Of a DNA stretch of 64,000 bases, positions 1 through 64,000 are shown in pieces; the stretch's first letter is position 1, and each line of letters begins with the position of its first letter. The notes under the pieces were generated by a model. It saw only the letters and a program-made list of their open reading frames with translations, was not told where the DNA came from and made no database searches. Source of the DNA: Sulfuritalea hydrogenivorans sk43H (GTDB lineage: Bacteria; Pseudomonadota; Gammaproteobacteria; Burkholderiales; Rhodocyclaceae); assembly GCF_000828635.1 (NCBI RefSeq), contig NZ_AP012547.1, positions 744,001 to 808,000 of the forward strand, given 5' to 3'. The translations under genes were made by a program, and so were the position numbers.

Positions 1-789
1 TCCTACGACTCGGCTGCGGTCCTGGCCCGCGAAGTGGGCGCTCGCATGGCGGCCCGGCTCGATCTGGTAAAGATCGCTCCCGCGCGCGTTGCCGACATCG
101 GCTGCGCCACGGGCGACGGCATCCGCGAACTGCAGCAGCGCTATCCGAAGGCGCAGGCGCTGGCGGTCGATTACGCGCTGCCCATGCTGCGCGCCGTCAA
201 GGACCGCACGCCGCTCACCCAGCGCATCATGCGCCGCGCGCCGCGGCTGGTAAATGCCGATGTGCGTGCCTTGCCGCTGGCCGCCAACTCCCTGGGCCTG
301 GTCTGGTCGAATCTGATGCTGCACTGGTTGGACGATCCGCTGCCGGCCTTGCGCGAATTGCACCGCGTGCTGGAAGTCGGCGGCCTGCTCAGCTTTGCCA
401 CGCTCGGCCCCGACACGCTGAAGGAATTGCGTGCCGCGGCGGCGAAAGTCGGCGCCGGCGATACGGCGCGGCGCTTCCTCGACATGCACGATCTGGGCGA
501 CATGCTGGTGGCCGCCGGCTTTGGCGATCCGGTGATGGACATGGAGCTCGTTACGCTGACCTATGCGGCGCCGCGTGCCTTTCTCGCCGATCAGCGCCAC
601 CTCGGTGTACGCGATGCATTGCTCGGTCATCAGGGCTGGCGCGACTGGCGGCGCTTGCTCGGCGCCTGGCCGCGGGATGCCGAAGGGCGGCTTCCGGCCA
701 GTTTTGAAATCGTCCATGGCCATGCCTGGAAACCCGAGCCGCGGCAGATCGCCGACGGGCGCGCGGTGGTGAAGTTCCATTCGCGATGA
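1..789 (+). CDS. bioC: Malonyl-ACP O-methyltransferase BioC (5' end outside window)
   Basis: SAM-dependent methyltransferase that would methylate malonyl-ACP to start pimelate synthesis for biotin. The reading frame is open from base 1, so the true start lies upstream; an internal ATG at 34 is not the start. The SAM-binding motif I reads VADIGCATGDG near residue 31, followed by an acidic residue after the second strand (AVDYALPML) and the post-motif NADVRALPLAANSLGLVWSN. The rest matches the BioC layout (LHWLDDPLPALRELHRVLEVGG). One copy of the dispersed 21-bp element (447-467) encodes VGAGDTA in the C-terminal half. The stop overlaps the next start (ATGA-type). No other biotin gene is visible in the window. 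A generic class I methyltransferase is the alternative. Confidence 0.8.
   Translation, partial: SYDSAAVLAREVGARMAARLDLVKIAPARVADIGCATGDGIRELQQRYPKAQALAVDYALPMLRAVKDRTPLTQRIMRRAPRLVNADVRALPLAANSLGLVWSNLMLHWLDDPLPALRELHRVLEVGGLLSFATLGPDTLKELRAAAAKVGAGDTARRFLDMHDLGDMLVAAGFGDPVMDMELVTLTYAAPRAFLADQRHLGVRDALLGHQGWRDWRRLLGAWPRDAEGRLPASFEIVHGHAWKPEPRQIADGRAVVKFHSR
447..467 (+). repeat. Dispersed 21-bp element, copy 1
   Basis: Matches AGTCGGCGYTGGCGRNACGGC except C at the T position (GCCGG variant). It lies inside bioC and reads VGAGDTA in frame. Confidence 0.8.
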
Positions 790-938
790 AGCGGGCCAAA
801 CAACGCGCGATCCGTCCGCGCAATCCATTGGTGCTCGATCCATTGCTGAAGAAGGGCGGCGCCCATGGTCGCCGGGACAAGCGCGCCAGCCGGGCGCGGC
901 AGAAGGCGGCGCTGCGGCGTCGAACCGACGAAACCTGA
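786..938 (+). CDS. Small, highly basic 50-aa protein of unknown function
   Basis: A short frame whose ATG overlaps the stop of bioC by 3 bases (ATGA), so it is translationally coupled. The 50-residue product starts MKRAKQRAIRPRNPLV and is dominated by Arg, Lys and Ala (KKGGAHGRRDKRASRARQ), with no membrane segment. The PRNPLV...KKGGAHG pattern resembles small conserved proteobacterial proteins of unknown role that I know only by sequence. The charge suggests RNA or DNA binding, which is inference. It ends just before a strong hairpin terminator. Confidence 0.55.
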   Translation: MKRAKQRAIRPRNPLVLDPLLKKGGAHGRRDKRASRARQKAALRRRTDET

Positions 939-951
939 ATGTGGCGTCGGG

Positions 952-1002
952 AAGGGCGGGAGGGTGGAGCTGAAGATTTATCGGCTCCACCCTCCCGCCC
1001 TT
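952..1002. terminator. Strong hairpin terminator after bioC
   Basis: A perfect 17-bp inverted repeat (954-970 with 984-1000), arms GGGCGGGAGGGTGGAGC and its complement, with a 13-base loop. It is followed by TTTTT on the plus strand and preceded by AA on the other. It separates bioC and the small basic gene from the pyruvate dehydrogenase operon. Confidence 0.85.
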
Positions 1003-1020
1003 TTTGCCGGGAAAATCATA

Positions 1021-1049
1021 TTGCGCAATGTGAATTGTTGTTTTACAAT
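1021..1049 (+). promoter_or_regulatory. Putative sigma-70 promoter of the aceE operon
   Basis: TTGCGC (1021-1026), a 17-base spacer, then TACAAT (1044-1049). This would give a leader of about 100 bases before aceE. That leader holds a second hairpin (1104-1114 with 1122-1131, one bulged base) ending just before the ribosome-binding site. Consensus match only. Confidence 0.55.
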
Positions 1050-1159
1050 GCGAAACAAACGCGGTGTGCCGAATCATGAACTAGGTCTATGCTGCGCAAA
1101 AGAAGTCTGTCCGGATAACACCCGGCAGACTCCGACAACTCTCAAAAGGAGGAGACCCG

Positions 1160-3835
<2,676 letters not shown>

Positions 3836-3838
3836 GCC

Positions 3839-5224
3839 ATGAGCATAGTTGAGGTAAGGGTTCCGGACATCGGCGACTTCAAGGATGTGCCGGTGATCGA
3901 AGTGCTGGTCAAGGTCGGCGACACGATCAAGGCCGAGGATTCGCTGGTGACGCTGGAATCGGACAAGGCGACCATGGACGTGCCCTCGCCCGTATCGGGC
4001 GTGGTCACCGAACTGAAGCTGAAGGTCGGCGACAAGGTGGCGGAAGGCACGCTGGTCGCGCTGATCGATTCTGCGGGCACTGCCACGGGAGTCGGCGCTG
4101 GCGGTACGGCGATTGCGGTGCCGTCGGCAGCTCCAGTGGCAACTCCGAAAGCAGCCGCACCCGATGCGGCGCCCGCTGCAGCGCGCTCCGTCGCCACCCC
4201 GCTGGGGTCGAGTGACTCGAACGCCGATTTCCGTCCGGGTGACACCGAGCTGATTCCCGTCCAGCCCCGCGTTTCCATGCCCACGCCGGCCGATCGGCTG
4301 CCCGGCCATGCGGCCCACGCCAGCCCGTCGGTGCGCCGCTTCGCGCGCGAACTCGGTGTCGATGTCGCCAGGGTGCCGGGCAGCGGTCCGAAAGGACGCA
4401 TCCTGCAAAGCGATGTGCAGGCCTGGGTCAAGGGCGTCATCAGTGGCGCGACGCCATCAACCACTCCCGCCGCGAGTTCGGGGGGGGGCCTCGATCTCTT
4501 GCCCTGGCCCAAGATCGACTTCGCCAAATTCGGTGCCATCGAGGTGCAGCCGCTGTCGCGCATCAAGAAGATTTCCGGCGCCAACCTGTCGCGCAACTGG
4601 GCCATGATTCCGGCCGTCACTTATCACGAGGACGCCGACATCACCGACCTCGAAGCCTTCCGTTTGCAGATCAACAAGGAAAACGAAAAGGGCGGGGGCG
4701 CCAAGCTGACCATGCTCGCCTTCCTGATCAAGGCTTGCGTCAAGGCAATGCAGAAGTACCCCGAGTTCAACTCGTCCATCGACGGCGACAATCTGGTGAT
4801 GAAGAAGTATTTCAACATCGGCTTCGCCGCCGACACGCCGAATGGCCTCGTGGTGCCGGTGATCAAGAACGCCGAGAATAAGGGCGTGTTCGATCTGGCG
4901 CGCGAATCCGGCGAACTGGCGAAGCAGGCGCGCGAAGGCAAGATGAAGCCCGCCGACATGCAGGGCGCCTGCTTCACCATCTCCAGCGTCGGCGGCATCG
5001 GCGGCACCGGCTTCGCGCCGATCGTCAATGCGCCGGAAGTGGCGATCCTCGGCGTCAGCAAGTCGGCCATGAAGCCGGTGTGGGACGGCAAGGCTTTCGT
5101 GCCGCGCCTGATCCTGCCGCTGTCGCTCACGGCGGACCATCGCGTGATCGACGGCGCGCTGGCGACTCGCTTCAATGTCTATCTGGCGCAACTGCTGGCC
5201 GACATGCGCAGGAGCATGCTGTGA
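3839..5224 (+). CDS. aceF: Pyruvate dehydrogenase E2, dihydrolipoamide acetyltransferase
   Basis: Core of the PDH complex; transfers the acetyl group from lipoyl-lysine to CoA. The 461 aa contain one lipoyl domain (residues 1-78, lipoyl lysine in [12 protein letters not shown]), an Ala/Pro linker, a peripheral-subunit-binding domain (SPSVRRFARELGVDVARVPG, about 162-200), a second linker, and the catalytic domain with the active-site motif ADHRVIDGALATRF near the C-terminus. E. coli AceF has three lipoyl domains; one is common elsewhere. The first linker carries a 21-bp element (4090-4110, VGAGGTA). The second linker is encoded through a run of nine G (4490-4498). The stop overlaps the GTG of the next gene. 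Confidence 0.95.
   Translation: MSIVEVRVPDIGDFKDVPVIEVLVKVGDTIKAEDSLVTLESDKATMDVPSPVSGVVTELKLKVGDKVAEGTLVALIDSAGTATGVGAGGTAIAVPSAAPVATPKAAAPDAAPAAARSVATPLGSSDSNADFRPGDTELIPVQPRVSMPTPADRLPGHAAHASPSVRRFARELGVDVARVPGSGPKGRILQSDVQAWVKGVISGATPSTTPAASSGGGLDLLPWPKIDFAKFGAIEVQPLSRIKKISGANLSRNWAMIPAVTYHEDADITDLEAFRLQINKENEKGGGAKLTMLAFLIKACVKAMQKYPEFNSSIDGDNLVMKKYFNIGFAADTPNGLVVPVIKNAENKGVFDLARESGELAKQAREGKMKPADMQGACFTISSVGGIGGTGFAPIVNAPEVAILGVSKSAMKPVWDGKAFVPRLILPLSLTADHRVIDGALATRFNVYLAQLLADMRRSML
4090..4110 (+). repeat. Dispersed 21-bp element, copy 2
   Basis: Full match to the consensus (GT at the RN positions). It sits in the codons of the aceF linker right after the lipoyl domain and reads VGAGGTA. 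Confidence 0.85.
4490..4498 (+). repeat. G9 homopolymer inside aceF
   Basis: Nine consecutive G within the codons for SSGGGLDLL, in the linker before the E2 catalytic domain. The frame is intact at this length; a slip of one base would remove the catalytic domain. Confidence 0.9.
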
Positions 5225-5802
5225 CGACACTCACCGTAGTCAAGAAGGGCGATACGGTCGCCATCGCCGCCGATGGTCTGACGACGTTTGGCGACACGCG
5301 GCTGGCGCGCAGCTACAAGGGCGAGCACGACAAGATCCTCAGCATCGCCGGTTCATGGATCGGCATCTGCGGTTCCTCGGCGCACCACCTTGTGCTGCAA
5401 AGCGCGTTCTCCAAACTGGAGGACGTCAAGCTCGGTTCGCGCATGGAAGTGTACGAGACCTTTCGCCGCCTGCATCCGATCCTCAAGGAGCACGCCTTCC
5501 TCAATCCGAAGGAGGACGAGGACGATCCCTACGAGAGTTCGCAGATCCAGGCGCTGATCGCCAACAGCTCGGGCATTTACGGTATTTATTCGTATCGCGA
5601 GGTGTTCGAGTTCGACCGCGTCTGGGCCGCCGGTTCCGGCCGCAGCTTCGCGCTGGGCGCGATGCATGCGCTTTACGACAGCGGTTTGTCGGCGCCGGAG
5701 ATTGCACGGGCCGGCGTCGCCGCGGGCATCGAATTCGATACCTCGTCCGGGCCGCCGATCGTGGTCCATGAGGTCAAGCTGGAAGGAAAGCGCGATGAGT
5801 GA
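5221..5802 (+). CDS. HslV/proteasome-beta-like Ntn-hydrolase (BPH type)
   Basis: A 193-aa Ntn-hydrolase fold protein. The GTG start is chosen because it puts Thr directly after the initiator (TTLTVVKKGDTVAIAADG), the arrangement needed for a catalytic N-terminal Thr1 in HslV and proteasome beta subunits. Counting from that Thr, Asp17 is present (AADG), and a lysine four residues beyond the HslV Lys33 position (SYKGEHDKIL) probably fills that role. The family closest in memory is BPH, the betaproteobacterial proteasome homologue that forms a self-compartmentalised double ring. No ATPase partner is nearby. It overlaps aceF by 4 bases and lpdA by 8, so it is embedded in the PDH operon. Substrates are unknown. 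Confidence 0.8.
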   Translation: MTTLTVVKKGDTVAIAADGLTTFGDTRLARSYKGEHDKILSIAGSWIGICGSSAHHLVLQSAFSKLEDVKLGSRMEVYETFRRLHPILKEHAFLNPKEDEDDPYESSQIQALIANSSGIYGIYSYREVFEFDRVWAAGSGRSFALGAMHALYDSGLSAPEIARAGVAAGIEFDTSSGPPIVVHEVKLEGKRDE

Positions 5803-7588
5803 CAGCGTTGAAGTGAAAGTCCCCGACATCGGCGACTTCAAGGATGTGCCGGTCATCGAAGTGCTGGTCAAGGTCGGCGACACGGTCAAGGCCGAGGATT
5901 CGCTGATCACGCTCGAATCGGACAAGGCGACGATGGACGTGCCCTCGCCGGTCTCGGGTGTGGTGACCGAAGTGAAGGTCAAGGTCGGCGACAAGGTCGC
6001 GGAAGGTACGCTGGTGGTGCTGATTGCGAGTGCAGCCGCTACAGCCATACCGGCACCGGCTGCGCCGACTGCCGCCGTGCCGCCAGCGCCGACTCCCGTG
6101 CCGGCCCCCGTTGCCGCTGCCGGAACATTCGCCGGCAAGGCCGACCTCGAATGCGAAATGCTGGTGCTCGGCGCCGGCCCCGGCGGCTATTCGGCGGCGT
6201 TCCGCGCCGCCGACCTCGGCATGAGAACCGTCATCGTCGAACGCTACGCGACATTGGGCGGTGTCTGCCTCAATGTCGGCTGCATTCCGTCGAAGGCGTT
6301 GCTGCATGTCGCCGCCGTGATGGAGGAAGCAGCGCACGCCGCCGATCTCGGCGTCAGCTTCGCCGCGCCCAAGGTCGATCTCGACAAGCTGCGCGCGCAC
6401 AAGGAAAAAGTGGTCGGCAAGCTGACCGGGGGACTGACCGGGATGGCCAAAGCGCGCAAGGTCGAGACCGTGCGCGGCTACGGCCACTTCCTCGATGCCA
6501 ATCATCTCGAAGTCGAGGAGACCACCGGCGCAGCGCAGGACAAGAGCGGCGGCAAGAAGGTGATTCGTTTCCAGAAGTGCATCATCGCCGCGGGCAGCGC
6601 GGCCTTCCATCTGCCCTTCATTCCGCGCGACCCGCGCATCGTCGATTCCACCGGCGCGCTGGAGCTGCCCACATTCAACAATGCGCTGCCGAAAAAAATG
6701 CTGGTCATCGGTGGCGGCATCATCGGCCTCGAAATGGCCACGGTGTATTCGACGCTGGGTGCGAAAGTCGACGTCGTCGAAATGCTCGACGGCCTGATGC
6801 AGGGGCCGGACCGCGACCTGGTTAAAGCCTGGGAAAAGCAGAATGCGAAGCGCTTCGACAAGCTGATGCTGAAGACGAAGACCGTTGCCGTCGAGGCCAA
6901 ACCCGACGGCCTCTGGGTCAGCTTCGAAGGCGAGCAGGCGCCGGCGGAAGTGCAGCGCTACGACATGATCCTGCAATCCGCCGGCCGCGCGCCGAATGGC
7001 AAGAAGATCGGCGCCGAGCAGGCGGGCGTGGCGGTGAGCGAGCGCGGCTTCATTCCGGTCGATTCGCAGATGCGCACCAACGTGCCGCATATCTTCGCCA
7101 TCGGCGACATCGTCGGCCAGCCGATGCTGGCGCACAAGGCGGTGCATGAGGCGCACGTCGCGGCCGAAGCGGCGGCGGGCCAGAAGAGCCATTTCGACGC
7201 GTCGGTGATCCCGGGTGTCGCCTACACACATCCCGAGGTGGCCTGGGTCGGCGTCGGCGAAGACGAGGCGAAGAAGGCGGGTCGCAAGGTCAGCAGCGCG
7301 AAGTTCCCCTGGGCGGCCTCGGGCCGGGCGATCGCCAACGGCGCCGAGTACGGTTTCACCAAGCTGGTGTTCGATGAAGAAACGCATCGCGTGATCGGCG
7401 GCGGCATCGTCGGTCCCAACGCCGGCGACATGATCGGCGAAATCGCGCTGGCCATCGAGATGGGCGCCGACGCGGTGGACATCGGCAAAACCATCCATCC
7501 GCATCCGACCCTGGGTGAAACCATCGGCATGGCGGCCGAGGTGGCGCACGGTTCCTGCACCGACCTGCCGCCGCTGCGCAAGCGGTAA
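5795..7588 (+). CDS. lpdA: Dihydrolipoamide dehydrogenase E3 with N-terminal lipoyl domain
   Basis: Reoxidises dihydrolipoamide of the PDH complex with NAD. The 597-aa protein has an N-terminal lipoyl domain (residues 1-80, [12 protein letters not shown] again) fused by an Ala/Pro linker to a flavoprotein disulfide reductase. Landmarks are FAD motif [18 protein letters not shown] (about residue 124), redox motif [13 protein letters not shown] (about 155), NAD motif [18 protein letters not shown] (about 308), and the catalytic dyad HPHPTLGE near the C-terminus. The ATG at 5795 is chosen because the lipoyl domain starts there. The lipoyl domain is almost identical to that of aceF. The linker holds an inverted 21-bp element (6074-6094). 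Confidence 0.95.
6074..6094 (-). repeat. Dispersed 21-bp element, copy 3
   Basis: Perfect consensus match on the minus strand, inside the Ala/Pro linker of lpdA. Because it is inverted relative to the gene it encodes AVPPAPT rather than VGAGGTA. Confidence 0.85.
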
Positions 7589-7590
7589 AA

Positions 7591-7656
7591 TTCGCTCCGT
7601 CATGTCCCCGCGGGAGGCGGGGACGGCATCCCCTTGCGGGAGAACAACGGAGCGAA
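7591..7656 (+). promoter_or_regulatory. Two-tier stem-loop in the rpiA leader
   Basis: A 10-bp inverted repeat (TTCGCTCCGT at 7591-7600 with its exact complement at 7647-7656) encloses a second perfect hairpin (7604-7610 with 7618-7624, GTCCCCG/CGGGGAC). The outer arm covers the ribosome-binding region just before the rpiA ATG at 7660. There is no U-run, so it is not a standard terminator. A role in translation control is inference. Confidence 0.5.
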
Positions 7657-7659
7657 AAG

Positions 7660-8331
7660 ATGACCCAGGATGAACTGAAGCAGGCCGTGGCCCGTGCCGC
7701 GCGCGACTATGTGGCTGACCGGCTTCCGGTCGGGGCAATACTGGGAGTCGGCACCGGCTCCACGGCGAATTTCTTCATCGACGAGATTGCCGCCATCAAG
7801 GACCGCATCGGCGGAACCATCGCCAGTTCCGAGGCCACGGCGAAGCGGCTTGAGGGCCACGGCATCCGCGTGCTCGACCTCAACGGCATCGACGCCATCG
7901 GCATTTACGTCGATGGCGCGGACGAGATCGATGCCAGCATGGCCATGGTGAAGGGCGGTGGCGGCGCGCTGACGCGCGAGAAGATCGTGGCGGCGGTGGC
8001 AAAGACCTTCGTCTGCATCTGCGACGCGTCGAAGCGGGTGCCGGTCATGGGCCGCTTTCCGCTGCCGGTGGAAGTGATCCCCATGGCCAGCGCCTACGTC
8101 AGTCGCGAGCTGGAGAAGCTGGGCGGCAAGCCGAAACTGCGCGAGGGCATGGTTACCGACAACGGCAACCTGATCCTCGACGTGCATGGCCTGTCGATCA
8201 CCGATCCGGTCGGCCTCGAAGCGCACATCAACCAGATCGTCGGCGTCGTCACCAACGGCCTGTTCGCGCAGCGCGGCGCGGACGTATTGCTGCTCGCCGC
8301 GGCGGACGGCGTGCAGACTTACACCCGCTGA
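7660..8331 (+). CDS. rpiA: Ribose-5-phosphate isomerase A
   Basis: Interconverts ribose 5-phosphate and ribulose 5-phosphate; it serves both the pentose phosphate pathway and the regenerative arm of the Calvin cycle encoded 15-20 kb downstream. At 223 aa it matches the family. The phosphate-binding loop [15 protein letters not shown], the [10 protein letters not shown] motif and the [12 protein letters not shown] catalytic segment are all present. It stands between lpdA and phoU with a structured leader of its own, so it may be expressed separately from the PDH operon. Confidence 0.95.
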
Positions 8332-8388
8332 AATAAATCCTTCACATGCCTTCGTTATAGTGTCAGGATTGCAGACAGGAGTGGCGGC

Positions 8389-9105
8389 ATGAATCAGGAA
8401 CACATCAGCCGGCAGTTTGATGCCGATCTCGAAGGCCTGCGCACGCGCGTGCTGGCGATGGGCGGCCTCGTCGAACAGCAATTGATCCGCGCCATGCAAG
8501 GCCTGAAATCGGGCGACATGGCGCAGATCGAGCAGGTGATCGCGACCGACCGGCAGGTCAACCGGCATGAAGTCGAACTCGACGAGGCCTGCAACAACGT
8601 CATTGCCCGGCGCCAGCCGGCGGCGGTCGACCTGCGCATGATCATGACCGTGGTGAAGACCATCACCGATCTCGAGCGCATCGGCGACGAAGCCAAGAAG
8701 ATCGCCAAAATGGCGCGCGACATTCACCGCGGGGACACCCGCGTCGTGCCGCGCGTCGATCTGGATCCGCCGGCGGAGATCGCGGTGGCCATGCTGCGCA
8801 AGGCGCTCGATGCCTTTGCCCGCCTCGACGTGAATGCGTCGGCCGAGGTGGTGCGCCAGGATCGCGAAGTCGATTCCGCCTACAAGGCAGCGGCGCGCCA
8901 GCTCATCACTTTCATGATGGAAGACCCGCGCACGATCTCAAGCTCGCTCGACCTGCTGTTCGTCGCCCGGTCGATCGAGCGCATCGGCGATCATGCGAAG
9001 AACATTTCCGAGTATGTCGTCTATCTGGTCAAGGGGCGCGACGTGCGCCACATCGGGCTGGAGGCGATGGAACAGGAAGTCGCCCGCCCGCTCGGGAATC
9101 CCTGA
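8389..9105 (+). CDS. phoU: Phosphate-specific transport accessory protein PhoU
   Basis: Negative regulator of PhoR/PhoB signalling and of the Pst transporter. The 238-aa protein has the two three-helix PhoU repeats, with the metal-binding ExxxD motifs visible as DLERIGDEAKKI and RSIERIGDHAKNI. It begins HISRQFDADLEGLRTRVLAMGGLVE, typical of the family. Pst or PhoR/PhoB genes are not in the window, so this is an orphan copy. A TATAGT (8356-8361) upstream could be a -10 box, but no convincing -35 is present. Confidence 0.9.
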   Translation: MNQEHISRQFDADLEGLRTRVLAMGGLVEQQLIRAMQGLKSGDMAQIEQVIATDRQVNRHEVELDEACNNVIARRQPAAVDLRMIMTVVKTITDLERIGDEAKKIAKMARDIHRGDTRVVPRVDLDPPAEIAVAMLRKALDAFARLDVNASAEVVRQDREVDSAYKAAARQLITFMMEDPRTISSSLDLLFVARSIERIGDHAKNISEYVVYLVKGRDVRHIGLEAMEQEVARPLGNP

Positions 9106-9114
9106 TTTTCGCGC

Positions 9115-9384
9115 TCAGCGCGGCGGGACGTAGCCGCCGACCTGGTCCGCGCCATCGCCGAAGAAGTGCTTCTGCACCTGCTCGGCCAGATACTTCCGGT
9201 GCTGGGCGTCGGCGAGGCTCAGGCGGTTCTCGTTGATGATCATCGTCTGCAGCTTGATCCATTGCTGCCATGCTTCCTTGGAGACGTTCTCATAGAGTTT
9301 CCGGCCCATTTCGCCGGGCATGGGAGGCAGGTCGAGGCCTTCGGCCTCGCGTCCGAGCTTGATGCAATTGACCATGCGTGCCAC
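9115..9384 (-). CDS. yggX: Probable Fe(2+)-trafficking protein, YggX family
   Basis: Small protein proposed to carry Fe2+ and protect Fe-S enzymes from oxidation. The 89-aa sequence [20 protein letters not shown] and the block [20 protein letters not shown] are family hallmarks; the conserved Cys (NCIKL) is present. The start is the GTG at 9384, because it gives the usual M-A-R-M-V-N-C beginning and has AAGGAA a few bases upstream. A longer in-frame extension to 9498 exists but has no family support. The C-terminal tail is rich in Gly/Pro. It converges with phoU and diverges from the BLUF gene. Confidence 0.9.
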
Positions 9385-9487
9385 AGTGTTTCCTTTCGCA
9401 AATATGAATGGCGTAAGTGTACATTGAGTTTCGTCTCGTGGTTTGGGTATCCGTATTTGCGCCAACCGTTTGCGACAGGAGCCCTCG

Positions 9488-9928
9488 ATGGCACTCATTC
9501 ATCTGATTTATGTCAGCACGGCCTTCCGTGAGCCGGGCACGGACGATCTCGACAGGATTCTCGAATCCGCCATACGCCGCAACACCGCGCTGAACGTGAC
9601 GGGCATGCTGCTCTACGCCGACGGCAGTTTCATGCAGGTGCTCGAAGGCGAGGCTGCCGCCGTGGATGAGGTCTTCGCGCGTGTGGAAAATGATGCCCGC
9701 CACACCGGCATTTTCCTGATCGAACGGGCGCCGATCGACGAACGCAGCTTCGACACGTGGAGCATGGGCTTCAAACGCCTCGCCGCGCGCGAAGCCGCCG
9801 CCCATCCTGCCTATGCGCCATTCTTCGAGCGCGGCTTCGATGCGGCCCGGATCGGCGCCCACCCGGGTCTGGCCTTCGATATGCTGATCGATTTCAGTCG
9901 CCGCCAGCGCGCGATTCCGCCCGGCTGA
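9488..9928 (+). CDS. Stand-alone BLUF-domain blue-light sensor
   Basis: A 146-aa protein consisting of a single FAD-binding BLUF domain plus a short C-terminal helical extension, with no attached output domain. The residues of the photocycle are visible: Tyr in HLIYVS, Asn in LNVTGMLLY, Gln in SFMQVLEG, and the Trp-Ser-Met segment TWSMGF. Such short BLUF proteins signal by interacting with a partner protein. No obvious partner is adjacent: it diverges from yggX and converges on a LysR gene. The window does hold a PAS-GGDEF-EAL protein and a PilZ protein elsewhere, but a link is speculation. Confidence 0.9.
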
Positions 9929-10012
9929 ATCGCGACGAAGCCGGGCTGCCCGGCCACGGCCACGCCGGCGATGCCGGCAACCAAAACAAGAGACCATTCG
10001 TCGACCGTTGCT

Positions 10013-10033
10013 GCCGTTTCGCCAGCGCCGACT
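10013..10033 (-). repeat. Dispersed 21-bp element, copy 4 (intergenic)
   Basis: Perfect consensus match on the minus strand in the 130-base gap between the convergent BLUF and LysR genes, so it codes for nothing here. This non-coding copy is important evidence that the element is a DNA signal. Confidence 0.85.
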
Positions 10034-10058
10034 TTTCGCGCCGCGCCGCGGCTGCGCC

Positions 10059-11003
10059 TCAAGCGGGTGAGCGATGCTCGCCCAGCAGCGCCGCGCGAGT
10101 GACCGGATTCTTCAACTGTGCCAGCCACCATTGCAGCGCCCGACCCTGGCCGGGACGCTCGCTCTTGCGCCAGGCGTAACTGACCTGGATCTGCCGTTCG
10201 GATCGCTCCATGCGTTTGGCCACCAGCCTGCCGGAGTCGATGTAGGGTTGCGCCAGTGGGGTCGGCAGGAAGCCGACGCCGAGGCCCCTGATCTGGGCAT
10301 CCAGCTTGGCCGGCATGCCCGCTACCGTGAACACGTCCTGGCCCGCCAGCAGCCCGATGGTGAGGCCGCCGCCGCGCTGGATGGAATCGGCCACCGCCAC
10401 CACCCGGTGCTGGCGAATGGTTTCGTCGCTCAGCGGCTCCGGGTGTTTTGCCAGCGGGTGGTGGGGTGCCACGGCAAACGTGAAATTCACGCCGCCGAGT
10501 GCTTCGCGATGCAGGCCGGCCGTGGTGCTCGCATGCATGATGGCGCCGAGCGCCAGATCGGCCTGTCCGGAGGTCAGCGCTTCCAGCGTGCCGGAGAGGG
10601 TTTCGTCGCGCAGCTTGAGCCGGGTCGGCGGCTTCAGCGATAAGAATTCCGCGCAGAGTTCCATCACCGTGGCGCGACTGATGATGCTGTCCACCGCAAT
10701 CGTGAACTGCGATTCCCAGCCGGTGGCTACGCGCCTGACGCGATTGGCCACGGCGTCGATGTCGGCGAGCAGGCGCGTGCCTTCGCGCAGCAGTTCGGCG
10801 CCGGCTTCGGTGATGCGGGCCTGGCGCGAACCGCGGTCGAACAGCAGGACGTCCAGCGCGTCTTCCATCTGCCGCACGCGATAGGTCAGCGCGCTGGGCA
10901 CCATGTTGCTGGAGCGGGCCGCCGCGGCGAAGCTTCCGCTTTCGGCGATGGTTTGCAGCATGGCCAGGGCAGCGGGCGTCAATACGTCGCGTGGTGTGGT
11001 CAT
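10059..11003 (-). CDS. LysR-family transcriptional regulator of the pirin locus
   Basis: A 314-aa LysR-type regulator. The N-terminal winged helix-turn-helix reads LTPAALAMLQTIAESGSFAA followed by ALTYRVRQMEDALDVLLFDR, with a C-terminal effector-binding domain (TIAVDSIISRATVMEL). It is transcribed divergently from a pirin gene and a flavodoxin-like gene, an arrangement common for this regulator type. A LysR box lies in the intergenic region. The inducer is unknown. Confidence 0.85.
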   Translation of the reverse strand: MTTPRDVLTPAALAMLQTIAESGSFAAAARSSNMVPSALTYRVRQMEDALDVLLFDRGSRQARITEAGAELLREGTRLLADIDAVANRVRRVATGWESQFTIAVDSIISRATVMELCAEFLSLKPPTRLKLRDETLSGTLEALTSGQADLALGAIMHASTTAGLHREALGGVNFTFAVAPHHPLAKHPEPLSDETIRQHRVVAVADSIQRGGGLTIGLLAGQDVFTVAGMPAKLDAQIRGLGVGFLPTPLAQPYIDSGRLVAKRMERSERQIQVSYAWRKSERPGQGRALQWWLAQLKNPVTRAALLGEHRSPA

Positions 11004-11017
11004 ATGGCTTCCGTAAA

Positions 11018-11032
11018 TTCAATTTATTTGAA
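11018..11032. promoter_or_regulatory. LysR box between the regulator and pirin gene
   Basis: Perfect palindrome TTCAA-TTTAT-TTGAA, a T-N11-A motif, 14 bases upstream of the regulator start and 80 bases before the pirin start. It is AT-rich in a GC-rich setting. It is probably the autoregulatory and activation site for the divergent LysR protein. Confidence 0.65.
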
Positions 11033-11112
11033 TGATGCCATCAAACCGGCAGGCTCTGGAAGGGCTCGATGGTTCCTAGACTGCATTCCATCGACAGAAA
11101 GGAGTTCCAGTC

Positions 11113-11814
11113 ATGCTTGTCCTTCGCAAATCCCGGGATCGCGGCCATGCCGACCACGGCTGGCTCAAGAGCCATCACTCGTTTTCGTTTGCCGGCTATT
11201 ACGACCCGGCCCATGTCGGCTGGGGCAACCTGCGCGTCATCAACGAAGACCGCATCGCGCCGGGAACCGGCTTTGGCCGGCACGGCCACCGCGACATGGA
11301 AATCATCAGCTACGTACTGGCCGGCGAACTCGCCCACCAGGACAGCATGGGCAACGTCAAGGGCATCCCGCCCGGTGACGTGCAGCGCATGAGCGCCGGC
11401 AGCGGCGTGATGCACAGCGAGTTCAACCACGCCCGGGACCAGACCACGCATTTCCTGCAAATCTGGATCGAGCCCCGGGTGAAAGGCATCCCGCCGTGCT
11501 ATGAGCAGAAGACCGTGCCAGTCGCACAGAAGCGCGGCGCCCTGCGCCTGGTGGCTTCACCGGACGGCGCGGCGGATTCGGTCACGATCAATGCCGATGC
11601 GTCGCTCTATGCCGGCTTGTTCGATGGCGACGAGAGCGCGCACCTGGCGCTCGATCCGGCGCGGAAAGCCTATGTGCATCTTGTCCGCGGTACGCTGGAA
11701 GTCAATGGCCTGCGCATCGACACGGGCGATGCCGTCCTGCTCGAAAACGAACACCGTGTCGAACTGCGCCAGGGCACCGATGCCGAGGTGCTGGTATTCG
11801 ATCTGGCTGCCTGA
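11113..11814 (+). CDS. Pirin family protein
   Basis: Bicupin metalloprotein of 233 aa. The N-terminal cupin carries the metal ligands in FGRHGHRDMEIISYVL and the family signature DHGWLKSHHSFSFAGYYDP; the second cupin is shorter (HLVRGTLEVNGLRIDTGDAV). Bacterial pirins have quercetin dioxygenase or regulatory roles; the role here is not evident. It is led by AGAAAGGAG and is followed by a flavodoxin-like gene 48 bases on, probably in one transcript under the divergent LysR regulator. Confidence 0.85.
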   Translation: MLVLRKSRDRGHADHGWLKSHHSFSFAGYYDPAHVGWGNLRVINEDRIAPGTGFGRHGHRDMEIISYVLAGELAHQDSMGNVKGIPPGDVQRMSAGSGVMHSEFNHARDQTTHFLQIWIEPRVKGIPPCYEQKTVPVAQKRGALRLVASPDGAADSVTINADASLYAGLFDGDESAHLALDPARKAYVHLVRGTLEVNGLRIDTGDAVLLENEHRVELRQGTDAEVLVFDLAA

Positions 11815-11862
11815 GTGCTTACCCCCCGTTCATTCACTTCATCCGACACAAGGAGCATCAAA

Positions 11863-12417
11863 ATGGCAAACGTAGCGATTGTTTTTCACTCTGGATTCGG
11901 TCACACCCGGCGCATGGCGGAGGCGGTCGCCGCGGGCGCCGGCGCAACGCTGGTCGCCATCGACGCCGAAGGCAACCTGCCAGAGGGCGGTTGGGACACC
12001 CTCAAGGCCGCTGATGCAATCATCATGGGCAGTCCGACCTACATGGGCAGCGTCAGCTGGCAGTTCAAGAAGTTCGCCGATGCGTCTTCCAAGCCCTGGT
12101 TCAGCCAGCAGTGGAAGGACAAGCTGTTCGCCGGTTTCACCAACAGCGCCACCATGAACGGCGACAAGCTGTCGACGCTGCATTACCTGTTCACCCTGGC
12201 CATGCAGCACAGCGGCATCTGGGTCGGCACCGGCATGTTGCCGAGCAACTCCAAAGCGGCACAGCGCAACGACGTGAATTACGTCGGCTCCTTCAGCGGC
12301 GCGATGGCGCAATCGCCCTCGGACGCCAGTCCCGACGAGATGCTTCCCGGCGATCTGGAAACCGCGAGGTTGTTCGGCAAGCGCGTGGCCGAAACAGCCG
12401 TCAGATTGAAGGGCTGA
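11863..12417 (+). CDS. Flavodoxin family protein (NAD(P)H:quinone oxidoreductase-like)
   Basis: A 184-aa flavodoxin-fold protein. The FMN phosphate loop reads HSGFGHTRRMAEAV, and the second FMN loop GSPTYMGSVSWQFKKFAD is WrbA-like. The ATG at 11863 has AAGGAG 9 bases upstream. It lies downstream of the pirin gene, the third member of the LysR-pirin-flavodoxin trio, which fits a quinone or electrophile detoxification module (inference). It converges on argA. Confidence 0.8.
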   Translation: MANVAIVFHSGFGHTRRMAEAVAAGAGATLVAIDAEGNLPEGGWDTLKAADAIIMGSPTYMGSVSWQFKKFADASSKPWFSQQWKDKLFAGFTNSATMNGDKLSTLHYLFTLAMQHSGIWVGTGMLPSNSKAAQRNDVNYVGSFSGAMAQSPSDASPDEMLPGDLETARLFGKRVAETAVRLKG

Positions 12418-12440
12418 TCCGCTCCCGGCGTGGCGTCGCT

Positions 12441-13784
12441 CTACAGTGCCTTGACCAGCACCTTCGACCGCCGCTGCAGGTTGTAGAGTTCGCGCCGGGC
12501 TTCCGGCAGGGCATCGACGCCGGCTTCGACGAAGCCGCGCTCGATGAACCAGTGCGCGGTGCGCGTGGTCAGCACGAACAGGCGCTTCAGCTTGAGCTTT
12601 TTGGCGCGGGCTTCGATGTGGCTGCGCAACTGGTCGCCGTAGCCGCTGCGGCGAAAGTCCGGCATCACGGCGAGGCAGGCCAGTTCCGCCGACTTCTCGG
12701 TCGAGAACGGATAGAGTGCCGCGCAGCCGACGATGACACCGTCGTGTTCCACCACCGAGAAGCGGGTGATTTCCATTTCCAGCCGCTCGCGGCCGCGCTT
12801 GACCAGGGTGCCGTCGGCTTCCAGCGGTTCGATCAGGCCCAGTATCGCCCCGACGTCGTCGATCGTCGCGTCGCGCAGCAGCGCCAGCGGCGCGCTCGTC
12901 ATGACGGTGCCGACGCCGTCGCGGGTGAAGAATTCCATGAGCATGGCACCGTCGGCGCGGGCGTCGAGGAAGTGCACGCGGCCGATGCCGGAGCGGCAGG
13001 CGCGGATGGCGCTGGGCAGGACGCGGGCGATTTCGGGCGCCTGCAGGTTCAGGTTGCGGCCGGCCAGTTTCTGCGCCTCGTCGGCGGTGAGGGCGTCGAT
13101 AAGTGCGCCCTTGCCGTTGACCAGCCCCGGCGCGTCGCACAGATAGATCAGCTTGTCGGCGCCGATGGACACGGCCACGGCCTCGGCCGCCTCTTCCCAG
13201 GCCAGGTTGAAGATTTCGCCGGTGGGCGAGGCGCCGATGGGCGTGATCAGCACCACGTTTTCCTGGGCGAGGTCGGCCTGGATTTCCTCGGCGATGACCT
13301 TGCGGATCGCCCCGGTGTATTGGAAGTCGATGCCGTCGACCACGCCGACCGGGCGCGCGGTAATGAAGTTGCCGCCGGTGACGCGCAGGAAGGCGCCTGC
13401 CATGGGCGTGTTGGGCAGCCCCTGCGAGAGCAGCGCTTCGATTTCGATGCGGGTCACGCCCATCGCGCGCTTGACGCATTCCAGCGCTGCCGCGTCGGTG
13501 ACGCGCAGGCCCTTGTGGAACTTCGGCACGAGGCCGCGCGCATGCATTTCGGCATCGATCTGCGGCCGCGCCCCGTGCACCAGCACCAGACGGATGCCCA
13601 TGCTGTCCAGCAGTGCAATGTCATGGATCAGCGCCTGCGCCGCGCCCGCCTCGAGCACTTCGCCGCCGAAGGCGATGACGAAGGTGCGGCCGCGAAAGGC
13701 GTGGATGTAAGGCGCCGCCTGGCGCACCCAGGCGACCAGGCGGGTGTCGGTGTCGGGCTGGCTGCTGCGGGTTTCAAGGGTCAT
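12441..13784 (-). CDS. argA: N-acetylglutamate synthase
   Basis: First step of arginine synthesis, acetyl-CoA plus glutamate. The 447-aa protein has an N-terminal amino-acid-kinase-like domain (FVIAFGGEVLEAG at about 31, LVLVHGARPQID, GNFITARPVG) that binds arginine as feedback inhibitor, and a C-terminal GNAT domain (LAVMPDFRRSGYGDQLRSHI). This matches the E. coli ArgA layout (443 aa). Its ATG overlaps the stop of pap by 4 bases (ATGA), so translation is coupled to the polyphosphate enzyme. Confidence 0.93.
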   Translation of the reverse strand: MTLETRSSQPDTDTRLVAWVRQAAPYIHAFRGRTFVIAFGGEVLEAGAAQALIHDIALLDSMGIRLVLVHGARPQIDAEMHARGLVPKFHKGLRVTDAAALECVKRAMGVTRIEIEALLSQGLPNTPMAGAFLRVTGGNFITARPVGVVDGIDFQYTGAIRKVIAEEIQADLAQENVVLITPIGASPTGEIFNLAWEEAAEAVAVSIGADKLIYLCDAPGLVNGKGALIDALTADEAQKLAGRNLNLQAPEIARVLPSAIRACRSGIGRVHFLDARADGAMLMEFFTRDGVGTVMTSAPLALLRDATIDDVGAILGLIEPLEADGTLVKRGRERLEMEITRFSVVEHDGVIVGCAALYPFSTEKSAELACLAVMPDFRRSGYGDQLRSHIEARAKKLKLKRLFVLTTRTAHWFIERGFVEAGVDALPEARRELYNLQRRSKVLVKAL

Positions 13785-15496
13785 GTAGCGGTCTTGCCTT
13801 TCCTCGGCCTGGCGGGTTTGACGGCGGGCGGCGCCTTGGGCCGCGCCGGCGTTTTCGGCGCCGGCTTCGCAGCCCTGGGCGGCGGCGCTTTGGGCGCGGG
13901 TGGCGGCGCCTTGACGGCCTTCGCCGGCTTGTCCGCCTTCTTTACCTTGCCGGCCTTTTTGCCTTTGTCGTCCTTGTCCTTGGGCGCCTTTTCGGGCTTG
14001 GACTGCGGCACCGGCCTGCCTTCCAGTTCGGCTTCGAGGCGTTCGCAAATCGTGCGCAGGATTTTCACCCGGGCATAACCCTTGTCATTGGCCTCGACCA
14101 GGGTCCACGGTGCGGTACCCGTGCTGGTGCGGTCGACCATGTCGCAGATGGCCTGCTGGTAAGGATCCCATTTCTCGCGGTTGCGCCAGTCTTCTTCGGT
14201 GATCTTGAAGCGCTTGAACTCGATCTTCTCGCGCTCCTTGAAGCGCTTCAACTGTTCTTCCTGGCTGATCTGCAGCCAGAATTTGCAGACAATGACGCCG
14301 GCATCGGCGAGGTCGTGCTCGAAATCGTTGATTTCGGTATAGGCGCGCAACCAATCGGCCTCGGCGCAGAAGCCCTCGACGCGCTCGACCAGCACCCGGC
14401 CGTACCAGGTGCGGTCGAAAATCGCCACCCGGCCGTTGCGCGGAATGTGCCGCCAGAAACGCCACAGGTAGGGCTGGGCGCGCTCTTCCTCGGTCGGCGC
14501 GGCGACCGGAATGATCTGGTAGTCGCGCGCATCCATCGCGGCGGTGATGCGGCGGATGGCGCCACCCTTGCCGGCGGCATCCGCCCCTTCGAAGGCGCAG
14601 ACCAGCGAACGGCCCTTGAAGCGCGGGTCGCGCACCAGTTCGGACAGCTTGCCCTGCCATTTCGCCAGTTGCTCGTCGTAGTCCTTTTCGCTCAGCGCGT
14701 GCTTGAGGTTGAGTTCGGACAGCACGTTGCGCCCGTCGATGTTCACGCGTATCGGCGGCGCCACCGGTGTGGCCTGTTTGCCGGCATCGGACAGGCGCTG
14801 GCGGATCGCTTCGAGCAGGATCTTGCCGGTGGTCATCGAGCGGTAGCGGTCGTCCTCGCCTTCGATGATGATCCACGGCGCCCAAGGCGTATTCGACATG
14901 CGCAACACATGGCCGACGACATCCTGCAGCTTGTCATAGGTTTTCAGGCGTTCCCAGTTCCACTTGGTGACCCGCCAGGCCGTTTTCGGGTCCTTTTCCA
15001 GCGCCTTCAGGCGGCGCTTCTGGCCGTCCTTGGTCAGGTGGAACCAGAACTTCAGCACCAGCGCGCCTTCATTGACCAGCATGGCCTCGAAGCGGTTGAT
15101 CTGGTCGATGCGCGCATCCATGTCCGCCTTGCTCATGCCGCCGTCGAGCCGGTCGTGGATCGGGCTCGAATACCAGGAGCCGGCGAACACGCCGATGCGG
15201 CCCTTGGGCGGCAACGCGCGCCAGTAGCGCCACATGAAAGGCCGCGAGCGCTCTTCGTCGCTCGGCGCCGAAAACGCCAGGGTCGAGATGAAGCGCGGGT
15301 CCATCCACTCGTAGAGGATATTGATGGTCTCGCCCTTGCCGGCGCCGTCCTGGCCGCTGACCAGCACGACCACCGGAATCTTGCCGTTCTCCTTGAGGTC
15401 GTACTGCGCATCCTGCAATGCCGCGCGCAAGGCGGGCACCGCCTTCTTGTAGGTGTCCTTGTCGATCTTGTGACCGATTTCCGCAGATTCGAACAT
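13781..15496 (-). CDS. pap: Polyphosphate:AMP phosphotransferase with two PPK2 domains
   Basis: Converts AMP to ADP with polyphosphate as donor. The 571-aa protein carries two tandem PPK2 domains, each with a Walker A loop: SGQDGAGKGETI (about residue 45) and FEGADAAGKGGAIRR (about 303). Each has the lid segment (MWRYWRALPPKGRIGVF and LWRFWRHIPRNGRVAIF). The last 75 residues are a Lys/Pro/Ala-rich cationic tail not seen in typical family members. The ATG at 15496, which overlaps the rsmE stop, is preferred over a TTG 15 bases upstream. Operon rsmE-pap-argA. Confidence 0.9.
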   Translation of the reverse strand: MFESAEIGHKIDKDTYKKAVPALRAALQDAQYDLKENGKIPVVVLVSGQDGAGKGETINILYEWMDPRFISTLAFSAPSDEERSRPFMWRYWRALPPKGRIGVFAGSWYSSPIHDRLDGGMSKADMDARIDQINRFEAMLVNEGALVLKFWFHLTKDGQKRRLKALEKDPKTAWRVTKWNWERLKTYDKLQDVVGHVLRMSNTPWAPWIIIEGEDDRYRSMTTGKILLEAIRQRLSDAGKQATPVAPPIRVNIDGRNVLSELNLKHALSEKDYDEQLAKWQGKLSELVRDPRFKGRSLVCAFEGADAAGKGGAIRRITAAMDARDYQIIPVAAPTEEERAQPYLWRFWRHIPRNGRVAIFDRTWYGRVLVERVEGFCAEADWLRAYTEINDFEHDLADAGVIVCKFWLQISQEEQLKRFKEREKIEFKRFKITEEDWRNREKWDPYQQAICDMVDRTSTGTAPWTLVEANDKGYARVKILRTICERLEAELEGRPVPQSKPEKAPKDKDDKGKKAGKVKKADKPAKAVKAPPPAPKAPPPRAAKPAPKTPARPKAPPAVKPARPRKGKTAT

Positions 15497-16224
15497 CACC
15501 AATCCCCCCAAAGTGCCATCATCGCCGCCAAGGCGCCGAGTCCGGCGGTTTCCGTGCGCAGTACGCGCGGTCCCAGTCCGATGGCATGAAAGCCGGCAGC
15601 CCGCGCCGCCAGCAATTCGCCTTCTTCAAAACCGCCCTCCGGGCCTACCAGCAGGCAGATCGGCCCTTCGGGAGCCGTGAGGTCGCGCAACGACCCGGTC
15701 GCTTCGGGCGCACAGACGAAGCGTAGCCCATTCTCCTGCGCTGCGATGCCAAGGTATTGCGGCAGATCAAGAATTGGTGCGACGGTCGGGACGCGATTGC
15801 GGCCGGATTGCTCGCAGGCGGCGATGGCGATGTTGCGCCAATGCTCCACGCGGCGCTCCGCGCGTTCGCCGGAAAGCCTGACCAGGCTCCGCTTCGCGGC
15901 CACCGGCTGGATCCGCCGCACCCCCAGTTCGACCGCCTTTTGCACCACGAAATCCATCTTGTCGCTGGCGGGCAGGCCCTGCACCAGCGTCAGGGCCAGC
16001 GGCGGCTCGCAGTCGATGTCGTCGAATTCGTCCAGCGTCGCGCGCAGGGCCTTGCCGGCCGGGTGCAGCGTGGCGCGCCACTGGCCGCCGCGTCCGTCGA
16101 ACAGGATCGCCGTATCGCCGGCGCCGACTCGCAGGACCTTCAGCGCGTGGTGGGCCGCCTCGGGGGCCAGTTCCACGGTGGCGCCGGGGTGCAGCGGGAA
16201 AGGACAGAAGAATCTGGGTATCAT
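15496..16224 (-). CDS. rsmE: 16S rRNA m3U1498 methyltransferase
   Basis: SPOUT-class methyltransferase that modifies U1498 of 16S rRNA. The 242-aa protein begins MIPRFFCPFPLHPGATVEL with the PUA-like N-terminal domain (HHALKVLRVGAGDTAILFDG) and ends with the knotted SAM site LLVGPEGGFEEGELLAARAAG and LGPRVLRTETAGL. The N-terminal domain coincides with a 21-bp element (16109-16129). The frame is open far upstream, but that part overlaps a divergent gene and has no family match. First gene of the rsmE-pap-argA operon. Confidence 0.92.
   Translation of the reverse strand: MIPRFFCPFPLHPGATVELAPEAAHHALKVLRVGAGDTAILFDGRGGQWRATLHPAGKALRATLDEFDDIDCEPPLALTLVQGLPASDKMDFVVQKAVELGVRRIQPVAAKRSLVRLSGERAERRVEHWRNIAIAACEQSGRNRVPTVAPILDLPQYLGIAAQENGLRFVCAPEATGSLRDLTAPEGPICLLVGPEGGFEEGELLAARAAGFHAIGLGPRVLRTETAGLGALAAMMALWGDW
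16109..16129 (-). repeat. Dispersed 21-bp element, copy 5
   Basis: Minus-strand match (GCCGG variant, AT at the RN positions) inside rsmE, same strand as the gene, reading VGAGDTA at a place where the family naturally has a similar G-D turn. Confidence 0.75.
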
Positions 16225-16257
16225 GTTTTCATTATCGCCAATATTTGGAGGCAACGC

Positions 16258-16815
16258 ATGGTCAGCCTTTCTCCGCCGGTATGCGACTTCGGCCGTCCGG
16301 CGCCCGATTTCGACCTGCCGGGGGTGGATGGCCGGCGTCATACGCTGGCCAGTGCGCGCGGTCCGAAAGGATTGCTGGTGATGTTCATCTGCAATCACTG
16401 TCCCTATGTCAAGGCGGTGATCCAGCGCATCGTGCGCGATACAACCGAACTTGCCGCGCTCGGCGTCGGCAGCATCGCCATCATGAGCAACGACCCGACC
16501 GACTATCCGGAGGATTCCTGGCAGAACATGGAGCGGATCGCGCACGAGCTGGAATTCCCTTTTCCCTACGTACTGGACCAGACGCAGGCGGTGGCGCAGG
16601 CCTACGGCGCGGTGTGCACTCCGGATTTCTTCGGTTACAACGACAGGCTGGAATTGCAATACCGCGGCCGGCTTGACGAGTCGCGCAAGGAAACCGCTGC
16701 GGCTGGCGTCCGCCGTGACCTGTTCGAGGCGATGCGGCAGGTGGCGCTGACCGGTCAGGGGCCGCCGCGGCAGATAGCCGGCATCGGCTGTTCGATCAAG
16801 TGGCGAAGCTCGTGA
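16258..16815 (+). CDS. Thioredoxin-family protein (AhpC/TSA-Redoxin type)
   Basis: A 185-aa thioredoxin-fold protein with a redox-active CxxC (FICNHCPYVKAV, Cys-Asn-His-Cys) near residue 50 and the family patterns PAPDFDLPGVDG and YGAVCTPDFFGY. No signal peptide, so probably cytoplasmic. The ATG at 16258 is preceded by TGGAGG. It is divergent from rsmE, and the next gene overlaps its 3' end by 16 bases. Family members are annotated as thiol-disulfide or peroxiredoxin-like proteins; the substrate is unknown. Confidence 0.85.
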   Translation: MVSLSPPVCDFGRPAPDFDLPGVDGRRHTLASARGPKGLLVMFICNHCPYVKAVIQRIVRDTTELAALGVGSIAIMSNDPTDYPEDSWQNMERIAHELEFPFPYVLDQTQAVAQAYGAVCTPDFFGYNDRLELQYRGRLDESRKETAAAGVRRDLFEAMRQVALTGQGPPRQIAGIGCSIKWRSS

Positions 16816-17297
16816 GGCGGGCCCTGATGGCCGTTGCCGCATGGATGATCGCCACATCCGCCGCGGCTGACGACAACGTGTTGCTGATCCAGATGCAGCC
16901 GGGCGGCCGCTACCTGGTCTGGCATACCGAAGGCGAAAGCCGGATTACGGACGACGAAGCGATGGAACTCGAATTCACCGCCCGGCCTGGCGGCGGCGCC
17001 GAAATGCAGACCAGCGCCGGCCCGGCTCGCGCCCATGAAACCAGTGACGGGGTGACGATTCGCCTTTCCGCGGCAAAAGAGGACAACGCCCTGCTGATCG
17101 ATCGCGACAACTGCGGCCACATTCGCCTGTGGCATGCCGCCGGCGCCACCAATTTGCCGGAGGATCAGATTACCGACATCGTCATGAGCGCGCTGCCCGG
17201 CGGCGGCAAACGACTGACCGTCGGCAGCTACCACGTCAAGGCTTTCATCACCACACTGGGCGTCACCGCGACGCTCTGGAAGGCTCCGGCCAAATAG
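16800..17297 (+). CDS. Exported protein of unknown function
   Basis: A 165-aa frame with GTG at 16800 (an ATG at about 16827 is an alternative). The N-terminus MAKLVRRALMAVAAWMIATSAAA is a convincing signal peptide with a cleavage site after the AAA. The mature part is hydrophilic, about 140 residues, with two similar halves: LLIQMQPGGRYLVWHTEG and LLIDRDNCGHIRLWHAAG. That internal similarity suggests a duplicated small domain. I do not recognise the family. It overlaps the preceding thioredoxin-like gene and is probably co-transcribed. Confidence 0.65.
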   Translation: MAKLVRRALMAVAAWMIATSAAADDNVLLIQMQPGGRYLVWHTEGESRITDDEAMELEFTARPGGGAEMQTSAGPARAHETSDGVTIRLSAAKEDNALLIDRDNCGHIRLWHAAGATNLPEDQITDIVMSALPGGGKRLTVGSYHVKAFITTLGVTATLWKAPAK

Positions 17298-17314
17298 CCG
17301 GCCGGCGTTGCCCG

Positions 17315-18262
17315 TCAGCGTTCCGGTGCCGCGGCCTTCGGCGCCTGCTTGCCGACCTGTGCCTCGATCAGCCGCGAGCCTTCGCTGTCCATGAAGCCGA
17401 CAAAGGCGGTCGCCGCCGGCATCAGCCGCTTGTCGGTGCGATAGACCAGGCGCCATTGGCGCATCACCGGCGTGCCGGTGACGTTCAGCTTGACCAGGCG
17501 GCCGACCGAGCGTTCCAGGCCGATGGTGTGCTCCGAAATGAAGGACAGGCCGAGGCCCGCCATCACGGCCTGCTTGATGGTTTCATTGCTGCCCAGTTCC
17601 ATGATGGCGCCGGCGGTCACGCCATGTTCTTCGAGGAAACGCTCCAGCGCGCTGCGCGTGCCCGAGCCGGGTTCGCGGATCAGCAGGGTTTCCTCCGCCA
17701 GCCGCTTCGGCTCGATGCGGCGCTTTTCCGCCAGCGGGTGGTCGGGTGCCGCAATGAACACCAGCGGATGCTCGGCAAAGACCTTGGCCACGGTCTCGAA
17801 TTCGCTCGGCGGCGTGCCCATGATGGCCAGGTCGATGTCGTTCTCCGCCAGATGGCGCACGACGGTGCCGCGGTTGTTGACCGTCAGTTGCAGCTCGACG
17901 CCCGGATGCCGGCGGCGGAATTCGGCGAGCAGCGACGGCGCGAAATACTTGGCCGTGCTGACCACCCCGATCTTCAGGCGGCCGGATTCGACGCCTTTTA
18001 GCGCCGCCAGCGCCTCACCGGCTTCGCGCAACTGTTCGGCGATGCGCCGCGCCTGGCTCGCCACTTCCTCGCCGGCAGCGGTGAGGCGCACTTTCTTGCC
18101 CGCCTGTTCGGTCAATGGCAGGCCGGCCTGCTCTTCCAGCGCCTGAACCTGCATCGATACGGCGGGCTGCGTCAGGTGGAGTTCTTCCGCGGCACGCGAA
18201 AACGAGAGGTGGCGCGCGACCGCCTCGAATATCTTCAACTGGCGCAGGGTGACGTTCTTCAT
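17315..18262 (-). CDS. cbbR: LysR-type regulator of CO2 fixation, CbbR
   Basis: Activator of Calvin-cycle operons. The 315-aa protein starts MKNVTLRQLKIFEAVARHLS followed by FSRAAEELHLTQPAVSMQVQ, a CbbR-like winged helix. The effector domain includes GVVSTAKYFAPSLLAEFRRR and VNNRGTVVRHLAENDIDLAI, typical of CbbR. It lies 3.6 kb from cbbY-cbbM. Its ATG overlaps the stop of the PAS-GGDEF-EAL gene by 4 bases (ATGA), so it is second in a two-gene operon. The candidate operator upstream of that operon (21806-21842) suggests autoregulation. Confidence 0.88.
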   Translation of the reverse strand: MKNVTLRQLKIFEAVARHLSFSRAAEELHLTQPAVSMQVQALEEQAGLPLTEQAGKKVRLTAAGEEVASQARRIAEQLREAGEALAALKGVESGRLKIGVVSTAKYFAPSLLAEFRRRHPGVELQLTVNNRGTVVRHLAENDIDLAIMGTPPSEFETVAKVFAEHPLVFIAAPDHPLAEKRRIEPKRLAEETLLIREPGSGTRSALERFLEEHGVTAGAIMELGSNETIKQAVMAGLGLSFISEHTIGLERSVGRLVKLNVTGTPVMRQWRLVYRTDKRLMPAATAFVGFMDSEGSRLIEAQVGKQAPKAAAPER

Positions 18263-21200
18263 GGTGGAGTAGGTGTTTGTGAATGCTTGCCGAGAAAAAC
18301 CTCGAGTTCGTCCGCCGGCAGCGGACGCGAGAAATGAAAGCCCTGAAATTCGTCGCAGTCGGCGCTTTTCAGCAGGGCGAGCTGCTCGGCCGTTTCGACC
18401 CCTTCGGCGACTACCGTGAGCCCCAGGCTGTGGGCGAGTGCAATGGTTCCGCGGACAATGGCGACGTCGTTCTGGTCATGCGCGATACCCGCCACGAAGG
18501 AACGGTCGATCTTGAGATGGTCGAAGGGCAGGCGCTTGAGGTAGGCCAGGGATGAATAGCCGGTGCCGAAGTCATCGATGGCAAGCGCGATGCCCATGTC
18601 GCGCAATTCGCCGAGCAGGCGGGAAGCCCTTTCCGGATTTTCCATGGCCATGGTTTCCGTGACCTCGAATTCCAGCAGGGCGGCCGGCAGGCGGCTGTCC
18701 TGCAGCACCGCCGCGATCTGGCCCGGCAGGCCGGCCAGGCGCAACTGCCGCGCGGAAAGGTTGATCGCCACGGAGGGCATCTCGATGCCCGCTTTCTGCC
18801 ATGCAACCAGCTGAGCGGCGGCAGTTGCCAAGACCCACTCGCCGATCAGGATGATCAGGTCGCTTTCCTCGGCGATCGGGATGAATCGGCCCGGCGGCTG
18901 GAGGCCATGGCCGGGTCGGTTCCAGCGGATCAGCGCCTCGACTCCGGTCACCCGTCCGTTCCGATCGAGGCGCGGCTGGTAGTGAAGCGCGAACTGGTCG
19001 AGCTTCAGCGCATCGCGCAACTGGCGCTCGATGTCGAGCCGCTCCATCGCCGCGCGATTCATTTCCGGCGAGAAGAACTGGAAGCCGTTGCGGCCCATGT
19101 CCTTGGCGTGATACATCGCGGTATCGGCATACTTCATGACGGTATCGACGTCCCTGCCGTCCTGCGGGTAGAGGCTGACGCCGATCGAGGGCGTGCTGTG
19201 CAGGGTGTTGCCATCGATCAGGTAGGGCTCGGAAAGCGTCTTCAGGATGTTACCCGCCAGTGTCGCGGCGACATCCGGCGTTTCCAGCGCCGGCAGTACC
19301 ACGACGAACTCGTCGCCGCCGTGCCGCGCCACGGTATCCGAGGACCTCACGGTTTGCCGCAGGCGGCGCGCCACTTCGATCAGCAGCAGGTCGCCGACGT
19401 GGTGACCGAGCGTGTCGTTGATGGTCTTGAAGCGGTCGAGGTCGAGAAACATCACCGCGACGCTGCGCTGGTTGCGGTTGGCTTCGGCGATCGATTGCTC
19501 CAGCCGCGCTTCCAGCGCCATGCGATTGGGCAGCGTGGTCAGCGGATCGTGATGGGCGAGATGGTGGATGTGCTCCTCGGCCTGTTTGCGTTCCGTGATG
19601 TCGGAAAAGATCGCCACGTAGTGCATCCGGCCGGCATCCTCGCGATCGCGCACGACGTTGATGGTCATCCATTTTGGATAGATTTCGCCGGTCTTGCGCC
19701 GATCCCAGACCTCGCCCTCCCAGAAATCGCCCTCCTGCAGCGCCTGCCACATCCGCTCGAAAAATTCCGCGTTGTGCAGGCCGGAGGCGAGGAACTTCGG
19801 ATCGCGGCCCAGAACCTCGCTTTCACCGTAGCCGGAAATCCTGACGAAGGACTCGTTGACCGAAATGATCCGGTTCTCGCTGTCGGTAATCACGATCGCC
19901 ACGGGGCTGTGGTCGAACACCTGCTCGGTCAGGCGCAGGCGTTCTTCGGTGCGCTTGCGCTCGGTCACGTCGAAATCGGCTCCGATCAGGCGCAATGTCC
20001 TGCCTGAAGCGTCCCGCACGATGTGGTTGTGTACCTCCAGATGGCGTATCTCGCCGTCGGGCCGCACAATCCGGTAAGACAGCTTGAAATCGGCTTCCTT
20101 CGCGCGCAGCATCGCGATGATCCGGGCCAGGGTCTGTTCCCGGTCTTCGGGATGCAGATAGTCGGTCCAGTCGTTGAAGCGGTTGTTTCTGCCGTTCGGA
20201 GAAACGCCGAAAATTTCGAACACCCGCGCATCCGCCAGCAGTTTGTCTTCTTTTGCGTCCCAGTCGAAAATGCCGAGTCCCACTGTTTTCAGGGCCAGCG
20301 AAAAGCGCTCGTGCAGATGCAGGAGCTCCCGCTCGGCCTGCTTGCGCGCGGTGACGTCGGTATAGATCGTGATGAAGCCGCCGTCCGGCAGGGGCGCGCC
20401 GCGAATCTCCAGCACGCTTCCGTTCGGGCGCTCGCGTTCGAACATGTGGGCAACGGGATGGCGCGCACGTTCGAGGGTCTCCGCGATTTTCTGCTCGAGG
20501 TTTTTGTCGCCGTACTCGCCGCGCGCTGCGTTGTAGCGGATGAAGGATTCGAATGACGGCTGCGGATCGACAAACAACTCGTCGGGCATTTCCAGCAACT
20601 GCTTGAACAGCTGGTTGCAGGCGATCATGCGCAGATCGCCATTGACAACGCTGACGCCTCCCGGCATGTTGTCGAGGATGCTCTGCAATACCGCGTTGCT
20701 GCGCCGGATTTCCAGTTCCGCCTGCTTGCGGTCGGTGATGTCGGTATAGGTGGTGATGAAGCCGGCGATCCTGCCGTCGAGATGAAACGGCTTGCCCACG
20801 ACGAGGTGGGTGCGGCCGCTGGCACGCGTTCGCTCGAAACTGTGCGGTTCGAACTTCAGGGCCAGTTCGCGGCGCTGCCGTACCTGTTCTTCGGGGTCGC
20901 CGGGGCCATAGTCGCCGCGTTGCGCCGGGATGCGGATCAGATCCTCGAATGCCACGCCCCTGACCACGATTTCGTGTGGCAGTTCCAGCACGTCGACCAT
21001 GCCCTCGTTCCAGACCAGCAGCTTGAGTCGGTCGTCGAAGACGCTGATGCCCTGCGGCAGGTTGCCAAGGATGTTTTCGAGCAGGGCCGACTGGCGGCGC
21101 AACTCGGCTTCGACGGTGGTTCGCGCCGCAATTTCAGCGTTGAGCCGGAGGTTGGCGTCGGCCATTTCCTTGATGCGGGCCTGCTGGTCCCGCAGCAGCG

Positions 21201-21756
21201 ATTCCAGCCTGCGGTGCATCTGGCCGACCTGCGTGAGCATCATCGCGGCCATCGCGGCAAAGGTGGTCAGCGCGGCGACCCAGCTGAAGGGGCTGCCGAC
21301 GAACGACTTCAGGTCATAGGAGTAAACCAGGTTTCCGCTGATCGCCAGGGTCGCCACGACGGTCATCGTCGCCCCCGCGGCGATCGCGGCCGCCATGCCG
21401 CCGCGCGGCCCGTAGAAGGTGGCGGCGATGATGCACAGCGTAAGGTACAGCGGCGCCGAGTTGCCGATGAAGCCGTAAATGAGGTAGCCGAACGTGCCGC
21501 CCAGGTACAGCGCCATCAGCAGGATCGCGGCCAGCCACTGGGCGCCGATGCGCTTGCGCAGGACGTAGACGGTCAGGAACGAGAGATAAAGGACGCTGTG
21601 GGGAATGCTGAGCGAGTTGCCCAGGTCCAGGTTGCGCGACATGTTGCCCAGCATCAGCACCGTGCCCGCAACCATGCCGACGGAGTAGGTGGTCATCACC
21701 ACCTCTTCGCGGACCGACTTCATCAGGCTGGATGCGTCGCTGAAAATCGCTGCCAT
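18259..21756 (-). CDS. Membrane PAS-GGDEF-EAL c-di-GMP turnover protein
   Basis: Bifunctional-type c-di-GMP enzyme of 1165 aa. In order: an N-terminal region with about five or six membrane segments (residues 20-190), a coiled linker, four PAS domains (about 220-715; for example NLPQGISVFDDRLKLLVWNE and HSPVAIVITDSENRIISVNE), GGDEF (about 720-885) and EAL (about 895-1150). GGDEF is intact (ARHGGDEFVVVLP) with an inhibitory RxxD five residues before it (RSSD). EAL has the key residues (EALIRW, NLSARQL, EVTETMAM, IDDFGTGYSSL, AEGVET), so both activities are possible. The ATG at 21756 is preferred over 21792 because GGGGGAGAG precedes it. It is coupled to cbbR. Confidence 0.9.
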   Translation of the reverse strand: MAAIFSDASSLMKSVREEVVMTTYSVGMVAGTVLMLGNMSRNLDLGNSLSIPHSVLYLSFLTVYVLRKRIGAQWLAAILLMALYLGGTFGYLIYGFIGNSAPLYLTLCIIAATFYGPRGGMAAAIAAGATMTVVATLAISGNLVYSYDLKSFVGSPFSWVAALTTFAAMAAMMLTQVGQMHRRLESLLRDQQARIKEMADANLRLNAEIAARTTVEAELRRQSALLENILGNLPQGISVFDDRLKLLVWNEGMVDVLELPHEIVVRGVAFEDLIRIPAQRGDYGPGDPEEQVRQRRELALKFEPHSFERTRASGRTHLVVGKPFHLDGRIAGFITTYTDITDRKQAELEIRRSNAVLQSILDNMPGGVSVVNGDLRMIACNQLFKQLLEMPDELFVDPQPSFESFIRYNAARGEYGDKNLEQKIAETLERARHPVAHMFERERPNGSVLEIRGAPLPDGGFITIYTDVTARKQAERELLHLHERFSLALKTVGLGIFDWDAKEDKLLADARVFEIFGVSPNGRNNRFNDWTDYLHPEDREQTLARIIAMLRAKEADFKLSYRIVRPDGEIRHLEVHNHIVRDASGRTLRLIGADFDVTERKRTEERLRLTEQVFDHSPVAIVITDSENRIISVNESFVRISGYGESEVLGRDPKFLASGLHNAEFFERMWQALQEGDFWEGEVWDRRKTGEIYPKWMTINVVRDREDAGRMHYVAIFSDITERKQAEEHIHHLAHHDPLTTLPNRMALEARLEQSIAEANRNQRSVAVMFLDLDRFKTINDTLGHHVGDLLLIEVARRLRQTVRSSDTVARHGGDEFVVVLPALETPDVAATLAGNILKTLSEPYLIDGNTLHSTPSIGVSLYPQDGRDVDTVMKYADTAMYHAKDMGRNGFQFFSPEMNRAAMERLDIERQLRDALKLDQFALHYQPRLDRNGRVTGVEALIRWNRPGHGLQPPGRFIPIAEESDLIILIGEWVLATAAAQLVAWQKAGIEMPSVAINLSARQLRLAGLPGQIAAVLQDSRLPAALLEFEVTETMAMENPERASRLLGELRDMGIALAIDDFGTGYSSLAYLKRLPFDHLKIDRSFVAGIAHDQNDVAIVRGTIALAHSLGLTVVAEGVETAEQLALLKSADCDEFQGFHFSRPLPADELEVFLGKHSQTPTPP

Positions 21757-21805
21757 CTCTCCCCCTGTCATTCCCGACGGTCGCTGCGCCATCGTTTTTG
21801 TTCAT

Positions 21806-21842
21806 CTTATCACTGTCATAAGAAAGCATTACTGTCACTTAT
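21806..21842. promoter_or_regulatory. CbbR operator 1, cbbY / c-di-GMP-cbbR divergent promoter
   Basis: CTTAT-CACTGTC-ATAAG (21806-21822), then 15 bases, then CTTAT (21838-21842). A -10-like TATCCT (21857-21862) follows toward cbbY. The palindrome contains T-N11-A. The same spacing occurs before cbbM and cbbF. It lies 50 bases from the start of the minus-strand PAS-GGDEF-EAL/cbbR operon. Confidence 0.7.
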
Positions 21843-21869
21843 GGGTGGCTCGCGGCTATCCTGCCGCCC

Positions 21870-22631
21870 ATGCTGAAAGCCCTGATCTTCGACGTCGATG
21901 GCACGCTGGCCGATACCGAGCGTGACGGCCATCGCATCGCCTTCAACGCGGCCTTCGCCGAGGCAGGCCTGGACTGGCACTGGGACGAGGCGCTGTATGG
22001 CGAACTGCTGGCCGTCACCGGCGGCAAGGAACGCATGCGCTTCTACTGCGAGCGCCACGTTCCGGCCTTTCTGGAGCAGGCCGATGCCGACGGACGCATC
22101 AAGGCCCTGCACGCGGCCAAGACCCGGCACTACCTGAAGCTGCTGGCCGCGGGCGGCATTCCGCTGCAGCCGGGGGTGGCGCGCCTGTTGCGCGCGGCGC
22201 ATGGCGCCGGCCTGCGCTTAGGCATAGCCACCACCACCACGCCGGAGAACGTCACCGCCCTGCTGCCCGCCGATCTGATGGCGCTGTTCGAGACAGTCGG
22301 CGCTGGCGACACGGTGGCAAACAAGAAACCCGCCCCCGACATCTACCTATGGGTCTTGCGTGAGCTCAACCTGCCGCCATCGGCCTGCCTGGCCTTCGAG
22401 GACTCCGCCAACGGGCTCAAGGCCGCACTCGCCGCCGGCCTGCCGACCGTGGTGACGGAAAGCGAATACACGCGCGAGCATGACTTCGCCGGCGCGCTGG
22501 CGGTGCTCTCCGACCTCGGCGAGCCGGACCGGCCAAGTGTCGCGCAGCGCGGTACCCTGCACGGGAAAGACCTGGTCGACCTTGAACTGCTGCGGATCTG
22601 GCACCGTGACGCCATAAGGCAAAACTTATGA
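21870..22631 (+). CDS. cbbY: HAD-family sugar phosphatase CbbY
   Basis: HAD-superfamily phosphatase linked to Calvin cycles; CbbY removes misfire sugar bisphosphates such as xylulose 1,5-bisphosphate that inhibit RuBisCO. The 253-aa protein has motif I LIFDVDGTLADTERDGHRIA (nucleophile Asp and the CbbY-type TERDGHR), a cap domain, motif II GIATTTTPENV, the lysine region ANKKPAPDIYLWVL, and AFEDSANGLKAALAAGLPTV. Position directly before cbbM supports CbbY over phosphoglycolate phosphatase (Gph/CbbZ). A 21-bp element (22293-22313) is in the coding sequence. The 3' end is part of the cbbM operator. Confidence 0.88.
   Translation: MLKALIFDVDGTLADTERDGHRIAFNAAFAEAGLDWHWDEALYGELLAVTGGKERMRFYCERHVPAFLEQADADGRIKALHAAKTRHYLKLLAAGGIPLQPGVARLLRAAHGAGLRLGIATTTTPENVTALLPADLMALFETVGAGDTVANKKPAPDIYLWVLRELNLPPSACLAFEDSANGLKAALAAGLPTVVTESEYTREHDFAGALAVLSDLGEPDRPSVAQRGTLHGKDLVDLELLRIWHRDAIRQNL
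22293..22313 (+). repeat. Dispersed 21-bp element, copy 6
   Basis: Matches the consensus except the final base (T for C). It is within cbbY and reads VGAGDTV. Confidence 0.75.
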
Positions 22632-22661
22632 TGATGATAAAAACACGTGACTGGTAGTTAT
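22625..22661 (+). promoter_or_regulatory. CbbR operator 2, cbbM promoter
   Basis: CTTAT-GATGATG-ATAAA, 15 bases, then GTTAT, the same geometry as the operators before cbbY and cbbF. An extra ATAAG (22614-22618) upstream forms another inverted pair with the first CTTAT. A -10-like TAAGAT (22675-22680) follows. The site overlaps the cbbY stop codon. Confidence 0.7.
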
Positions 22662-22738
22662 GGATGTTGCTGACTAAGATGCGTATCAAGATTTCCTGAA
22701 TGCCATACTTTCACACCGTCGAGAATGAGGAGAACCGA

Positions 22739-24118
22739 ATGGATCAATCGAACCGCTATGCCGACCTGAGCCTCAAGGAAGAGGACCTGATCAAGGGTGG
22801 CAAGCACATCCTGGTGGCCTACAAGATGAAGCCGAAAGCCGGCACCGGCTACCTGGAAGCCGCCGCGCATTTCGCCGCCGAATCTTCCACCGGCACCAAC
22901 GTCGAAGTGTCGACCACCGACGACTTCACCAAGGGCGTCGATGCGCTGGTCTATCACATCGATGAAGCCACCGAGGATATGCGCATCGCCTATCCGATCG
23001 ACCTCTTCGACCGCAACGTGATCGACGGCCGCTTCATGCTGGTGTCCTTCCTGACGCTGGTCATCGGCAACAACCAGGGCATGGGCGACATCGAGCATGC
23101 CAAGATGATCGACTTCTACATGCCCGATCGCGTGATCCAGATGTTCGACGGCCCGGCCAAGGACATCTCCGACCTGTGGCGCATCCTCGGCCGCCCGGTC
23201 AAGGACGGCGGCTACATCGCCGGCACCATCATCAAACCCAAGCTCGGCCTGCGGCCGGAGCCGTTCGCGGCGGCGGCCTACCAGTTCTGGCTCGGCGGCG
23301 ACTTCATCAAGAACGACGAACCCCAGGGCAACCAGGTCTTCGCGCCGATCAAGAAGGTGCTGCCGCTGGTCTATGACGCGATGAAGCGCGCCCAGGACGA
23401 AACCGGACAGGCCAAGATCTTCTCGATGAACATCACCGCCGACGACCACTACGAAATGTGCGCCCGCGCCGATTTTGGTCTGGAAACCTTCGGCCCCGAC
23501 GCCGACAAGCTGGCCTTCCTGGTCGACGGCTACGTCGGCGGTCCCGGCATGGTCACCACGGCGCGCCGGCAGTACCCGAACCAGTACCTGCACTACCATC
23601 GCGCCGGCCACGGCGCGGTGACCTCGCCCAGTTCCAAGCGCGGCTACACCGCCTTCGTGCTGGCCAAGATGTCGCGCCTGCAGGGCGCTTCCGGCATCCA
23701 CGTCGGCACCATGGGCTACGGCAAGATGGAAGGCGAGGGCGACGACAAGATCATCGCCTACATGATCGAGCGCGACGAGTGCCAGGGCCCGGTGTACTTC
23801 CAGAAGTGGTTCGGCATGAAGCCGACAACGCCGATCATCTCCGGCGGCATGAACGCGCTGCGCCTGCCCGGCTTCTTCGAGAACCTCGGCCACGGCAACG
23901 TGATCAACACCGCCGGTGGCGGCTCCTACGGCCACATCGACAGCCCGGCGGCCGGCGCCATTTCGCTGCGCCAGGCCTACGAATGCTGGAAGGCCGGCGC
24001 CGACCCGATCCAGTGGGCGAAGGAACACAAGGAATTCGCCCGCGCCTTCGAGTCCTTCCCCAAGGATGCCGACAAGCTGTATCCGGGCTGGCGCGAGAAG
24101 ATAGGCGTGCACAAGTAA
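22739..24118 (+). CDS. cbbM: Form II ribulose-1,5-bisphosphate carboxylase/oxygenase
   Basis: Fixes CO2 on ribulose bisphosphate. The 459-aa single-subunit enzyme is the length of form II. Active-site segments: [11 protein letters not shown] (catalytic Lys), [14 protein letters not shown] (carbamylated Lys with Asp-Glu metal ligands), HYHRAGHGA (His), [10 protein letters not shown] (loop 6 Lys) and [11 protein letters not shown]. No small-subunit gene is present. Form II has low CO2 specificity, suggesting fixation in low-oxygen or CO2-rich conditions. The ATG at 22739 has GAGGAGA 7 bases before it. It is followed by an inverted repeat, then cbbQ and cbbO. Confidence 0.98.
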
Positions 24119-24127
24119 AGGCTTTGG

Positions 24128-24196
24128 TCCGCAGATTACGCAGATTGACGCAGATTAAAGCGATGTTCATCTGCCCAAATCTGCGTAATCCGCGGA
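24128..24196. repeat. Intergenic inverted repeat between cbbM and cbbQ
   Basis: Arms 24128-24146 (TCCGCAGATTACGCAGATT) and 24178-24196 are near-perfect complements; the loop includes a further GACGCAGATT. AT-rich against the background and without a T-run at the end. The CGCAGAT-TACGCAGAT pattern is one I associate with short dispersed intergenic repeats in several proteobacteria. It could stabilise cbbM mRNA or lower read-through into cbbQ. Confidence 0.7.
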
Positions 24197-24212
24197 TAAA
24201 AACGAATTCGAC

Positions 24213-25010
24213 ATGACCGACACTTACGCAATTCACGCCGAACCGTTTTACGCGCCGCAAGGCCGCGAGGTGCAGCTCTATGAAGCGGCCTACGCCGCGC
24301 GCCTGCCGGTGATGGTGAAGGGGCCGACCGGCTGCGGCAAGTCGCGCTTCGTCGAGTACATGGCCTGGAAACTGGGCAAGCCGCTGATCACCGTGGCCTG
24401 CAACGAGGACATGACGGCCAGCGACCTGGTCGGCCGCTACCTGCTCGAAGCCAACGGCACGCGCTGGCTCGACGGCCCGCTGACCACCGCCGCGCGCATG
24501 GGCGCGATCTGCTATCTCGACGAGATCGTCGAGGCGCGCCAGGACACCACCGTGGTGATCCACCCGCTCACCGACCATCGCCGCTCGCTGCCGCTCGACA
24601 AGAAGGGCGAGTTGATCGAAGCTCATCCCGACTTTCAGCTGGTGATCTCCTACAACCCCGGCTACCAGAGCTTGATGAAGGACCTCAAGCAGTCGACCAA
24701 GCAGCGCTTTGTCGCCTTCGACATGGACTATCCGGCGGCGGAACTCGAAACGACCATCATCGCCACCGAAACCGGGATCGACGAAGCCACGGCGGCGAAG
24801 CTGGTCAAGGTCGGCCAGGCCGGCCGCAACCTCAAGGGCCACGGCCTCGACGAGGGCATCTCGACGCGCTTGCTGGTCTATGCCGCGTCGCTGATCAGGC
24901 ATGGCGTCGACGCCACCGATGCCTGCCGCATGGCGCTGGTGCGGCCGATCACCGACGACGCCGACATCCGCGCAACGCTCGACCACGCCATTGACAACAT
25001 CTTCGCCTAG
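24213..25010 (+). CDS. cbbQ: RuBisCO activase AAA+ subunit CbbQ
   Basis: MoxR-class AAA+ ATPase that forms a hexamer and, with CbbO, removes inhibitory sugar phosphates from RuBisCO. The 265-aa protein has Walker [11 protein letters not shown] (about residue 40), Walker [13 protein letters not shown], sensor 1 [12 protein letters not shown] and the arginine segment STKQRFVAF. Its position after cbbM and before cbbO is the standard order. The C-terminal part ([20 protein letters not shown]) is typical of CbbQ/NorQ; the neighbour decides for CbbQ. Confidence 0.95.
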
Positions 25011-25020
25011 GCGCCGCAAA

Positions 25021-25041
25021 AGTCGGCGCTGACGACACGGC
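25021..25041 (+). repeat. Dispersed 21-bp element, copy 7 (intergenic)
   Basis: One mismatch (A for G in the central GG). It fills most of the 40-base gap between cbbQ and cbbO and is non-coding. Confidence 0.75.
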
Positions 25042-25050
25042 GACAGGATC

Positions 25051-27342
25051 ATGGCGGACGCACGCAAGCGGCAGATGACCCATCCCCAAGTCCAGGCCTG
25101 CTGGGTCGCGATGGATTGCGGCTTTGCGCAGGTCGCCGACGTCTTCGAGGAATGCGTCTACGAAGCTCTGAGCACTTTCCGCAAGGAAGAGGTGGATGCC
25201 TACATCGAAACCGCGCGCCTGCTCGGCAAGATGGGGCGCGGCGCCGAGCCGGTGCTGGCGTTCCTCGAAGAATGGCCTTCCGTCGCCAACGCCGTGGGCG
25301 CCGATGTCCTGCCGGCGGTGACGGACTTCATCCGCGCCATGCAGAAGTCGCCCAACAGCCAGGCGATCACGCCCTTCCTGCAAACCCTGGCGGCCGCGGC
25401 GCGGCGCCTGCAATCGCGCGAGCAGCTGCACTTCTACATCGGGATCGCGCGCGAGCTGATGACGCGTACCACGGGATCGATCCACGGCCATCACAGCACT
25501 TTTCCCAGTCCCGGCCTTCCCGAATTCTTCAAGCAGGCGCCGCTCCTGCTGAAGCTGTTGTCAATGGCCGGGCTGCAGAACTGGACGAACTACGGCATCG
25601 CCAACTACGCCGGTCATCCCGAGCGGCAGGAGGAATATTTCAGCCTGCAACTGGCCGACAGCCGCGCGGTGCTGCAGCGCGAACGCCACGGCACGCTGTT
25701 CGCCGACGTCGAGCGCAGCCTGGCGTTCTACCTGCGCGCGCTGTGGGATGACAGCGAGCATCTGGTGCCGTATTCGACGGCATTCGATGAACTGCGCCAG
25801 CCCATTCCCTACTACGACAAGCTGGGCATGCGCGTACCGGACGTGCTCGACGATGCAGACCGAAAGGGCGGCACAGTCAGCGGCCTCGACCGCTACCGCG
25901 CCGTGCTGGCACACATGGTCGGCCACCGGCGCTGGAGCGTCGCACAGGTCGCCGACAACTGGAGCCCCTTCCAGCGCATGGCCGTCGAGTTCTTCGAGGA
26001 TTGCCGCGTCGAGACCCTGCTGATCCGCGAGTATCCCGGCCTGCGCCGCATCTTCCTCGCGCTGCATCCGCATCCCGTGGCGGACGCCTGCGATCCCGCG
26101 ACCACCTCCTGCCTGCGCCATCGCCTGGCGATGCTCTCGCGGGCGTTTCTCGATCCGGCGCACGGCTATAGCGATCCGGTGCTGCTCGATTTCGCGGGCC
26201 GCTTCCAGGCGCTGCTTGCGACGGGCACGTCGAGCACCGCGGAAATCGCCGCACTGGCGCTGTCCTGGGTCGCCAAAACCCGCCGCCAGAGCGACCAGCT
26301 GGCCAAAGTGCATTTCGACGACACGGTGGTCGATTACCGCGACGACAACCGCCAGCTCTGGAAATTCATCGAAGCCGGTGACGAAGAAGAGGCCTTCGAT
26401 CAGGAACGCAAGATCGAGCCGGGCGAAGAACTCAAGGGCCTGCCGCCGCGTCACTATCCCGAATGGGACAGCGGCAGCCAGACCTATCGTCCCGACTGGG
26501 TCAGTGTGTACGAGGCGCTGCATGCGGCGGGCAACGCGGCCGACATCGACCGGCTGCTGGCGAAGCACGCCGCGCTGGCCAGGCAGTTGAAGCGCCTGCT
26601 CGACCTGCTCAAGCCGCAGGACAAGGTACGCATCCGCTATCAGGAGGAGGGCAGCGAACTCGACCTCGACGTGGCGATCCGCTCGCTGATCGATTTCAAG
26701 GGCGGCGCCACGCCCGATCCGCGGATCAACATGAGCCACACCACCTGCGGCCGCGACATCACGGTGCTGCTGCTGCTCGACTTGTCGGAATCGCTCAATC
26801 AGAAAGTCGGCGCCGGCGGTACGGCGGGACAGACCATCCTCGAACTCAGCCAGGAAGCCGTGTCGCTGCTGGCCTGGGCCATCGATTGCCTGGGCGACCC
26901 CTGCGCCATCGCGGGCTTCCGCTCCAACACCCGCCACGAGGTGCGCTACCAGCACATCAAGGGCTTTTCAGAGCGTTGGGACGATACCGTCAAGGCGCGT
27001 CTGGCCGCAATGGAAGCCGGCTGGTCCACCCGCATGGGCGCCGCCCTGCGCCACGCCGGCCACTATCTGGCGCCGCGCCAGACCGCGAAGAAAATCCTGC
27101 TGCTGCTGACCGACGGCGAGCCCGCCGACATCGATGTCGCCGAGCCGCAGCACCTGCGCGCCGATGCGAAGAAAGCCGTGGGCGAACTGGCGGCGCAGGG
27201 CATCACGACTTTCTGCCTGAGCCTCGACCCGAAGGCCGACGACTATGTGCGCGACATTTTCGGGAACAACTGGCGCGTCCTCGACCGCATCGAGCGCCTG
27301 CCGGAAACCCTGCCGAGTCTCTACCTGGAATTGACCCGCTGA
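25051..27342 (+). CDS. cbbO: RuBisCO activase adaptor CbbO with von Willebrand A domain
   Basis: Partner of CbbQ that docks the AAA+ hexamer on RuBisCO. The 763-aa protein has a long N-terminal helical region and a C-terminal von Willebrand A domain starting near residue 560 with the MIDAS motif LLLLDLSESLNQ (Asp-x-Ser-x-Ser), followed by AIDCLGDPCAIAGF and LLLLTDGEPADIDV. A 21-bp element (26805-26825) encodes VGAGGTA directly after the MIDAS. The gene converges with a DUF2147 gene 9 bases downstream. Confidence 0.93.
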   Translation: MADARKRQMTHPQVQACWVAMDCGFAQVADVFEECVYEALSTFRKEEVDAYIETARLLGKMGRGAEPVLAFLEEWPSVANAVGADVLPAVTDFIRAMQKSPNSQAITPFLQTLAAAARRLQSREQLHFYIGIARELMTRTTGSIHGHHSTFPSPGLPEFFKQAPLLLKLLSMAGLQNWTNYGIANYAGHPERQEEYFSLQLADSRAVLQRERHGTLFADVERSLAFYLRALWDDSEHLVPYSTAFDELRQPIPYYDKLGMRVPDVLDDADRKGGTVSGLDRYRAVLAHMVGHRRWSVAQVADNWSPFQRMAVEFFEDCRVETLLIREYPGLRRIFLALHPHPVADACDPATTSCLRHRLAMLSRAFLDPAHGYSDPVLLDFAGRFQALLATGTSSTAEIAALALSWVAKTRRQSDQLAKVHFDDTVVDYRDDNRQLWKFIEAGDEEEAFDQERKIEPGEELKGLPPRHYPEWDSGSQTYRPDWVSVYEALHAAGNAADIDRLLAKHAALARQLKRLLDLLKPQDKVRIRYQEEGSELDLDVAIRSLIDFKGGATPDPRINMSHTTCGRDITVLLLLDLSESLNQKVGAGGTAGQTILELSQEAVSLLAWAIDCLGDPCAIAGFRSNTRHEVRYQHIKGFSERWDDTVKARLAAMEAGWSTRMGAALRHAGHYLAPRQTAKKILLLLTDGEPADIDVAEPQHLRADAKKAVGELAAQGITTFCLSLDPKADDYVRDIFGNNWRVLDRIERLPETLPSLYLELTR
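26805..26825 (+). repeat. Dispersed 21-bp element, copy 8
   Basis: GCCGG variant, otherwise a full match, inside cbbO just after the MIDAS codons. No further copy is seen for 11.7 kb, the longest gap after that between copies 5-6 and 6-7 is far shorter. Confidence 0.75.
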
Positions 27343-27351
27343 CGGCCGCCG

Positions 27352-27801
27352 CTACTCGGCGCGAACCCAGGTCTGGGTGCGGCCGATGAACAGGATGGAG
27401 CCGCGCATTTCGAGCTTCCTGCCGCCGTCGATGACCGTCACCTTGGCGTTGTAGCTCTTGCCGTTGTTCGGATCGAGGATCTTGCCGCCGCTCCAGACGG
27501 TGTCGCTTTCCTTCTTGAGGTCGGTCAGGATGGTCATGCCGATCACCGGCTTGCCCTTGCGCGGATCGTCGCCGGCGCATTCGTCGCATTTCGAGTCCTG
27601 CTTGGCCGGATCGACGATCTTCTCCACCGTCCCCGAAAGCACGCCGTCCTTTTCCGTGATGCGGACCATGGACTTGACCTTTTTGGTTTCGTCATCGATG
27701 GTGTTCCAGGCACCAACCGGCGACATGGACTGGGCAAAAGCCGGCAGGGCGAGGCCGGCAGCGCATGCGACGGCACACAGGCGGGATGGCAATGAAGTCA
27801 T
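27352..27801 (-). CDS. Exported DUF2147-family protein
   Basis: A 149-aa protein with a signal peptide (MTSLPSRLCAVACAAGLALP, cleavage after AFA). The mature domain matches DUF2147: SPVGAWNTIDDETKKVKSMV, a Cys pair (KCDECAGDD), and WSGGKILDPNNGKSYNAKV. Function unknown; probably periplasmic and beta-rich. It sits on the opposite strand between the cbbMQO and cbbFPTGKA blocks, so it is not part of either transcript. Its promoter region backs onto the cbbF operator. Confidence 0.85.
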   Translation of the reverse strand: MTSLPSRLCAVACAAGLALPAFAQSMSPVGAWNTIDDETKKVKSMVRITEKDGVLSGTVEKIVDPAKQDSKCDECAGDDPRKGKPVIGMTILTDLKKESDTVWSGGKILDPNNGKSYNAKVTVIDGGRKLEMRGSILFIGRTQTWVRAE

Positions 27802-27888
27802 AGGAGTCTCCTTTTCGGACGGGGGCGTGAAGGCCGGATTATGGCCCGCCGGCCGGATTTCGGCTGCGCCGTGAGCCGCAACAACCGA

Positions 27889-27925
27889 CTTATTTGAAGG
27901 ATAAGAAAAAGTGAATGGTGCTTAT
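27889..27925 (+). promoter_or_regulatory. CbbR operator 3, cbbF promoter
   Basis: CTTAT-TTGAAGG-ATAAG (27889-27905), 15 bases, CTTAT (27921-27925): identical arms and spacing to operator 1. A -10-like TTACAT (27938-27943) follows, giving a leader of about 70 bases before cbbF. Confidence 0.7.
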
Positions 27926-28021
27926 AGATCGATCCGATTACATTGGTCGGCAACAAAGCGGGCTTGTCCGCGCCTGCAGTGCGCAGCGGCCGCAGCTACA
28001 ACATCCTAAGGAGCAGGACTC

Positions 28022-29113
28022 ATGCACCAGCGACGCACCACGCTGACCCGCTACACCATCGAGCAGGAACACAGGCATCCGGGTGCCTCCGGCGAGTTTT
28101 CCGGGCTGCTCAACTCTCTGGCCACCGCGATCAAGATCATCTCCAACCAGGTGAACAAGGGCGCCCTGGTCGGGATGCTGGGCGATGCCGCCAGCGACGG
28201 CGCAGCGGTCAATGTCCAGGGCGAGGTGCAGAAGAAGCTCGACGTCATGAGCAACGACGTCATGCTGAAGGAAAACGAGTTTTCGGGCCACTTGAGCGGC
28301 ATGGCCTCCGAGGAAATGGAAGACGTCTATGCGCTTCCCGCCCATTGCAAGCGCGGCAAGTACCTGCTGGTCTTCGATCCGCTGGATGGCAGCTCGAACA
28401 TCGACGTCAATCTGACGGTGGGGACCATTTTTTCGATCCTGCGTGCGCCGAATCCCGGCAAGGACGCCAGCCTCGAGGATTTCCTGCAGCCGGGCACCGA
28501 GCAGGTCTGCGCCGGCCTCGCGCTCTATGGGCCGTCGACCATGCTGGTGCTGACCACCGGCAATGGGGTCGATGGCTTCACGCTCGACCGCGACATCGGT
28601 GCCTTCATCCTCACCCATCCGCAGATGCGCATTCCGGCCGAGACGCACGAGTTCGCCATCAACTCGTCCAACGAGCGTTTCTGGGAGCCCCCGGTGAAAC
28701 GTTACGTGGAAGAGTGCCTGGCCGGCAAGACCGGTCCCCGCGGCAAGGACTTCAACATGCGCTGGGTCGCCTCGCTGGTGGCCGAAACCTTCCGCATCCT
28801 GACGCGCGGCGGCATCTTCATGTACCCGCGGGACAGCAAGGATCCGGCCAAACCGGGGCGCTTGCGCCTGATGTACGAAGCCAATCCGATTTCCTTCCTG
28901 ATCGAGCAGGCCGGCGGCGCATCGACCACCGGGCGCGAGCGGGTGATGAATGTCGCACCGACGGATTTGCACCAGCGCGTGCCACTGATTTTCGGCTCGA
29001 AGAACGAAGTCGAGCGCCTCTCCAGCTACCATGCCGAATATGCCAGCGGCAAGGAGCCGGATACCTTCAACTCGCCGCTGTTCTCGACGCGCTCGCTGTT
29101 CAGAACCCAATAA
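28022..29113 (+). CDS. cbbF: Class I fructose-1,6-bisphosphatase
   Basis: Hydrolyses fructose 1,6-bisphosphate (and sedoheptulose bisphosphate in some cbbF enzymes) in the regenerative Calvin cycle. The 363-aa class I enzyme has the metal/substrate motif [20 protein letters not shown] and the C-terminal [18 protein letters not shown]. The ATG at 28022 follows AAGGAGCAGG. First gene after CbbR operator 3; cbbP follows 14 bases later, so it heads cbbF-cbbP-cbbT-cbbG-cbbK. Confidence 0.95.
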
Positions 29114-29127
29114 CCCAGGAGGTTCCC

Positions 29128-30000
29128 ATGTCGGTCAAGCATCCCATCGTCGCCATCACCGGATCTTCCGGTGCCGGAACATCCACGGTCACCAAGTCCT
29201 TCGACCTGGTCTTCCGCCGCGAGAACATCAAGGCCGCCATCGTCGAGGGCGATTCCTTCCACCGCCATGACCGCAAGTCGATGAAGGTGGCGATGGAAGA
29301 AGCCCGGCTGCAGGGCAACAACCATTTCAGCCACTTCGGTCCGGAAGCCAATCTGCTCGAGGAGCTGGCGGGCCTGTTCAAGGGCTATGGCGAGACCGGG
29401 ATGGGCAAGGTGCGCAAGTATCTGCACAATGCCGACGAAGCCGCGCCTTACGGCCAGCAGTCCGGCGAGTTTACGCCCTGGGAGGATATCCCCGCCGGCA
29501 CCGACCTGATGTTCTACGAGGGCCTGCACGGCGCAGCGGTCACCGACACGGTCAATGTCGCGCAGCATGCCGACCTGCTGGTCGGCGTGGTGCCGACGGT
29601 CAACCTCGAATGGATCCAGAAGCTGCACCGGGACAAGAATCAGCGCGGCTATTCGACCGAGGCCGTGGTGGATACCATCCTGCGCCGCATGCCGGACTAC
29701 ATCAACTACATTACGCCGCAGTTTTCGCGCACCCACGTGAATTTCCAGCGGGTGCCGACGGTGGATACATCCAACCCGTTCATCGCCCGCGACATTCCGA
29801 CGGCCGACGAGAGCTTTGTCGTGATCCGCTTCGCCAATCCCAAGGGCATCGATTTCCCCTACTTGCTGTCGATGATCCACAATTCCTTCATGTCGCGGCC
29901 GAACATCATCGTGGTGCCCGGCGGCAAGATGGAACTGGCGATGCAACTGATCTTCACGCCCATGATTCTGCGCCTGATGGAGAACCGCAGGCGGGCCTGA
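29128..30000 (+). CDS. cbbP: Phosphoribulokinase
   Basis: Makes ribulose 1,5-bisphosphate for RuBisCO, the second enzyme specific to the Calvin cycle. The 290-aa bacterial type has the P-loop ITGSSGAGTSTVTKSF (residues 9-24), EGDSFHRHDRKSMK and the substrate region HFSHFGPEANLLEELAGLF. The ATG at 29128 has AGGAGG 6 bases before it. Confidence 0.97.
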   Translation: MSVKHPIVAITGSSGAGTSTVTKSFDLVFRRENIKAAIVEGDSFHRHDRKSMKVAMEEARLQGNNHFSHFGPEANLLEELAGLFKGYGETGMGKVRKYLHNADEAAPYGQQSGEFTPWEDIPAGTDLMFYEGLHGAAVTDTVNVAQHADLLVGVVPTVNLEWIQKLHRDKNQRGYSTEAVVDTILRRMPDYINYITPQFSRTHVNFQRVPTVDTSNPFIARDIPTADESFVVIRFANPKGIDFPYLLSMIHNSFMSRPNIIVVPGGKMELAMQLIFTPMILRLMENRRRA

Positions 30001-30114
30001 GTTTCAGCGAATCAAGCACCTAGCTGTCTACCTAGCGCGATCCGCCCGGTTTCGCCGATAATACCGGGCTACCCTGACGGAACCCATCCCGTCTCCAGAC
30101 CAATCGATGCCGCC

Positions 30115-33160
<3,046 letters not shown>

Positions 33161-33181
33161 GGCGCATTGGGAGCAATTGCA

Positions 33182-34363
33182 ATGAGCTTCAAGCGTCTTA
33201 CTGATTTCGATCTGGCGGGCAAGCGCGTCTTCATCCGCGCCGATCTGAACGTGCCGGTCAAGGACGGCAAGGTCACCTCGGACGCCCGCATCACCGCCTC
33301 GATGCCGACCATCCAGCACTGCCTCAAGGCGGGGGCGAAGGTGATGGTGACTTCACACCTCGGCCGTCCGGAAGAGGGTGTGTATGCCGACGAGAACTCG
33401 CTCAAGCCGGTGGCCGATGTCATGGCTGCGCAGTTGGGCAAGCCGGTGCGCGTGATCCGCGACTGGGTCGATGGCGGGTTTGAAGTTGCCGCCGGCGAAG
33501 TGGTGCTGCTGGAGAACTGCCGCTTCAACAAGGGCGAGAAGAAGAACGTCGAAGCGACGGCGAAGAAGTACGCCGCGCTTTGCGATCTCTTCGTCATGGA
33601 TGCTTTCGGCACCGCGCACCGCGCCGAGGCCTCGACCTACGGCGTGGCGCAATTCGCGCCGGCGGCCTGTGCCGGCCTGCTGGTAGCCGAGGAACTGGAA
33701 GCGCTGACCAAGGCGCTGGCCACCCCGGCGCGGCCGATGGTGGCCATCGTCGGCGGTTCAAAGGTGTCGACCAAGCTCACCGTGCTCGAAGCGCTGTCCG
33801 AAAAGGTCGACCAGATGGTGGTCGGTGGCGGCATTGCCAACACCTTCCTCAAGGCCACCGGCAGGAACGTCGGCAAGTCGCTGTGCGAGGACGACCTGGT
33901 ACCGACCGCCCAGGCGCTGATGAAAAAGATGACGGCGCGCGGCGCCACCATTCCGATCGCCGTCGACGTGGTTTGCGGCAAGAAGTTCGATGCCGCTGAA
34001 CCCGCGGTGGCCAAGGACGCCGGCGCGGTGGCCGACGACGACATGATTTTCGACATCGGCCCGAAATCGGCCCAGGAACTGGTCGACATCATCATGAAGG
34101 CCGGTACCGTGGTCTGGAACGGCCCCGTCGGCGTGTTCGAGTTCGACCAGTTCGGCGAAGGCACCAAGGCCATTGCCATGGCTATCGCCAAGACCAAGGC
34201 CTTCACCCTGGCGGGTGGCGGAGACACCATCGCCGCGATCCAGAAGTACGACATTTACGACAAGGTGTCCTACATCTCGACAGCCGGCGGCGCTTTCCTC
34301 GAATTCCTCGAAGGCAAGAAACTGCCCGCCGTCGATATGCTGGAGCAGCGCGCCAAAGGCTGA
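33182..34363 (+). CDS. cbbK: Phosphoglycerate kinase
   Basis: Phosphorylates 3-phosphoglycerate from RuBisCO. The 393-aa two-domain kinase has [18 protein letters not shown], the basic patch [32 protein letters not shown], and the nucleotide loop GGGDTIAAI. The ATG at 33182 is preferred over an in-frame start 15 bases upstream because it gives the family N-terminus [20 protein letters not shown]. It is followed by a 169-base gap holding an intergenic repeat. Confidence 0.96.
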
Positions 34364-34400
34364 CGCAAATCCATCAGACTTTCAATGCTGATACGCCACC

Positions 34401-34530
34401 GCCGATGATGAAACACGCGAAAGTCAAATTGAAGGCCCGCCCCTCCCATCCTCCCCTCACGGGGAGGCTTCTGATCAGCTCGCTTCGCTCGACGATCACC
34501 CGTCGCTCCGAACGAGTTATTTCACGTTAA
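34401..34530 (+). repeat. Intergenic repeat, copy A (between cbbK and pyk)
   Basis: About 130 bases sharing both ends and the middle with 58663-58788. Left end GCCGATGATGAAACACGCGA, centre CCTCCCC-TCAC-GGGGAGG hairpin, right end TATTTCACGTTAA ending 2 bases before the pyk ATG. The inner part differs between copies. Confidence 0.65.
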
Positions 34531-34532
34531 CA

Positions 34533-35987
34533 ATGACCGCCCAACGTTCGACCAAGATCGTCGCTACCCTGGGGCCGGCTTCCAGCAGCCCGGAGCGGCT
34601 CGCCGAACTGGTGGCGGCCGGCATCGACGTGGTGCGCCTGAATTTTTCGCATGGCACGGCGGAAGACCACAAGAAGCGCATCGACATCCTGCGCGATGCC
34701 GCGCACAGGGCGGGCCGCACGGTCGGCGTGATGGCCGACCTGCAAGGACCGAAGATACGCATCGGAAAATTTGCCGCGGGGCCGGTCGCGATCAAGGCCG
34801 GACAAGGCTTCATCCTTGATGCCGCGTGCCCGCTGGGCGACGCGACACGCGTCGGCCTCGATTACCCCGAACTGATAGACGATGTGGTCGCGGGCGATGT
34901 GCTGCTGCTCGACGATGGCCGCACCGTGTTCGATATCGAACATATCGAAGGCACCGAAATTCATTGCCGCAACCGTCACGATGGCGAACTGTCGAACAAC
35001 AAGGGCATCAACAAGCAGGGCGGCGGGCTCTCCGCGCCGGCGCTGACGCCCAAGGACATGGCCGACATCAAGACCGCGGCGGCGCTCAATGTCGATTACG
35101 TTGCCGTGTCCTTTCCCAAGTCGGGTGCCGACATGCGCCAGGCGCGGCAGTTGCTGCGCGACGCCGGTTCCGACGCCCTGGTGATCGCCAAGATCGAGCG
35201 CGTCGAGGCGGTGGAGAATCTGGAAGACATCCTGCACGCCACCGACGGCATCATGGTGGCGCGCGGCGACCTCGCGGTCGAAGTCGGCGATGCCGCGGTG
35301 CCGGCCCTGCAAAAGCGCATGATTCGGCTGGCCCGCGAACACAACCGCTTCGCCATCACCGCCACGCAGATGATGGAGTCGATGATCACCAGTCCGGTGC
35401 CTACCCGTGCCGAGGTTTCCGACGTGGCCAACGCGGTGCTCGATGGCACGGATGCAGTCATGTTGTCCGCGGAAACCGCTTCCGGCGCCTACCCGGTACA
35501 GGCAGTCGAGGCCATGGTTCGGGTTTGCGTTGCCGCGGAGCAATCGCAGACCGTCACCCTCGATACGCATTTTCTCGATCAGGTGTTCACGCGCATCGAC
35601 CAGTCGATATCGATGGCCGCATTGTTCACCGCATTCCACCTCAAGGTGAAGGCGATTGCGACGCTGACCGAGTCGGGCTCGACCACGCTGTGGATGAGCC
35701 GGGTCAATTGCGGCGTGCCAATTTACGCGCTGACGCCGCGCATCCGCACCCGCTACCGCGTCAGCATCTACCGCGACGTCTATCCGCTGCTGACCGAGTA
35801 CATCGCGACGGATCGCGACGAACTGCTGTGGCAGGCCGAGGAGATCCTGATTGCCGCCGGTGCGGTGGTGCCCGGCGACCTGATCGTGCTCACCATCGGC
35901 GAACCGATCGGACAAGCGGGCGGCACCAACACCATGAAACTCGTCAAGGTCGGCGAGCACCGACCGCCCAAGCCAGCCATCAGATAA
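34533..35987 (+). CDS. pyk: Pyruvate kinase
   Basis: Converts phosphoenolpyruvate and ADP to pyruvate and ATP. The 484-aa protein has KIVATLGPASSSPERLAELV, RLNFSHGTAEDHKKRI, GVMADLQGPKIRIG, IMVARGDLAVEVG, ITATQMMESMI and MLSAETASGAYPVQAVEAM, all complete. No ribosome-binding site precedes the ATG at 34533, which directly follows the right end of intergenic repeat A. It sits between cbbK and cbbA, so this glycolytic exit enzyme is embedded in the Calvin gene cluster. Confidence 0.95.
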   Translation: MTAQRSTKIVATLGPASSSPERLAELVAAGIDVVRLNFSHGTAEDHKKRIDILRDAAHRAGRTVGVMADLQGPKIRIGKFAAGPVAIKAGQGFILDAACPLGDATRVGLDYPELIDDVVAGDVLLLDDGRTVFDIEHIEGTEIHCRNRHDGELSNNKGINKQGGGLSAPALTPKDMADIKTAAALNVDYVAVSFPKSGADMRQARQLLRDAGSDALVIAKIERVEAVENLEDILHATDGIMVARGDLAVEVGDAAVPALQKRMIRLAREHNRFAITATQMMESMITSPVPTRAEVSDVANAVLDGTDAVMLSAETASGAYPVQAVEAMVRVCVAAEQSQTVTLDTHFLDQVFTRIDQSISMAALFTAFHLKVKAIATLTESGSTTLWMSRVNCGVPIYALTPRIRTRYRVSIYRDVYPLLTEYIATDRDELLWQAEEILIAAGAVVPGDLIVLTIGEPIGQAGGTNTMKLVKVGEHRPPKPAIR

Positions 35988-36002
35988 CCCTAGGAGATTG
36001 CC

Positions 36003-37067
36003 ATGCCCCTCGTATCCATGCGTCAACTGCTCGACCATGCCGCCGAAAACGGCTACGGCCTGCCGGCCTTCAACGTCAACAACCTGGAGCAGATCCAGGC
36101 CATCATGGAAGCCGCGGCGGAAACCAACAGCCCGGTCATCATGCAGGGCTCGGCCGGCGCCCGCAAATATGCCGGCGAGCCCTACCTGCGCCACCTGATC
36201 GAAGCGGCGATCGAGACCCATCCGGACATCCCGATCGTGATGCACCAGGATCACGGCGCCAGCCCGGCGATCTGCATCCAGTCGATGCGCTCGGGCTTCT
36301 CCAGCGTGATGATGGACGGCTCGCTGCAGGAAGACGCCAAGACCCCGGCCAGCTTCGAGTACAACGCCCGCGTCAGCAAGCACGTGGTCGACATCGCCCA
36401 TGCCATCGGCGTTTCGGTCGAAGGCGAACTGGGCTGCCTCGGTTCGCTGGAAACCGGCATGGGCGAGAAGGAGGACGGCCACGGCGCGGAGGGCGCGCTG
36501 TCGCACGACCAGTTGCTGACCGACCCCAACGAAGCCGCCGAATTCGTCAAGGCGACGGGTGTGGACGCGCTGGCGATCGCCATCGGTACCTCGCACGGCG
36601 CCTACAAGTTCACCCGGCCGCCCACCGGCGCGGTGCTGCGCATCGACCGCATCAAGGAAATCCACGCCCGCATCCCGAATACCCACCTGGTGATGCATGG
36701 TTCCTCGTCGGTGCCACAGGACTGGCTGAAAATCATCAACCAGTACGGCGGCACCATGGGCGAAACCTACGGCGTCCCGGTCGAGGAAATCGTCGAGGGC
36801 ATCAAGCACGGCGTGCGCAAGATCAACATCGACACCGACCTGCGCATGGCCTCCACCGGCGCGATCCGCAAGTACCTGGCGGAGAACACCAAGGACTTCG
36901 ATCCGCGCAAATATTTCGCCGCCGCCCGCAAGGCGATGAAGGAAATCTGCGTGGCCCGCTATACGGCATTCGGTTGTGCCGGCCAGGCCAGCAAGATCAA
37001 GCCGATGTCGCTGGAAAGGATGGCCGAGCGCTACAAGAAGGGCGAGCTCAACGCCATCGTGAAGTAA
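36003..37067 (+). CDS. cbbA: Class II fructose-bisphosphate aldolase
   Basis: Zn-dependent aldolase that condenses triose phosphates to fructose and sedoheptulose bisphosphates. The 354-aa Calvin-type class II enzyme has [17 protein letters not shown], zinc ligands in [13 protein letters not shown] and [28 protein letters not shown] and the [11 protein letters not shown] motif. The start has TAGGAG 8 bases before it, 15 bases after pyk. Last gene of the island, followed by a terminator. Confidence 0.97.
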
Positions 37068-37091
37068 GCGACGATTTGCGGTAAATTAACG

Positions 37092-37116
37092 GGCCGCCCC
37101 GCTCGGGCGGCCTTTT
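37092..37116 (+). terminator. Rho-independent terminator after cbbA
   Basis: GGCCGCCC (37092-37099), loop CGCTC, GGGCGGCC (37105-37112), then TTTT. It marks the end of the carbon-fixation transcript, 25 bases after the cbbA stop. Confidence 0.88.
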
Positions 37117-37128
37117 CCTTTGTCCAGC

Positions 37129-37575
37129 ATGGATATCCGGTCCCACACCTTCGATCGACTGCGCAAGTTCTTCAGCAGCGGCCTCGACATTGTCGAGTAT
37201 GCCGGCCTGCTGGTGATCGCCTTCGCCACCACCATCGCCATGTACCAGGAAGCGATGCTGATGATCGAGTCGCACCGGGTGACGCTGGCCGACCTGCTGC
37301 TGATGTTCCTCTATCTCGAAGTGCTGGCGATGATCGGCCAGTATTTCAAGTCGGGCCAGCTGCCGGTGCGCTTCCCGCTGTACATCGGCATGGTGGCCCT
37401 GGCGCGCTACCTGATCCTGGATATCAAGGAAATGACCGAGTGGCGCATGCTGGCGGTTACCGCCGCGATTTTCCTGCTGACGGTTTCCGTGCTGGCGATT
37501 CGCTACGGCCATGTGCGCTACCCCTATCGCGAGGATGCCGACGAGAAGTCGGCCAAGCCCTACGTTCGCGAGTAA
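37129..37575 (+). CDS. psiE: PsiE-family membrane protein
   Basis: Phosphate-starvation-inducible PsiE family; function unknown. The 148-aa protein has four predicted membrane segments ([44 protein letters not shown]-type segment, and [20 protein letters not shown]). It starts 13 bases after the cbbA terminator with no clear Shine-Dalgarno, so its promoter must overlap the 3' end of cbbA or it depends on read-through. The ATG is preferred over a TTG 9 bases upstream. Confidence 0.8.
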
Positions 37576-37597
37576 TTTCCAATTTCAGAGCACCTTC

Positions 37598-38503
37598 ATG
37601 CCCATTTCCACCCCTCCCATGTTCGAGTCCACCATCAAGAGCCTGCCGCTGCTCGGTCGCGGCAAGGTGCGCGATATCTACGCCGTGGGCGAGGACAAGC
37701 TCCTCATCATCACCACGGATCGCCTGTCGGCTTTCGATGTGATCCTGCCCGACCCGATTCCGGGCAAGGGCGCCGTGCTTACGGCCATGGCCAATTTCTG
37801 GTTCGGCAAGCTGGCCCATGTGATACCCAACCAGTTGACCGGCATCGACCCGGAGACGGTCGTGGCAAACGAAGAAGAGAAAGCCCAGGTACGCGGCCGC
37901 GCACTGGTGGTGAAGCGCCTCAAGCCGCTGCCGATCGAGGCGGTCGCGCGCGGTTACCTGATCGGATCGGGCTGGAAGGACTACCAGGCGACGGGCGCCG
38001 TCTGCGGGATTGCCTTGCCGTCCGGCATGCAAATGGCCCAGCAGCTGCCGACACCGATCTTCACCCCGGCGACCAAGGCCGAGATGGGCGACCATGACGA
38101 AAACATCGACTACGCCACGGTCGAGAAACTGATCGGCGCGGATCTGGCGAAGACCGTCAAGGAAACCACCCTGCGCCTGTATCGCGAGGCTGCCGCTTTC
38201 GCCCGCGTGGTCGGCATCATCATCGCCGACACCAAGTTCGAGTTCGGACAGGACGAGGAGGGCCGGCTGTACCTGATCGACGAAGTACTGACGCCGGACT
38301 CCTCGCGTTTCTGGCCGGCCGATCGTTACAAGGTCGGCATCAGCCCGCCCAGCTTCGACAAGCAGTTCGTCCGCGATTACCTGGAAACCCTGGACTGGAA
38401 CAAGCAGGCACCGGGGCCGACGCTGCCGCGGGACATCATCGACAAGACGGCCGCCAACTATCTCGAGGCGCTGACCCGCCTTGCCGGCCCGCATACGATC
38501 TGA
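37598..38503 (+). CDS. purC: Phosphoribosylaminoimidazole-succinocarboxamide synthase
   Basis: SAICAR synthase, step 7 (counting from PRPP) of purine synthesis. The 301-aa long form carries [38 protein letters not shown], the [18 protein letters not shown] motif and [22 protein letters not shown] at 37598 chosen; 37619 ([10 protein letters not shown]) is a plausible alternative. It lies 22 bases after psiE, away from the purHDK cluster 21 kb downstream. Confidence 0.95.
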
Positions 38504-38525
38504 TGTTGCCGATGCGGCTGGTCCG

Positions 38526-39302
38526 ATGAACGATCCCGTCGCCGTCTTGCCAGCGCCGACTCCCGGTCTTCCGAAAGTCCGCCGCATAGGTTTTTCCGCG
38601 CCGCTGAAATGGCTCGGGCTGGGCTGGCGAGACCTCTGGCGGCAACCGGCGGCGAGCCTGTTCTATGGCATCGCGATCGCCGTCACCGGCGCGGTCATTC
38701 TCGGCGTGACTGCCAACCTAGCCTATCTGTTCGCCGCCGCCATCACCGGTTTTTTGCTGGTCGCGCCGATGCTGGCGGCCGGCCTCTACGAACTCTCGCG
38801 CCGCTATCTGGCCAATGAGCCGGCCTCGCTGCCGGACTCGATGCTGGCCTGGAAGCGCAACCCATCGGCGCTGGTCAGCTTCGGCCTGTTGTCGATACTG
38901 GCGGGTACCGCATGGCAGGTGGCGTCCATCGTCATCGTCGCGCTGTTCTACAAGGGCAGTGCCTTGCAGCCGCTGGCCATGATGATCGAGGTGCTGATCA
39001 ATCCACAGCACTACCTGATGTTCTTCATCTACATCTGTGCGGGCGGCGTGTTCGCGGCGGTGGTGTTCGCCCTCAGCGTGGTTTCGATGCCGATGCTGGT
39101 CGATCGTCGCTGCGAGCTGCTCTGCGCGCTGACCACCAGCATCAACGCCGTGGCCGAGAATCCGCTGCCACTGGCGTTCTGGGCTTTCGTCATCATGCTG
39201 CTGACCGGCCTCGGTTTCGCCACCGCGCTGGTCGGCCTGGTCATTGTCATGCCCTGGCTGGGACACGCCAGCTTTCATGCCTACAAGGAGCTCGTCGAGT
39301 AA
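38526..39302 (+). CDS. DUF2189-type integral membrane protein
   Basis: A 258-aa protein with six predicted membrane helices (for example LFYGIAIAVTGAVILGVTAN, AFWAFVIMLLTGLGFATALV). The layout and the AAGLYELSRRYLANEP segment match DUF2189 (YciC-like in shape), function unknown. A short cytoplasmic N-terminus contains an inverted 21-bp element (codons for VLPAPTP), so the element starts only five codons after the ATG. Confidence 0.75.
   Translation: MNDPVAVLPAPTPGLPKVRRIGFSAPLKWLGLGWRDLWRQPAASLFYGIAIAVTGAVILGVTANLAYLFAAAITGFLLVAPMLAAGLYELSRRYLANEPASLPDSMLAWKRNPSALVSFGLLSILAGTAWQVASIVIVALFYKGSALQPLAMMIEVLINPQHYLMFFIYICAGGVFAAVVFALSVVSMPMLVDRRCELLCALTTSINAVAENPLPLAFWAFVIMLLTGLGFATALVGLVIVMPWLGHASFHAYKELVE
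38541..38561 (-). repeat. Dispersed 21-bp element, copy 9
   Basis: Minus-strand match with one deviation (CAAG for CGRN). It lies within the first 12 codons of the DUF2189 gene, antisense to it. Confidence 0.75.
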
Positions 39303-39347
39303 ACGACGAGGCATTGCAGTTTCCTTCTTCGCCCCCATCTGGACACG

Positions 39348-41405
<2,058 letters not shown>

Positions 41406-41436
41406 ATCGCCGTTGCCTGCCCGGGCCTTGCCTGCC

Positions 41437-41473
41437 GGGAATTCCGCTTCGCGGGCCGGCAAAGCGGAATCCC
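41437..41473. terminator. Hairpin between convergent prlC and PilZ genes
   Basis: A 12-bp stem with one bulge (GGGA-a-TTCCGCTT with AAGCGGAA-TCCC) and a 12-base loop, followed 15 bases later by a perfect GC palindrome AGCCGGCGCCGGCT and a T-rich stretch. Probably a two-way terminator region; no clean U-run. Confidence 0.45.
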
Positions 41474-41509
41474 AGGTACGCAGAGCGCAGCCGGCGCCGG
41501 CTTTCTGTT

Positions 41510-41878
41510 TCAGCCTTCGCCAGCCAGGCTGGCGAATTCCCGGTCGAGAATCGCGGGATCGCCGCTGTTCAGCTCCACCAGTCGGCGCAGGTGGGTGATG
41601 CTGTCGAGATCGATGCTTTCGCAGCGCAGGCCGACGTGGCGTCCTTCGACATGCATGACCTTGGTCCACATCGTGATGGTGGCGTCCGCCGCGAGTTCCA
41701 GGGAAAGGCGGCACTCCTCGCCGGGCTTTCCGTGCCAGGCATTGCCGGTTTCGAGCAGTGCGCCTTTCAGCGATATGTCCTGCAGTCGAGCAAAGGCATT
41801 GCCATCATGGGTGGTCAGGCGCACCGGCGAATGAAACACGGCGCGCCAGAAATTGCGGCGCTCAGTAGCCTTTGTCAC
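41510..41878 (-). CDS. PilZ-domain protein
   Basis: A 122-aa protein from a GTG start (VTKATERRNFWRAVFHSPVRL). The RRNFWR segment followed by LQDISLKGALLETG is the PilZ c-di-GMP-binding pattern (RxxxR and D/NxSxxG: R in RRNFWRA, D-I-S-L-K-G), so it may bind c-di-GMP. It overlaps the upstream small zinc-ribbon gene by 17 bases and is presumably co-transcribed with it. It is a potential receptor for c-di-GMP made by proteins such as the PAS-GGDEF-EAL enzyme. Confidence 0.75.
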   Translation of the reverse strand: MTKATERRNFWRAVFHSPVRLTTHDGNAFARLQDISLKGALLETGNAWHGKPGEECRLSLELAADATITMWTKVMHVEGRHVGLRCESIDLDSITHLRRLVELNSGDPAILDREFASLAGEG

Positions 41879-42050
41879 GCAGTTTCTCCTTCGACTGGGC
41901 AACGCTGAAATCGATGCCGGTGAAATATTTCTGAAGCGGGCAAGGGGTGTCCGGGTGGCAGCCGTGCTCGCGGGCGCATTCGCGCTGGGTCTCGTCCAGC
42001 AGCACCATCTCGCCGCAGACAGGACAGGGGGCGACAGGTGAATCGAACAT
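41862..42050 (-). CDS. Small zinc-ribbon-like protein
   Basis: A 62-aa protein with five cysteines: CPVCGEM at residues 9-12 and a second group ECAREHGCHPDTPC, an arrangement that suggests a zinc-binding ribbon. It ends SKEKLRDKGY. I recognise the pattern (CPVCGEMVLLDETQRECA) as a small conserved protein without an assigned role. Its 3' end overlaps the PilZ gene. Confidence 0.65.
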   Translation of the reverse strand: MFDSPVAPCPVCGEMVLLDETQRECAREHGCHPDTPCPLQKYFTGIDFSVAQSKEKLRDKGY

Positions 42051-42129
42051 GATGCACCTCCATTTCCTCGGGCTGGGTTGGCCCTGCTTTCAATTATAGA
42101 CGGCGGCCCTGCTCGGGTATCATCGCGGC

Positions 42130-42897
42130 ATGAAAATCGCAACGTGGAACGTGAATTCGCTCAAGGTGCGCCTGCCGCATGTGCTGGACTGGCTGGCGAC
42201 AAGCCAGGCCGACGTGCTCTGCCTGCAGGAAACCAAGATGGAGGACAAGGTCTTCCCCTACGCCGAACTGGAGGCCGCCGGCTATCGTGCCGCGCACAAC
42301 GGGCAGAAGACCTACAACGGCGTGGCCATACTTGCACGCGGCGTTCTGGATGATGTCCGCTGGGACATTCCGGCTTTCGCCGACGAGCAGAAGCGCGTGA
42401 TTGCGGCGACGGTGAATGGCGTGCGCATCGTCTGCGCCTACATGCCGAACGGTCAGGCGGTGGGTTCCGACAAGTACGAGTACAAGCTGCGCTGGCTGGC
42501 GGCGCTGGCCGGCTTCCTGCGCGAGGAACTGCAGCGCTGCCCGCAACTGGTCCTGCTCGGCGACTACAACATTGCACCGGAAGATCGCGACGTGCATGAT
42601 CCTGCCGCATGGAAGGACCAGATTCTGTGCAGCGAACCGGAACGGGCCGCATTCCGCCAGTTTGTCGGGTTGGGTCTGGCCGACGCCTTCCGCCTGTTCG
42701 ATCAGCCGGAAAAGACCTACTCGTGGTGGGACTACCGGCAGATGGGCTTTCGCCTCAATCGCGGCTTGCGTATCGATCACATCCTGCTGTCCGCGCCGCT
42801 GGCCGCCGCATGCCGGGCCTGCGTCATCGACAAGGCGCCGCGCAAGCTGGAGCGGCCGTCCGACCATGCGCCCGTGCTTGCCACGCTGGAAGTGTGA
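42130..42897 (+). CDS. xth: Exodeoxyribonuclease III
   Basis: AP endonuclease and 3'-5' exonuclease of base-excision repair. The 255-aa protein has MKIATWNVNSLKVRLPHVLD, the metal ligand LCLQETKMED, GDYNIAPEDRDVHDP, the WWDYRQMGFRLNRGLRIDHI segment and the terminal RPSDHAPVLA (catalytic Asp-His). All catalytic positions are present. The Crp/Fnr gene starts 5 bases after its stop. Confidence 0.95.
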   Translation: MKIATWNVNSLKVRLPHVLDWLATSQADVLCLQETKMEDKVFPYAELEAAGYRAAHNGQKTYNGVAILARGVLDDVRWDIPAFADEQKRVIAATVNGVRIVCAYMPNGQAVGSDKYEYKLRWLAALAGFLREELQRCPQLVLLGDYNIAPEDRDVHDPAAWKDQILCSEPERAAFRQFVGLGLADAFRLFDQPEKTYSWWDYRQMGFRLNRGLRIDHILLSAPLAAACRACVIDKAPRKLERPSDHAPVLATLEV

Positions 42898-42902
42898 GCG
42901 GC

Positions 42903-43619
42903 ATGAAAACGAAGTTTCAGTGGAGGCTGACGTCGGCTTCATCGACGTTAAGCGAAGCGGCCGAAACTAAGACCGCGCGGCTGGCTGCGCTCTATCCCGT
43001 CCTGGCAAAGCTGCCCGCCGCGCTTTTGCGGCGCATCGGCGACGCGGCACAGACCCTGTCGCTGCCCGCCGGCGCCACGGTATTCGACGAGCGCCAGCCG
43101 TGCCGGGGTTTCCCTTTTGTTCTCGACGGCGCGATCCGCGTCGCCAAGCTGAGTGCCGGCGGCCGCGAGCTGCCGCTGTATCGGGTGGTGGCGGGCGAGA
43201 GCTGCATCATCACCTCAAGCTGTCTGCTGGGTCATGCCGACTACAACGCCCGCGGTGTTACCGAGGGGCCGACGACCCTGGCTTTGCTGCCGCGCGAACT
43301 GTTCGACGAAATGCTGGGCGAGCCGGCTTTCCGCGACTTCGTATTCGCGCTGTTTTCCGAGCGCATGGCCGAGCTGATGCAACTGGTGGAAGAAGTCGCC
43401 TTTCGCAAGCTGGACCAGCGCCTGGCCTCGCTGCTGCTGGGCAAGGGGCGTGTGGTGCACGCCACCCACCAGCAGCTGGCGGATGAACTGGGCAGCGTGC
43501 GGGAAATGGTCAGCCGCCTGCTGAAGGGCTTTGCCGAACAGGGCCTGGTGAAGCTTGGTCGCGAGCAGGTGGAGGTACTCGATCCCTCAGGCCTGCGCAA
43601 GGTCGCCTCTGTGACTTAG
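42903..43619 (+). CDS. Crp/Fnr-family transcriptional regulator
   Basis: A 238-aa regulator with an N-terminal cyclic-nucleotide-binding-like beta roll (ATVFDERQPCRGFPFVLDGA), a dimer helix (FVFALFSERMAELMQLVEEV) and a C-terminal winged helix (THQQLADELGSVREMVSRLL). It lacks the FNR N-terminal cysteine cluster, but has a Cys pair in the effector roll (GESCIITSSCLLG) and one more in QPCRG. The cAMP-contact pattern of CRP is not obvious. A CRP-type palindrome overlaps its stop codon, upstream of the DUF2892 gene. Signal unknown; a redox or sulfur signal through the cysteines is speculation. Confidence 0.85.
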   Translation: MKTKFQWRLTSASSTLSEAAETKTARLAALYPVLAKLPAALLRRIGDAAQTLSLPAGATVFDERQPCRGFPFVLDGAIRVAKLSAGGRELPLYRVVAGESCIITSSCLLGHADYNARGVTEGPTTLALLPRELFDEMLGEPAFRDFVFALFSERMAELMQLVEEVAFRKLDQRLASLLLGKGRVVHATHQQLADELGSVREMVSRLLKGFAEQGLVKLGREQVEVLDPSGLRKVASVT

Positions 43620-43652
43620 GTTACAGTCAGGCGGGCGTGGGGATGCTGTAAT
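43609..43652 (+). promoter_or_regulatory. Crp/Fnr-type operator and -10 box of the DUF2892 gene
   Basis: CTGTGAC-TTAG-GTTACAG at 43609-43626, centred at 43617.5, close to TGTGA-N6-TCACA. TGTAAT at 43647-43652 would give a start near 43659, which places the operator at -41.5, the classical class II activation position. Confidence 0.65.
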
Positions 43653-43687
43653 GCGCTCACTGTTGCACAACCCCATAGGAGAAAACC

Positions 43688-43882
43688 ATGAAACTGAACG
43701 TTGGCGGCATCGACCGCGTAGTGCGTATTGCCGCAGGTCTTGGACTGGTGGCCTGGGCCGCCATGGGTGGCCCGGTGTGGGCGTGGATCGGCGTGGTGCC
43801 ACTGGCAACCGGCGCGATCGGCTGGTGCCCGCCTTATGCGATTTTCGGTTTCAACACCTGCTCGGTGAAGAAGCAGGGCTGA
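43688..43882 (+). CDS. DUF2892-family small membrane protein
   Basis: A 64-aa protein with two membrane segments, beginning MKLNVGGIDRVVRIAAGLGL and containing the family signature WPP-type turn in GAIGWCPPYAIFGFNTC. It has two cysteines (WCPP and NTC). In other bacteria DUF2892 occurs alone or fused to rhodanese (YgaP-like), so a link to sulfur chemistry is possible. A good RBS (AGGAGAAAACC) precedes the ATG. Probably controlled by the adjacent Crp/Fnr protein. Confidence 0.85.
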   Translation: MKLNVGGIDRVVRIAAGLGLVAWAAMGGPVWAWIGVVPLATGAIGWCPPYAIFGFNTCSVKKQG

Positions 43883-43889
43883 ATCGCCG

Positions 43890-44894
43890 CTAGAACTCGA
43901 TTCCGAGATTGACGGAATCGAAGGTCTGTCGGCCGCCGTTGCTGGCGGCCGTGAAGAATTCCTCGCTGCGCCGCACCCGCGTCAGCGATAGGCGCACCGC
44001 GTCGAAGCGCAGGCTGAGGCCGAGGGTCAGGTCGTAGACATGCGGGCGCCGTCGCACGCTCGGGCTGTCGCGGAAGACCGTGCCGTCGAGGAAGATGTTG
44101 TGTGCGATCAGCCGGTGATCGAGGCCGGCGAAGACATACCACTCGATGCCGTGGGCGCGGCCGGGTTCGATGTCGCGCCGCATGTTTTGCAGCATGGCGC
44201 CGCCCGGTTCGATGGTGTCGGGCCCGAAGCCCGTCATGTGGCGGCCGAAGCGCAGGATGCCGCCGGCACGCGCCAGCGTCATCACCGTGCCGACCGTCGC
44301 GCCGCCATGCGGTATCAGTTCCAGATCGGTTGCCGCCGCGCTGCCCAGTGCGTGCTTGCTCTTGGCCAGCCAGGAAACCAGAAAGGCTGGTTCGTTGGGA
44401 AGCTGGTTGTGCCAGCCCTCGGGCTGCGTGGCGCCGATCAGCTTGTGCCAGCCGGATTGCACTTCCCGGCCGAGCGCCGACGGACCAACCAGGCCGAGGT
44501 CGATTTCCACGGTGTCCAGTCGATTGCCCTTCGCGCGCTGTGCCACGCCGCCAAGATAAAGCCAGGCAGCCCAGGGCCGGTCCAGCGGTTGCGGCTGGCT
44601 GATCCTGATCGACTTCGGCGTATACAGGTTCTGGCCGAGGAACAGGCCGAGATGAACGGCGCTGCCGTTCTCCGGCGCCAGTTTCTTGAGCAATTCCGTT
44701 GCCGGCAACTGGAGCAGGTCGAACGGGGCGCCGCCGCCGAACTTGATGCCATTGGTGTAATAGCGATCGGTGCGCGCCAGCATGTCGTTTTCGATGAACA
44801 GCTGAAATTCGCTGCCTTCCGGCGGGCGCGGCTGGGCGCTGGCCACCGGCAACAGGGAGGCGAACAGGGTGAGCAGGAGGATGGCGCGAAACAT
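43890..44894 (-). CDS. Outer-membrane lipid A deacylase LpxR-like (DUF2219)
   Basis: A 334-aa predicted outer-membrane beta-barrel with a signal peptide (MFRAILLLTLFASLLPVASA). It carries LpxR features: the Asn-Asp pair in FQLFIENDMLARTDRYYTNG and the catalytic-His region REVQSGWHKLIGATQPEGWH. LpxR removes the 3'-acyloxyacyl group from lipid A. It ends with an aromatic residue (GIEF), as usual for barrels. It is the last gene of the lptD operon, consistent with an outer-membrane role. The exact substrate is inferred. Confidence 0.8.
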   Translation of the reverse strand: MFRAILLLTLFASLLPVASAQPRPPEGSEFQLFIENDMLARTDRYYTNGIKFGGGAPFDLLQLPATELLKKLAPENGSAVHLGLFLGQNLYTPKSIRISQPQPLDRPWAAWLYLGGVAQRAKGNRLDTVEIDLGLVGPSALGREVQSGWHKLIGATQPEGWHNQLPNEPAFLVSWLAKSKHALGSAAATDLELIPHGGATVGTVMTLARAGGILRFGRHMTGFGPDTIEPGGAMLQNMRRDIEPGRAHGIEWYVFAGLDHRLIAHNIFLDGTVFRDSPSVRRRPHVYDLTLGLSLRFDAVRLSLTRVRRSEEFFTAASNGGRQTFDSVNLGIEF

Positions 44895-44925
44895 CACGAG
44901 CAGGGGCGGCGGGCGGTGGTGGCGA

Positions 44926-46209
44926 TTATCGCTCAGTGTTGGCTGTCGCGAGCCAGTCCAGAACGCCGCGTCCTGCCGCACGACCGCTGGCAAGGCAGGC
45001 GGTGAGCAGATAGCCGCCAGTCGGCGCTTCCCAATCGAGCATTTCACCGGCGCAGAAAATTCCCGGAAGTTCGCGCAGCATCAGGTTTTCGTCGAGCGCG
45101 GCGAAGTCGACGCCGCCCGCGCTGCTGATGGCTTCGTCGAGCGGGCGCGGCGAAACCAGGCGCAGCGGCAGCGACTTGATGAGCGCGGCGAGTTGTGCCG
45201 GCGTGGCCAGGTCGGCGGCTTCCGCGAATTCATGGAGCAGTGCCGCCTTGACGCCGTCGATGCCGGCGCGGCGCCGCAGGTGATTGGAAAGCGAGTCGCG
45301 CCCGCGCGGATGCGCCAGGTCATTGGTCAGGCGCCGCAAGTCGCGCCCGGGGGCGAGGTCGAGCAGCAGCGTCGCGCTTCCCGTGGCTTCGATGCAATCG
45401 CGCAGCGGCGCGGAGAGCGCATAGATCAGGCTGCCTTCGACGCCGTGCGTGGTGATGAGGAATTCGCCTTCGCGCTTGACCCGCGATCCGTCAGGTGCGA
45501 CAAATTCGGCGACGATGGTTTTTACCGGAACGCCGGCGAAACGTCGGCGCAGGTGTTCGCTCCAGTCCACATTGAAACCGCAATTGGCCGGACGCAGGGG
45601 CCGGACGCTCACGCCGCGCGCCGCCAGCAGCGGCAGCCAGGCGCCATCGGAGCCCAGGCGCGCCCAACTGCCGCCGCCGAGCGCCAGCACCGTGCCCACC
45701 GTACCGCCAGCGCCGACTTTCATCTCGCCTGCCGGGGTGGCGAAGCGCAGCGCGCGGTCGGCATCCCAGCCCAGCCAGCGATGGCGCGCGTGGAACGTCA
45801 CGCCGGCGGCGCGCAGCCGGTGCAGCCAGGCGCGCAACAGCGGCGCGGCTTTCATCTCCCTGGGAAAGACGCGGCCGGAACTGCCGACGAAGGTTTCGAT
45901 GCCGAGTTCTCCCGCCCATTCGCGCAGCTGCTGCGGACCGAACTCCTCCAGCCAGCGCGCGACTTCGCGCTGGCGGCCGCCATAGCGCGACACAAACCGT
46001 TCCGAGGCTTCCGCGTGCGTGAGATTGAGTCCGCCGCGTCCTGCCAGCAGGAATTTGCGACCCATCGACGGCATGGCGTCGAAGACCTCGACGCGCAAGC
46101 CGGCAGTGCTCAGGACTTCCGCCGCCATCAGGCCGGCTGGCCCGCCGCCGACGACGGCGATTCTTTCAGTCGCGGGCAAGGTCGGCCAGTGCGTTGGCGA
46201 GGCGCACAT
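44926..46209 (-). CDS. HI0933/TIGR03862-type FAD flavoprotein
   Basis: A 427-aa FAD-binding protein of the HI0933/BaiN-like family: [20 protein letters not shown] (residues 18-37), [18 protein letters not shown], and a C-terminal FAD segment [20 protein letters not shown]. Function in the cell is not known; some relatives reduce unsaturated bonds. The ATG at 46209 overlaps rsmA by 44 bases; a TTG about 30 bases later is an alternative start. A 21-bp element (45698-45718) encodes VGAGGT in the middle of the protein. Confidence 0.82.
45698..45718 (-). repeat. Dispersed 21-bp element, copy 10
   Basis: Minus-strand match, last base T for C, same strand as the flavoprotein gene, reading KVGAGGTV. 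Confidence 0.8.
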
Positions 46210-46999
46210 AGTCGGCGACGGCGATGTCCTCGGCGCGTGCCGTGGGCGTGATGCCGAGTGCGGCGAGGTCGGCCTCGCCGATGAATTCGCGCAGGGTATT
46301 GCGCAGCATCTTGCGCCGCTGCGAGAAGGCGGCGGTCACCACGCGGGCGAACAGTGCCGGGTCCTTCGCCGTATCGCCGGCGCCGTCCCCGGGGATACCG
46401 CTTTGCATAACTCTTGAATAGTCGACGGGGATCATGCGCACGATGGCCGAGTCCACTTTGGGCGGCGGATTGAAGGAGCCGGGCGGAACGATGAACAGGC
46501 GCTCCATGTGATAGCGGTATTGCAGCATCACCGACAGCCGCCCGAAATCCTTGCTGCCCGGTTCGGCCACCATGCGATCGACCACTTCCTTCTGCAGCAT
46601 GAAGTGCATGTCATGTACCAGCGGCGCGAACCGAACCAGGTGGAACAGCAGGGGGCTGGAAATGTTGTAGGGCAGGTTGCCAACGATCTTCAGCGGCCCC
46701 GCGCCCTTCAGCGCGCCGAAGTCGAATTCGAGCGCGTCGCCTTCATGGATGCTCAGCCGTTCCGGCGGGAAGCGGCTTTGCAGGCGTGCGATGAGGTCGC
46801 GGTCGATCTCGACCACGTGCAGATGGTCGATGCGCTCCAGCAGCGGTTCGGTGATGGCGCCCAGACCGGGCCCGATTTCCACGATCGTGTCGCCGGGGCG
46901 CGGGCCGATGGCATCGACGATCCTGCGAATGATGCCGGGCGAGACGAGGAAGTTCTGGCCAAACCTTTTCCTGGCCGTATGCCCGGCGACGGTTTTCAT
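46166..46999 (-). CDS. rsmA: 16S rRNA m6(2)A1518/A1519 dimethyltransferase
   Basis: KsgA-type methyltransferase that dimethylates two adenines of 16S rRNA. The 277-aa protein has [23 protein letters not shown] motif [15 protein letters not shown], the catalytic [14 protein letters not shown] motif and [14 protein letters not shown] near the C-terminus. The ATG at 46999 overlaps the stop of the amidotransferase gene (ATGA). Position after pdxA in the lptD-surA-pdxA-rsmA line is the common proteobacterial order. Confidence 0.95.
46368..46388 (-). repeat. Dispersed 21-bp element, copy 11 (degenerate)
   Basis: Minus strand, with A for T in GTC and G for A at the first base; the rest (CGGCGCCGGCGATACGGC) matches. 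Within rsmA, reading DGAGDTA. Confidence 0.6.
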
Positions 47000-47790
47000 G
47001 CGGTGCGTGCCGTGGCTGCCGGCAAGCCGTCGACGAACACCATCAGCGTGCCGGGGTCCATGGTGATCCAGGCTTCGTTGTCGGTCAGCGGCAGGGTGGC
47101 GATCAGGGCGACGCGGTCGTCGGGGTTGGTCACTTCGCTGAAGTCCACGCTGACGTCCTGATCCTTGAGATGGGCGACGGCGAACGGGGCCTGGCGCAGG
47201 AGGTAGGCGAGTTTGGTGGCGCAGTGGGCGTAAAGGCAGTTGCCGTTGCTGAGCAGGAAATTGAATTCCCCATGGGCGGCGATTTCGCGCGTGATGCCGG
47301 CGAGGAAATCGAACATCGGCTGCCGCAGCGGCATGGCGTCGCCGAACTCCTCGCGCAGCCGTTGCAGCAGAAAGCAGAAGGCCAGTTCCGAGTCGGTGTC
47401 GCCGACCGGGACGAAGCTGCCGTTCAGCGTCGGCGCGAAGTCCTTGAGGTTGCCGCCGAGGTTTCCATTGTGGGCGAAGATCCAGTAGCGTCCCCAGAGT
47501 TCGCGCTGGAAGGGGTGGGTGTTTTCCAGCGCGACGCGTCCCTGGGTCGCCTTGCGGATGTGGGCGATGACGTTCCTCGAGTGGATCGGATAGTGGCGCA
47601 CCAGTTTGGCCACCGCCGATTGCGCCGAGGGTTCGACGTCGAGAAACACCCGGCAGCCCGGCCCCTCGAAGAAGGCGATGCCCCAGCCGTCCTTGTGCAC
47701 ATCGGTCAGCCCGCCGCGGGTGTGAAAGCCCTCGAACGAGAAGCAGATGTCGGTCGGCGTGTTGCAGTTCATTCCGAGCAACTGGCACAT
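46996..47790 (-). CDS. Class II glutamine amidotransferase, YafJ-like
   Basis: A 264-aa N-terminal-nucleophile amidotransferase. The Met is followed by the catalytic Cys ([20 protein letters not shown]), with [37 protein letters not shown] and [11 protein letters not shown] as family motifs. The synthetase partner that would use the ammonia is not adjacent. It lies between pdxA (1-base gap) and rsmA (4-base overlap), an unusual insertion in this conserved gene line. Its true substrate is unknown. Confidence 0.85.
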
Positions 47791-47791
47791 T

Positions 47792-48772
47792 TCAGTTGCT
47801 CCGGCGCGATGCCATGTCGATCGCCGCGTCGACCGCGGCGAAGAGGCTTGTTGGCGAAGCCTTGCCGGTACCCGCGAGATCGAGCGCCGTGCCATGATCG
47901 ACCGAGGTGCGAATGATCGGCAAACCAAGTGTGACGTTGATGCCTTCGTCGAACGCCGCGTACTTGAGCACGGCGAGGCCCTGGTCGTGATACATCGCCA
48001 GTTGCGCGTCGGAGCCGGCGAGGACATTGCGGGTGAATAGCGTGTCGGCGGGCAGCGGGCCGACCAGGTCCATGCCTTCGGCGCGCAGCTTGTCCAGCAC
48101 CGGGCCGATGACTTCGATTTCTTCGCGGCCCATGTGGCCGCCCTCGCCGGCATGGGGGTTGAGCCCGGCGACGAGGATGCGCGGCCGGGCAATGCCGAAC
48201 TTGTTCCGCATGTCGGCATGCAGGATGCGGATCGTGGTTTCCAGCTCGCTCTTCGTGATGGCGGCGGGGACGTCCTTCAGCGCCAGATGCGTGGTGGCGA
48301 GCGCGACGCGCAGGCCCGCGCCGGCGAGCATCATCACCACGCGCGGCGTGCCGGTGTGTTCGGCGAGATATTCGGTGTGGCCGCTGAAGGCGATGCCGGC
48401 GTCGTTGATGATGGACTTTTGCACGGGGGCCGTGACCATCGCGGCAAACTCGCCGCGAATGCAACCGGCCAGTGCGACATCGAGCAGGTCGAGGACGTAG
48501 CGGGCGTTGGCCGGATCGAGGCGTCCCGCCAGCGCCGACTTTGGCAATGGAACATGGTGAATTTCGATGGCATTTGCATCGAGGCCGAGCATTGCCGCGC
48601 GCGCGGCAAGCAGTTCGCGGTCGCCCAGCACCACCAGCCGCGCCGGCCATTTTCGCTGCGCCAGCCGCAGGCAGATATCCGGCCCGACGCCCGCCGGTTC
48701 GCCCGAGGTGACGGCGATCACCGGCAGCGTGGAGTTGTGGCCGCTAGCGGTCTTCGCTGCGGTATTCGACAT
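47792..48772 (-). CDS. pdxA: 4-hydroxythreonine-4-phosphate dehydrogenase
   Basis: Pyridoxal phosphate synthesis (DXP-dependent route). The 326-aa protein has VIAVTSGEPAGVGPDICLRL, FSGHTEYLAEHTG, LNPHAGEGGHMGREE (metal-binding His), AMYHDQGLAVLKY and DHGTALDLAGTGKAS. The ATG at 48772 overlaps surA by 29 bases; a longer frame upstream has no family match. A 21-bp element is in the gene, in a different reading frame (SALAGRL). Confidence 0.93.
   Translation of the reverse strand: MSNTAAKTASGHNSTLPVIAVTSGEPAGVGPDICLRLAQRKWPARLVVLGDRELLAARAAMLGLDANAIEIHHVPLPKSALAGRLDPANARYVLDLLDVALAGCIRGEFAAMVTAPVQKSIINDAGIAFSGHTEYLAEHTGTPRVVMMLAGAGLRVALATTHLALKDVPAAITKSELETTIRILHADMRNKFGIARPRILVAGLNPHAGEGGHMGREEIEVIGPVLDKLRAEGMDLVGPLPADTLFTRNVLAGSDAQLAMYHDQGLAVLKYAAFDEGINVTLGLPIIRTSVDHGTALDLAGTGKASPTSLFAAVDAAIDMASRRSN
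48520..48540 (-). repeat. Dispersed 21-bp element, copy 12
   Basis: Minus strand, ending ACGCC (the S variant). Inside pdxA in a second frame, so the protein reads KSALAGR instead of VGAGGTP. Confidence 0.75.
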
Positions 48773-50054
48773 AGGCGCGGTCACGCATTTGCCGGACCCA
48801 GTCCTGGTATGCCTCGTCGGACTTGCGCTCGCGCAGCACCTGGCGCGCGCTGAGACGCTGGCGCTCCGCCGTTGCATCTTCGGTGCGGCGTTCCAGCACC
48901 TGGATCAGATGGAAACCGAAGGGCGACTGGATGGGTTCGCTGATCTGGTTGATCTTGAGGCGATCCATGCCCTTCTCGAAGTCGGGCACGGTATCGCCCT
49001 GATACAGCCAGCCCAGATCGCCGCCCTTGGCGGCGGAGAGATCGTTGGAATGCAGGCGCGCCAGTTCGGCGAAATCGGCACCGTTGTCGAGCCGCTCCTT
49101 GAGGGCGACCAGCTTGCGCCTCGCTTCGGCTTCGGATACGAGTTCGTTGACCTTGATCAGGATGTGGCGCGCGCGCGTCTGCTTCAGCGCTACCACCGGC
49201 TTGGCGCCGCCGCCCTGCCTGTCGACCAGCTTGACGATATGGAAGCCGGCCGGGCTGCGCAGGATGTCGCTGGTCTCGCCGGGCTTCAGCGTCTTTATGG
49301 CATCGGCGTAGAGCGCGGGCAGGCGATCGAGCGGACGGGCACCCATGGCGCCGCCGGAAAGTCCGTCCGGCGCATCGGAATAGCTGGCTGCCACCTTGGC
49401 AAAGCTCTCGCCGCGGCGGATCTGGTCGAGCGCGGCTTGCGCCCGCGCGCCGATGCGCATCAACTGGTCGGGCGAGGCCTGTTCCGGCACCCGCAGCACG
49501 ATGTGGGCCGTCTGCACTTCGATGTTTTCTGCGCTCCCGCCTTGATCCGGGTTGGCCAGGTAGTTGTCGATTTCGCCGTCGGAGATGACGATGCGGCTTT
49601 CCACCTCGCGGTCGCGCAGGCGTGACAGGATGATTTCCTCGCGAATCTCCTCGCGGAACTTTGGCCAGGCGATGCCGTCCTTTTCCAGCGTGGCACGAAA
49701 ATCCTGCAAGGAAAGGCGATTGCCCTCGGCGATGCGGCGGATCGCCGCATCCAGCTCGATGTCGGAAATGCGCAGACCGGTTTCCCTGGCAAACTGCAGT
49801 TGCACGCGATCGGTAATCATCCGCTCCAGCAGTTGCCGCTCGAGTACGTCGCTTGGCGGCAGTTGCACGTTCTGCCCGCGCAGCTGGCGTTCCACGGTCG
49901 CAAGACGCGAGCGCAATTCGAATGCCGTAATGGCTTCGTTGTTCACCACGGCAATGATGCGATCAACCTCGATCGGCTGCGCGCGCCGGGTCTGGGCGTG
50001 TGCCGGGAAGAAGAGGCCGGAGAGCAGGCAGATCAGTAGAAGACGATAGATCAT
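48744..50054 (-). CDS. surA: Periplasmic chaperone and peptidyl-prolyl isomerase SurA
   Basis: Periplasmic chaperone for outer-membrane proteins. The 436-aa protein has a signal peptide (MIYRLLLICLLSGLFFPAHA), the SurA N-domain (RIIAVVNNEAITAFELRSRL), and two parvulin domains (HIVLRVPEQASPDQLMRIGA; HILIKVNELVSEAEARRKLV). Its ATG overlaps the stop of lptD by 4 bases. LptD is itself a SurA client, so the coupling is functional. Confidence 0.95.
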   Translation of the reverse strand: MIYRLLLICLLSGLFFPAHAQTRRAQPIEVDRIIAVVNNEAITAFELRSRLATVERQLRGQNVQLPPSDVLERQLLERMITDRVQLQFARETGLRISDIELDAAIRRIAEGNRLSLQDFRATLEKDGIAWPKFREEIREEIILSRLRDREVESRIVISDGEIDNYLANPDQGGSAENIEVQTAHIVLRVPEQASPDQLMRIGARAQAALDQIRRGESFAKVAASYSDAPDGLSGGAMGARPLDRLPALYADAIKTLKPGETSDILRSPAGFHIVKLVDRQGGGAKPVVALKQTRARHILIKVNELVSEAEARRKLVALKERLDNGADFAELARLHSNDLSAAKGGDLGWLYQGDTVPDFEKGMDRLKINQISEPIQSPFGFHLIQVLERRTEDATAERQRLSARQVLRERKSDEAYQDWVRQMRDRAYVEYRSEDR

Positions 50055-52807
50055 GGGACGGTGAGGGGGCCTTCGGTTCCTTGCTGGTTGATCACGCCGT
50101 AGCCCGGCACGTTGCGCCTGAGTATGTCGAGCGGGTTGGAGCCGACTTTGGCGAAGCCGCTGAATTCGAGCTGGAAGAACAGTGCGGTGTTGGATTGCTG
50201 CGTCTGTGTCGCCAGGCGCTGGAACACGACGCGCCCGATCCAGCAGCCACCGTCGTATTCGAGGCCGCCGACGGTTTCGATCATGCGGCGCTCCTTGGTC
50301 GAATAGTTGAAGCGCCCCACTGCGTGCCAGCCGCCAAACACCGGCCACTGACCGGAAAGGTCGATCTGGCCGAGCGCATCGCGGGTATAGCGGTAATCGG
50401 CATTCAGCAGCTTGCCGGCCTCGGGAGAATAGCGGCCGCCGAGGTTGAGCGCCTCCATCCGGCTCAGACGCGGGTTGTACTGCATGTCGGCGTTGGCATA
50501 GGTTTGCGGCGCGACACGGACGGACAGCGAACCAAGATAGTTGGTCTGCCGGTCGCTGCGCAGCACTTCGCCCGGCAGACCGACTTTCTGGGTGCTGAAA
50601 TAGAAGCGCTGGCCGATGGCGGCACGAACGGTCTCGGCGCCGGTCAGCGGGTCGAGCACGCGCGAAGTGAGCATGGCCGTGGCCTGGTTCGCATCGCCAA
50701 TGCGATCGCCGCCGGCATAGCGGTTCTCGCTGAAGATCTGGGCGAAGTCGAAACCCGCCACGCCGGTATCGAATACCGGGAACAGGCTCTGGTCGCGCAC
50801 CGGAACATACAGGTAGTAGAGGCGCGGCTCCAGGGTCTGCAAGGCCGGTTTGCCGAACCATTCGAAATCACGCTCGAAACCCACGCTCGAATCGACGCTG
50901 AAGATCGGCACGTTGCGAGTCAGTTTCTCGGGGGTGCCGACAGGCTGGCGGTCGCGGTTGTAGCTGGTGGCATGCAGGCCGATCTTCGGCGTGATGGTGA
51001 ATGCATCGGTCGTCAGGGGCAGCGAAAGCTGCGGGTACAGCGTGAAGCGCCGTGCCTGTTCCAGGGACTGTGTCGCGTTGCTGAAGTTGACGTATTCGCC
51101 GTTGAAGGCAGCGGTCAGCCCGAGCGGCAGCCTGCTGCGGCTGGCTGTCACCGTCAGTTGCGGCAGGCGTCGATAGGGTTCGGCCACGGGGGGCAGCGAG
51201 GGGTCCTGCAGCGTCTGATAGCTTTGTGCCAGCAAATTGGCCGACCACCAACCGCCCGAATAGGCGAGGGTGGCCTGGCGCAGCAGATTGGTCTGGGCGA
51301 TCACCGACGAGCCGCTGGCCAGATCGCTGAAGAAGGTGCCGTCGGATGCATTGTTGAGCTGTAGCGATCCGGAAAGGCCGTAGCCCAGGCTCTGGCTGTG
51401 ATTCAGCGAAAAGAACGAGCGCCGCTTCCTGAGGATCTTGTCTTCGGTCAGATATTGCCCCTGCATCGTGCCGCTGTATGAGGGCTGCAGGTAGCGATAC
51501 TCGCCGTTCCACAGCGTGCCGCGCTTGGCCATGAAACGCGGCGAAATCGTCGCGTCCATGTTCGGTGCGATGTTCCAGTAGAACGGCTGGGTGTATTCCA
51601 TGCCGCCGGTGCTGGTGGAACCGAAGGTGGGGGTCAGCAGGCCGCTCTTGCGCTCGTGGTTCAGCGAGAAGCTGATCCAGGGTGAATAGAGGATGGGCGC
51701 GCCCTTGAAGTACAGCGTGGCGTTGCGCGCGGTACCCACCTCGTCGTCGTAGTCCAGGCGCAAACTGGTGGTACGCGCAAACCAGTCAGGATCGCGGCCC
51801 GCCACCGGGGTGCAGGTGCTGTAAGTGGCATCGCTGAGCCGGTATTTGCCTTCGCCTTCGAAGTCCATGCGCTCGGCGGCGCCGTAGCCGGTCGTCAGGT
51901 TCGGCGCGACGCGATCCTCGACGCCGGTCCACAGCGTGGCGGCCGCCCCGGTCTTGATGCGGCGGATGCTGTATTCGGGCTGCTCGAAGAAACCGGTGCT
52001 GTCGTCCATCTTCATGCGCATTTTTGGACCGCGAACGCGGTCGCCGTCGCGCGAGAGGCGGACATTGCCTTCCGCCTCCATTTCATTCTCCTGCTGCCAG
52101 AAGGTCAGCCGGTCGCTCAGCAGGATCGAATTGCGTTTGCGCAATTCGACGTTGCCGCTCGCCACGACTTCGATGTCGTTCTTGCCGGCGATGTGATCGG
52201 CGGCGATGAAGGTCGGCAGCAGTTCCCCCGGACGCTTGAGATAGGGCATCACGCCGGCAGTGCGCTTGAGCGCGGGGGCAGGCAATTCGCCGGCGGCGAC
52301 ATGCGCCGAGTAGAGCGGTGGAATGGCGGGGCGCTCTTCGACGTGCGGCGGTTCCTGCGGCTTCTGGATTGCCTCTGCCAAGGCGGCCAGGGCCGGCGGT
52401 GCCGGTTTCGGCTCCGGCGGGAGGGGTTGTGCAGCGGCAGCGGGCGGTGTCACCGTGGCCACTGCGGCGGCTTTGGCAACGGGGGTTTCCGGTTTGGCGG
52501 ATGTCGCGGCACGGGATGCTCGCGCGGCTGGCGGCGGGACGGCGCTTGTCACCGGCACGGCTTGTTGCGGTGTCAGATCGACCCGCACCGTCGGCGCCGG
52601 TGCTACCTGTAAGCGCGTAACGGCGGGCGCTTTTGCCGCCACCACGGGTTCGACCGTCACCGAAACCGCCGCCGGCGGTGGCGGAGTACCGGCACCGAGC
52701 AGGGCGGGATTGATGCGCAGTGGCGGCAGTGCTTCCGCCGCCGCCGGGCCTGCGAGCAATGCAAGCAACAAGCCGGTGCCGAATTGTCCGCGATGCGATT
52801 GAGACAT
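50051..52807 (-). CDS. lptD: LPS-assembly protein LptD
   Basis: Outer-membrane LPS transporter. The 918-aa protein is longer than E. coli LptD (784). A signal peptide (about 24 residues, ending PAAAEA) is followed by an unusual Ala/Pro/Val-rich low-complexity region to about residue 190, then the OstA-like jellyroll (ADHIAGKNDIEVVASGNVEL) and the barrel (MEYTQPFYWNIAPNMDATIS). Cysteines are few: one in STCTPVAGRD and one in YDGGCWIGRV, fewer than the four of E. coli. First gene of the operon with surA, pdxA and rsmA. Confidence 0.93.
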   Translation of the reverse strand: MSQSHRGQFGTGLLLALLAGPAAAEALPPLRINPALLGAGTPPPPAAVSVTVEPVVAAKAPAVTRLQVAPAPTVRVDLTPQQAVPVTSAVPPPAARASRAATSAKPETPVAKAAAVATVTPPAAAAQPLPPEPKPAPPALAALAEAIQKPQEPPHVEERPAIPPLYSAHVAAGELPAPALKRTAGVMPYLKRPGELLPTFIAADHIAGKNDIEVVASGNVELRKRNSILLSDRLTFWQQENEMEAEGNVRLSRDGDRVRGPKMRMKMDDSTGFFEQPEYSIRRIKTGAAATLWTGVEDRVAPNLTTGYGAAERMDFEGEGKYRLSDATYSTCTPVAGRDPDWFARTTSLRLDYDDEVGTARNATLYFKGAPILYSPWISFSLNHERKSGLLTPTFGSTSTGGMEYTQPFYWNIAPNMDATISPRFMAKRGTLWNGEYRYLQPSYSGTMQGQYLTEDKILRKRRSFFSLNHSQSLGYGLSGSLQLNNASDGTFFSDLASGSSVIAQTNLLRQATLAYSGGWWSANLLAQSYQTLQDPSLPPVAEPYRRLPQLTVTASRSRLPLGLTAAFNGEYVNFSNATQSLEQARRFTLYPQLSLPLTTDAFTITPKIGLHATSYNRDRQPVGTPEKLTRNVPIFSVDSSVGFERDFEWFGKPALQTLEPRLYYLYVPVRDQSLFPVFDTGVAGFDFAQIFSENRYAGGDRIGDANQATAMLTSRVLDPLTGAETVRAAIGQRFYFSTQKVGLPGEVLRSDRQTNYLGSLSVRVAPQTYANADMQYNPRLSRMEALNLGGRYSPEAGKLLNADYRYTRDALGQIDLSGQWPVFGGWHAVGRFNYSTKERRMIETVGGLEYDGGCWIGRVVFQRLATQTQQSNTALFFQLEFSGFAKVGSNPLDILRRNVPGYGVINQQGTEGPLTVP

Positions 52808-52989
52808 GCCGTATCGGTGAGTGGGCGCAGCGGTGACGGAAGAACGCGGAACAGAATTCCGTGTACAGCAGGCTGGGAAAGCCTTTGCCGGCCGATGCTA
52901 GAATCACGAATTCTAACACTTCATGCCTGCGGAACGCGCTCTCCGACAAAGCTTTTGCGCCTTTTCGCCGCATCTTGCGCATCTTCGAC
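52808..52989. promoter_or_regulatory. Divergent promoter region, lptD / amgK
   Basis: A 182-base gap between divergent starts. It contains an AT-rich inverted repeat AGAAT-CACGA-ATTCT (52900-52914) that includes TAGAAT (52899-52904), a possible -10 for amgK. No strong -35 is visible on either strand. Confidence 0.4.
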
Positions 52990-54727
<1,738 letters not shown>

Positions 54728-54729
54728 CC

Positions 54730-54846
54730 GTCCCACGGAGGGTGGGACGCCGGCGCGCGCCCCACAAGGGGATACCGTCCCTGCGGGACATAAAGCGGAA
54801 ACCCCGGCGTGCAAAGCACCGTCCCCGATGCAGGAGCACGGGGACA
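54730..54846. repeat. Hairpin cluster between murU and pepP
   Basis: Three GTCCC/GGGAC-type stems in 117 bases: GTCCCAC-GGAGG-GTGGGAC (54730-54748), GTCCC-TGC-GGGAC (54777-54789) and GTCCCC...GGGGAC (54821-54846). The block also holds CCCACAAGGGGATACCGTCCC (54761-54781), whose complement occurs with two changes in the rpiA leader. The first hairpin may end murU transcription; the whole looks like a repeat relic. Confidence 0.55.
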
Positions 54847-54852
54847 TATAAT
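54847..54852 (+). promoter_or_regulatory. Perfect TATAAT -10 box before pepP
   Basis: TATAAT lies 6 bases before the ATG at 54859, so transcription would start at or near the ATG and give a leaderless mRNA. No good -35 is present. Confidence 0.5.
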
Positions 54853-54858
54853 CGCCCG

Positions 54859-56214
54859 ATGGATACATCGTCCTCCCGAATGGGGAACTCTTTCGAGGCG
54901 TGCCGCCAGCGCCGACTCGCATTGATCGATCGCATGACGCGTGGCGGCGGCGGTGTCGCGCTCGTTCCCACTTCACCGGAACAGGCGCGCAATCGCGACA
55001 CGCACTACCCCTATCGCGCCGACAGCTACTTTCAGTACCTGACCGGTTTCACCGAGCCCGAAGCGGTGCTGGTGATTGTCGTCGGCCGCGGCGATACGTC
55101 ACCGCAGGCTATCCTGTTCTGTCGCGAGAAGAACCTGGAGCGTGAAATCTGGGATGGATTTCGCCACGGCCCGGACGGCGCCCGCGAAATGTTCGGCCTC
55201 GATGCCGCCCATGCCATCGGCGAACTGGAGGGCAAGCTGCCCGAACTGCTGGCCGATCAGCCGGTGCTGTGGTTTTCGATCGGACACGATGCCGGCTGGG
55301 ATCAGCGGATCGCCGCCGCGCTGAACAAGGTGCGCGGCGAGAGCCGGACCGGCAAGCGGGCGCCGTCCGCGATCCGCGATGTGCGTGCCGAACTGGATGC
55401 CATGCGCCTGGTCAAGGACGCCACCGAGCTCGCCACCATGCGCCGCGCCGCGGATATTTCCACTGCCGCCCACATGCGCGCCATGCGTTTCGTCGCGCCG
55501 GGACGCTTCGAGTACGAAGTCGAGGCAGAATTGCTGCACGAGTTTCGGCGGCAGGGTTGCGAGTATCCCGCCTACACCTCGATCGTTGCCGGCGGCGCGA
55601 ATGCCTGCGTATTGCATTACGTCGGCAACGACCAGATCCTGAGGGACGGCGACCTGCTGCTGATCGATGCCGGCGGCGAACTCGGCGGCTATGCCTCCGA
55701 CATCACGCGCTGTTTCCCGGTCAACGGCCGTTTCAGCGGGCCGCAAGCCGATATCTACGACATGGTGCTCGACGCGCAGGCGGCGGCGATTGCGGCGGTA
55801 CGACCCGGCGCCACCTTTGCCGATCCGCACGAGGCGGCGCTGAAGGTGCTGGCCCAGGGCATGGTAGACCTCAAGCTGCTGCCGGGATCGCGCGATGCCG
55901 TGATCGAATCGGAAAGCTACAAGCGTTTCTACATGCACCGCACCAGCCACTGGCTGGGCAAGGATGTGCACGATGCCGGTGAATACAAGGAAGGCGAGCA
56001 CTGGGCGCCGCTGGTGCCGGGCATGGTGCTGACCATCGAACCCGGTTGCTACATCCGGCCGGCGGAAGACGTACCCGAGGCCTTCTGGAACATCGGCGTG
56101 CGCATCGAGGACGATGCGGTGGTGACGGCCGGCGGCTGCGAAATAATTACCGTAGCCGCGCCGAAGAAAATCGCCGACATCGAAGCGCTGATGCGGGACG
56201 CCCGTGGCGGCTGA
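54859..56214 (+). CDS. pepP: Xaa-Pro aminopeptidase (M24B)
   Basis: Metal-dependent aminopeptidase removing residues before proline. The 451-aa protein has the PepP N-domain (YPYRADSYFQYLTGFTEPEA) and the pita-bread catalytic domain with metal ligands in LLIDAGGELGGYASDITR, RTSHWLGKDVHD, TIEPGCYI and GVRIEDDAVV. The start is uncertain: ATG 54859 (leaderless from TATAAT) or ATG 54880. A 21-bp element spans codons 13-20. ubiH overlaps its 3' end, as in the common pepP-ubiH pair. Confidence 0.92.
   Translation: MDTSSSRMGNSFEACRQRRLALIDRMTRGGGGVALVPTSPEQARNRDTHYPYRADSYFQYLTGFTEPEAVLVIVVGRGDTSPQAILFCREKNLEREIWDGFRHGPDGAREMFGLDAAHAIGELEGKLPELLADQPVLWFSIGHDAGWDQRIAAALNKVRGESRTGKRAPSAIRDVRAELDAMRLVKDATELATMRRAADISTAAHMRAMRFVAPGRFEYEVEAELLHEFRRQGCEYPAYTSIVAGGANACVLHYVGNDQILRDGDLLLIDAGGELGGYASDITRCFPVNGRFSGPQADIYDMVLDAQAAAIAAVRPGATFADPHEAALKVLAQGMVDLKLLPGSRDAVIESESYKRFYMHRTSHWLGKDVHDAGEYKEGEHWAPLVPGMVLTIEPGCYIRPAEDVPEAFWNIGVRIEDDAVVTAGGCEIITVAAPKKIADIEALMRDARGG
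54897..54917 (-). repeat. Dispersed 21-bp element, copy 13
   Basis: Minus-strand match ending ACGCC, antisense to pepP within its first 20 codons (protein reads ACRQRRL). Confidence 0.78.
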
Positions 56215-57301
56215 AGCAAGCCAGGCTGTCGCGATAGTCGGCGGCGGGCCCGCCGGCATGGCCCTGGCGCTGGCATTGAAGCTCCACGGCGTCACCGCAG
56301 AAATCTTCGAGGCCCGCGAACGTGCTGTTGTTAGCCGCGACGCTCGCGTGCTGGCCTTGTCCGATGGCGCGCGGCAGATACTCGAATGGCTCGGCGTCTG
56401 GTCCGGGCTTGCCGCAACATCCATCGATGCCATACATATCTCGCAGCGCGGCGGCTTTGGCCGCACGCTGTTGCGGGCGACCGAGCTCGACCTGAAAAAC
56501 CTCGGCTGGGTGCTCCCGGCCAGTGATCTGATCGCGGCGCTCGACGCGGCCGTGAGCGCCGCCGGGATTGTCTACCGTGAGCGAACAAGAGTCGGCGCTG
56601 GCGAGACGGCAATGTTTCCGCTGACGGCCTATGCCGAGGGTGCTGTTGAAGCCGGCGCCGGCGAGATGCGTGACTACGGGCAGCACGCCGTGCTGTGCAG
56701 CGTGAGCGTGGCGGCACCGCATCGCAATGTTGCCTGGGAACGTTTCACCAGCGATGGCCCGGTCGCGCTGTTGCCGCTCGGTGACCGCTACGCCGTGGTG
56801 TTGACCTGTGCGGACGAAACCGTTGCGGACGTCAAGGCGCTCGACGATGCGGCCTTCCTCGCCCTGTTGCAGCAGCGTTTCGGCACGCGCCTGCGCTTCA
56901 CCGCCGCAAGTCCGCGCACTGCCTATCCGCTCGGACTGCGCTATCGTCCCGACCCGGTGGGCGAACGCCAGGTCTGGCTCGGCAATGCCGCGCAAACTTT
57001 GCATCCGGTCGCTGGGCAGGGCTTCAATCTCGGTTTGCGCGACATCTGGGAACTGGCGCAGTCCCTTGGGGCGGCGACCGATCCCGGCGCACCGGAAGTG
57101 CTGGCCGCCTATGCGCGCGGCCGCCAGGTCGACCGGCGCGGGGCGATCGCCTTCACCGATCTGCTGATCGACGGCTTTGCCTCGGGTTTCCCGCCCTTGA
57201 AGCATGCGCGCGGCGCCGGTCTGCTGGCGCTGGACTTGTTGCCGCCGCTGCGAGCATTTGTGGCGAAGCGCATGATTTATGGTGCCAGGGCATGGCCCTG
57301 A
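56204..57301 (+). CDS. ubiH: UbiH-like ubiquinone-biosynthesis FAD monooxygenase, shortened
   Basis: Flavin monooxygenase of ubiquinone ring hydroxylation. From GTG 56204 (overlaps pepP by 11 bases) the protein has 365 aa against about 390 usual. FAD motif IVGGGPAGMALALALKLHG, RDARVLALSDG, and the C-terminal GNAAQTLHPVAGQGFNLGLR are intact. Between residues 125 and 155 it is shortened: the 21-bp element codes VGAGETA there, and the usual ADG..S fingerprint appears as AYAEGAVEAG. It could still fold, as the frame is clean, but its activity is less sure. UbiF/VisC-type relatives are the alternative. Confidence 0.8.
   Translation: MAAEASQAVAIVGGGPAGMALALALKLHGVTAEIFEARERAVVSRDARVLALSDGARQILEWLGVWSGLAATSIDAIHISQRGGFGRTLLRATELDLKNLGWVLPASDLIAALDAAVSAAGIVYRERTRVGAGETAMFPLTAYAEGAVEAGAGEMRDYGQHAVLCSVSVAAPHRNVAWERFTSDGPVALLPLGDRYAVVLTCADETVADVKALDDAAFLALLQQRFGTRLRFTAASPRTAYPLGLRYRPDPVGERQVWLGNAAQTLHPVAGQGFNLGLRDIWELAQSLGAATDPGAPEVLAAYARGRQVDRRGAIAFTDLLIDGFASGFPPLKHARGAGLLALDLLPPLRAFVAKRMIYGARAWP
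56590..56610 (+). repeat. Dispersed 21-bp element, copy 14
   Basis: Full consensus match inside ubiH (VGAGETA). A second, degenerate relative lies 50 bases on (56651-56665, GCCGGCGCCGGCGAG). Confidence 0.82.
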
Positions 57302-57330
57302 TTTTTATTGGCTTCAATAAATAGCCTCGA

Positions 57331-57358
57331 TTGCCGCCGTCGCGCTTTGCGCTAAAAT
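57331..57358 (+). promoter_or_regulatory. Putative sigma-70 promoter of dusB-fis
   Basis: TTGCCG (57331-57336), 16 bases, TAAAAT (57353-57358), 33 bases before the dusB ATG. Confidence 0.55.
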
Positions 57359-57391
57359 CGCGCCCTTCCCAACCGCATCTTTCTTTCCGAC

Positions 57392-58414
57392 ATGGACTTC
57401 CTCGGTTTTCAGTTGCGCAACAACCTGTTTGTCGCGCCCATGGCCGGGGTCACGGATCGTCCTTTTCGCCAGCTGTGCAAAAAGCTTGGCGCCGGGCTTG
57501 CGGTATCCGAAATGGTGACATCAAATTCCCTGCTCTATGGCAGCGCCAAGACGCGTCGCCGTGCCGACCACGAAGGCGAGGTCGATCCGATTTCGGTGCA
57601 GATCGCCGGCGCCGATCCGGCGATGATGGCGCAGGCAGCGAAGTACAACGCCGACAACGGCGCGCAGATCATCGACATCAACATGGGCTGCCCGGCCAAG
57701 AAGATCTGCAACGTCATGGCCGGCTCGGCCCTGATGCAGAACGAGCCGCTGGTGGCGAAAATCCTGGAAGCGGTGGTTGCCGCCGTGCCCGACACGCCGG
57801 TGACGCTGAAGTTTCGCACCGGCTGGAATCGCGACAATCGCAACGCGCCGCGCATCGCCCGCATCGCCGAGGACTCCGGCATCCGCGCCATTGCCATCCA
57901 TGGCCGCACGCGCGCCGACCAGTATCAGGGTTGCGCGGAATACGACACCATTGCCCTGGTCAAGTCGCAAGTGAAGATTCCGGTGATCGCCAACGGCGAC
58001 ATCAACTCGCCGCAGAAAGCCCGCTACGTGCTCGATTACACCGGTGCCGACGGCGTCATGATCGGCCGCGCGGCGCAGGGGCGGCCCTGGCTGTTCCGCG
58101 AGATCGAACACTTCCTGGCAAGCGGCGAAGAACTGCCGCCACCGCGGGTAGCGGAAATCCACGACATCCTGCGCGGCCATCTTGCCGATCTGTATGCGTT
58201 CTACGGCGAGCTGACCGGCGTGCGCATTGCGCGCAAGCACATCAGCTGGTACACCAAGGGCCTGGTCGGCGCCGCGCATTTCCGGCACGCCATGAACCAG
58301 TTGCAGAGCGTGCACGAACAGCTCGCCGCCACCGACGAATTCTTCCTGGGGCACGCCGCCGCCAACGAGCGTTTGCGCTATGAAGAGCCCCTTCTTGAAA
58401 TGAGGGCCGCATGA
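57392..58414 (+). CDS. dusB: tRNA-dihydrouridine synthase B
   Basis: FMN enzyme reducing uridine to dihydrouridine in tRNA. The 340-aa protein has FLGFQLRNNLFVAPMAGVTD, the catalytic Cys in NMGCPAKKICNVMAGSALM, HGRTRADQYQGCAEYD, and VIANGDINSP for the FMN phosphate. Its stop overlaps the start of fis (ATGA), the same dusB-fis pair as in E. coli. Confidence 0.95.
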   Translation: MDFLGFQLRNNLFVAPMAGVTDRPFRQLCKKLGAGLAVSEMVTSNSLLYGSAKTRRRADHEGEVDPISVQIAGADPAMMAQAAKYNADNGAQIIDINMGCPAKKICNVMAGSALMQNEPLVAKILEAVVAAVPDTPVTLKFRTGWNRDNRNAPRIARIAEDSGIRAIAIHGRTRADQYQGCAEYDTIALVKSQVKIPVIANGDINSPQKARYVLDYTGADGVMIGRAAQGRPWLFREIEHFLASGEELPPPRVAEIHDILRGHLADLYAFYGELTGVRIARKHISWYTKGLVGAAHFRHAMNQLQSVHEQLAATDEFFLGHAAANERLRYEEPLLEMRAA

Positions 58415-58638
58415 GCGAAATAAACGACTGTGTCCGGCGGACCCTCAATCGCTACTTCCGCGATCTCGACGGCCAGGCGCCGCATGCCATTTACGGCATG
58501 GTATTGAAATGCGTCGAGCGGCCGATGCTGGAAGTGGTGATGAAACAGGCGGACGGCAACCAGACGGTCGCCGCCGACATGCTCGGTATCAGCCGCGGCA
58601 CCTTGCGCCGCATGCTGGTCGAACACGAATTGCTTTAA
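58411..58638 (+). CDS. fis: DNA-binding protein Fis
   Basis: Nucleoid-associated protein that bends DNA and acts at many promoters. The 75-aa protein is shorter than E. coli Fis (98) at the N-terminus, as usual in betaproteobacteria. The C-terminal helix-turn-helix is complete: MKQADGNQTVAADMLGISRG and TLRRMLVEHELL. Translationally coupled to dusB. Confidence 0.93.
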   Translation: MSEINDCVRRTLNRYFRDLDGQAPHAIYGMVLKCVERPMLEVVMKQADGNQTVAADMLGISRGTLRRMLVEHELL

Positions 58639-58662
58639 CGCTCATGGCACCAGGCACCACTC

Positions 58663-58788
58663 GCCGAAGATGAAACACGCGAAAAGCCAATTATTCGCCC
58701 GCCCCCCTTCCCCCCTCGCGGGGGGTTACCGTTCGGCGCGCTGCGCGCGTTTATCACAGGGGACTCCGTACAAAGTATTTCACGTTAA
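58663..58788 (+). repeat. Intergenic repeat, copy B (between fis and purH)
   Basis: About 126 bases sharing the left end (GCCGAAGATGAAACACGCGA), a CCCGCCCC...CCCCTC-GCG-GGGGGG centre and the right end (TATTTCACGTTAA) with 34401-34530. It ends 15 bases before the purH ATG. Confidence 0.65.
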
Positions 58789-58803
58789 TTTCCCGAGGTC
58801 TCC

Positions 58804-60375
58804 ATGAAGGTCACACAAGCGCTGCTAAGCGTTTCCGACAAGCGCGGCACGGTCGATTTTGCTCGCGGTCTTGCCCAACTCGGCATCAAGCTGCTGTCCA
58901 CCGGCGGCACCGCCAAGCTGCTGCGCGATGCCGGGCTCGACGTCACCGACGTCTCCGATTACACCGGCTTTCCCGAGATGCTCGACGGCCGCGTCAAGAC
59001 CCTGCACCCCAAGGTGCATGGCGGCATCCTCGGCATTCGCGGCAACGCCGAGCATGAGGCGACGATGGTCAAGCACGGCATCCCGGCCATCGACCTGGTC
59101 GTGGTGAACCTCTATCCCTTCCGCGAGACCGTCGCCAAGCCCGGCTGCTCGCTCGACGACGCCATCGAGAACATCGACATCGGCGGCCCGACCATGGTCC
59201 GCGCCGCGGCGAAGAACCACGGCAACGAACAGGGCGGCGTCGGCGTGGTCACCGATCCCGAGGACTATGCAGCTATCCTCGACGAACTCAAGTCCGGCGG
59301 CGCGCTGTCATACAAGACGCGGTTCGCGCTGGCGAAAAAGGCTTTCACCCATACCGCGCGTTACGACTCGGCGATTTCCAACTGGCTGACTTCGCTCGAC
59401 GAACAGAACAAGCCCGGCGCATTCCCCGAAAGACTGCAACTGGCCTTCGACAAGGTCGACACCATGCGCTACGGCGAGAACCCGCACCAGCAGGCGGCGT
59501 TCTACCGCGAGCCGGTGCCGGTCCCCGGCAGCATTGCCAGCTATCAGCAACTGCAGGGCAAGGAACTCAGCTACAACAACATCGGTGACGCCGACGCGGC
59601 CTGGGAATGCGTCAAGGCCTTCGATGGCGAGATTGCCTGCGTCATCGTCAAGCACGCCAACCCGTGCGGCGTGGCGATCGCCGGCTCGGCGCTGGAGGCG
59701 TATCGCAAGGCCTTCAAGACCGATCCGACCTCGGCCTTCGGCGGCATCATCTCCTTCAACTGCGCGATCGACAAGGCCACCGCCGAAGCCGTGGCCGGAC
59801 AGTTCGCCGAAGTCATCATCGCTCCCGAGATCACCAGCGATGCGCGCGCCGTGTTTGCCGCCAAGCAGAACCTGCGCGTGCTGATCGTGCCGATGGGCAA
59901 AGCCAGCGGGCTGATGGATTACAAGCGCGTCGGTGGCGGCCTGCTGGTGCAAAGCGCCGACGAGGCGCGCATCACGCCGGCGGACATCAAGGTGGTGACC
60001 AGGCGTGCGCCGACCGCGACCGAGATGAGCGACCTGCTGTTCGCCTGGCGCGTTGCCAAGTACGTCAAGTCGAATGCCATCGTGTACTGCAAGGACGCCA
60101 TGACCGTCGGCGTCGGCGCCGGCCAGATGAGCCGCGTCGACTCCGCCCGCATCGCCGCGATCAAGGCCGAGAACAACGGCCTTACGGTGGCCGGTTCGGT
60201 GGTCGCGTCGGACGCCTTCTTCCCCTTCCGCGACGGCCTCGACGTCTTGGCCAAGGCCGGTGCGACAGCGGTGATCCAGCCCGGCGGCTCGGTGCGCGAT
60301 GCCGAAGTCATCGCCGCCGCAGACGAGCAGAATCTGGCGATGGTATTTACGGGTTTCCGCCACTTCCGTCACTGA
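58804..60375 (+). CDS. purH: AICAR transformylase / IMP cyclohydrolase
   Basis: Bifunctional last two steps to IMP. The 523-aa protein has the MGS-like cyclohydrolase domain ([39 protein letters not shown]) and the transformylase domain ([50 protein letters not shown]). Preceded by GAGGTC spacing and by intergenic repeat B. Heads purH-purD-purK-tsaC. Confidence 0.96.
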
Positions 60376-60378
60376 GCC

Positions 60379-61647
60379 ATGAGAATCCTCGTAGTCGGTT
60401 CCGGCGGACGCGAACACGCACTGGCCTGGCGCCTCGCGCAGGCTCCCGGGATGCAGAAGGTCTATGTCGCGCCGGGCAATGCCGGCACGGCACGCGAGCA
60501 GGAACTGGAGAATCTTCCGCTCAGCGACATCAACGAACTGGCCGACTGGGCCCAGCGCGAAAAGGTGCATGCCACCGTGGTGGGGCCCGAGGCGCCGCTG
60601 GCGGCCGGCATCGTTGATGTCTTCCGCGCCCGCAACCTGCGCATCTTCGGGCCGACCAAGGCCGCGGCGCAGCTGGAAAGTTCCAAGGATTTTGCCAAGC
60701 GCTTCATGACGCGGCACAAGATCCCGACGGCGAAGTTCCAGACCTTCGCCGACAGCAAGGCCGCTCATGCCTACATCGGTGCCGAGGGCGCGCCCATCGT
60801 CATCAAGGCCGACGGGCTGGCCGCCGGCAAGGGCGTCGTGGTGGCGATGGGCGTCCGCGAAGCCCATGCCGCCGTGGACATGATGCTGGCCGACAACAAG
60901 CTCGGCGATGCTGGCGCCCGTGTCGTCATCGAGGAATTCCTTGATGGCGAGGAAGCCAGTTTCATCGTCATGGCCGACGGCCATCACGCCCTGCCGCTGG
61001 CCACCAGCCAGGACCACAAGCGGCTCAAGGATGGCGATCAGGGTCCGAATACCGGGGGCATGGGTGCCTATTCGCCGGCACCGGTGGTGACGCCGGAGAT
61101 TCACGCGCGCGTCATGCGCGAAGTGATCATGCCGACCATCAACGGCATGGCGGCGGACGGCATCGTCTACACCGGGTTCCTCTATGCGGGTCTGATGATC
61201 AAGCCCGACGGCGGCCTGCGCGTGCTCGAATTCAACTGCCGCATGGGCGACCCGGAAACCCAGCCGATCATGATGCGGCTGAAGAGCAATCTGGTCGAAC
61301 TGGTGGATGCCGCCATCGACGGTCGCCTCAACGAAGTCGAAGCAGAGTGGGATCGCCGCGTCGCCCTTGGTGTGGTGATGGCCGCCGCGAACTATCCCGA
61401 TGCCCCGCGCAAGGGCGACGTGATTCACGGCCTGCCGGCGCCGACCGAGGACAGCCACGTATTCCATGCCGGCACGGCACAGACCGACGGCGAGGTGGTG
61501 ACGGCGGGCGGGCGCGTGCTCTGCGTCACGGCGCTGGGCGACAACGTCAAGGTGGCGCAGAAGCGCGCCTACGAAGTGCTCGACCCGATCAGTTTCGACG
61601 GCATGCAATGTCGTCGCGATATCGGCTTTCGCGCCATCAAGCGCTGA
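60379..61647 (+). CDS. purD: Phosphoribosylamine-glycine ligase
   Basis: GAR synthetase, step 2 of purine synthesis. The 422-aa ATP-grasp enzyme has MRILVVGSGGREHALAWRL, GPEAPLAAGIVDVFRARNLR, VIKADGLAAGKGVVVAMGVR, DHKRLKDGDQGPNTGGMGAY and EFNCRMGDPETQPIM. It starts 3 bases after purH. Confidence 0.96.
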   Translation: MRILVVGSGGREHALAWRLAQAPGMQKVYVAPGNAGTAREQELENLPLSDINELADWAQREKVHATVVGPEAPLAAGIVDVFRARNLRIFGPTKAAAQLESSKDFAKRFMTRHKIPTAKFQTFADSKAAHAYIGAEGAPIVIKADGLAAGKGVVVAMGVREAHAAVDMMLADNKLGDAGARVVIEEFLDGEEASFIVMADGHHALPLATSQDHKRLKDGDQGPNTGGMGAYSPAPVVTPEIHARVMREVIMPTINGMAADGIVYTGFLYAGLMIKPDGGLRVLEFNCRMGDPETQPIMMRLKSNLVELVDAAIDGRLNEVEAEWDRRVALGVVMAAANYPDAPRKGDVIHGLPAPTEDSHVFHAGTAQTDGEVVTAGGRVLCVTALGDNVKVAQKRAYEVLDPISFDGMQCRRDIGFRAIKR

Positions 61648-61651
61648 GACA

Positions 61652-62800
61652 ATGATCCTCCCTCCAGCCACGCTCGGCATGCTCGGCGGCGGCCAGTTGG
61701 GCCGCTTCTTCGTCATCGCCGCCCACGAACTGGGCTACCGCGTCGTCGTCCTCGATCCCGACGCGCAGAGTCCCGCCGGGCGCATTGCCGACCAGCATCT
61801 GGTGGCCGCCTACGACGATCCCGATGCGCTGAACCGGATGGCCGAGTCCTGTGCCGCGGTGACCACCGAATTCGAAAATGTGCCGGCGGGCAGCCTGGCC
61901 TATCTGTCGAAATTCCTTCCGGTGCGTCCGAGTGCCGAGGCCGTCGCCATCAGCCAGAATCGTAGCGCGGAAAAAGGCTTTCTCAAGCAGCACGGCTTTC
62001 CTCACGCCCCCTACACGGATGTGCGCAGCGAAGCCGACATCGCGCAGGCCAACGCGGGCTTGTTTCCCGGCATCCTCAAGGTGGCCCGCTTCGGCTACGA
62101 CGGCAAGGGGCAGGTGCGGGTACAGAACCGCGAAGAAGCGCTGCTCGCCTTCCGCCAGTTGAAGCACGAGCCCTGCGTGCTCGAACAAATGCTGCCGCTC
62201 GATTACGAAGTCTCGGTGGTGCTGACGCGTGATGCGGCCGGCGTGGTGAAGTGTTTCCCCACTGCCGAGAACAGCCACCGCCACGGCATCCTCGATGTGT
62301 CGATCGTGCCGGCGCGCACCTCGGGCTGTGTTGCCGGCAATGCACAGGAGATCGCCGAGGGCATCGCACAGAAAATGGATTATGTCGGCACCCTGGCGGT
62401 CGAGTTCTTCATCGTGCGCGGCCAGCTCTTCGTCAACGAAATGGCGCCGCGGCCGCACAACTCGGGGCATTACACGATCGATGCCTGCGTCACCAACCAG
62501 TTCGAGCAGCAGGTGCGGGCGCTCACCGGCCTGCCGCTGGGCGAGGCGCGCGCGCATTCGGCCGCGGTGATGGTGAATCTGCTCGGCGATCTGTGGTACC
62601 TGAAGGACCCCCATCACAGCCACGAACCCGACTGGGCGAAGCTGCTCGCGGTGCCGAATCTGAAGCTGCATCTCTACGGCAAGCACCACGCCAGGCCGGG
62701 GCGCAAGATGGGCCATTTCACCGTGATCGGCAGCGATGCGCAGAAAGTGCAGGAGTCGGCGCTGGCGGCACGGCGATTGATCGGCATTCAGGATGACTGA
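61652..62800 (+). CDS. purK: N5-carboxyaminoimidazole ribonucleotide synthase
   Basis: Carboxylates AIR with bicarbonate and ATP; needs PurE, which is not in this window. The 382-aa ATP-grasp protein has LGMLGGGQLGRFFVIAAHEL, VTTEFENVPAGSL, LKVARFGYDGKGQVRV and NEMAPRPHNSGHYTIDAC. The 3' end carries a 21-bp element in a non-VGAGG frame (ESALAARR). Its stop overlaps the tsaC start. Confidence 0.95.
   Translation: MILPPATLGMLGGGQLGRFFVIAAHELGYRVVVLDPDAQSPAGRIADQHLVAAYDDPDALNRMAESCAAVTTEFENVPAGSLAYLSKFLPVRPSAEAVAISQNRSAEKGFLKQHGFPHAPYTDVRSEADIAQANAGLFPGILKVARFGYDGKGQVRVQNREEALLAFRQLKHEPCVLEQMLPLDYEVSVVLTRDAAGVVKCFPTAENSHRHGILDVSIVPARTSGCVAGNAQEIAEGIAQKMDYVGTLAVEFFIVRGQLFVNEMAPRPHNSGHYTIDACVTNQFEQQVRALTGLPLGEARAHSAAVMVNLLGDLWYLKDPHHSHEPDWAKLLAVPNLKLHLYGKHHARPGRKMGHFTVIGSDAQKVQESALAARRLIGIQDD
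62754..62774 (+). repeat. Dispersed 21-bp element, copy 15
   Basis: Perfect consensus match at the 3' end of purK, in the frame that reads SALAAR. Confidence 0.85.
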
Positions 62801-63764
62801 GCTGGCTCGCGCAGTCGCCTTGCTGCGCGCCGGCGAACTGGTCGCCTTTCCCACCGAGACCGTTTATGGCCTTGGCGCCGATGCGAGCAATCCGCAGGCC
62901 ATTGCCAAAATATTTGCGGCCAAGGGCCGGCCCGCCGATCATCCGCTGATCGTCCATTTGCCCGACGCCTCGCATCTCGAACGCTGGGCTGTCGACATTC
63001 CCGATACGGCCCGAAAACTCGCCGCCGCATTTTGGCCGGGCCCCCTGACGCTGATCCTCAAGCGCCACCCTTCGGTGTCCGATGCCATCACCGGCGGCCA
63101 GGACACGGTCGGCCTGCGCGTGCCGAACCATCCGCTGGCCCTGCAATTGCTGTGCGAATTCGGTGGCGCGAATGGTGGTGGATTGGCCGCGCCCTCGGCC
63201 AATCGCTTCGGCCATGTCAGCCCGACCACGGCGGCGCATGTGCGCGAGGAGTTCGGCGATGCCGTGGCGATGATCCTCGATGGCGGCCCCTGCGACGTCG
63301 GCATCGAATCCACCATCCTCGATCTCTCCGGCAGCGAACTGCGGATACTGCGCCCCGGCATGATTGATGCGGCCGACATCGGCGCGGTCCTGGGGCGTGC
63401 TCCGGAATTCGGCGGTACGCAGAACGCGCCGCGCGTCTCCGGCAGCCTCGAAGCGCACTATGCGCCGCGCACGCCCTTGCAGCTGGTGGCCGCGGAAGCG
63501 CTTGCGGAAACCGCGCGCCAGGCACTCGACACCGGCCGGCGCGTTGCCGTACTGGCCAACCAGCCGCTCGCCTTCAGCCACGACAAGCTCGTCTGGCGTT
63601 CCGCCAGCGCCGACCCGGCGCAGTTCGCCCACGATCTGTATGCCCGGCTGCGCGAACTCGATGGCATCGGCTGCGATCTGCTCCTGGTTGCCGCCCCGTC
63701 CGCCGAAGAAGCCTGGCGAGCCGTGGCAGACAGATTGCGGCGCGCTGCGGCGGGATCGAAATAG
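62793..63764 (+). CDS. tsaC: L-threonylcarbamoyladenylate synthase, Sua5 type
   Basis: Makes threonylcarbamoyl-AMP for the t6A modification of tRNA. The 323-aa protein is the two-domain Sua5 form: YrdC domain (LRAGELVAFPTETVYGLGAD, KIFAAKGRPADHPLIVHL, AAPSANRFGHVSPTTAAHV, DGGPCDVGIESTILDL) plus the C-terminal Sua5 domain after the linker RPGMIDAADIGAVL and SGSLEAHYAPRTPLQLV. It overlaps purK by 8 bases. The C-terminal domain contains an inverted 21-bp element. The last conserved residues are present, so it is complete. Confidence 0.92.
   Translation: MTELARAVALLRAGELVAFPTETVYGLGADASNPQAIAKIFAAKGRPADHPLIVHLPDASHLERWAVDIPDTARKLAAAFWPGPLTLILKRHPSVSDAITGGQDTVGLRVPNHPLALQLLCEFGGANGGGLAAPSANRFGHVSPTTAAHVREEFGDAVAMILDGGPCDVGIESTILDLSGSELRILRPGMIDAADIGAVLGRAPEFGGTQNAPRVSGSLEAHYAPRTPLQLVAAEALAETARQALDTGRRVAVLANQPLAFSHDKLVWRSASADPAQFAHDLYARLRELDGIGCDLLLVAAPSAEEAWRAVADRLRRAAAGSK
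63595..63615 (-). repeat. Dispersed 21-bp element, copy 16
   Basis: Minus strand, first base G for A and ACGCC end; antisense to tsaC in its C-terminal domain (protein reads WRSASAD). Confidence 0.72.
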
Positions 63765-63791
63765 GGGTGAAACATTACTGTCATCAGGCCC

Positions 63792-63817
63792 TAAAGTTTT
63801 TGCGCGGCGGCCGATAA
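63792..63817 (+). promoter_or_regulatory. Sigma-28 (FliA)-type promoter
   Basis: TAAAGTTT (63792-63799), 10 bases, GCCGATAA (63810-63817): both halves match the FliA consensus at all eight positions, with a spacer one base shorter than the usual 11. It precedes the last gene of the window by 41 bases. Confidence 0.65.
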
Positions 63818-63858
63818 TTTTCCTGAAGGGGCGGGTTTTCCGCCCGCAGGAGATGACT

Positions 63859-64000
63859 ATGGCTGCCAACGAGCGCAACGGCTCACGTTCGGGAAAGGCT
63901 GGACATGATTCGGCGCGGTCAGGCCGCATGATCGGATCGGCAGTGAATACCGCCATCAATCACGGTTTTGTGGTCGGACGCGAAGTGCTGGTCGGCAGCA
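63859..64000 (+). CDS. Unknown protein, N-terminal part (continues past window)
   Basis: ATG at 63859 with AGGAG 6-10 bases before it. The visible 47 residues start MAANERNGSRSGKAGHDSAR, a Gly/Ser/Arg-rich, hydrophilic N-terminus, followed by MIGSAVNTAINHGFVVGREV. No signal peptide and no family that I recognise. The sigma-28-type promoter suggests co-expression with late flagellar or chemotaxis genes, but the sequence alone does not show a flagellar role. Confidence 0.6.
   Translation, partial: MAANERNGSRSGKAGHDSARSGRMIGSAVNTAINHGFVVGREVLVGS

What the first reader, a model, noticed from the sequence alone, without database searches (positions are those of the whole stretch)
447..63615. Dispersed 21-bp DNA element, 16 copies in 64 kb, both strands
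Consensus AGTCGGCGYTGGCGRNACG (plus GSC) occurs at 447, 4090, 6074(-), 10013(-), 16109(-), 22293, 25021, 26805, 38541(-), 45698(-), 46368(-, weak), 48520(-), 54897(-), 56590, 62754 and 63595(-). Seven copies are on + and nine on -, two are intergenic, and coding copies fall in several reading frames and both orientations relative to the gene (VGAGGTA, SALAAR, PPAPTP). So it is conserved as DNA, not as peptide. Chance occurrence of such a motif about every 4 kb is not credible even at high GC. Balanced orientation argues against a polar Chi or KOPS-like signal and fits a DNA-uptake-sequence-like or protein-binding element. I do not recognise it as a described repeat.
Basis: partly seen in the sequence, partly recalled or inferred. 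Interest (0 to 1): 0.85.

Follow-up and report, generated by a model that had tools for sequence, protein, structure and literature searches.

The report
Likely DNA-uptake tag in lake bacteria
A 22-25 letter DNA word is repeated hundreds of times in Sulfuritalea and several related genera, in genus-specific spellings, and most probably marks their DNA as 'own' for natural transformation; if so, this would be a third bacterial family with such a tag.

Summary
The 19-bp core (up to one mismatch) occurs 591 times in the 3.80-Mb genome, 291 on + and 300 on -, against 0 for the reversed pattern. The full motif is about 25 bp, RARAGTCGGCGCTGGCGRYACGGCGA, near 34 bits. All 31 genomes searched of the window's genus (Sulfuritalea, by nearest named relatives) carry 24-627 copies. 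In the family, at least 10 of 68 sampled genera carry it or a dialect. In 386 genomes of the order's other families the canonical-like form stays at 16 or fewer (reversed control up to 15). Dialects largely keep two arms, AAAGTC and ACGGCG, 12 bp apart, around a changed centre. About 65% of sites lie in genes although about 84% of DNA is coding, and spacing is even in this genome. These are marks of uptake sequences. ComEC and a ComP_DUS-type pilin are present but do not track the motif. Best reading: an undescribed uptake-sequence system. Uptake is untested; a chromosome-organising binding site is the main rival. A rarer hairpin insert sits inside some copies. No held paper prints the core.

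The parts
447..468 (+). motif copy in a BioC-like methyltransferase gene (34-789)
   Evidence: 22-mer, 1 mismatch
4090..4111 (+). motif copy in dihydrolipoamide acetyltransferase gene (3839-5224)
   Evidence: perfect 22-mer
6073..6094 (-). motif copy, antisense, in lipoamide dehydrogenase gene (5666-7588)
   Evidence: perfect 22-mer
10012..10033 (-). motif copy between called genes, just past the stop of a LysR-type regulator gene (10059-11003)
   Evidence: 1 mismatch
16108..16129 (-). motif copy in rsmE (16S rRNA m3U1498 methyltransferase), same strand as the gene
   Evidence: 1 mismatch
22295..22316 (+). motif copy in a HAD-family hydrolase gene (21870-22631)
   Evidence: 1 mismatch
25021..25042 (+). 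motif copy between called genes 24213-25010 and 25051-27342
   Evidence: 1 mismatch
26805..26826 (+). motif copy in called gene 25051-27342 (no NCBIfam match)
   Evidence: 1 mismatch
38540..38561 (-). motif copy, probably intergenic, upstream of the model match of a weakly BPSS1780-like gene
   Evidence: 1 mismatch; state in relatives
45697..45718 (-). motif copy in a TIGR03862 flavoprotein gene (44926-46209)
   Evidence: 1 mismatch
46367..46388 (-). weak motif copy that is the 3' part of a longer E1 element (46367-46412)
   Evidence: 3 mismatches; E1 match at 46381 on -
48519..48540 (-). motif copy in pdxA (47792-48877)
   Evidence: 2 mismatches; motif also at this place in L063 and L067, at about 71% nucleotide identity
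54896..54917 (-). motif copy, antisense, at the upstream end of the called Xaa-Pro aminopeptidase frame (54670-56214), about where the model match begins
   Evidence: 2 mismatches
56590..56611 (+). motif copy in a UbiH-like gene (56204-57301)
   Evidence: 1 mismatch; longer E1- or E2-type inserts occur here in some relatives
56650..56668 (+). weak copy of the 19-bp core
   Evidence: 3 mismatches
62754..62775 (+). motif copy at the 3' end of purK (61652-62800)
   Evidence: perfect 22-mer
63594..63615 (-). motif copy, antisense, in the called frame of a threonylcarbamoyladenylate synthase gene (62793-63764), past the model match
   Evidence: 3 mismatches

Best explanation
The motif is a DNA uptake sequence, working as DUS does in Neisseriaceae and USS in Pasteurellaceae. 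Shown: hundreds of copies per genome on both strands, clade-specific dialects, excess outside genes, even spacing in this genome. Inferred: a type IV minor pilin, possibly the ComP_DUS-type pilin at G000:C1:3023878 onward, binds the roughly 25-bp site on extracellular DNA; the pilus pulls it in; ComEC passes a single strand; recombination then spreads tagged alleles, so copies build up wherever the sequence tolerates them. The two arms (AAAGTC and ACGGCG, 12 bp apart) would be the more constant contacts and the centre the dialect that separates lineages.
For: Abundance with zero reversed control (31 of 31 genomes of the genus). Dialects that replace the canonical form: AGTTGGCG in G001 and G027, TAGCG in about half the G189 sites, ACTC...GGCGGCG in G305, AGTCGACG in G098, AGTCAGCCGTGG in genus g90, AGTCAGTC in G063, found de novo and supported by the arms pattern in 3 of 4 genomes of its genus. 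In genes 62 of 95 sites although 84% of the sample is coding; the same excess outside genes in G063 and G132; H. influenzae USS is 65% in ORFs against about 86% coding (PMC2346458, passage). Gap CV 0.555 against 0.875, 0 of 5000 random placements as even; even spacing is reported for known uptake sequences (PMC1939737, passage). ComEC in 292 of 297 genomes of the family. Pilin P0001 has PF16732 ComP_DUS as its best Pfam family (4.5e-11) and four cysteines. Weak: the first 13.7 kb of L144, with RecT and DUF3799 genes of prophage type but also guaA and guaB, holds no site, and a 20-kb stretch with surface-sugar genes holds one.
Against: No uptake or binding data. ComEC is nearly universal in the family, and PF16732 pilins occur in 55 of 61 and 35 of 36 genomes with and without the motif, so neither tracks it; motif-bearing G098 has no PF16732 match. 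By raw identity sites are no better kept than neighbouring 22-mers (45 of 108 against 670 of 1583). Even spacing was not seen for the G063 dialect (p 0.74) and is weak in G132 (p 0.057). There are no closely paired inverted copies, unlike many DUS/USS; the nearest opposite pair in the sample is 366 bp apart. The motif is longer than the 9-12 nt of known systems (PMC12616744). Other motif-free stretches were a ribosomal operon and an efflux/sulfatase region, which do not point to transfer.
Confidence: 0.72

Rival explanations
1. The sites are bound by a cytoplasmic architectural or segregation protein, and evenly spaced non-polar sites organise the chromosome; dialects reflect co-evolution with that protein.
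For: Even spacing in G000; two arms at constant spacing in several dialects suggest one protein contacting both; balanced strands. Nothing here shows that the binding protein is on the cell surface.
Against: Centre sequences change between species of one genus, which is fast for a chromosome protein (inference); single species have nearly lost the sites (G016, G293, G205); spacing is not even in G063.
Confidence: 0.16
2. The motif is the empty target or scar of a family of tiny hairpin inserts (E1, E2) and spreads as a mobile repeat.
For: 14 of 19 E2 copies have the motif's 5' part just upstream and 16 of 19 have ACGGC(G) just downstream; E1 and E2 stand where others have the plain motif in relatives; site blocks are gap-rich (88 of 123 against 174 of 777 control blocks).
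Against: Only 19 E2 copies at up to 3 mismatches against 591 motif copies; even spacing and genus-wide dialects do not suit copy-paste spread. The samples of other genomes (40-80 kb each) were too small to tell whether E2 occurs there.
Confidence: 0.07
3. A polar replication or recombination signal (Chi, KOPS) or a restriction-modification site.
For: High copy number, fixed sequence.
Against: 291 against 300 copies by strand; 18 + and 18 - in the first ten sampled stretches, 20 + and 23 - in the last ten (the replication origin was not located); about 25 bp is long for such signals (general knowledge).
Confidence: 0.03

Closest known systems
DNA uptake sequence (DUS) and its dialects, Neisseriaceae, receptor ComP
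   Same: Abundant copies, clade-specific dialects, some genomes of the family without it (PMC3630211, abstract and passages)
   Different: About 25 bp instead of 10-12; CTG is not kept in all dialects here (GTG in g90, CTA in part of G189), and 21% of G000 sites have C for T there; no closely paired inverted copies; receptor unproven
Uptake signal sequence (USS), Pasteurellaceae, predicted receptor ComN
   Same: Fraction in ORFs (PMC2346458, passage), even spacing (PMC1939737, passage), a longer extended form (PMC12616744, abstract and passages)
   Different: Different sequence (USS core recalled, not searched); longer; more dialects than the two named for USS
REP/BIME-type or palindromic mini-inserts (recalled)
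   Same: The E2 and E1 hairpin elements found inside some copies resemble these in size and form
   Different: The 22-bp motif itself is not a palindrome by eye, has unrelated flanks and is about 30 times more numerous than E2

Membership tests
Uptake sequences (DUS/USS class) | Hundreds of copies, far above expectation, on both strands | tested here: met
   591 against 0 reversed, 291/300 by strand; 31 of 31 genomes of the genus above their reversed control, lowest G016 with 24
Uptake sequences (DUS/USS class) | Excess outside genes while most copies are still coding | tested here: met
   62 of 95 in genes against 84% coding; G063 35 of 46 against 88%, G132 24 of 43 against 80%; gene calls failed in G199
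Uptake sequences (DUS/USS class) | Even spacing | tested here: inconclusive
   G000 0 of 5000 simulations as even; G199 p 0.015, G132 0.057, G063 0.74
Uptake sequences (DUS/USS class) | Clade-specific dialects | tested here: met
   Six besides the canonical form
Uptake sequences (DUS/USS class) | Scarce on recently acquired DNA | tested here: inconclusive
   Few stretches: one with prophage-type genes has none, one with surface-sugar genes has one; a ribosomal operon and an efflux/sulfatase stretch have none either
Uptake sequences (DUS/USS class) | Competence machinery present | tested here: inconclusive
   ComEC in 292 of 297 and pilin genes in G000; PilQ, PilT, ComEA and DprA were not searched; not discriminating
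Uptake sequences (DUS/USS class) | Sequence-specific surface receptor | tested here: inconclusive
   ComP_DUS-type pilin present, specificity unknown
Uptake sequences (DUS/USS class) | Preferential uptake of motif-bearing DNA | not testable with these tools
   Needs a transformation assay
Neisseriaceae DUS | CTG core conserved in all dialects | tested here: not met
   GTG in g90 and CTA in part of G189 at these positions; definition from PMC3630211 passages
Neisseriaceae DUS | Inverted pairs acting as terminators | tested here: not met
   Closest opposite pair 366 bp apart in 464 kb
REP/MITE | Palindromic unit copied by a transposase | tested here: not met
   Motif not self-complementary by eye, flanks unrelated; no transposase was sought
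Chi/KOPS | Polar orientation along replichores | tested here: not met
   291/300 by strand; 18/18 and 20/23 in the two halves of the sample; origin not located

The most novel reading that the evidence does not exclude
A third, independently evolved uptake-sequence system, in Sulfuritalea and related genera, with a two-arm code: outer arms largely constant across genera and a centre that changes as a species barrier; and a set of hairpin inserts, of lengths that are multiples of three, that dock inside these sequences, using the tags as permissive sites.
Probability: 0.45. Interest if true: 0.93.

Novelty: new variant of a known kind. Interest (0 to 1): 0.86.

Why it matters
[quoted passage not shown] A third family, of environmental bacteria with many dialects and some members that have nearly lost the tag, would let the origin, drift and loss of uptake specificity be compared, and would show that self-tagging is not special to host-associated bacteria.

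Tried and rejected
My first guess at the genus, Candidatus Accumulibacter (looked up), was wrong: the best named relatives are Sulfuritalea MAGs. Genus restriction, suggested, was rejected. ComEC and PF16732 were tried as markers of motif-bearing genomes; neither discriminates. A conservation test found no excess identity at motif sites over neighbours; its four 'motif-less' loci were picked after seeing that they lacked copies. Rfam (gathering threshold) and tRNA scans of the window were empty. A first pilin extraction read minus-strand loci on the wrong strand and is replaced, where 2 of 36 proteins (G252, G106) were dropped for lack of a recognised prepilin site. Evenness tests leave out stretches with fewer than 3 sites (in G000 L136, L137 and L152; 18 of 21 used). 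K-mer enrichment in G016 gave a weak word (GTTGTGGCAGGT, z about 10, 8-9 copies) without conserved flanks, and repeat-like words in G034. Searches for print: (listings only); one search found four papers with one 12-letter term, on plants by their titles. Papers seen: PMC3630211, PMC1939737, PMC12616744 and PMC2346458, abstract and passages only.
Full report
What is there. In the window the 19-bp core occurs 17 times at up to 3 mismatches, against 0.72 expected. The window is G000:C1:744001-808000 of a 3,802,648-bp single-contig genome with 291 + and 300 - copies at up to 1 mismatch and none for the reversed pattern. The three best named relatives of a window protein (PdxA, 87-88% identity) are Sulfuritalea MAGs; that the genome itself is S. 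hydrogenivorans sk43H is recall from its size. NCBI places Sulfuritalea and Sulfurisoma in Sterolibacteriaceae; many of the named MAG relatives are labelled Rhodocyclaceae or Rhodocyclales. 'Family' below means the family group f1 of the genome collection.

Motif. From 95 sites (up to 3 mismatches) in the window plus 400 kb sampled evenly, positions -3 to +22 are informative: R A R AGTCGGCGCTGGCGRY ACGGCG A, about 34 bits; beyond that only weak positional preferences are seen. At up to 4 mismatches the 400-kb sample has 24 perfect, 31 one-, 17 two-, 7 three- and 10 four-mismatch sites against 3 in the reversed control.

Distribution. All 31 genomes of the genus carry 24-627 copies; the 30 genomes of other genera in the same call had 0-4. 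A wider scan of 297 family genomes (68 genera) shows that genera g32, g43, g62, g70 and g88 also carry it in the hundreds. A degenerate pattern adds g69 (128 in its one genome) and g90 (105-227 in four of six). The arms pattern, on one genome per genus with a few more, adds g34 (413-491 in three of four) and g47 (96 against 2) (g47 76 against 1). With g1 that makes at least 10 of 68 genera. G078 (17 against 3) and G094 (14 against 1) are slightly raised. Of 399 genomes of the order, 386 lie outside the family; their counts of the canonical-like 22-mer at up to 3 mismatches reach 16 at most, with reversed controls up to 15. G047, of another family, has 4 canonical copies. Dialects with another centre could escape that scan; the arms pattern was tried on only 6 genomes outside the family, none clearly raised. 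Named loci with exact canonical cores include Sulfurisoma (L085, L099). Members with few or no copies sit inside positive genera: G016 (24; 87 against 8 control at up to 3 mismatches), G293 (0), G205 (9 against 6), G229 and G272 (3 and 4), G136 (0, 1). ComEC was found in all of these except G229, an 80%-complete assembly, and was missing from motif-bearing G200 (85% complete).

Dialects. G001 and G027: AGTTGGCGCTGGCGNNACGGCG (AGTT in 10 of 15 and 11 of 16 sites at up to 4 mismatches). G189: AAAAGTCGGCGCTAGCGRNACGGCA (A at that place in 6 of 11). G305: AAAACTCGGCGCTGGCRRGGCGGCG (ACTC in 11 of 14) (all). G098: AGTCGACGCTGGNGATACGGYR, read from listed copies. Genus g90: AGTCAGCCGTGGYGGNACG, often followed by CCG in listed G166 copies. 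G063, whose contig length equals that of Candidatus Desulfobacillus denitrificans AP021857.1: AAAAGTCAGTCNCNNCRGNACGGCG, found without prior knowledge by k-mer over-representation. The arms-only pattern RAAGTC-N12-ACGSCG gives 491 copies in G063, 660 in G061 and 568 in G091 against 6, 7 and 1 in the control. It does not fit all: G305 departs in both arms, and G072 of the same genus gives only 7 against 4.

Placement. With my own simple gene caller 39 sites are in genes on the gene's strand, 23 opposite, 33 outside, while 84% of the sample is coding. The excess outside genes recurs in G063 (11 of 46 against 12% non-coding) and G132 (19 of 43 against 20%). Gaps between neighbours are much more even than random in G000 (CV 0.555 against 0.875, 0 of 5000), less clearly in G199 (p 0.015) and G132 (0.057), and not in G063 (0.74). 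Of the 20 sampled 20-kb stretches two have no copy and one has a single copy: an efflux/sulfatase region, a fusA-tuf-ribosomal operon, and a stretch with surface-sugar genes; the first 13.7 kb of L144, with RecT and DUF3799 genes but also guaA and guaB, is also empty (selected proteins only were scanned).

Evolution of sites. In 31 of the 80 fetched related loci, 70 of 91 alignable sites fall at a window site, 20 more could not be aligned; by my estimate chance would give well under 1% per site. Yet raw identity at sites is not above neighbours (45 of 108 against 670 of 1583), because sites lie in gap-rich places (88 of 123 blocks against 174 of 777). In four loci chosen for having one copy or none, none of 16 site comparisons is conserved, against 102 of 212 neighbours. 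Reading (inference): the motif occupies permissive spots, is maintained while the system runs, and decays quickly after loss.

Mechanism. Uptake sequence is the best reading (0.72). Shown: abundance, dialects, placement. Inferred: receptor, uptake bias, drive. The receptor candidate is the pilin at G000:C1:3023878 onward (P0001; PF16732, four cysteines), beside two further pilin genes (FimU- and PilW-like by recall). PF16732 pilins also occur without the motif, so this is a lead only; sequence search against solved structures gave other pilins, none named ComP.

Hairpin inserts. E2 (19 copies in G000 at up to 3 mismatches) sits inside the motif: AGTCGGCGCYGGC, then about 39 bp including GCGTACCTGGRATTCCGCTTCGCGGGCAGG, then ACGGCG, 36 bp longer than the motif; 14 of 19 have the 5' part and 16 of 19 the 3' part. 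E1 adds 24 bp after AGT. Both lengths are multiples of three (my count). At two gene positions (46367 and 56590) some species hold the plain motif and others E1 or E2.

Known systems. Neisseriaceae and Pasteurellaceae are called the only families known with such motifs (PMC12616744, passage). CTG is kept in all Neisseriaceae DUS dialects (PMC3630211, passages) but not here. So this looks like an uptake sequence without being DUS or USS. No held paper contains the core as searched (other searches).

Noticed in passing
window 46367-46412 (-); L174-L192: E1 and E2 hairpin elements lie inside copies of the motif and stand in for the plain motif between species at two gene positions.
   Followed up: partly
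G135:C1:1461268-1502246; G180:C1:1672226-2003359; G109 contigs C66 and C104: In genomes otherwise nearly free of the motif the few copies are grouped (5 of 7 within 41 kb in G135, 5 of 6 within 331 kb in G180), as if DNA had arrived from a motif-bearing lineage or, for fragmented G109, by contamination.
   Followed up: no
G000 sample, words GACGGTATCC / ACGGTATCCC: Second over-represented word with varied flanks (10-11 against under 1 expected); it resembles part of E1.
   Followed up: no
L244-L253 (G034): Repeat-like words (AGGTTGGGGTGAGCGCAGCGATGCCCAACA; TGTGGGAGCGGCGGCC) in a genome nearly free of the motif.
   Followed up: no
window 3848-4065 and 5807-6024: 218-nt direct repeat at 89% identity, in the genes of dihydrolipoamide acetyltransferase and lipoamide dehydrogenase, probably duplicated lipoyl domains.
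   Followed up: no
L284-L363: Viral-contig collection holds at least 120 stretches with the exact 22-mer; of the 80 listed, 74 have one copy; host flanks of proviruses not excluded.
   Followed up: no
3' arm of the motif: Its reverse complement CGCCGT shares GCCGT with Neisseria DUS (recalled sequence); may be chance.
   Followed up: no
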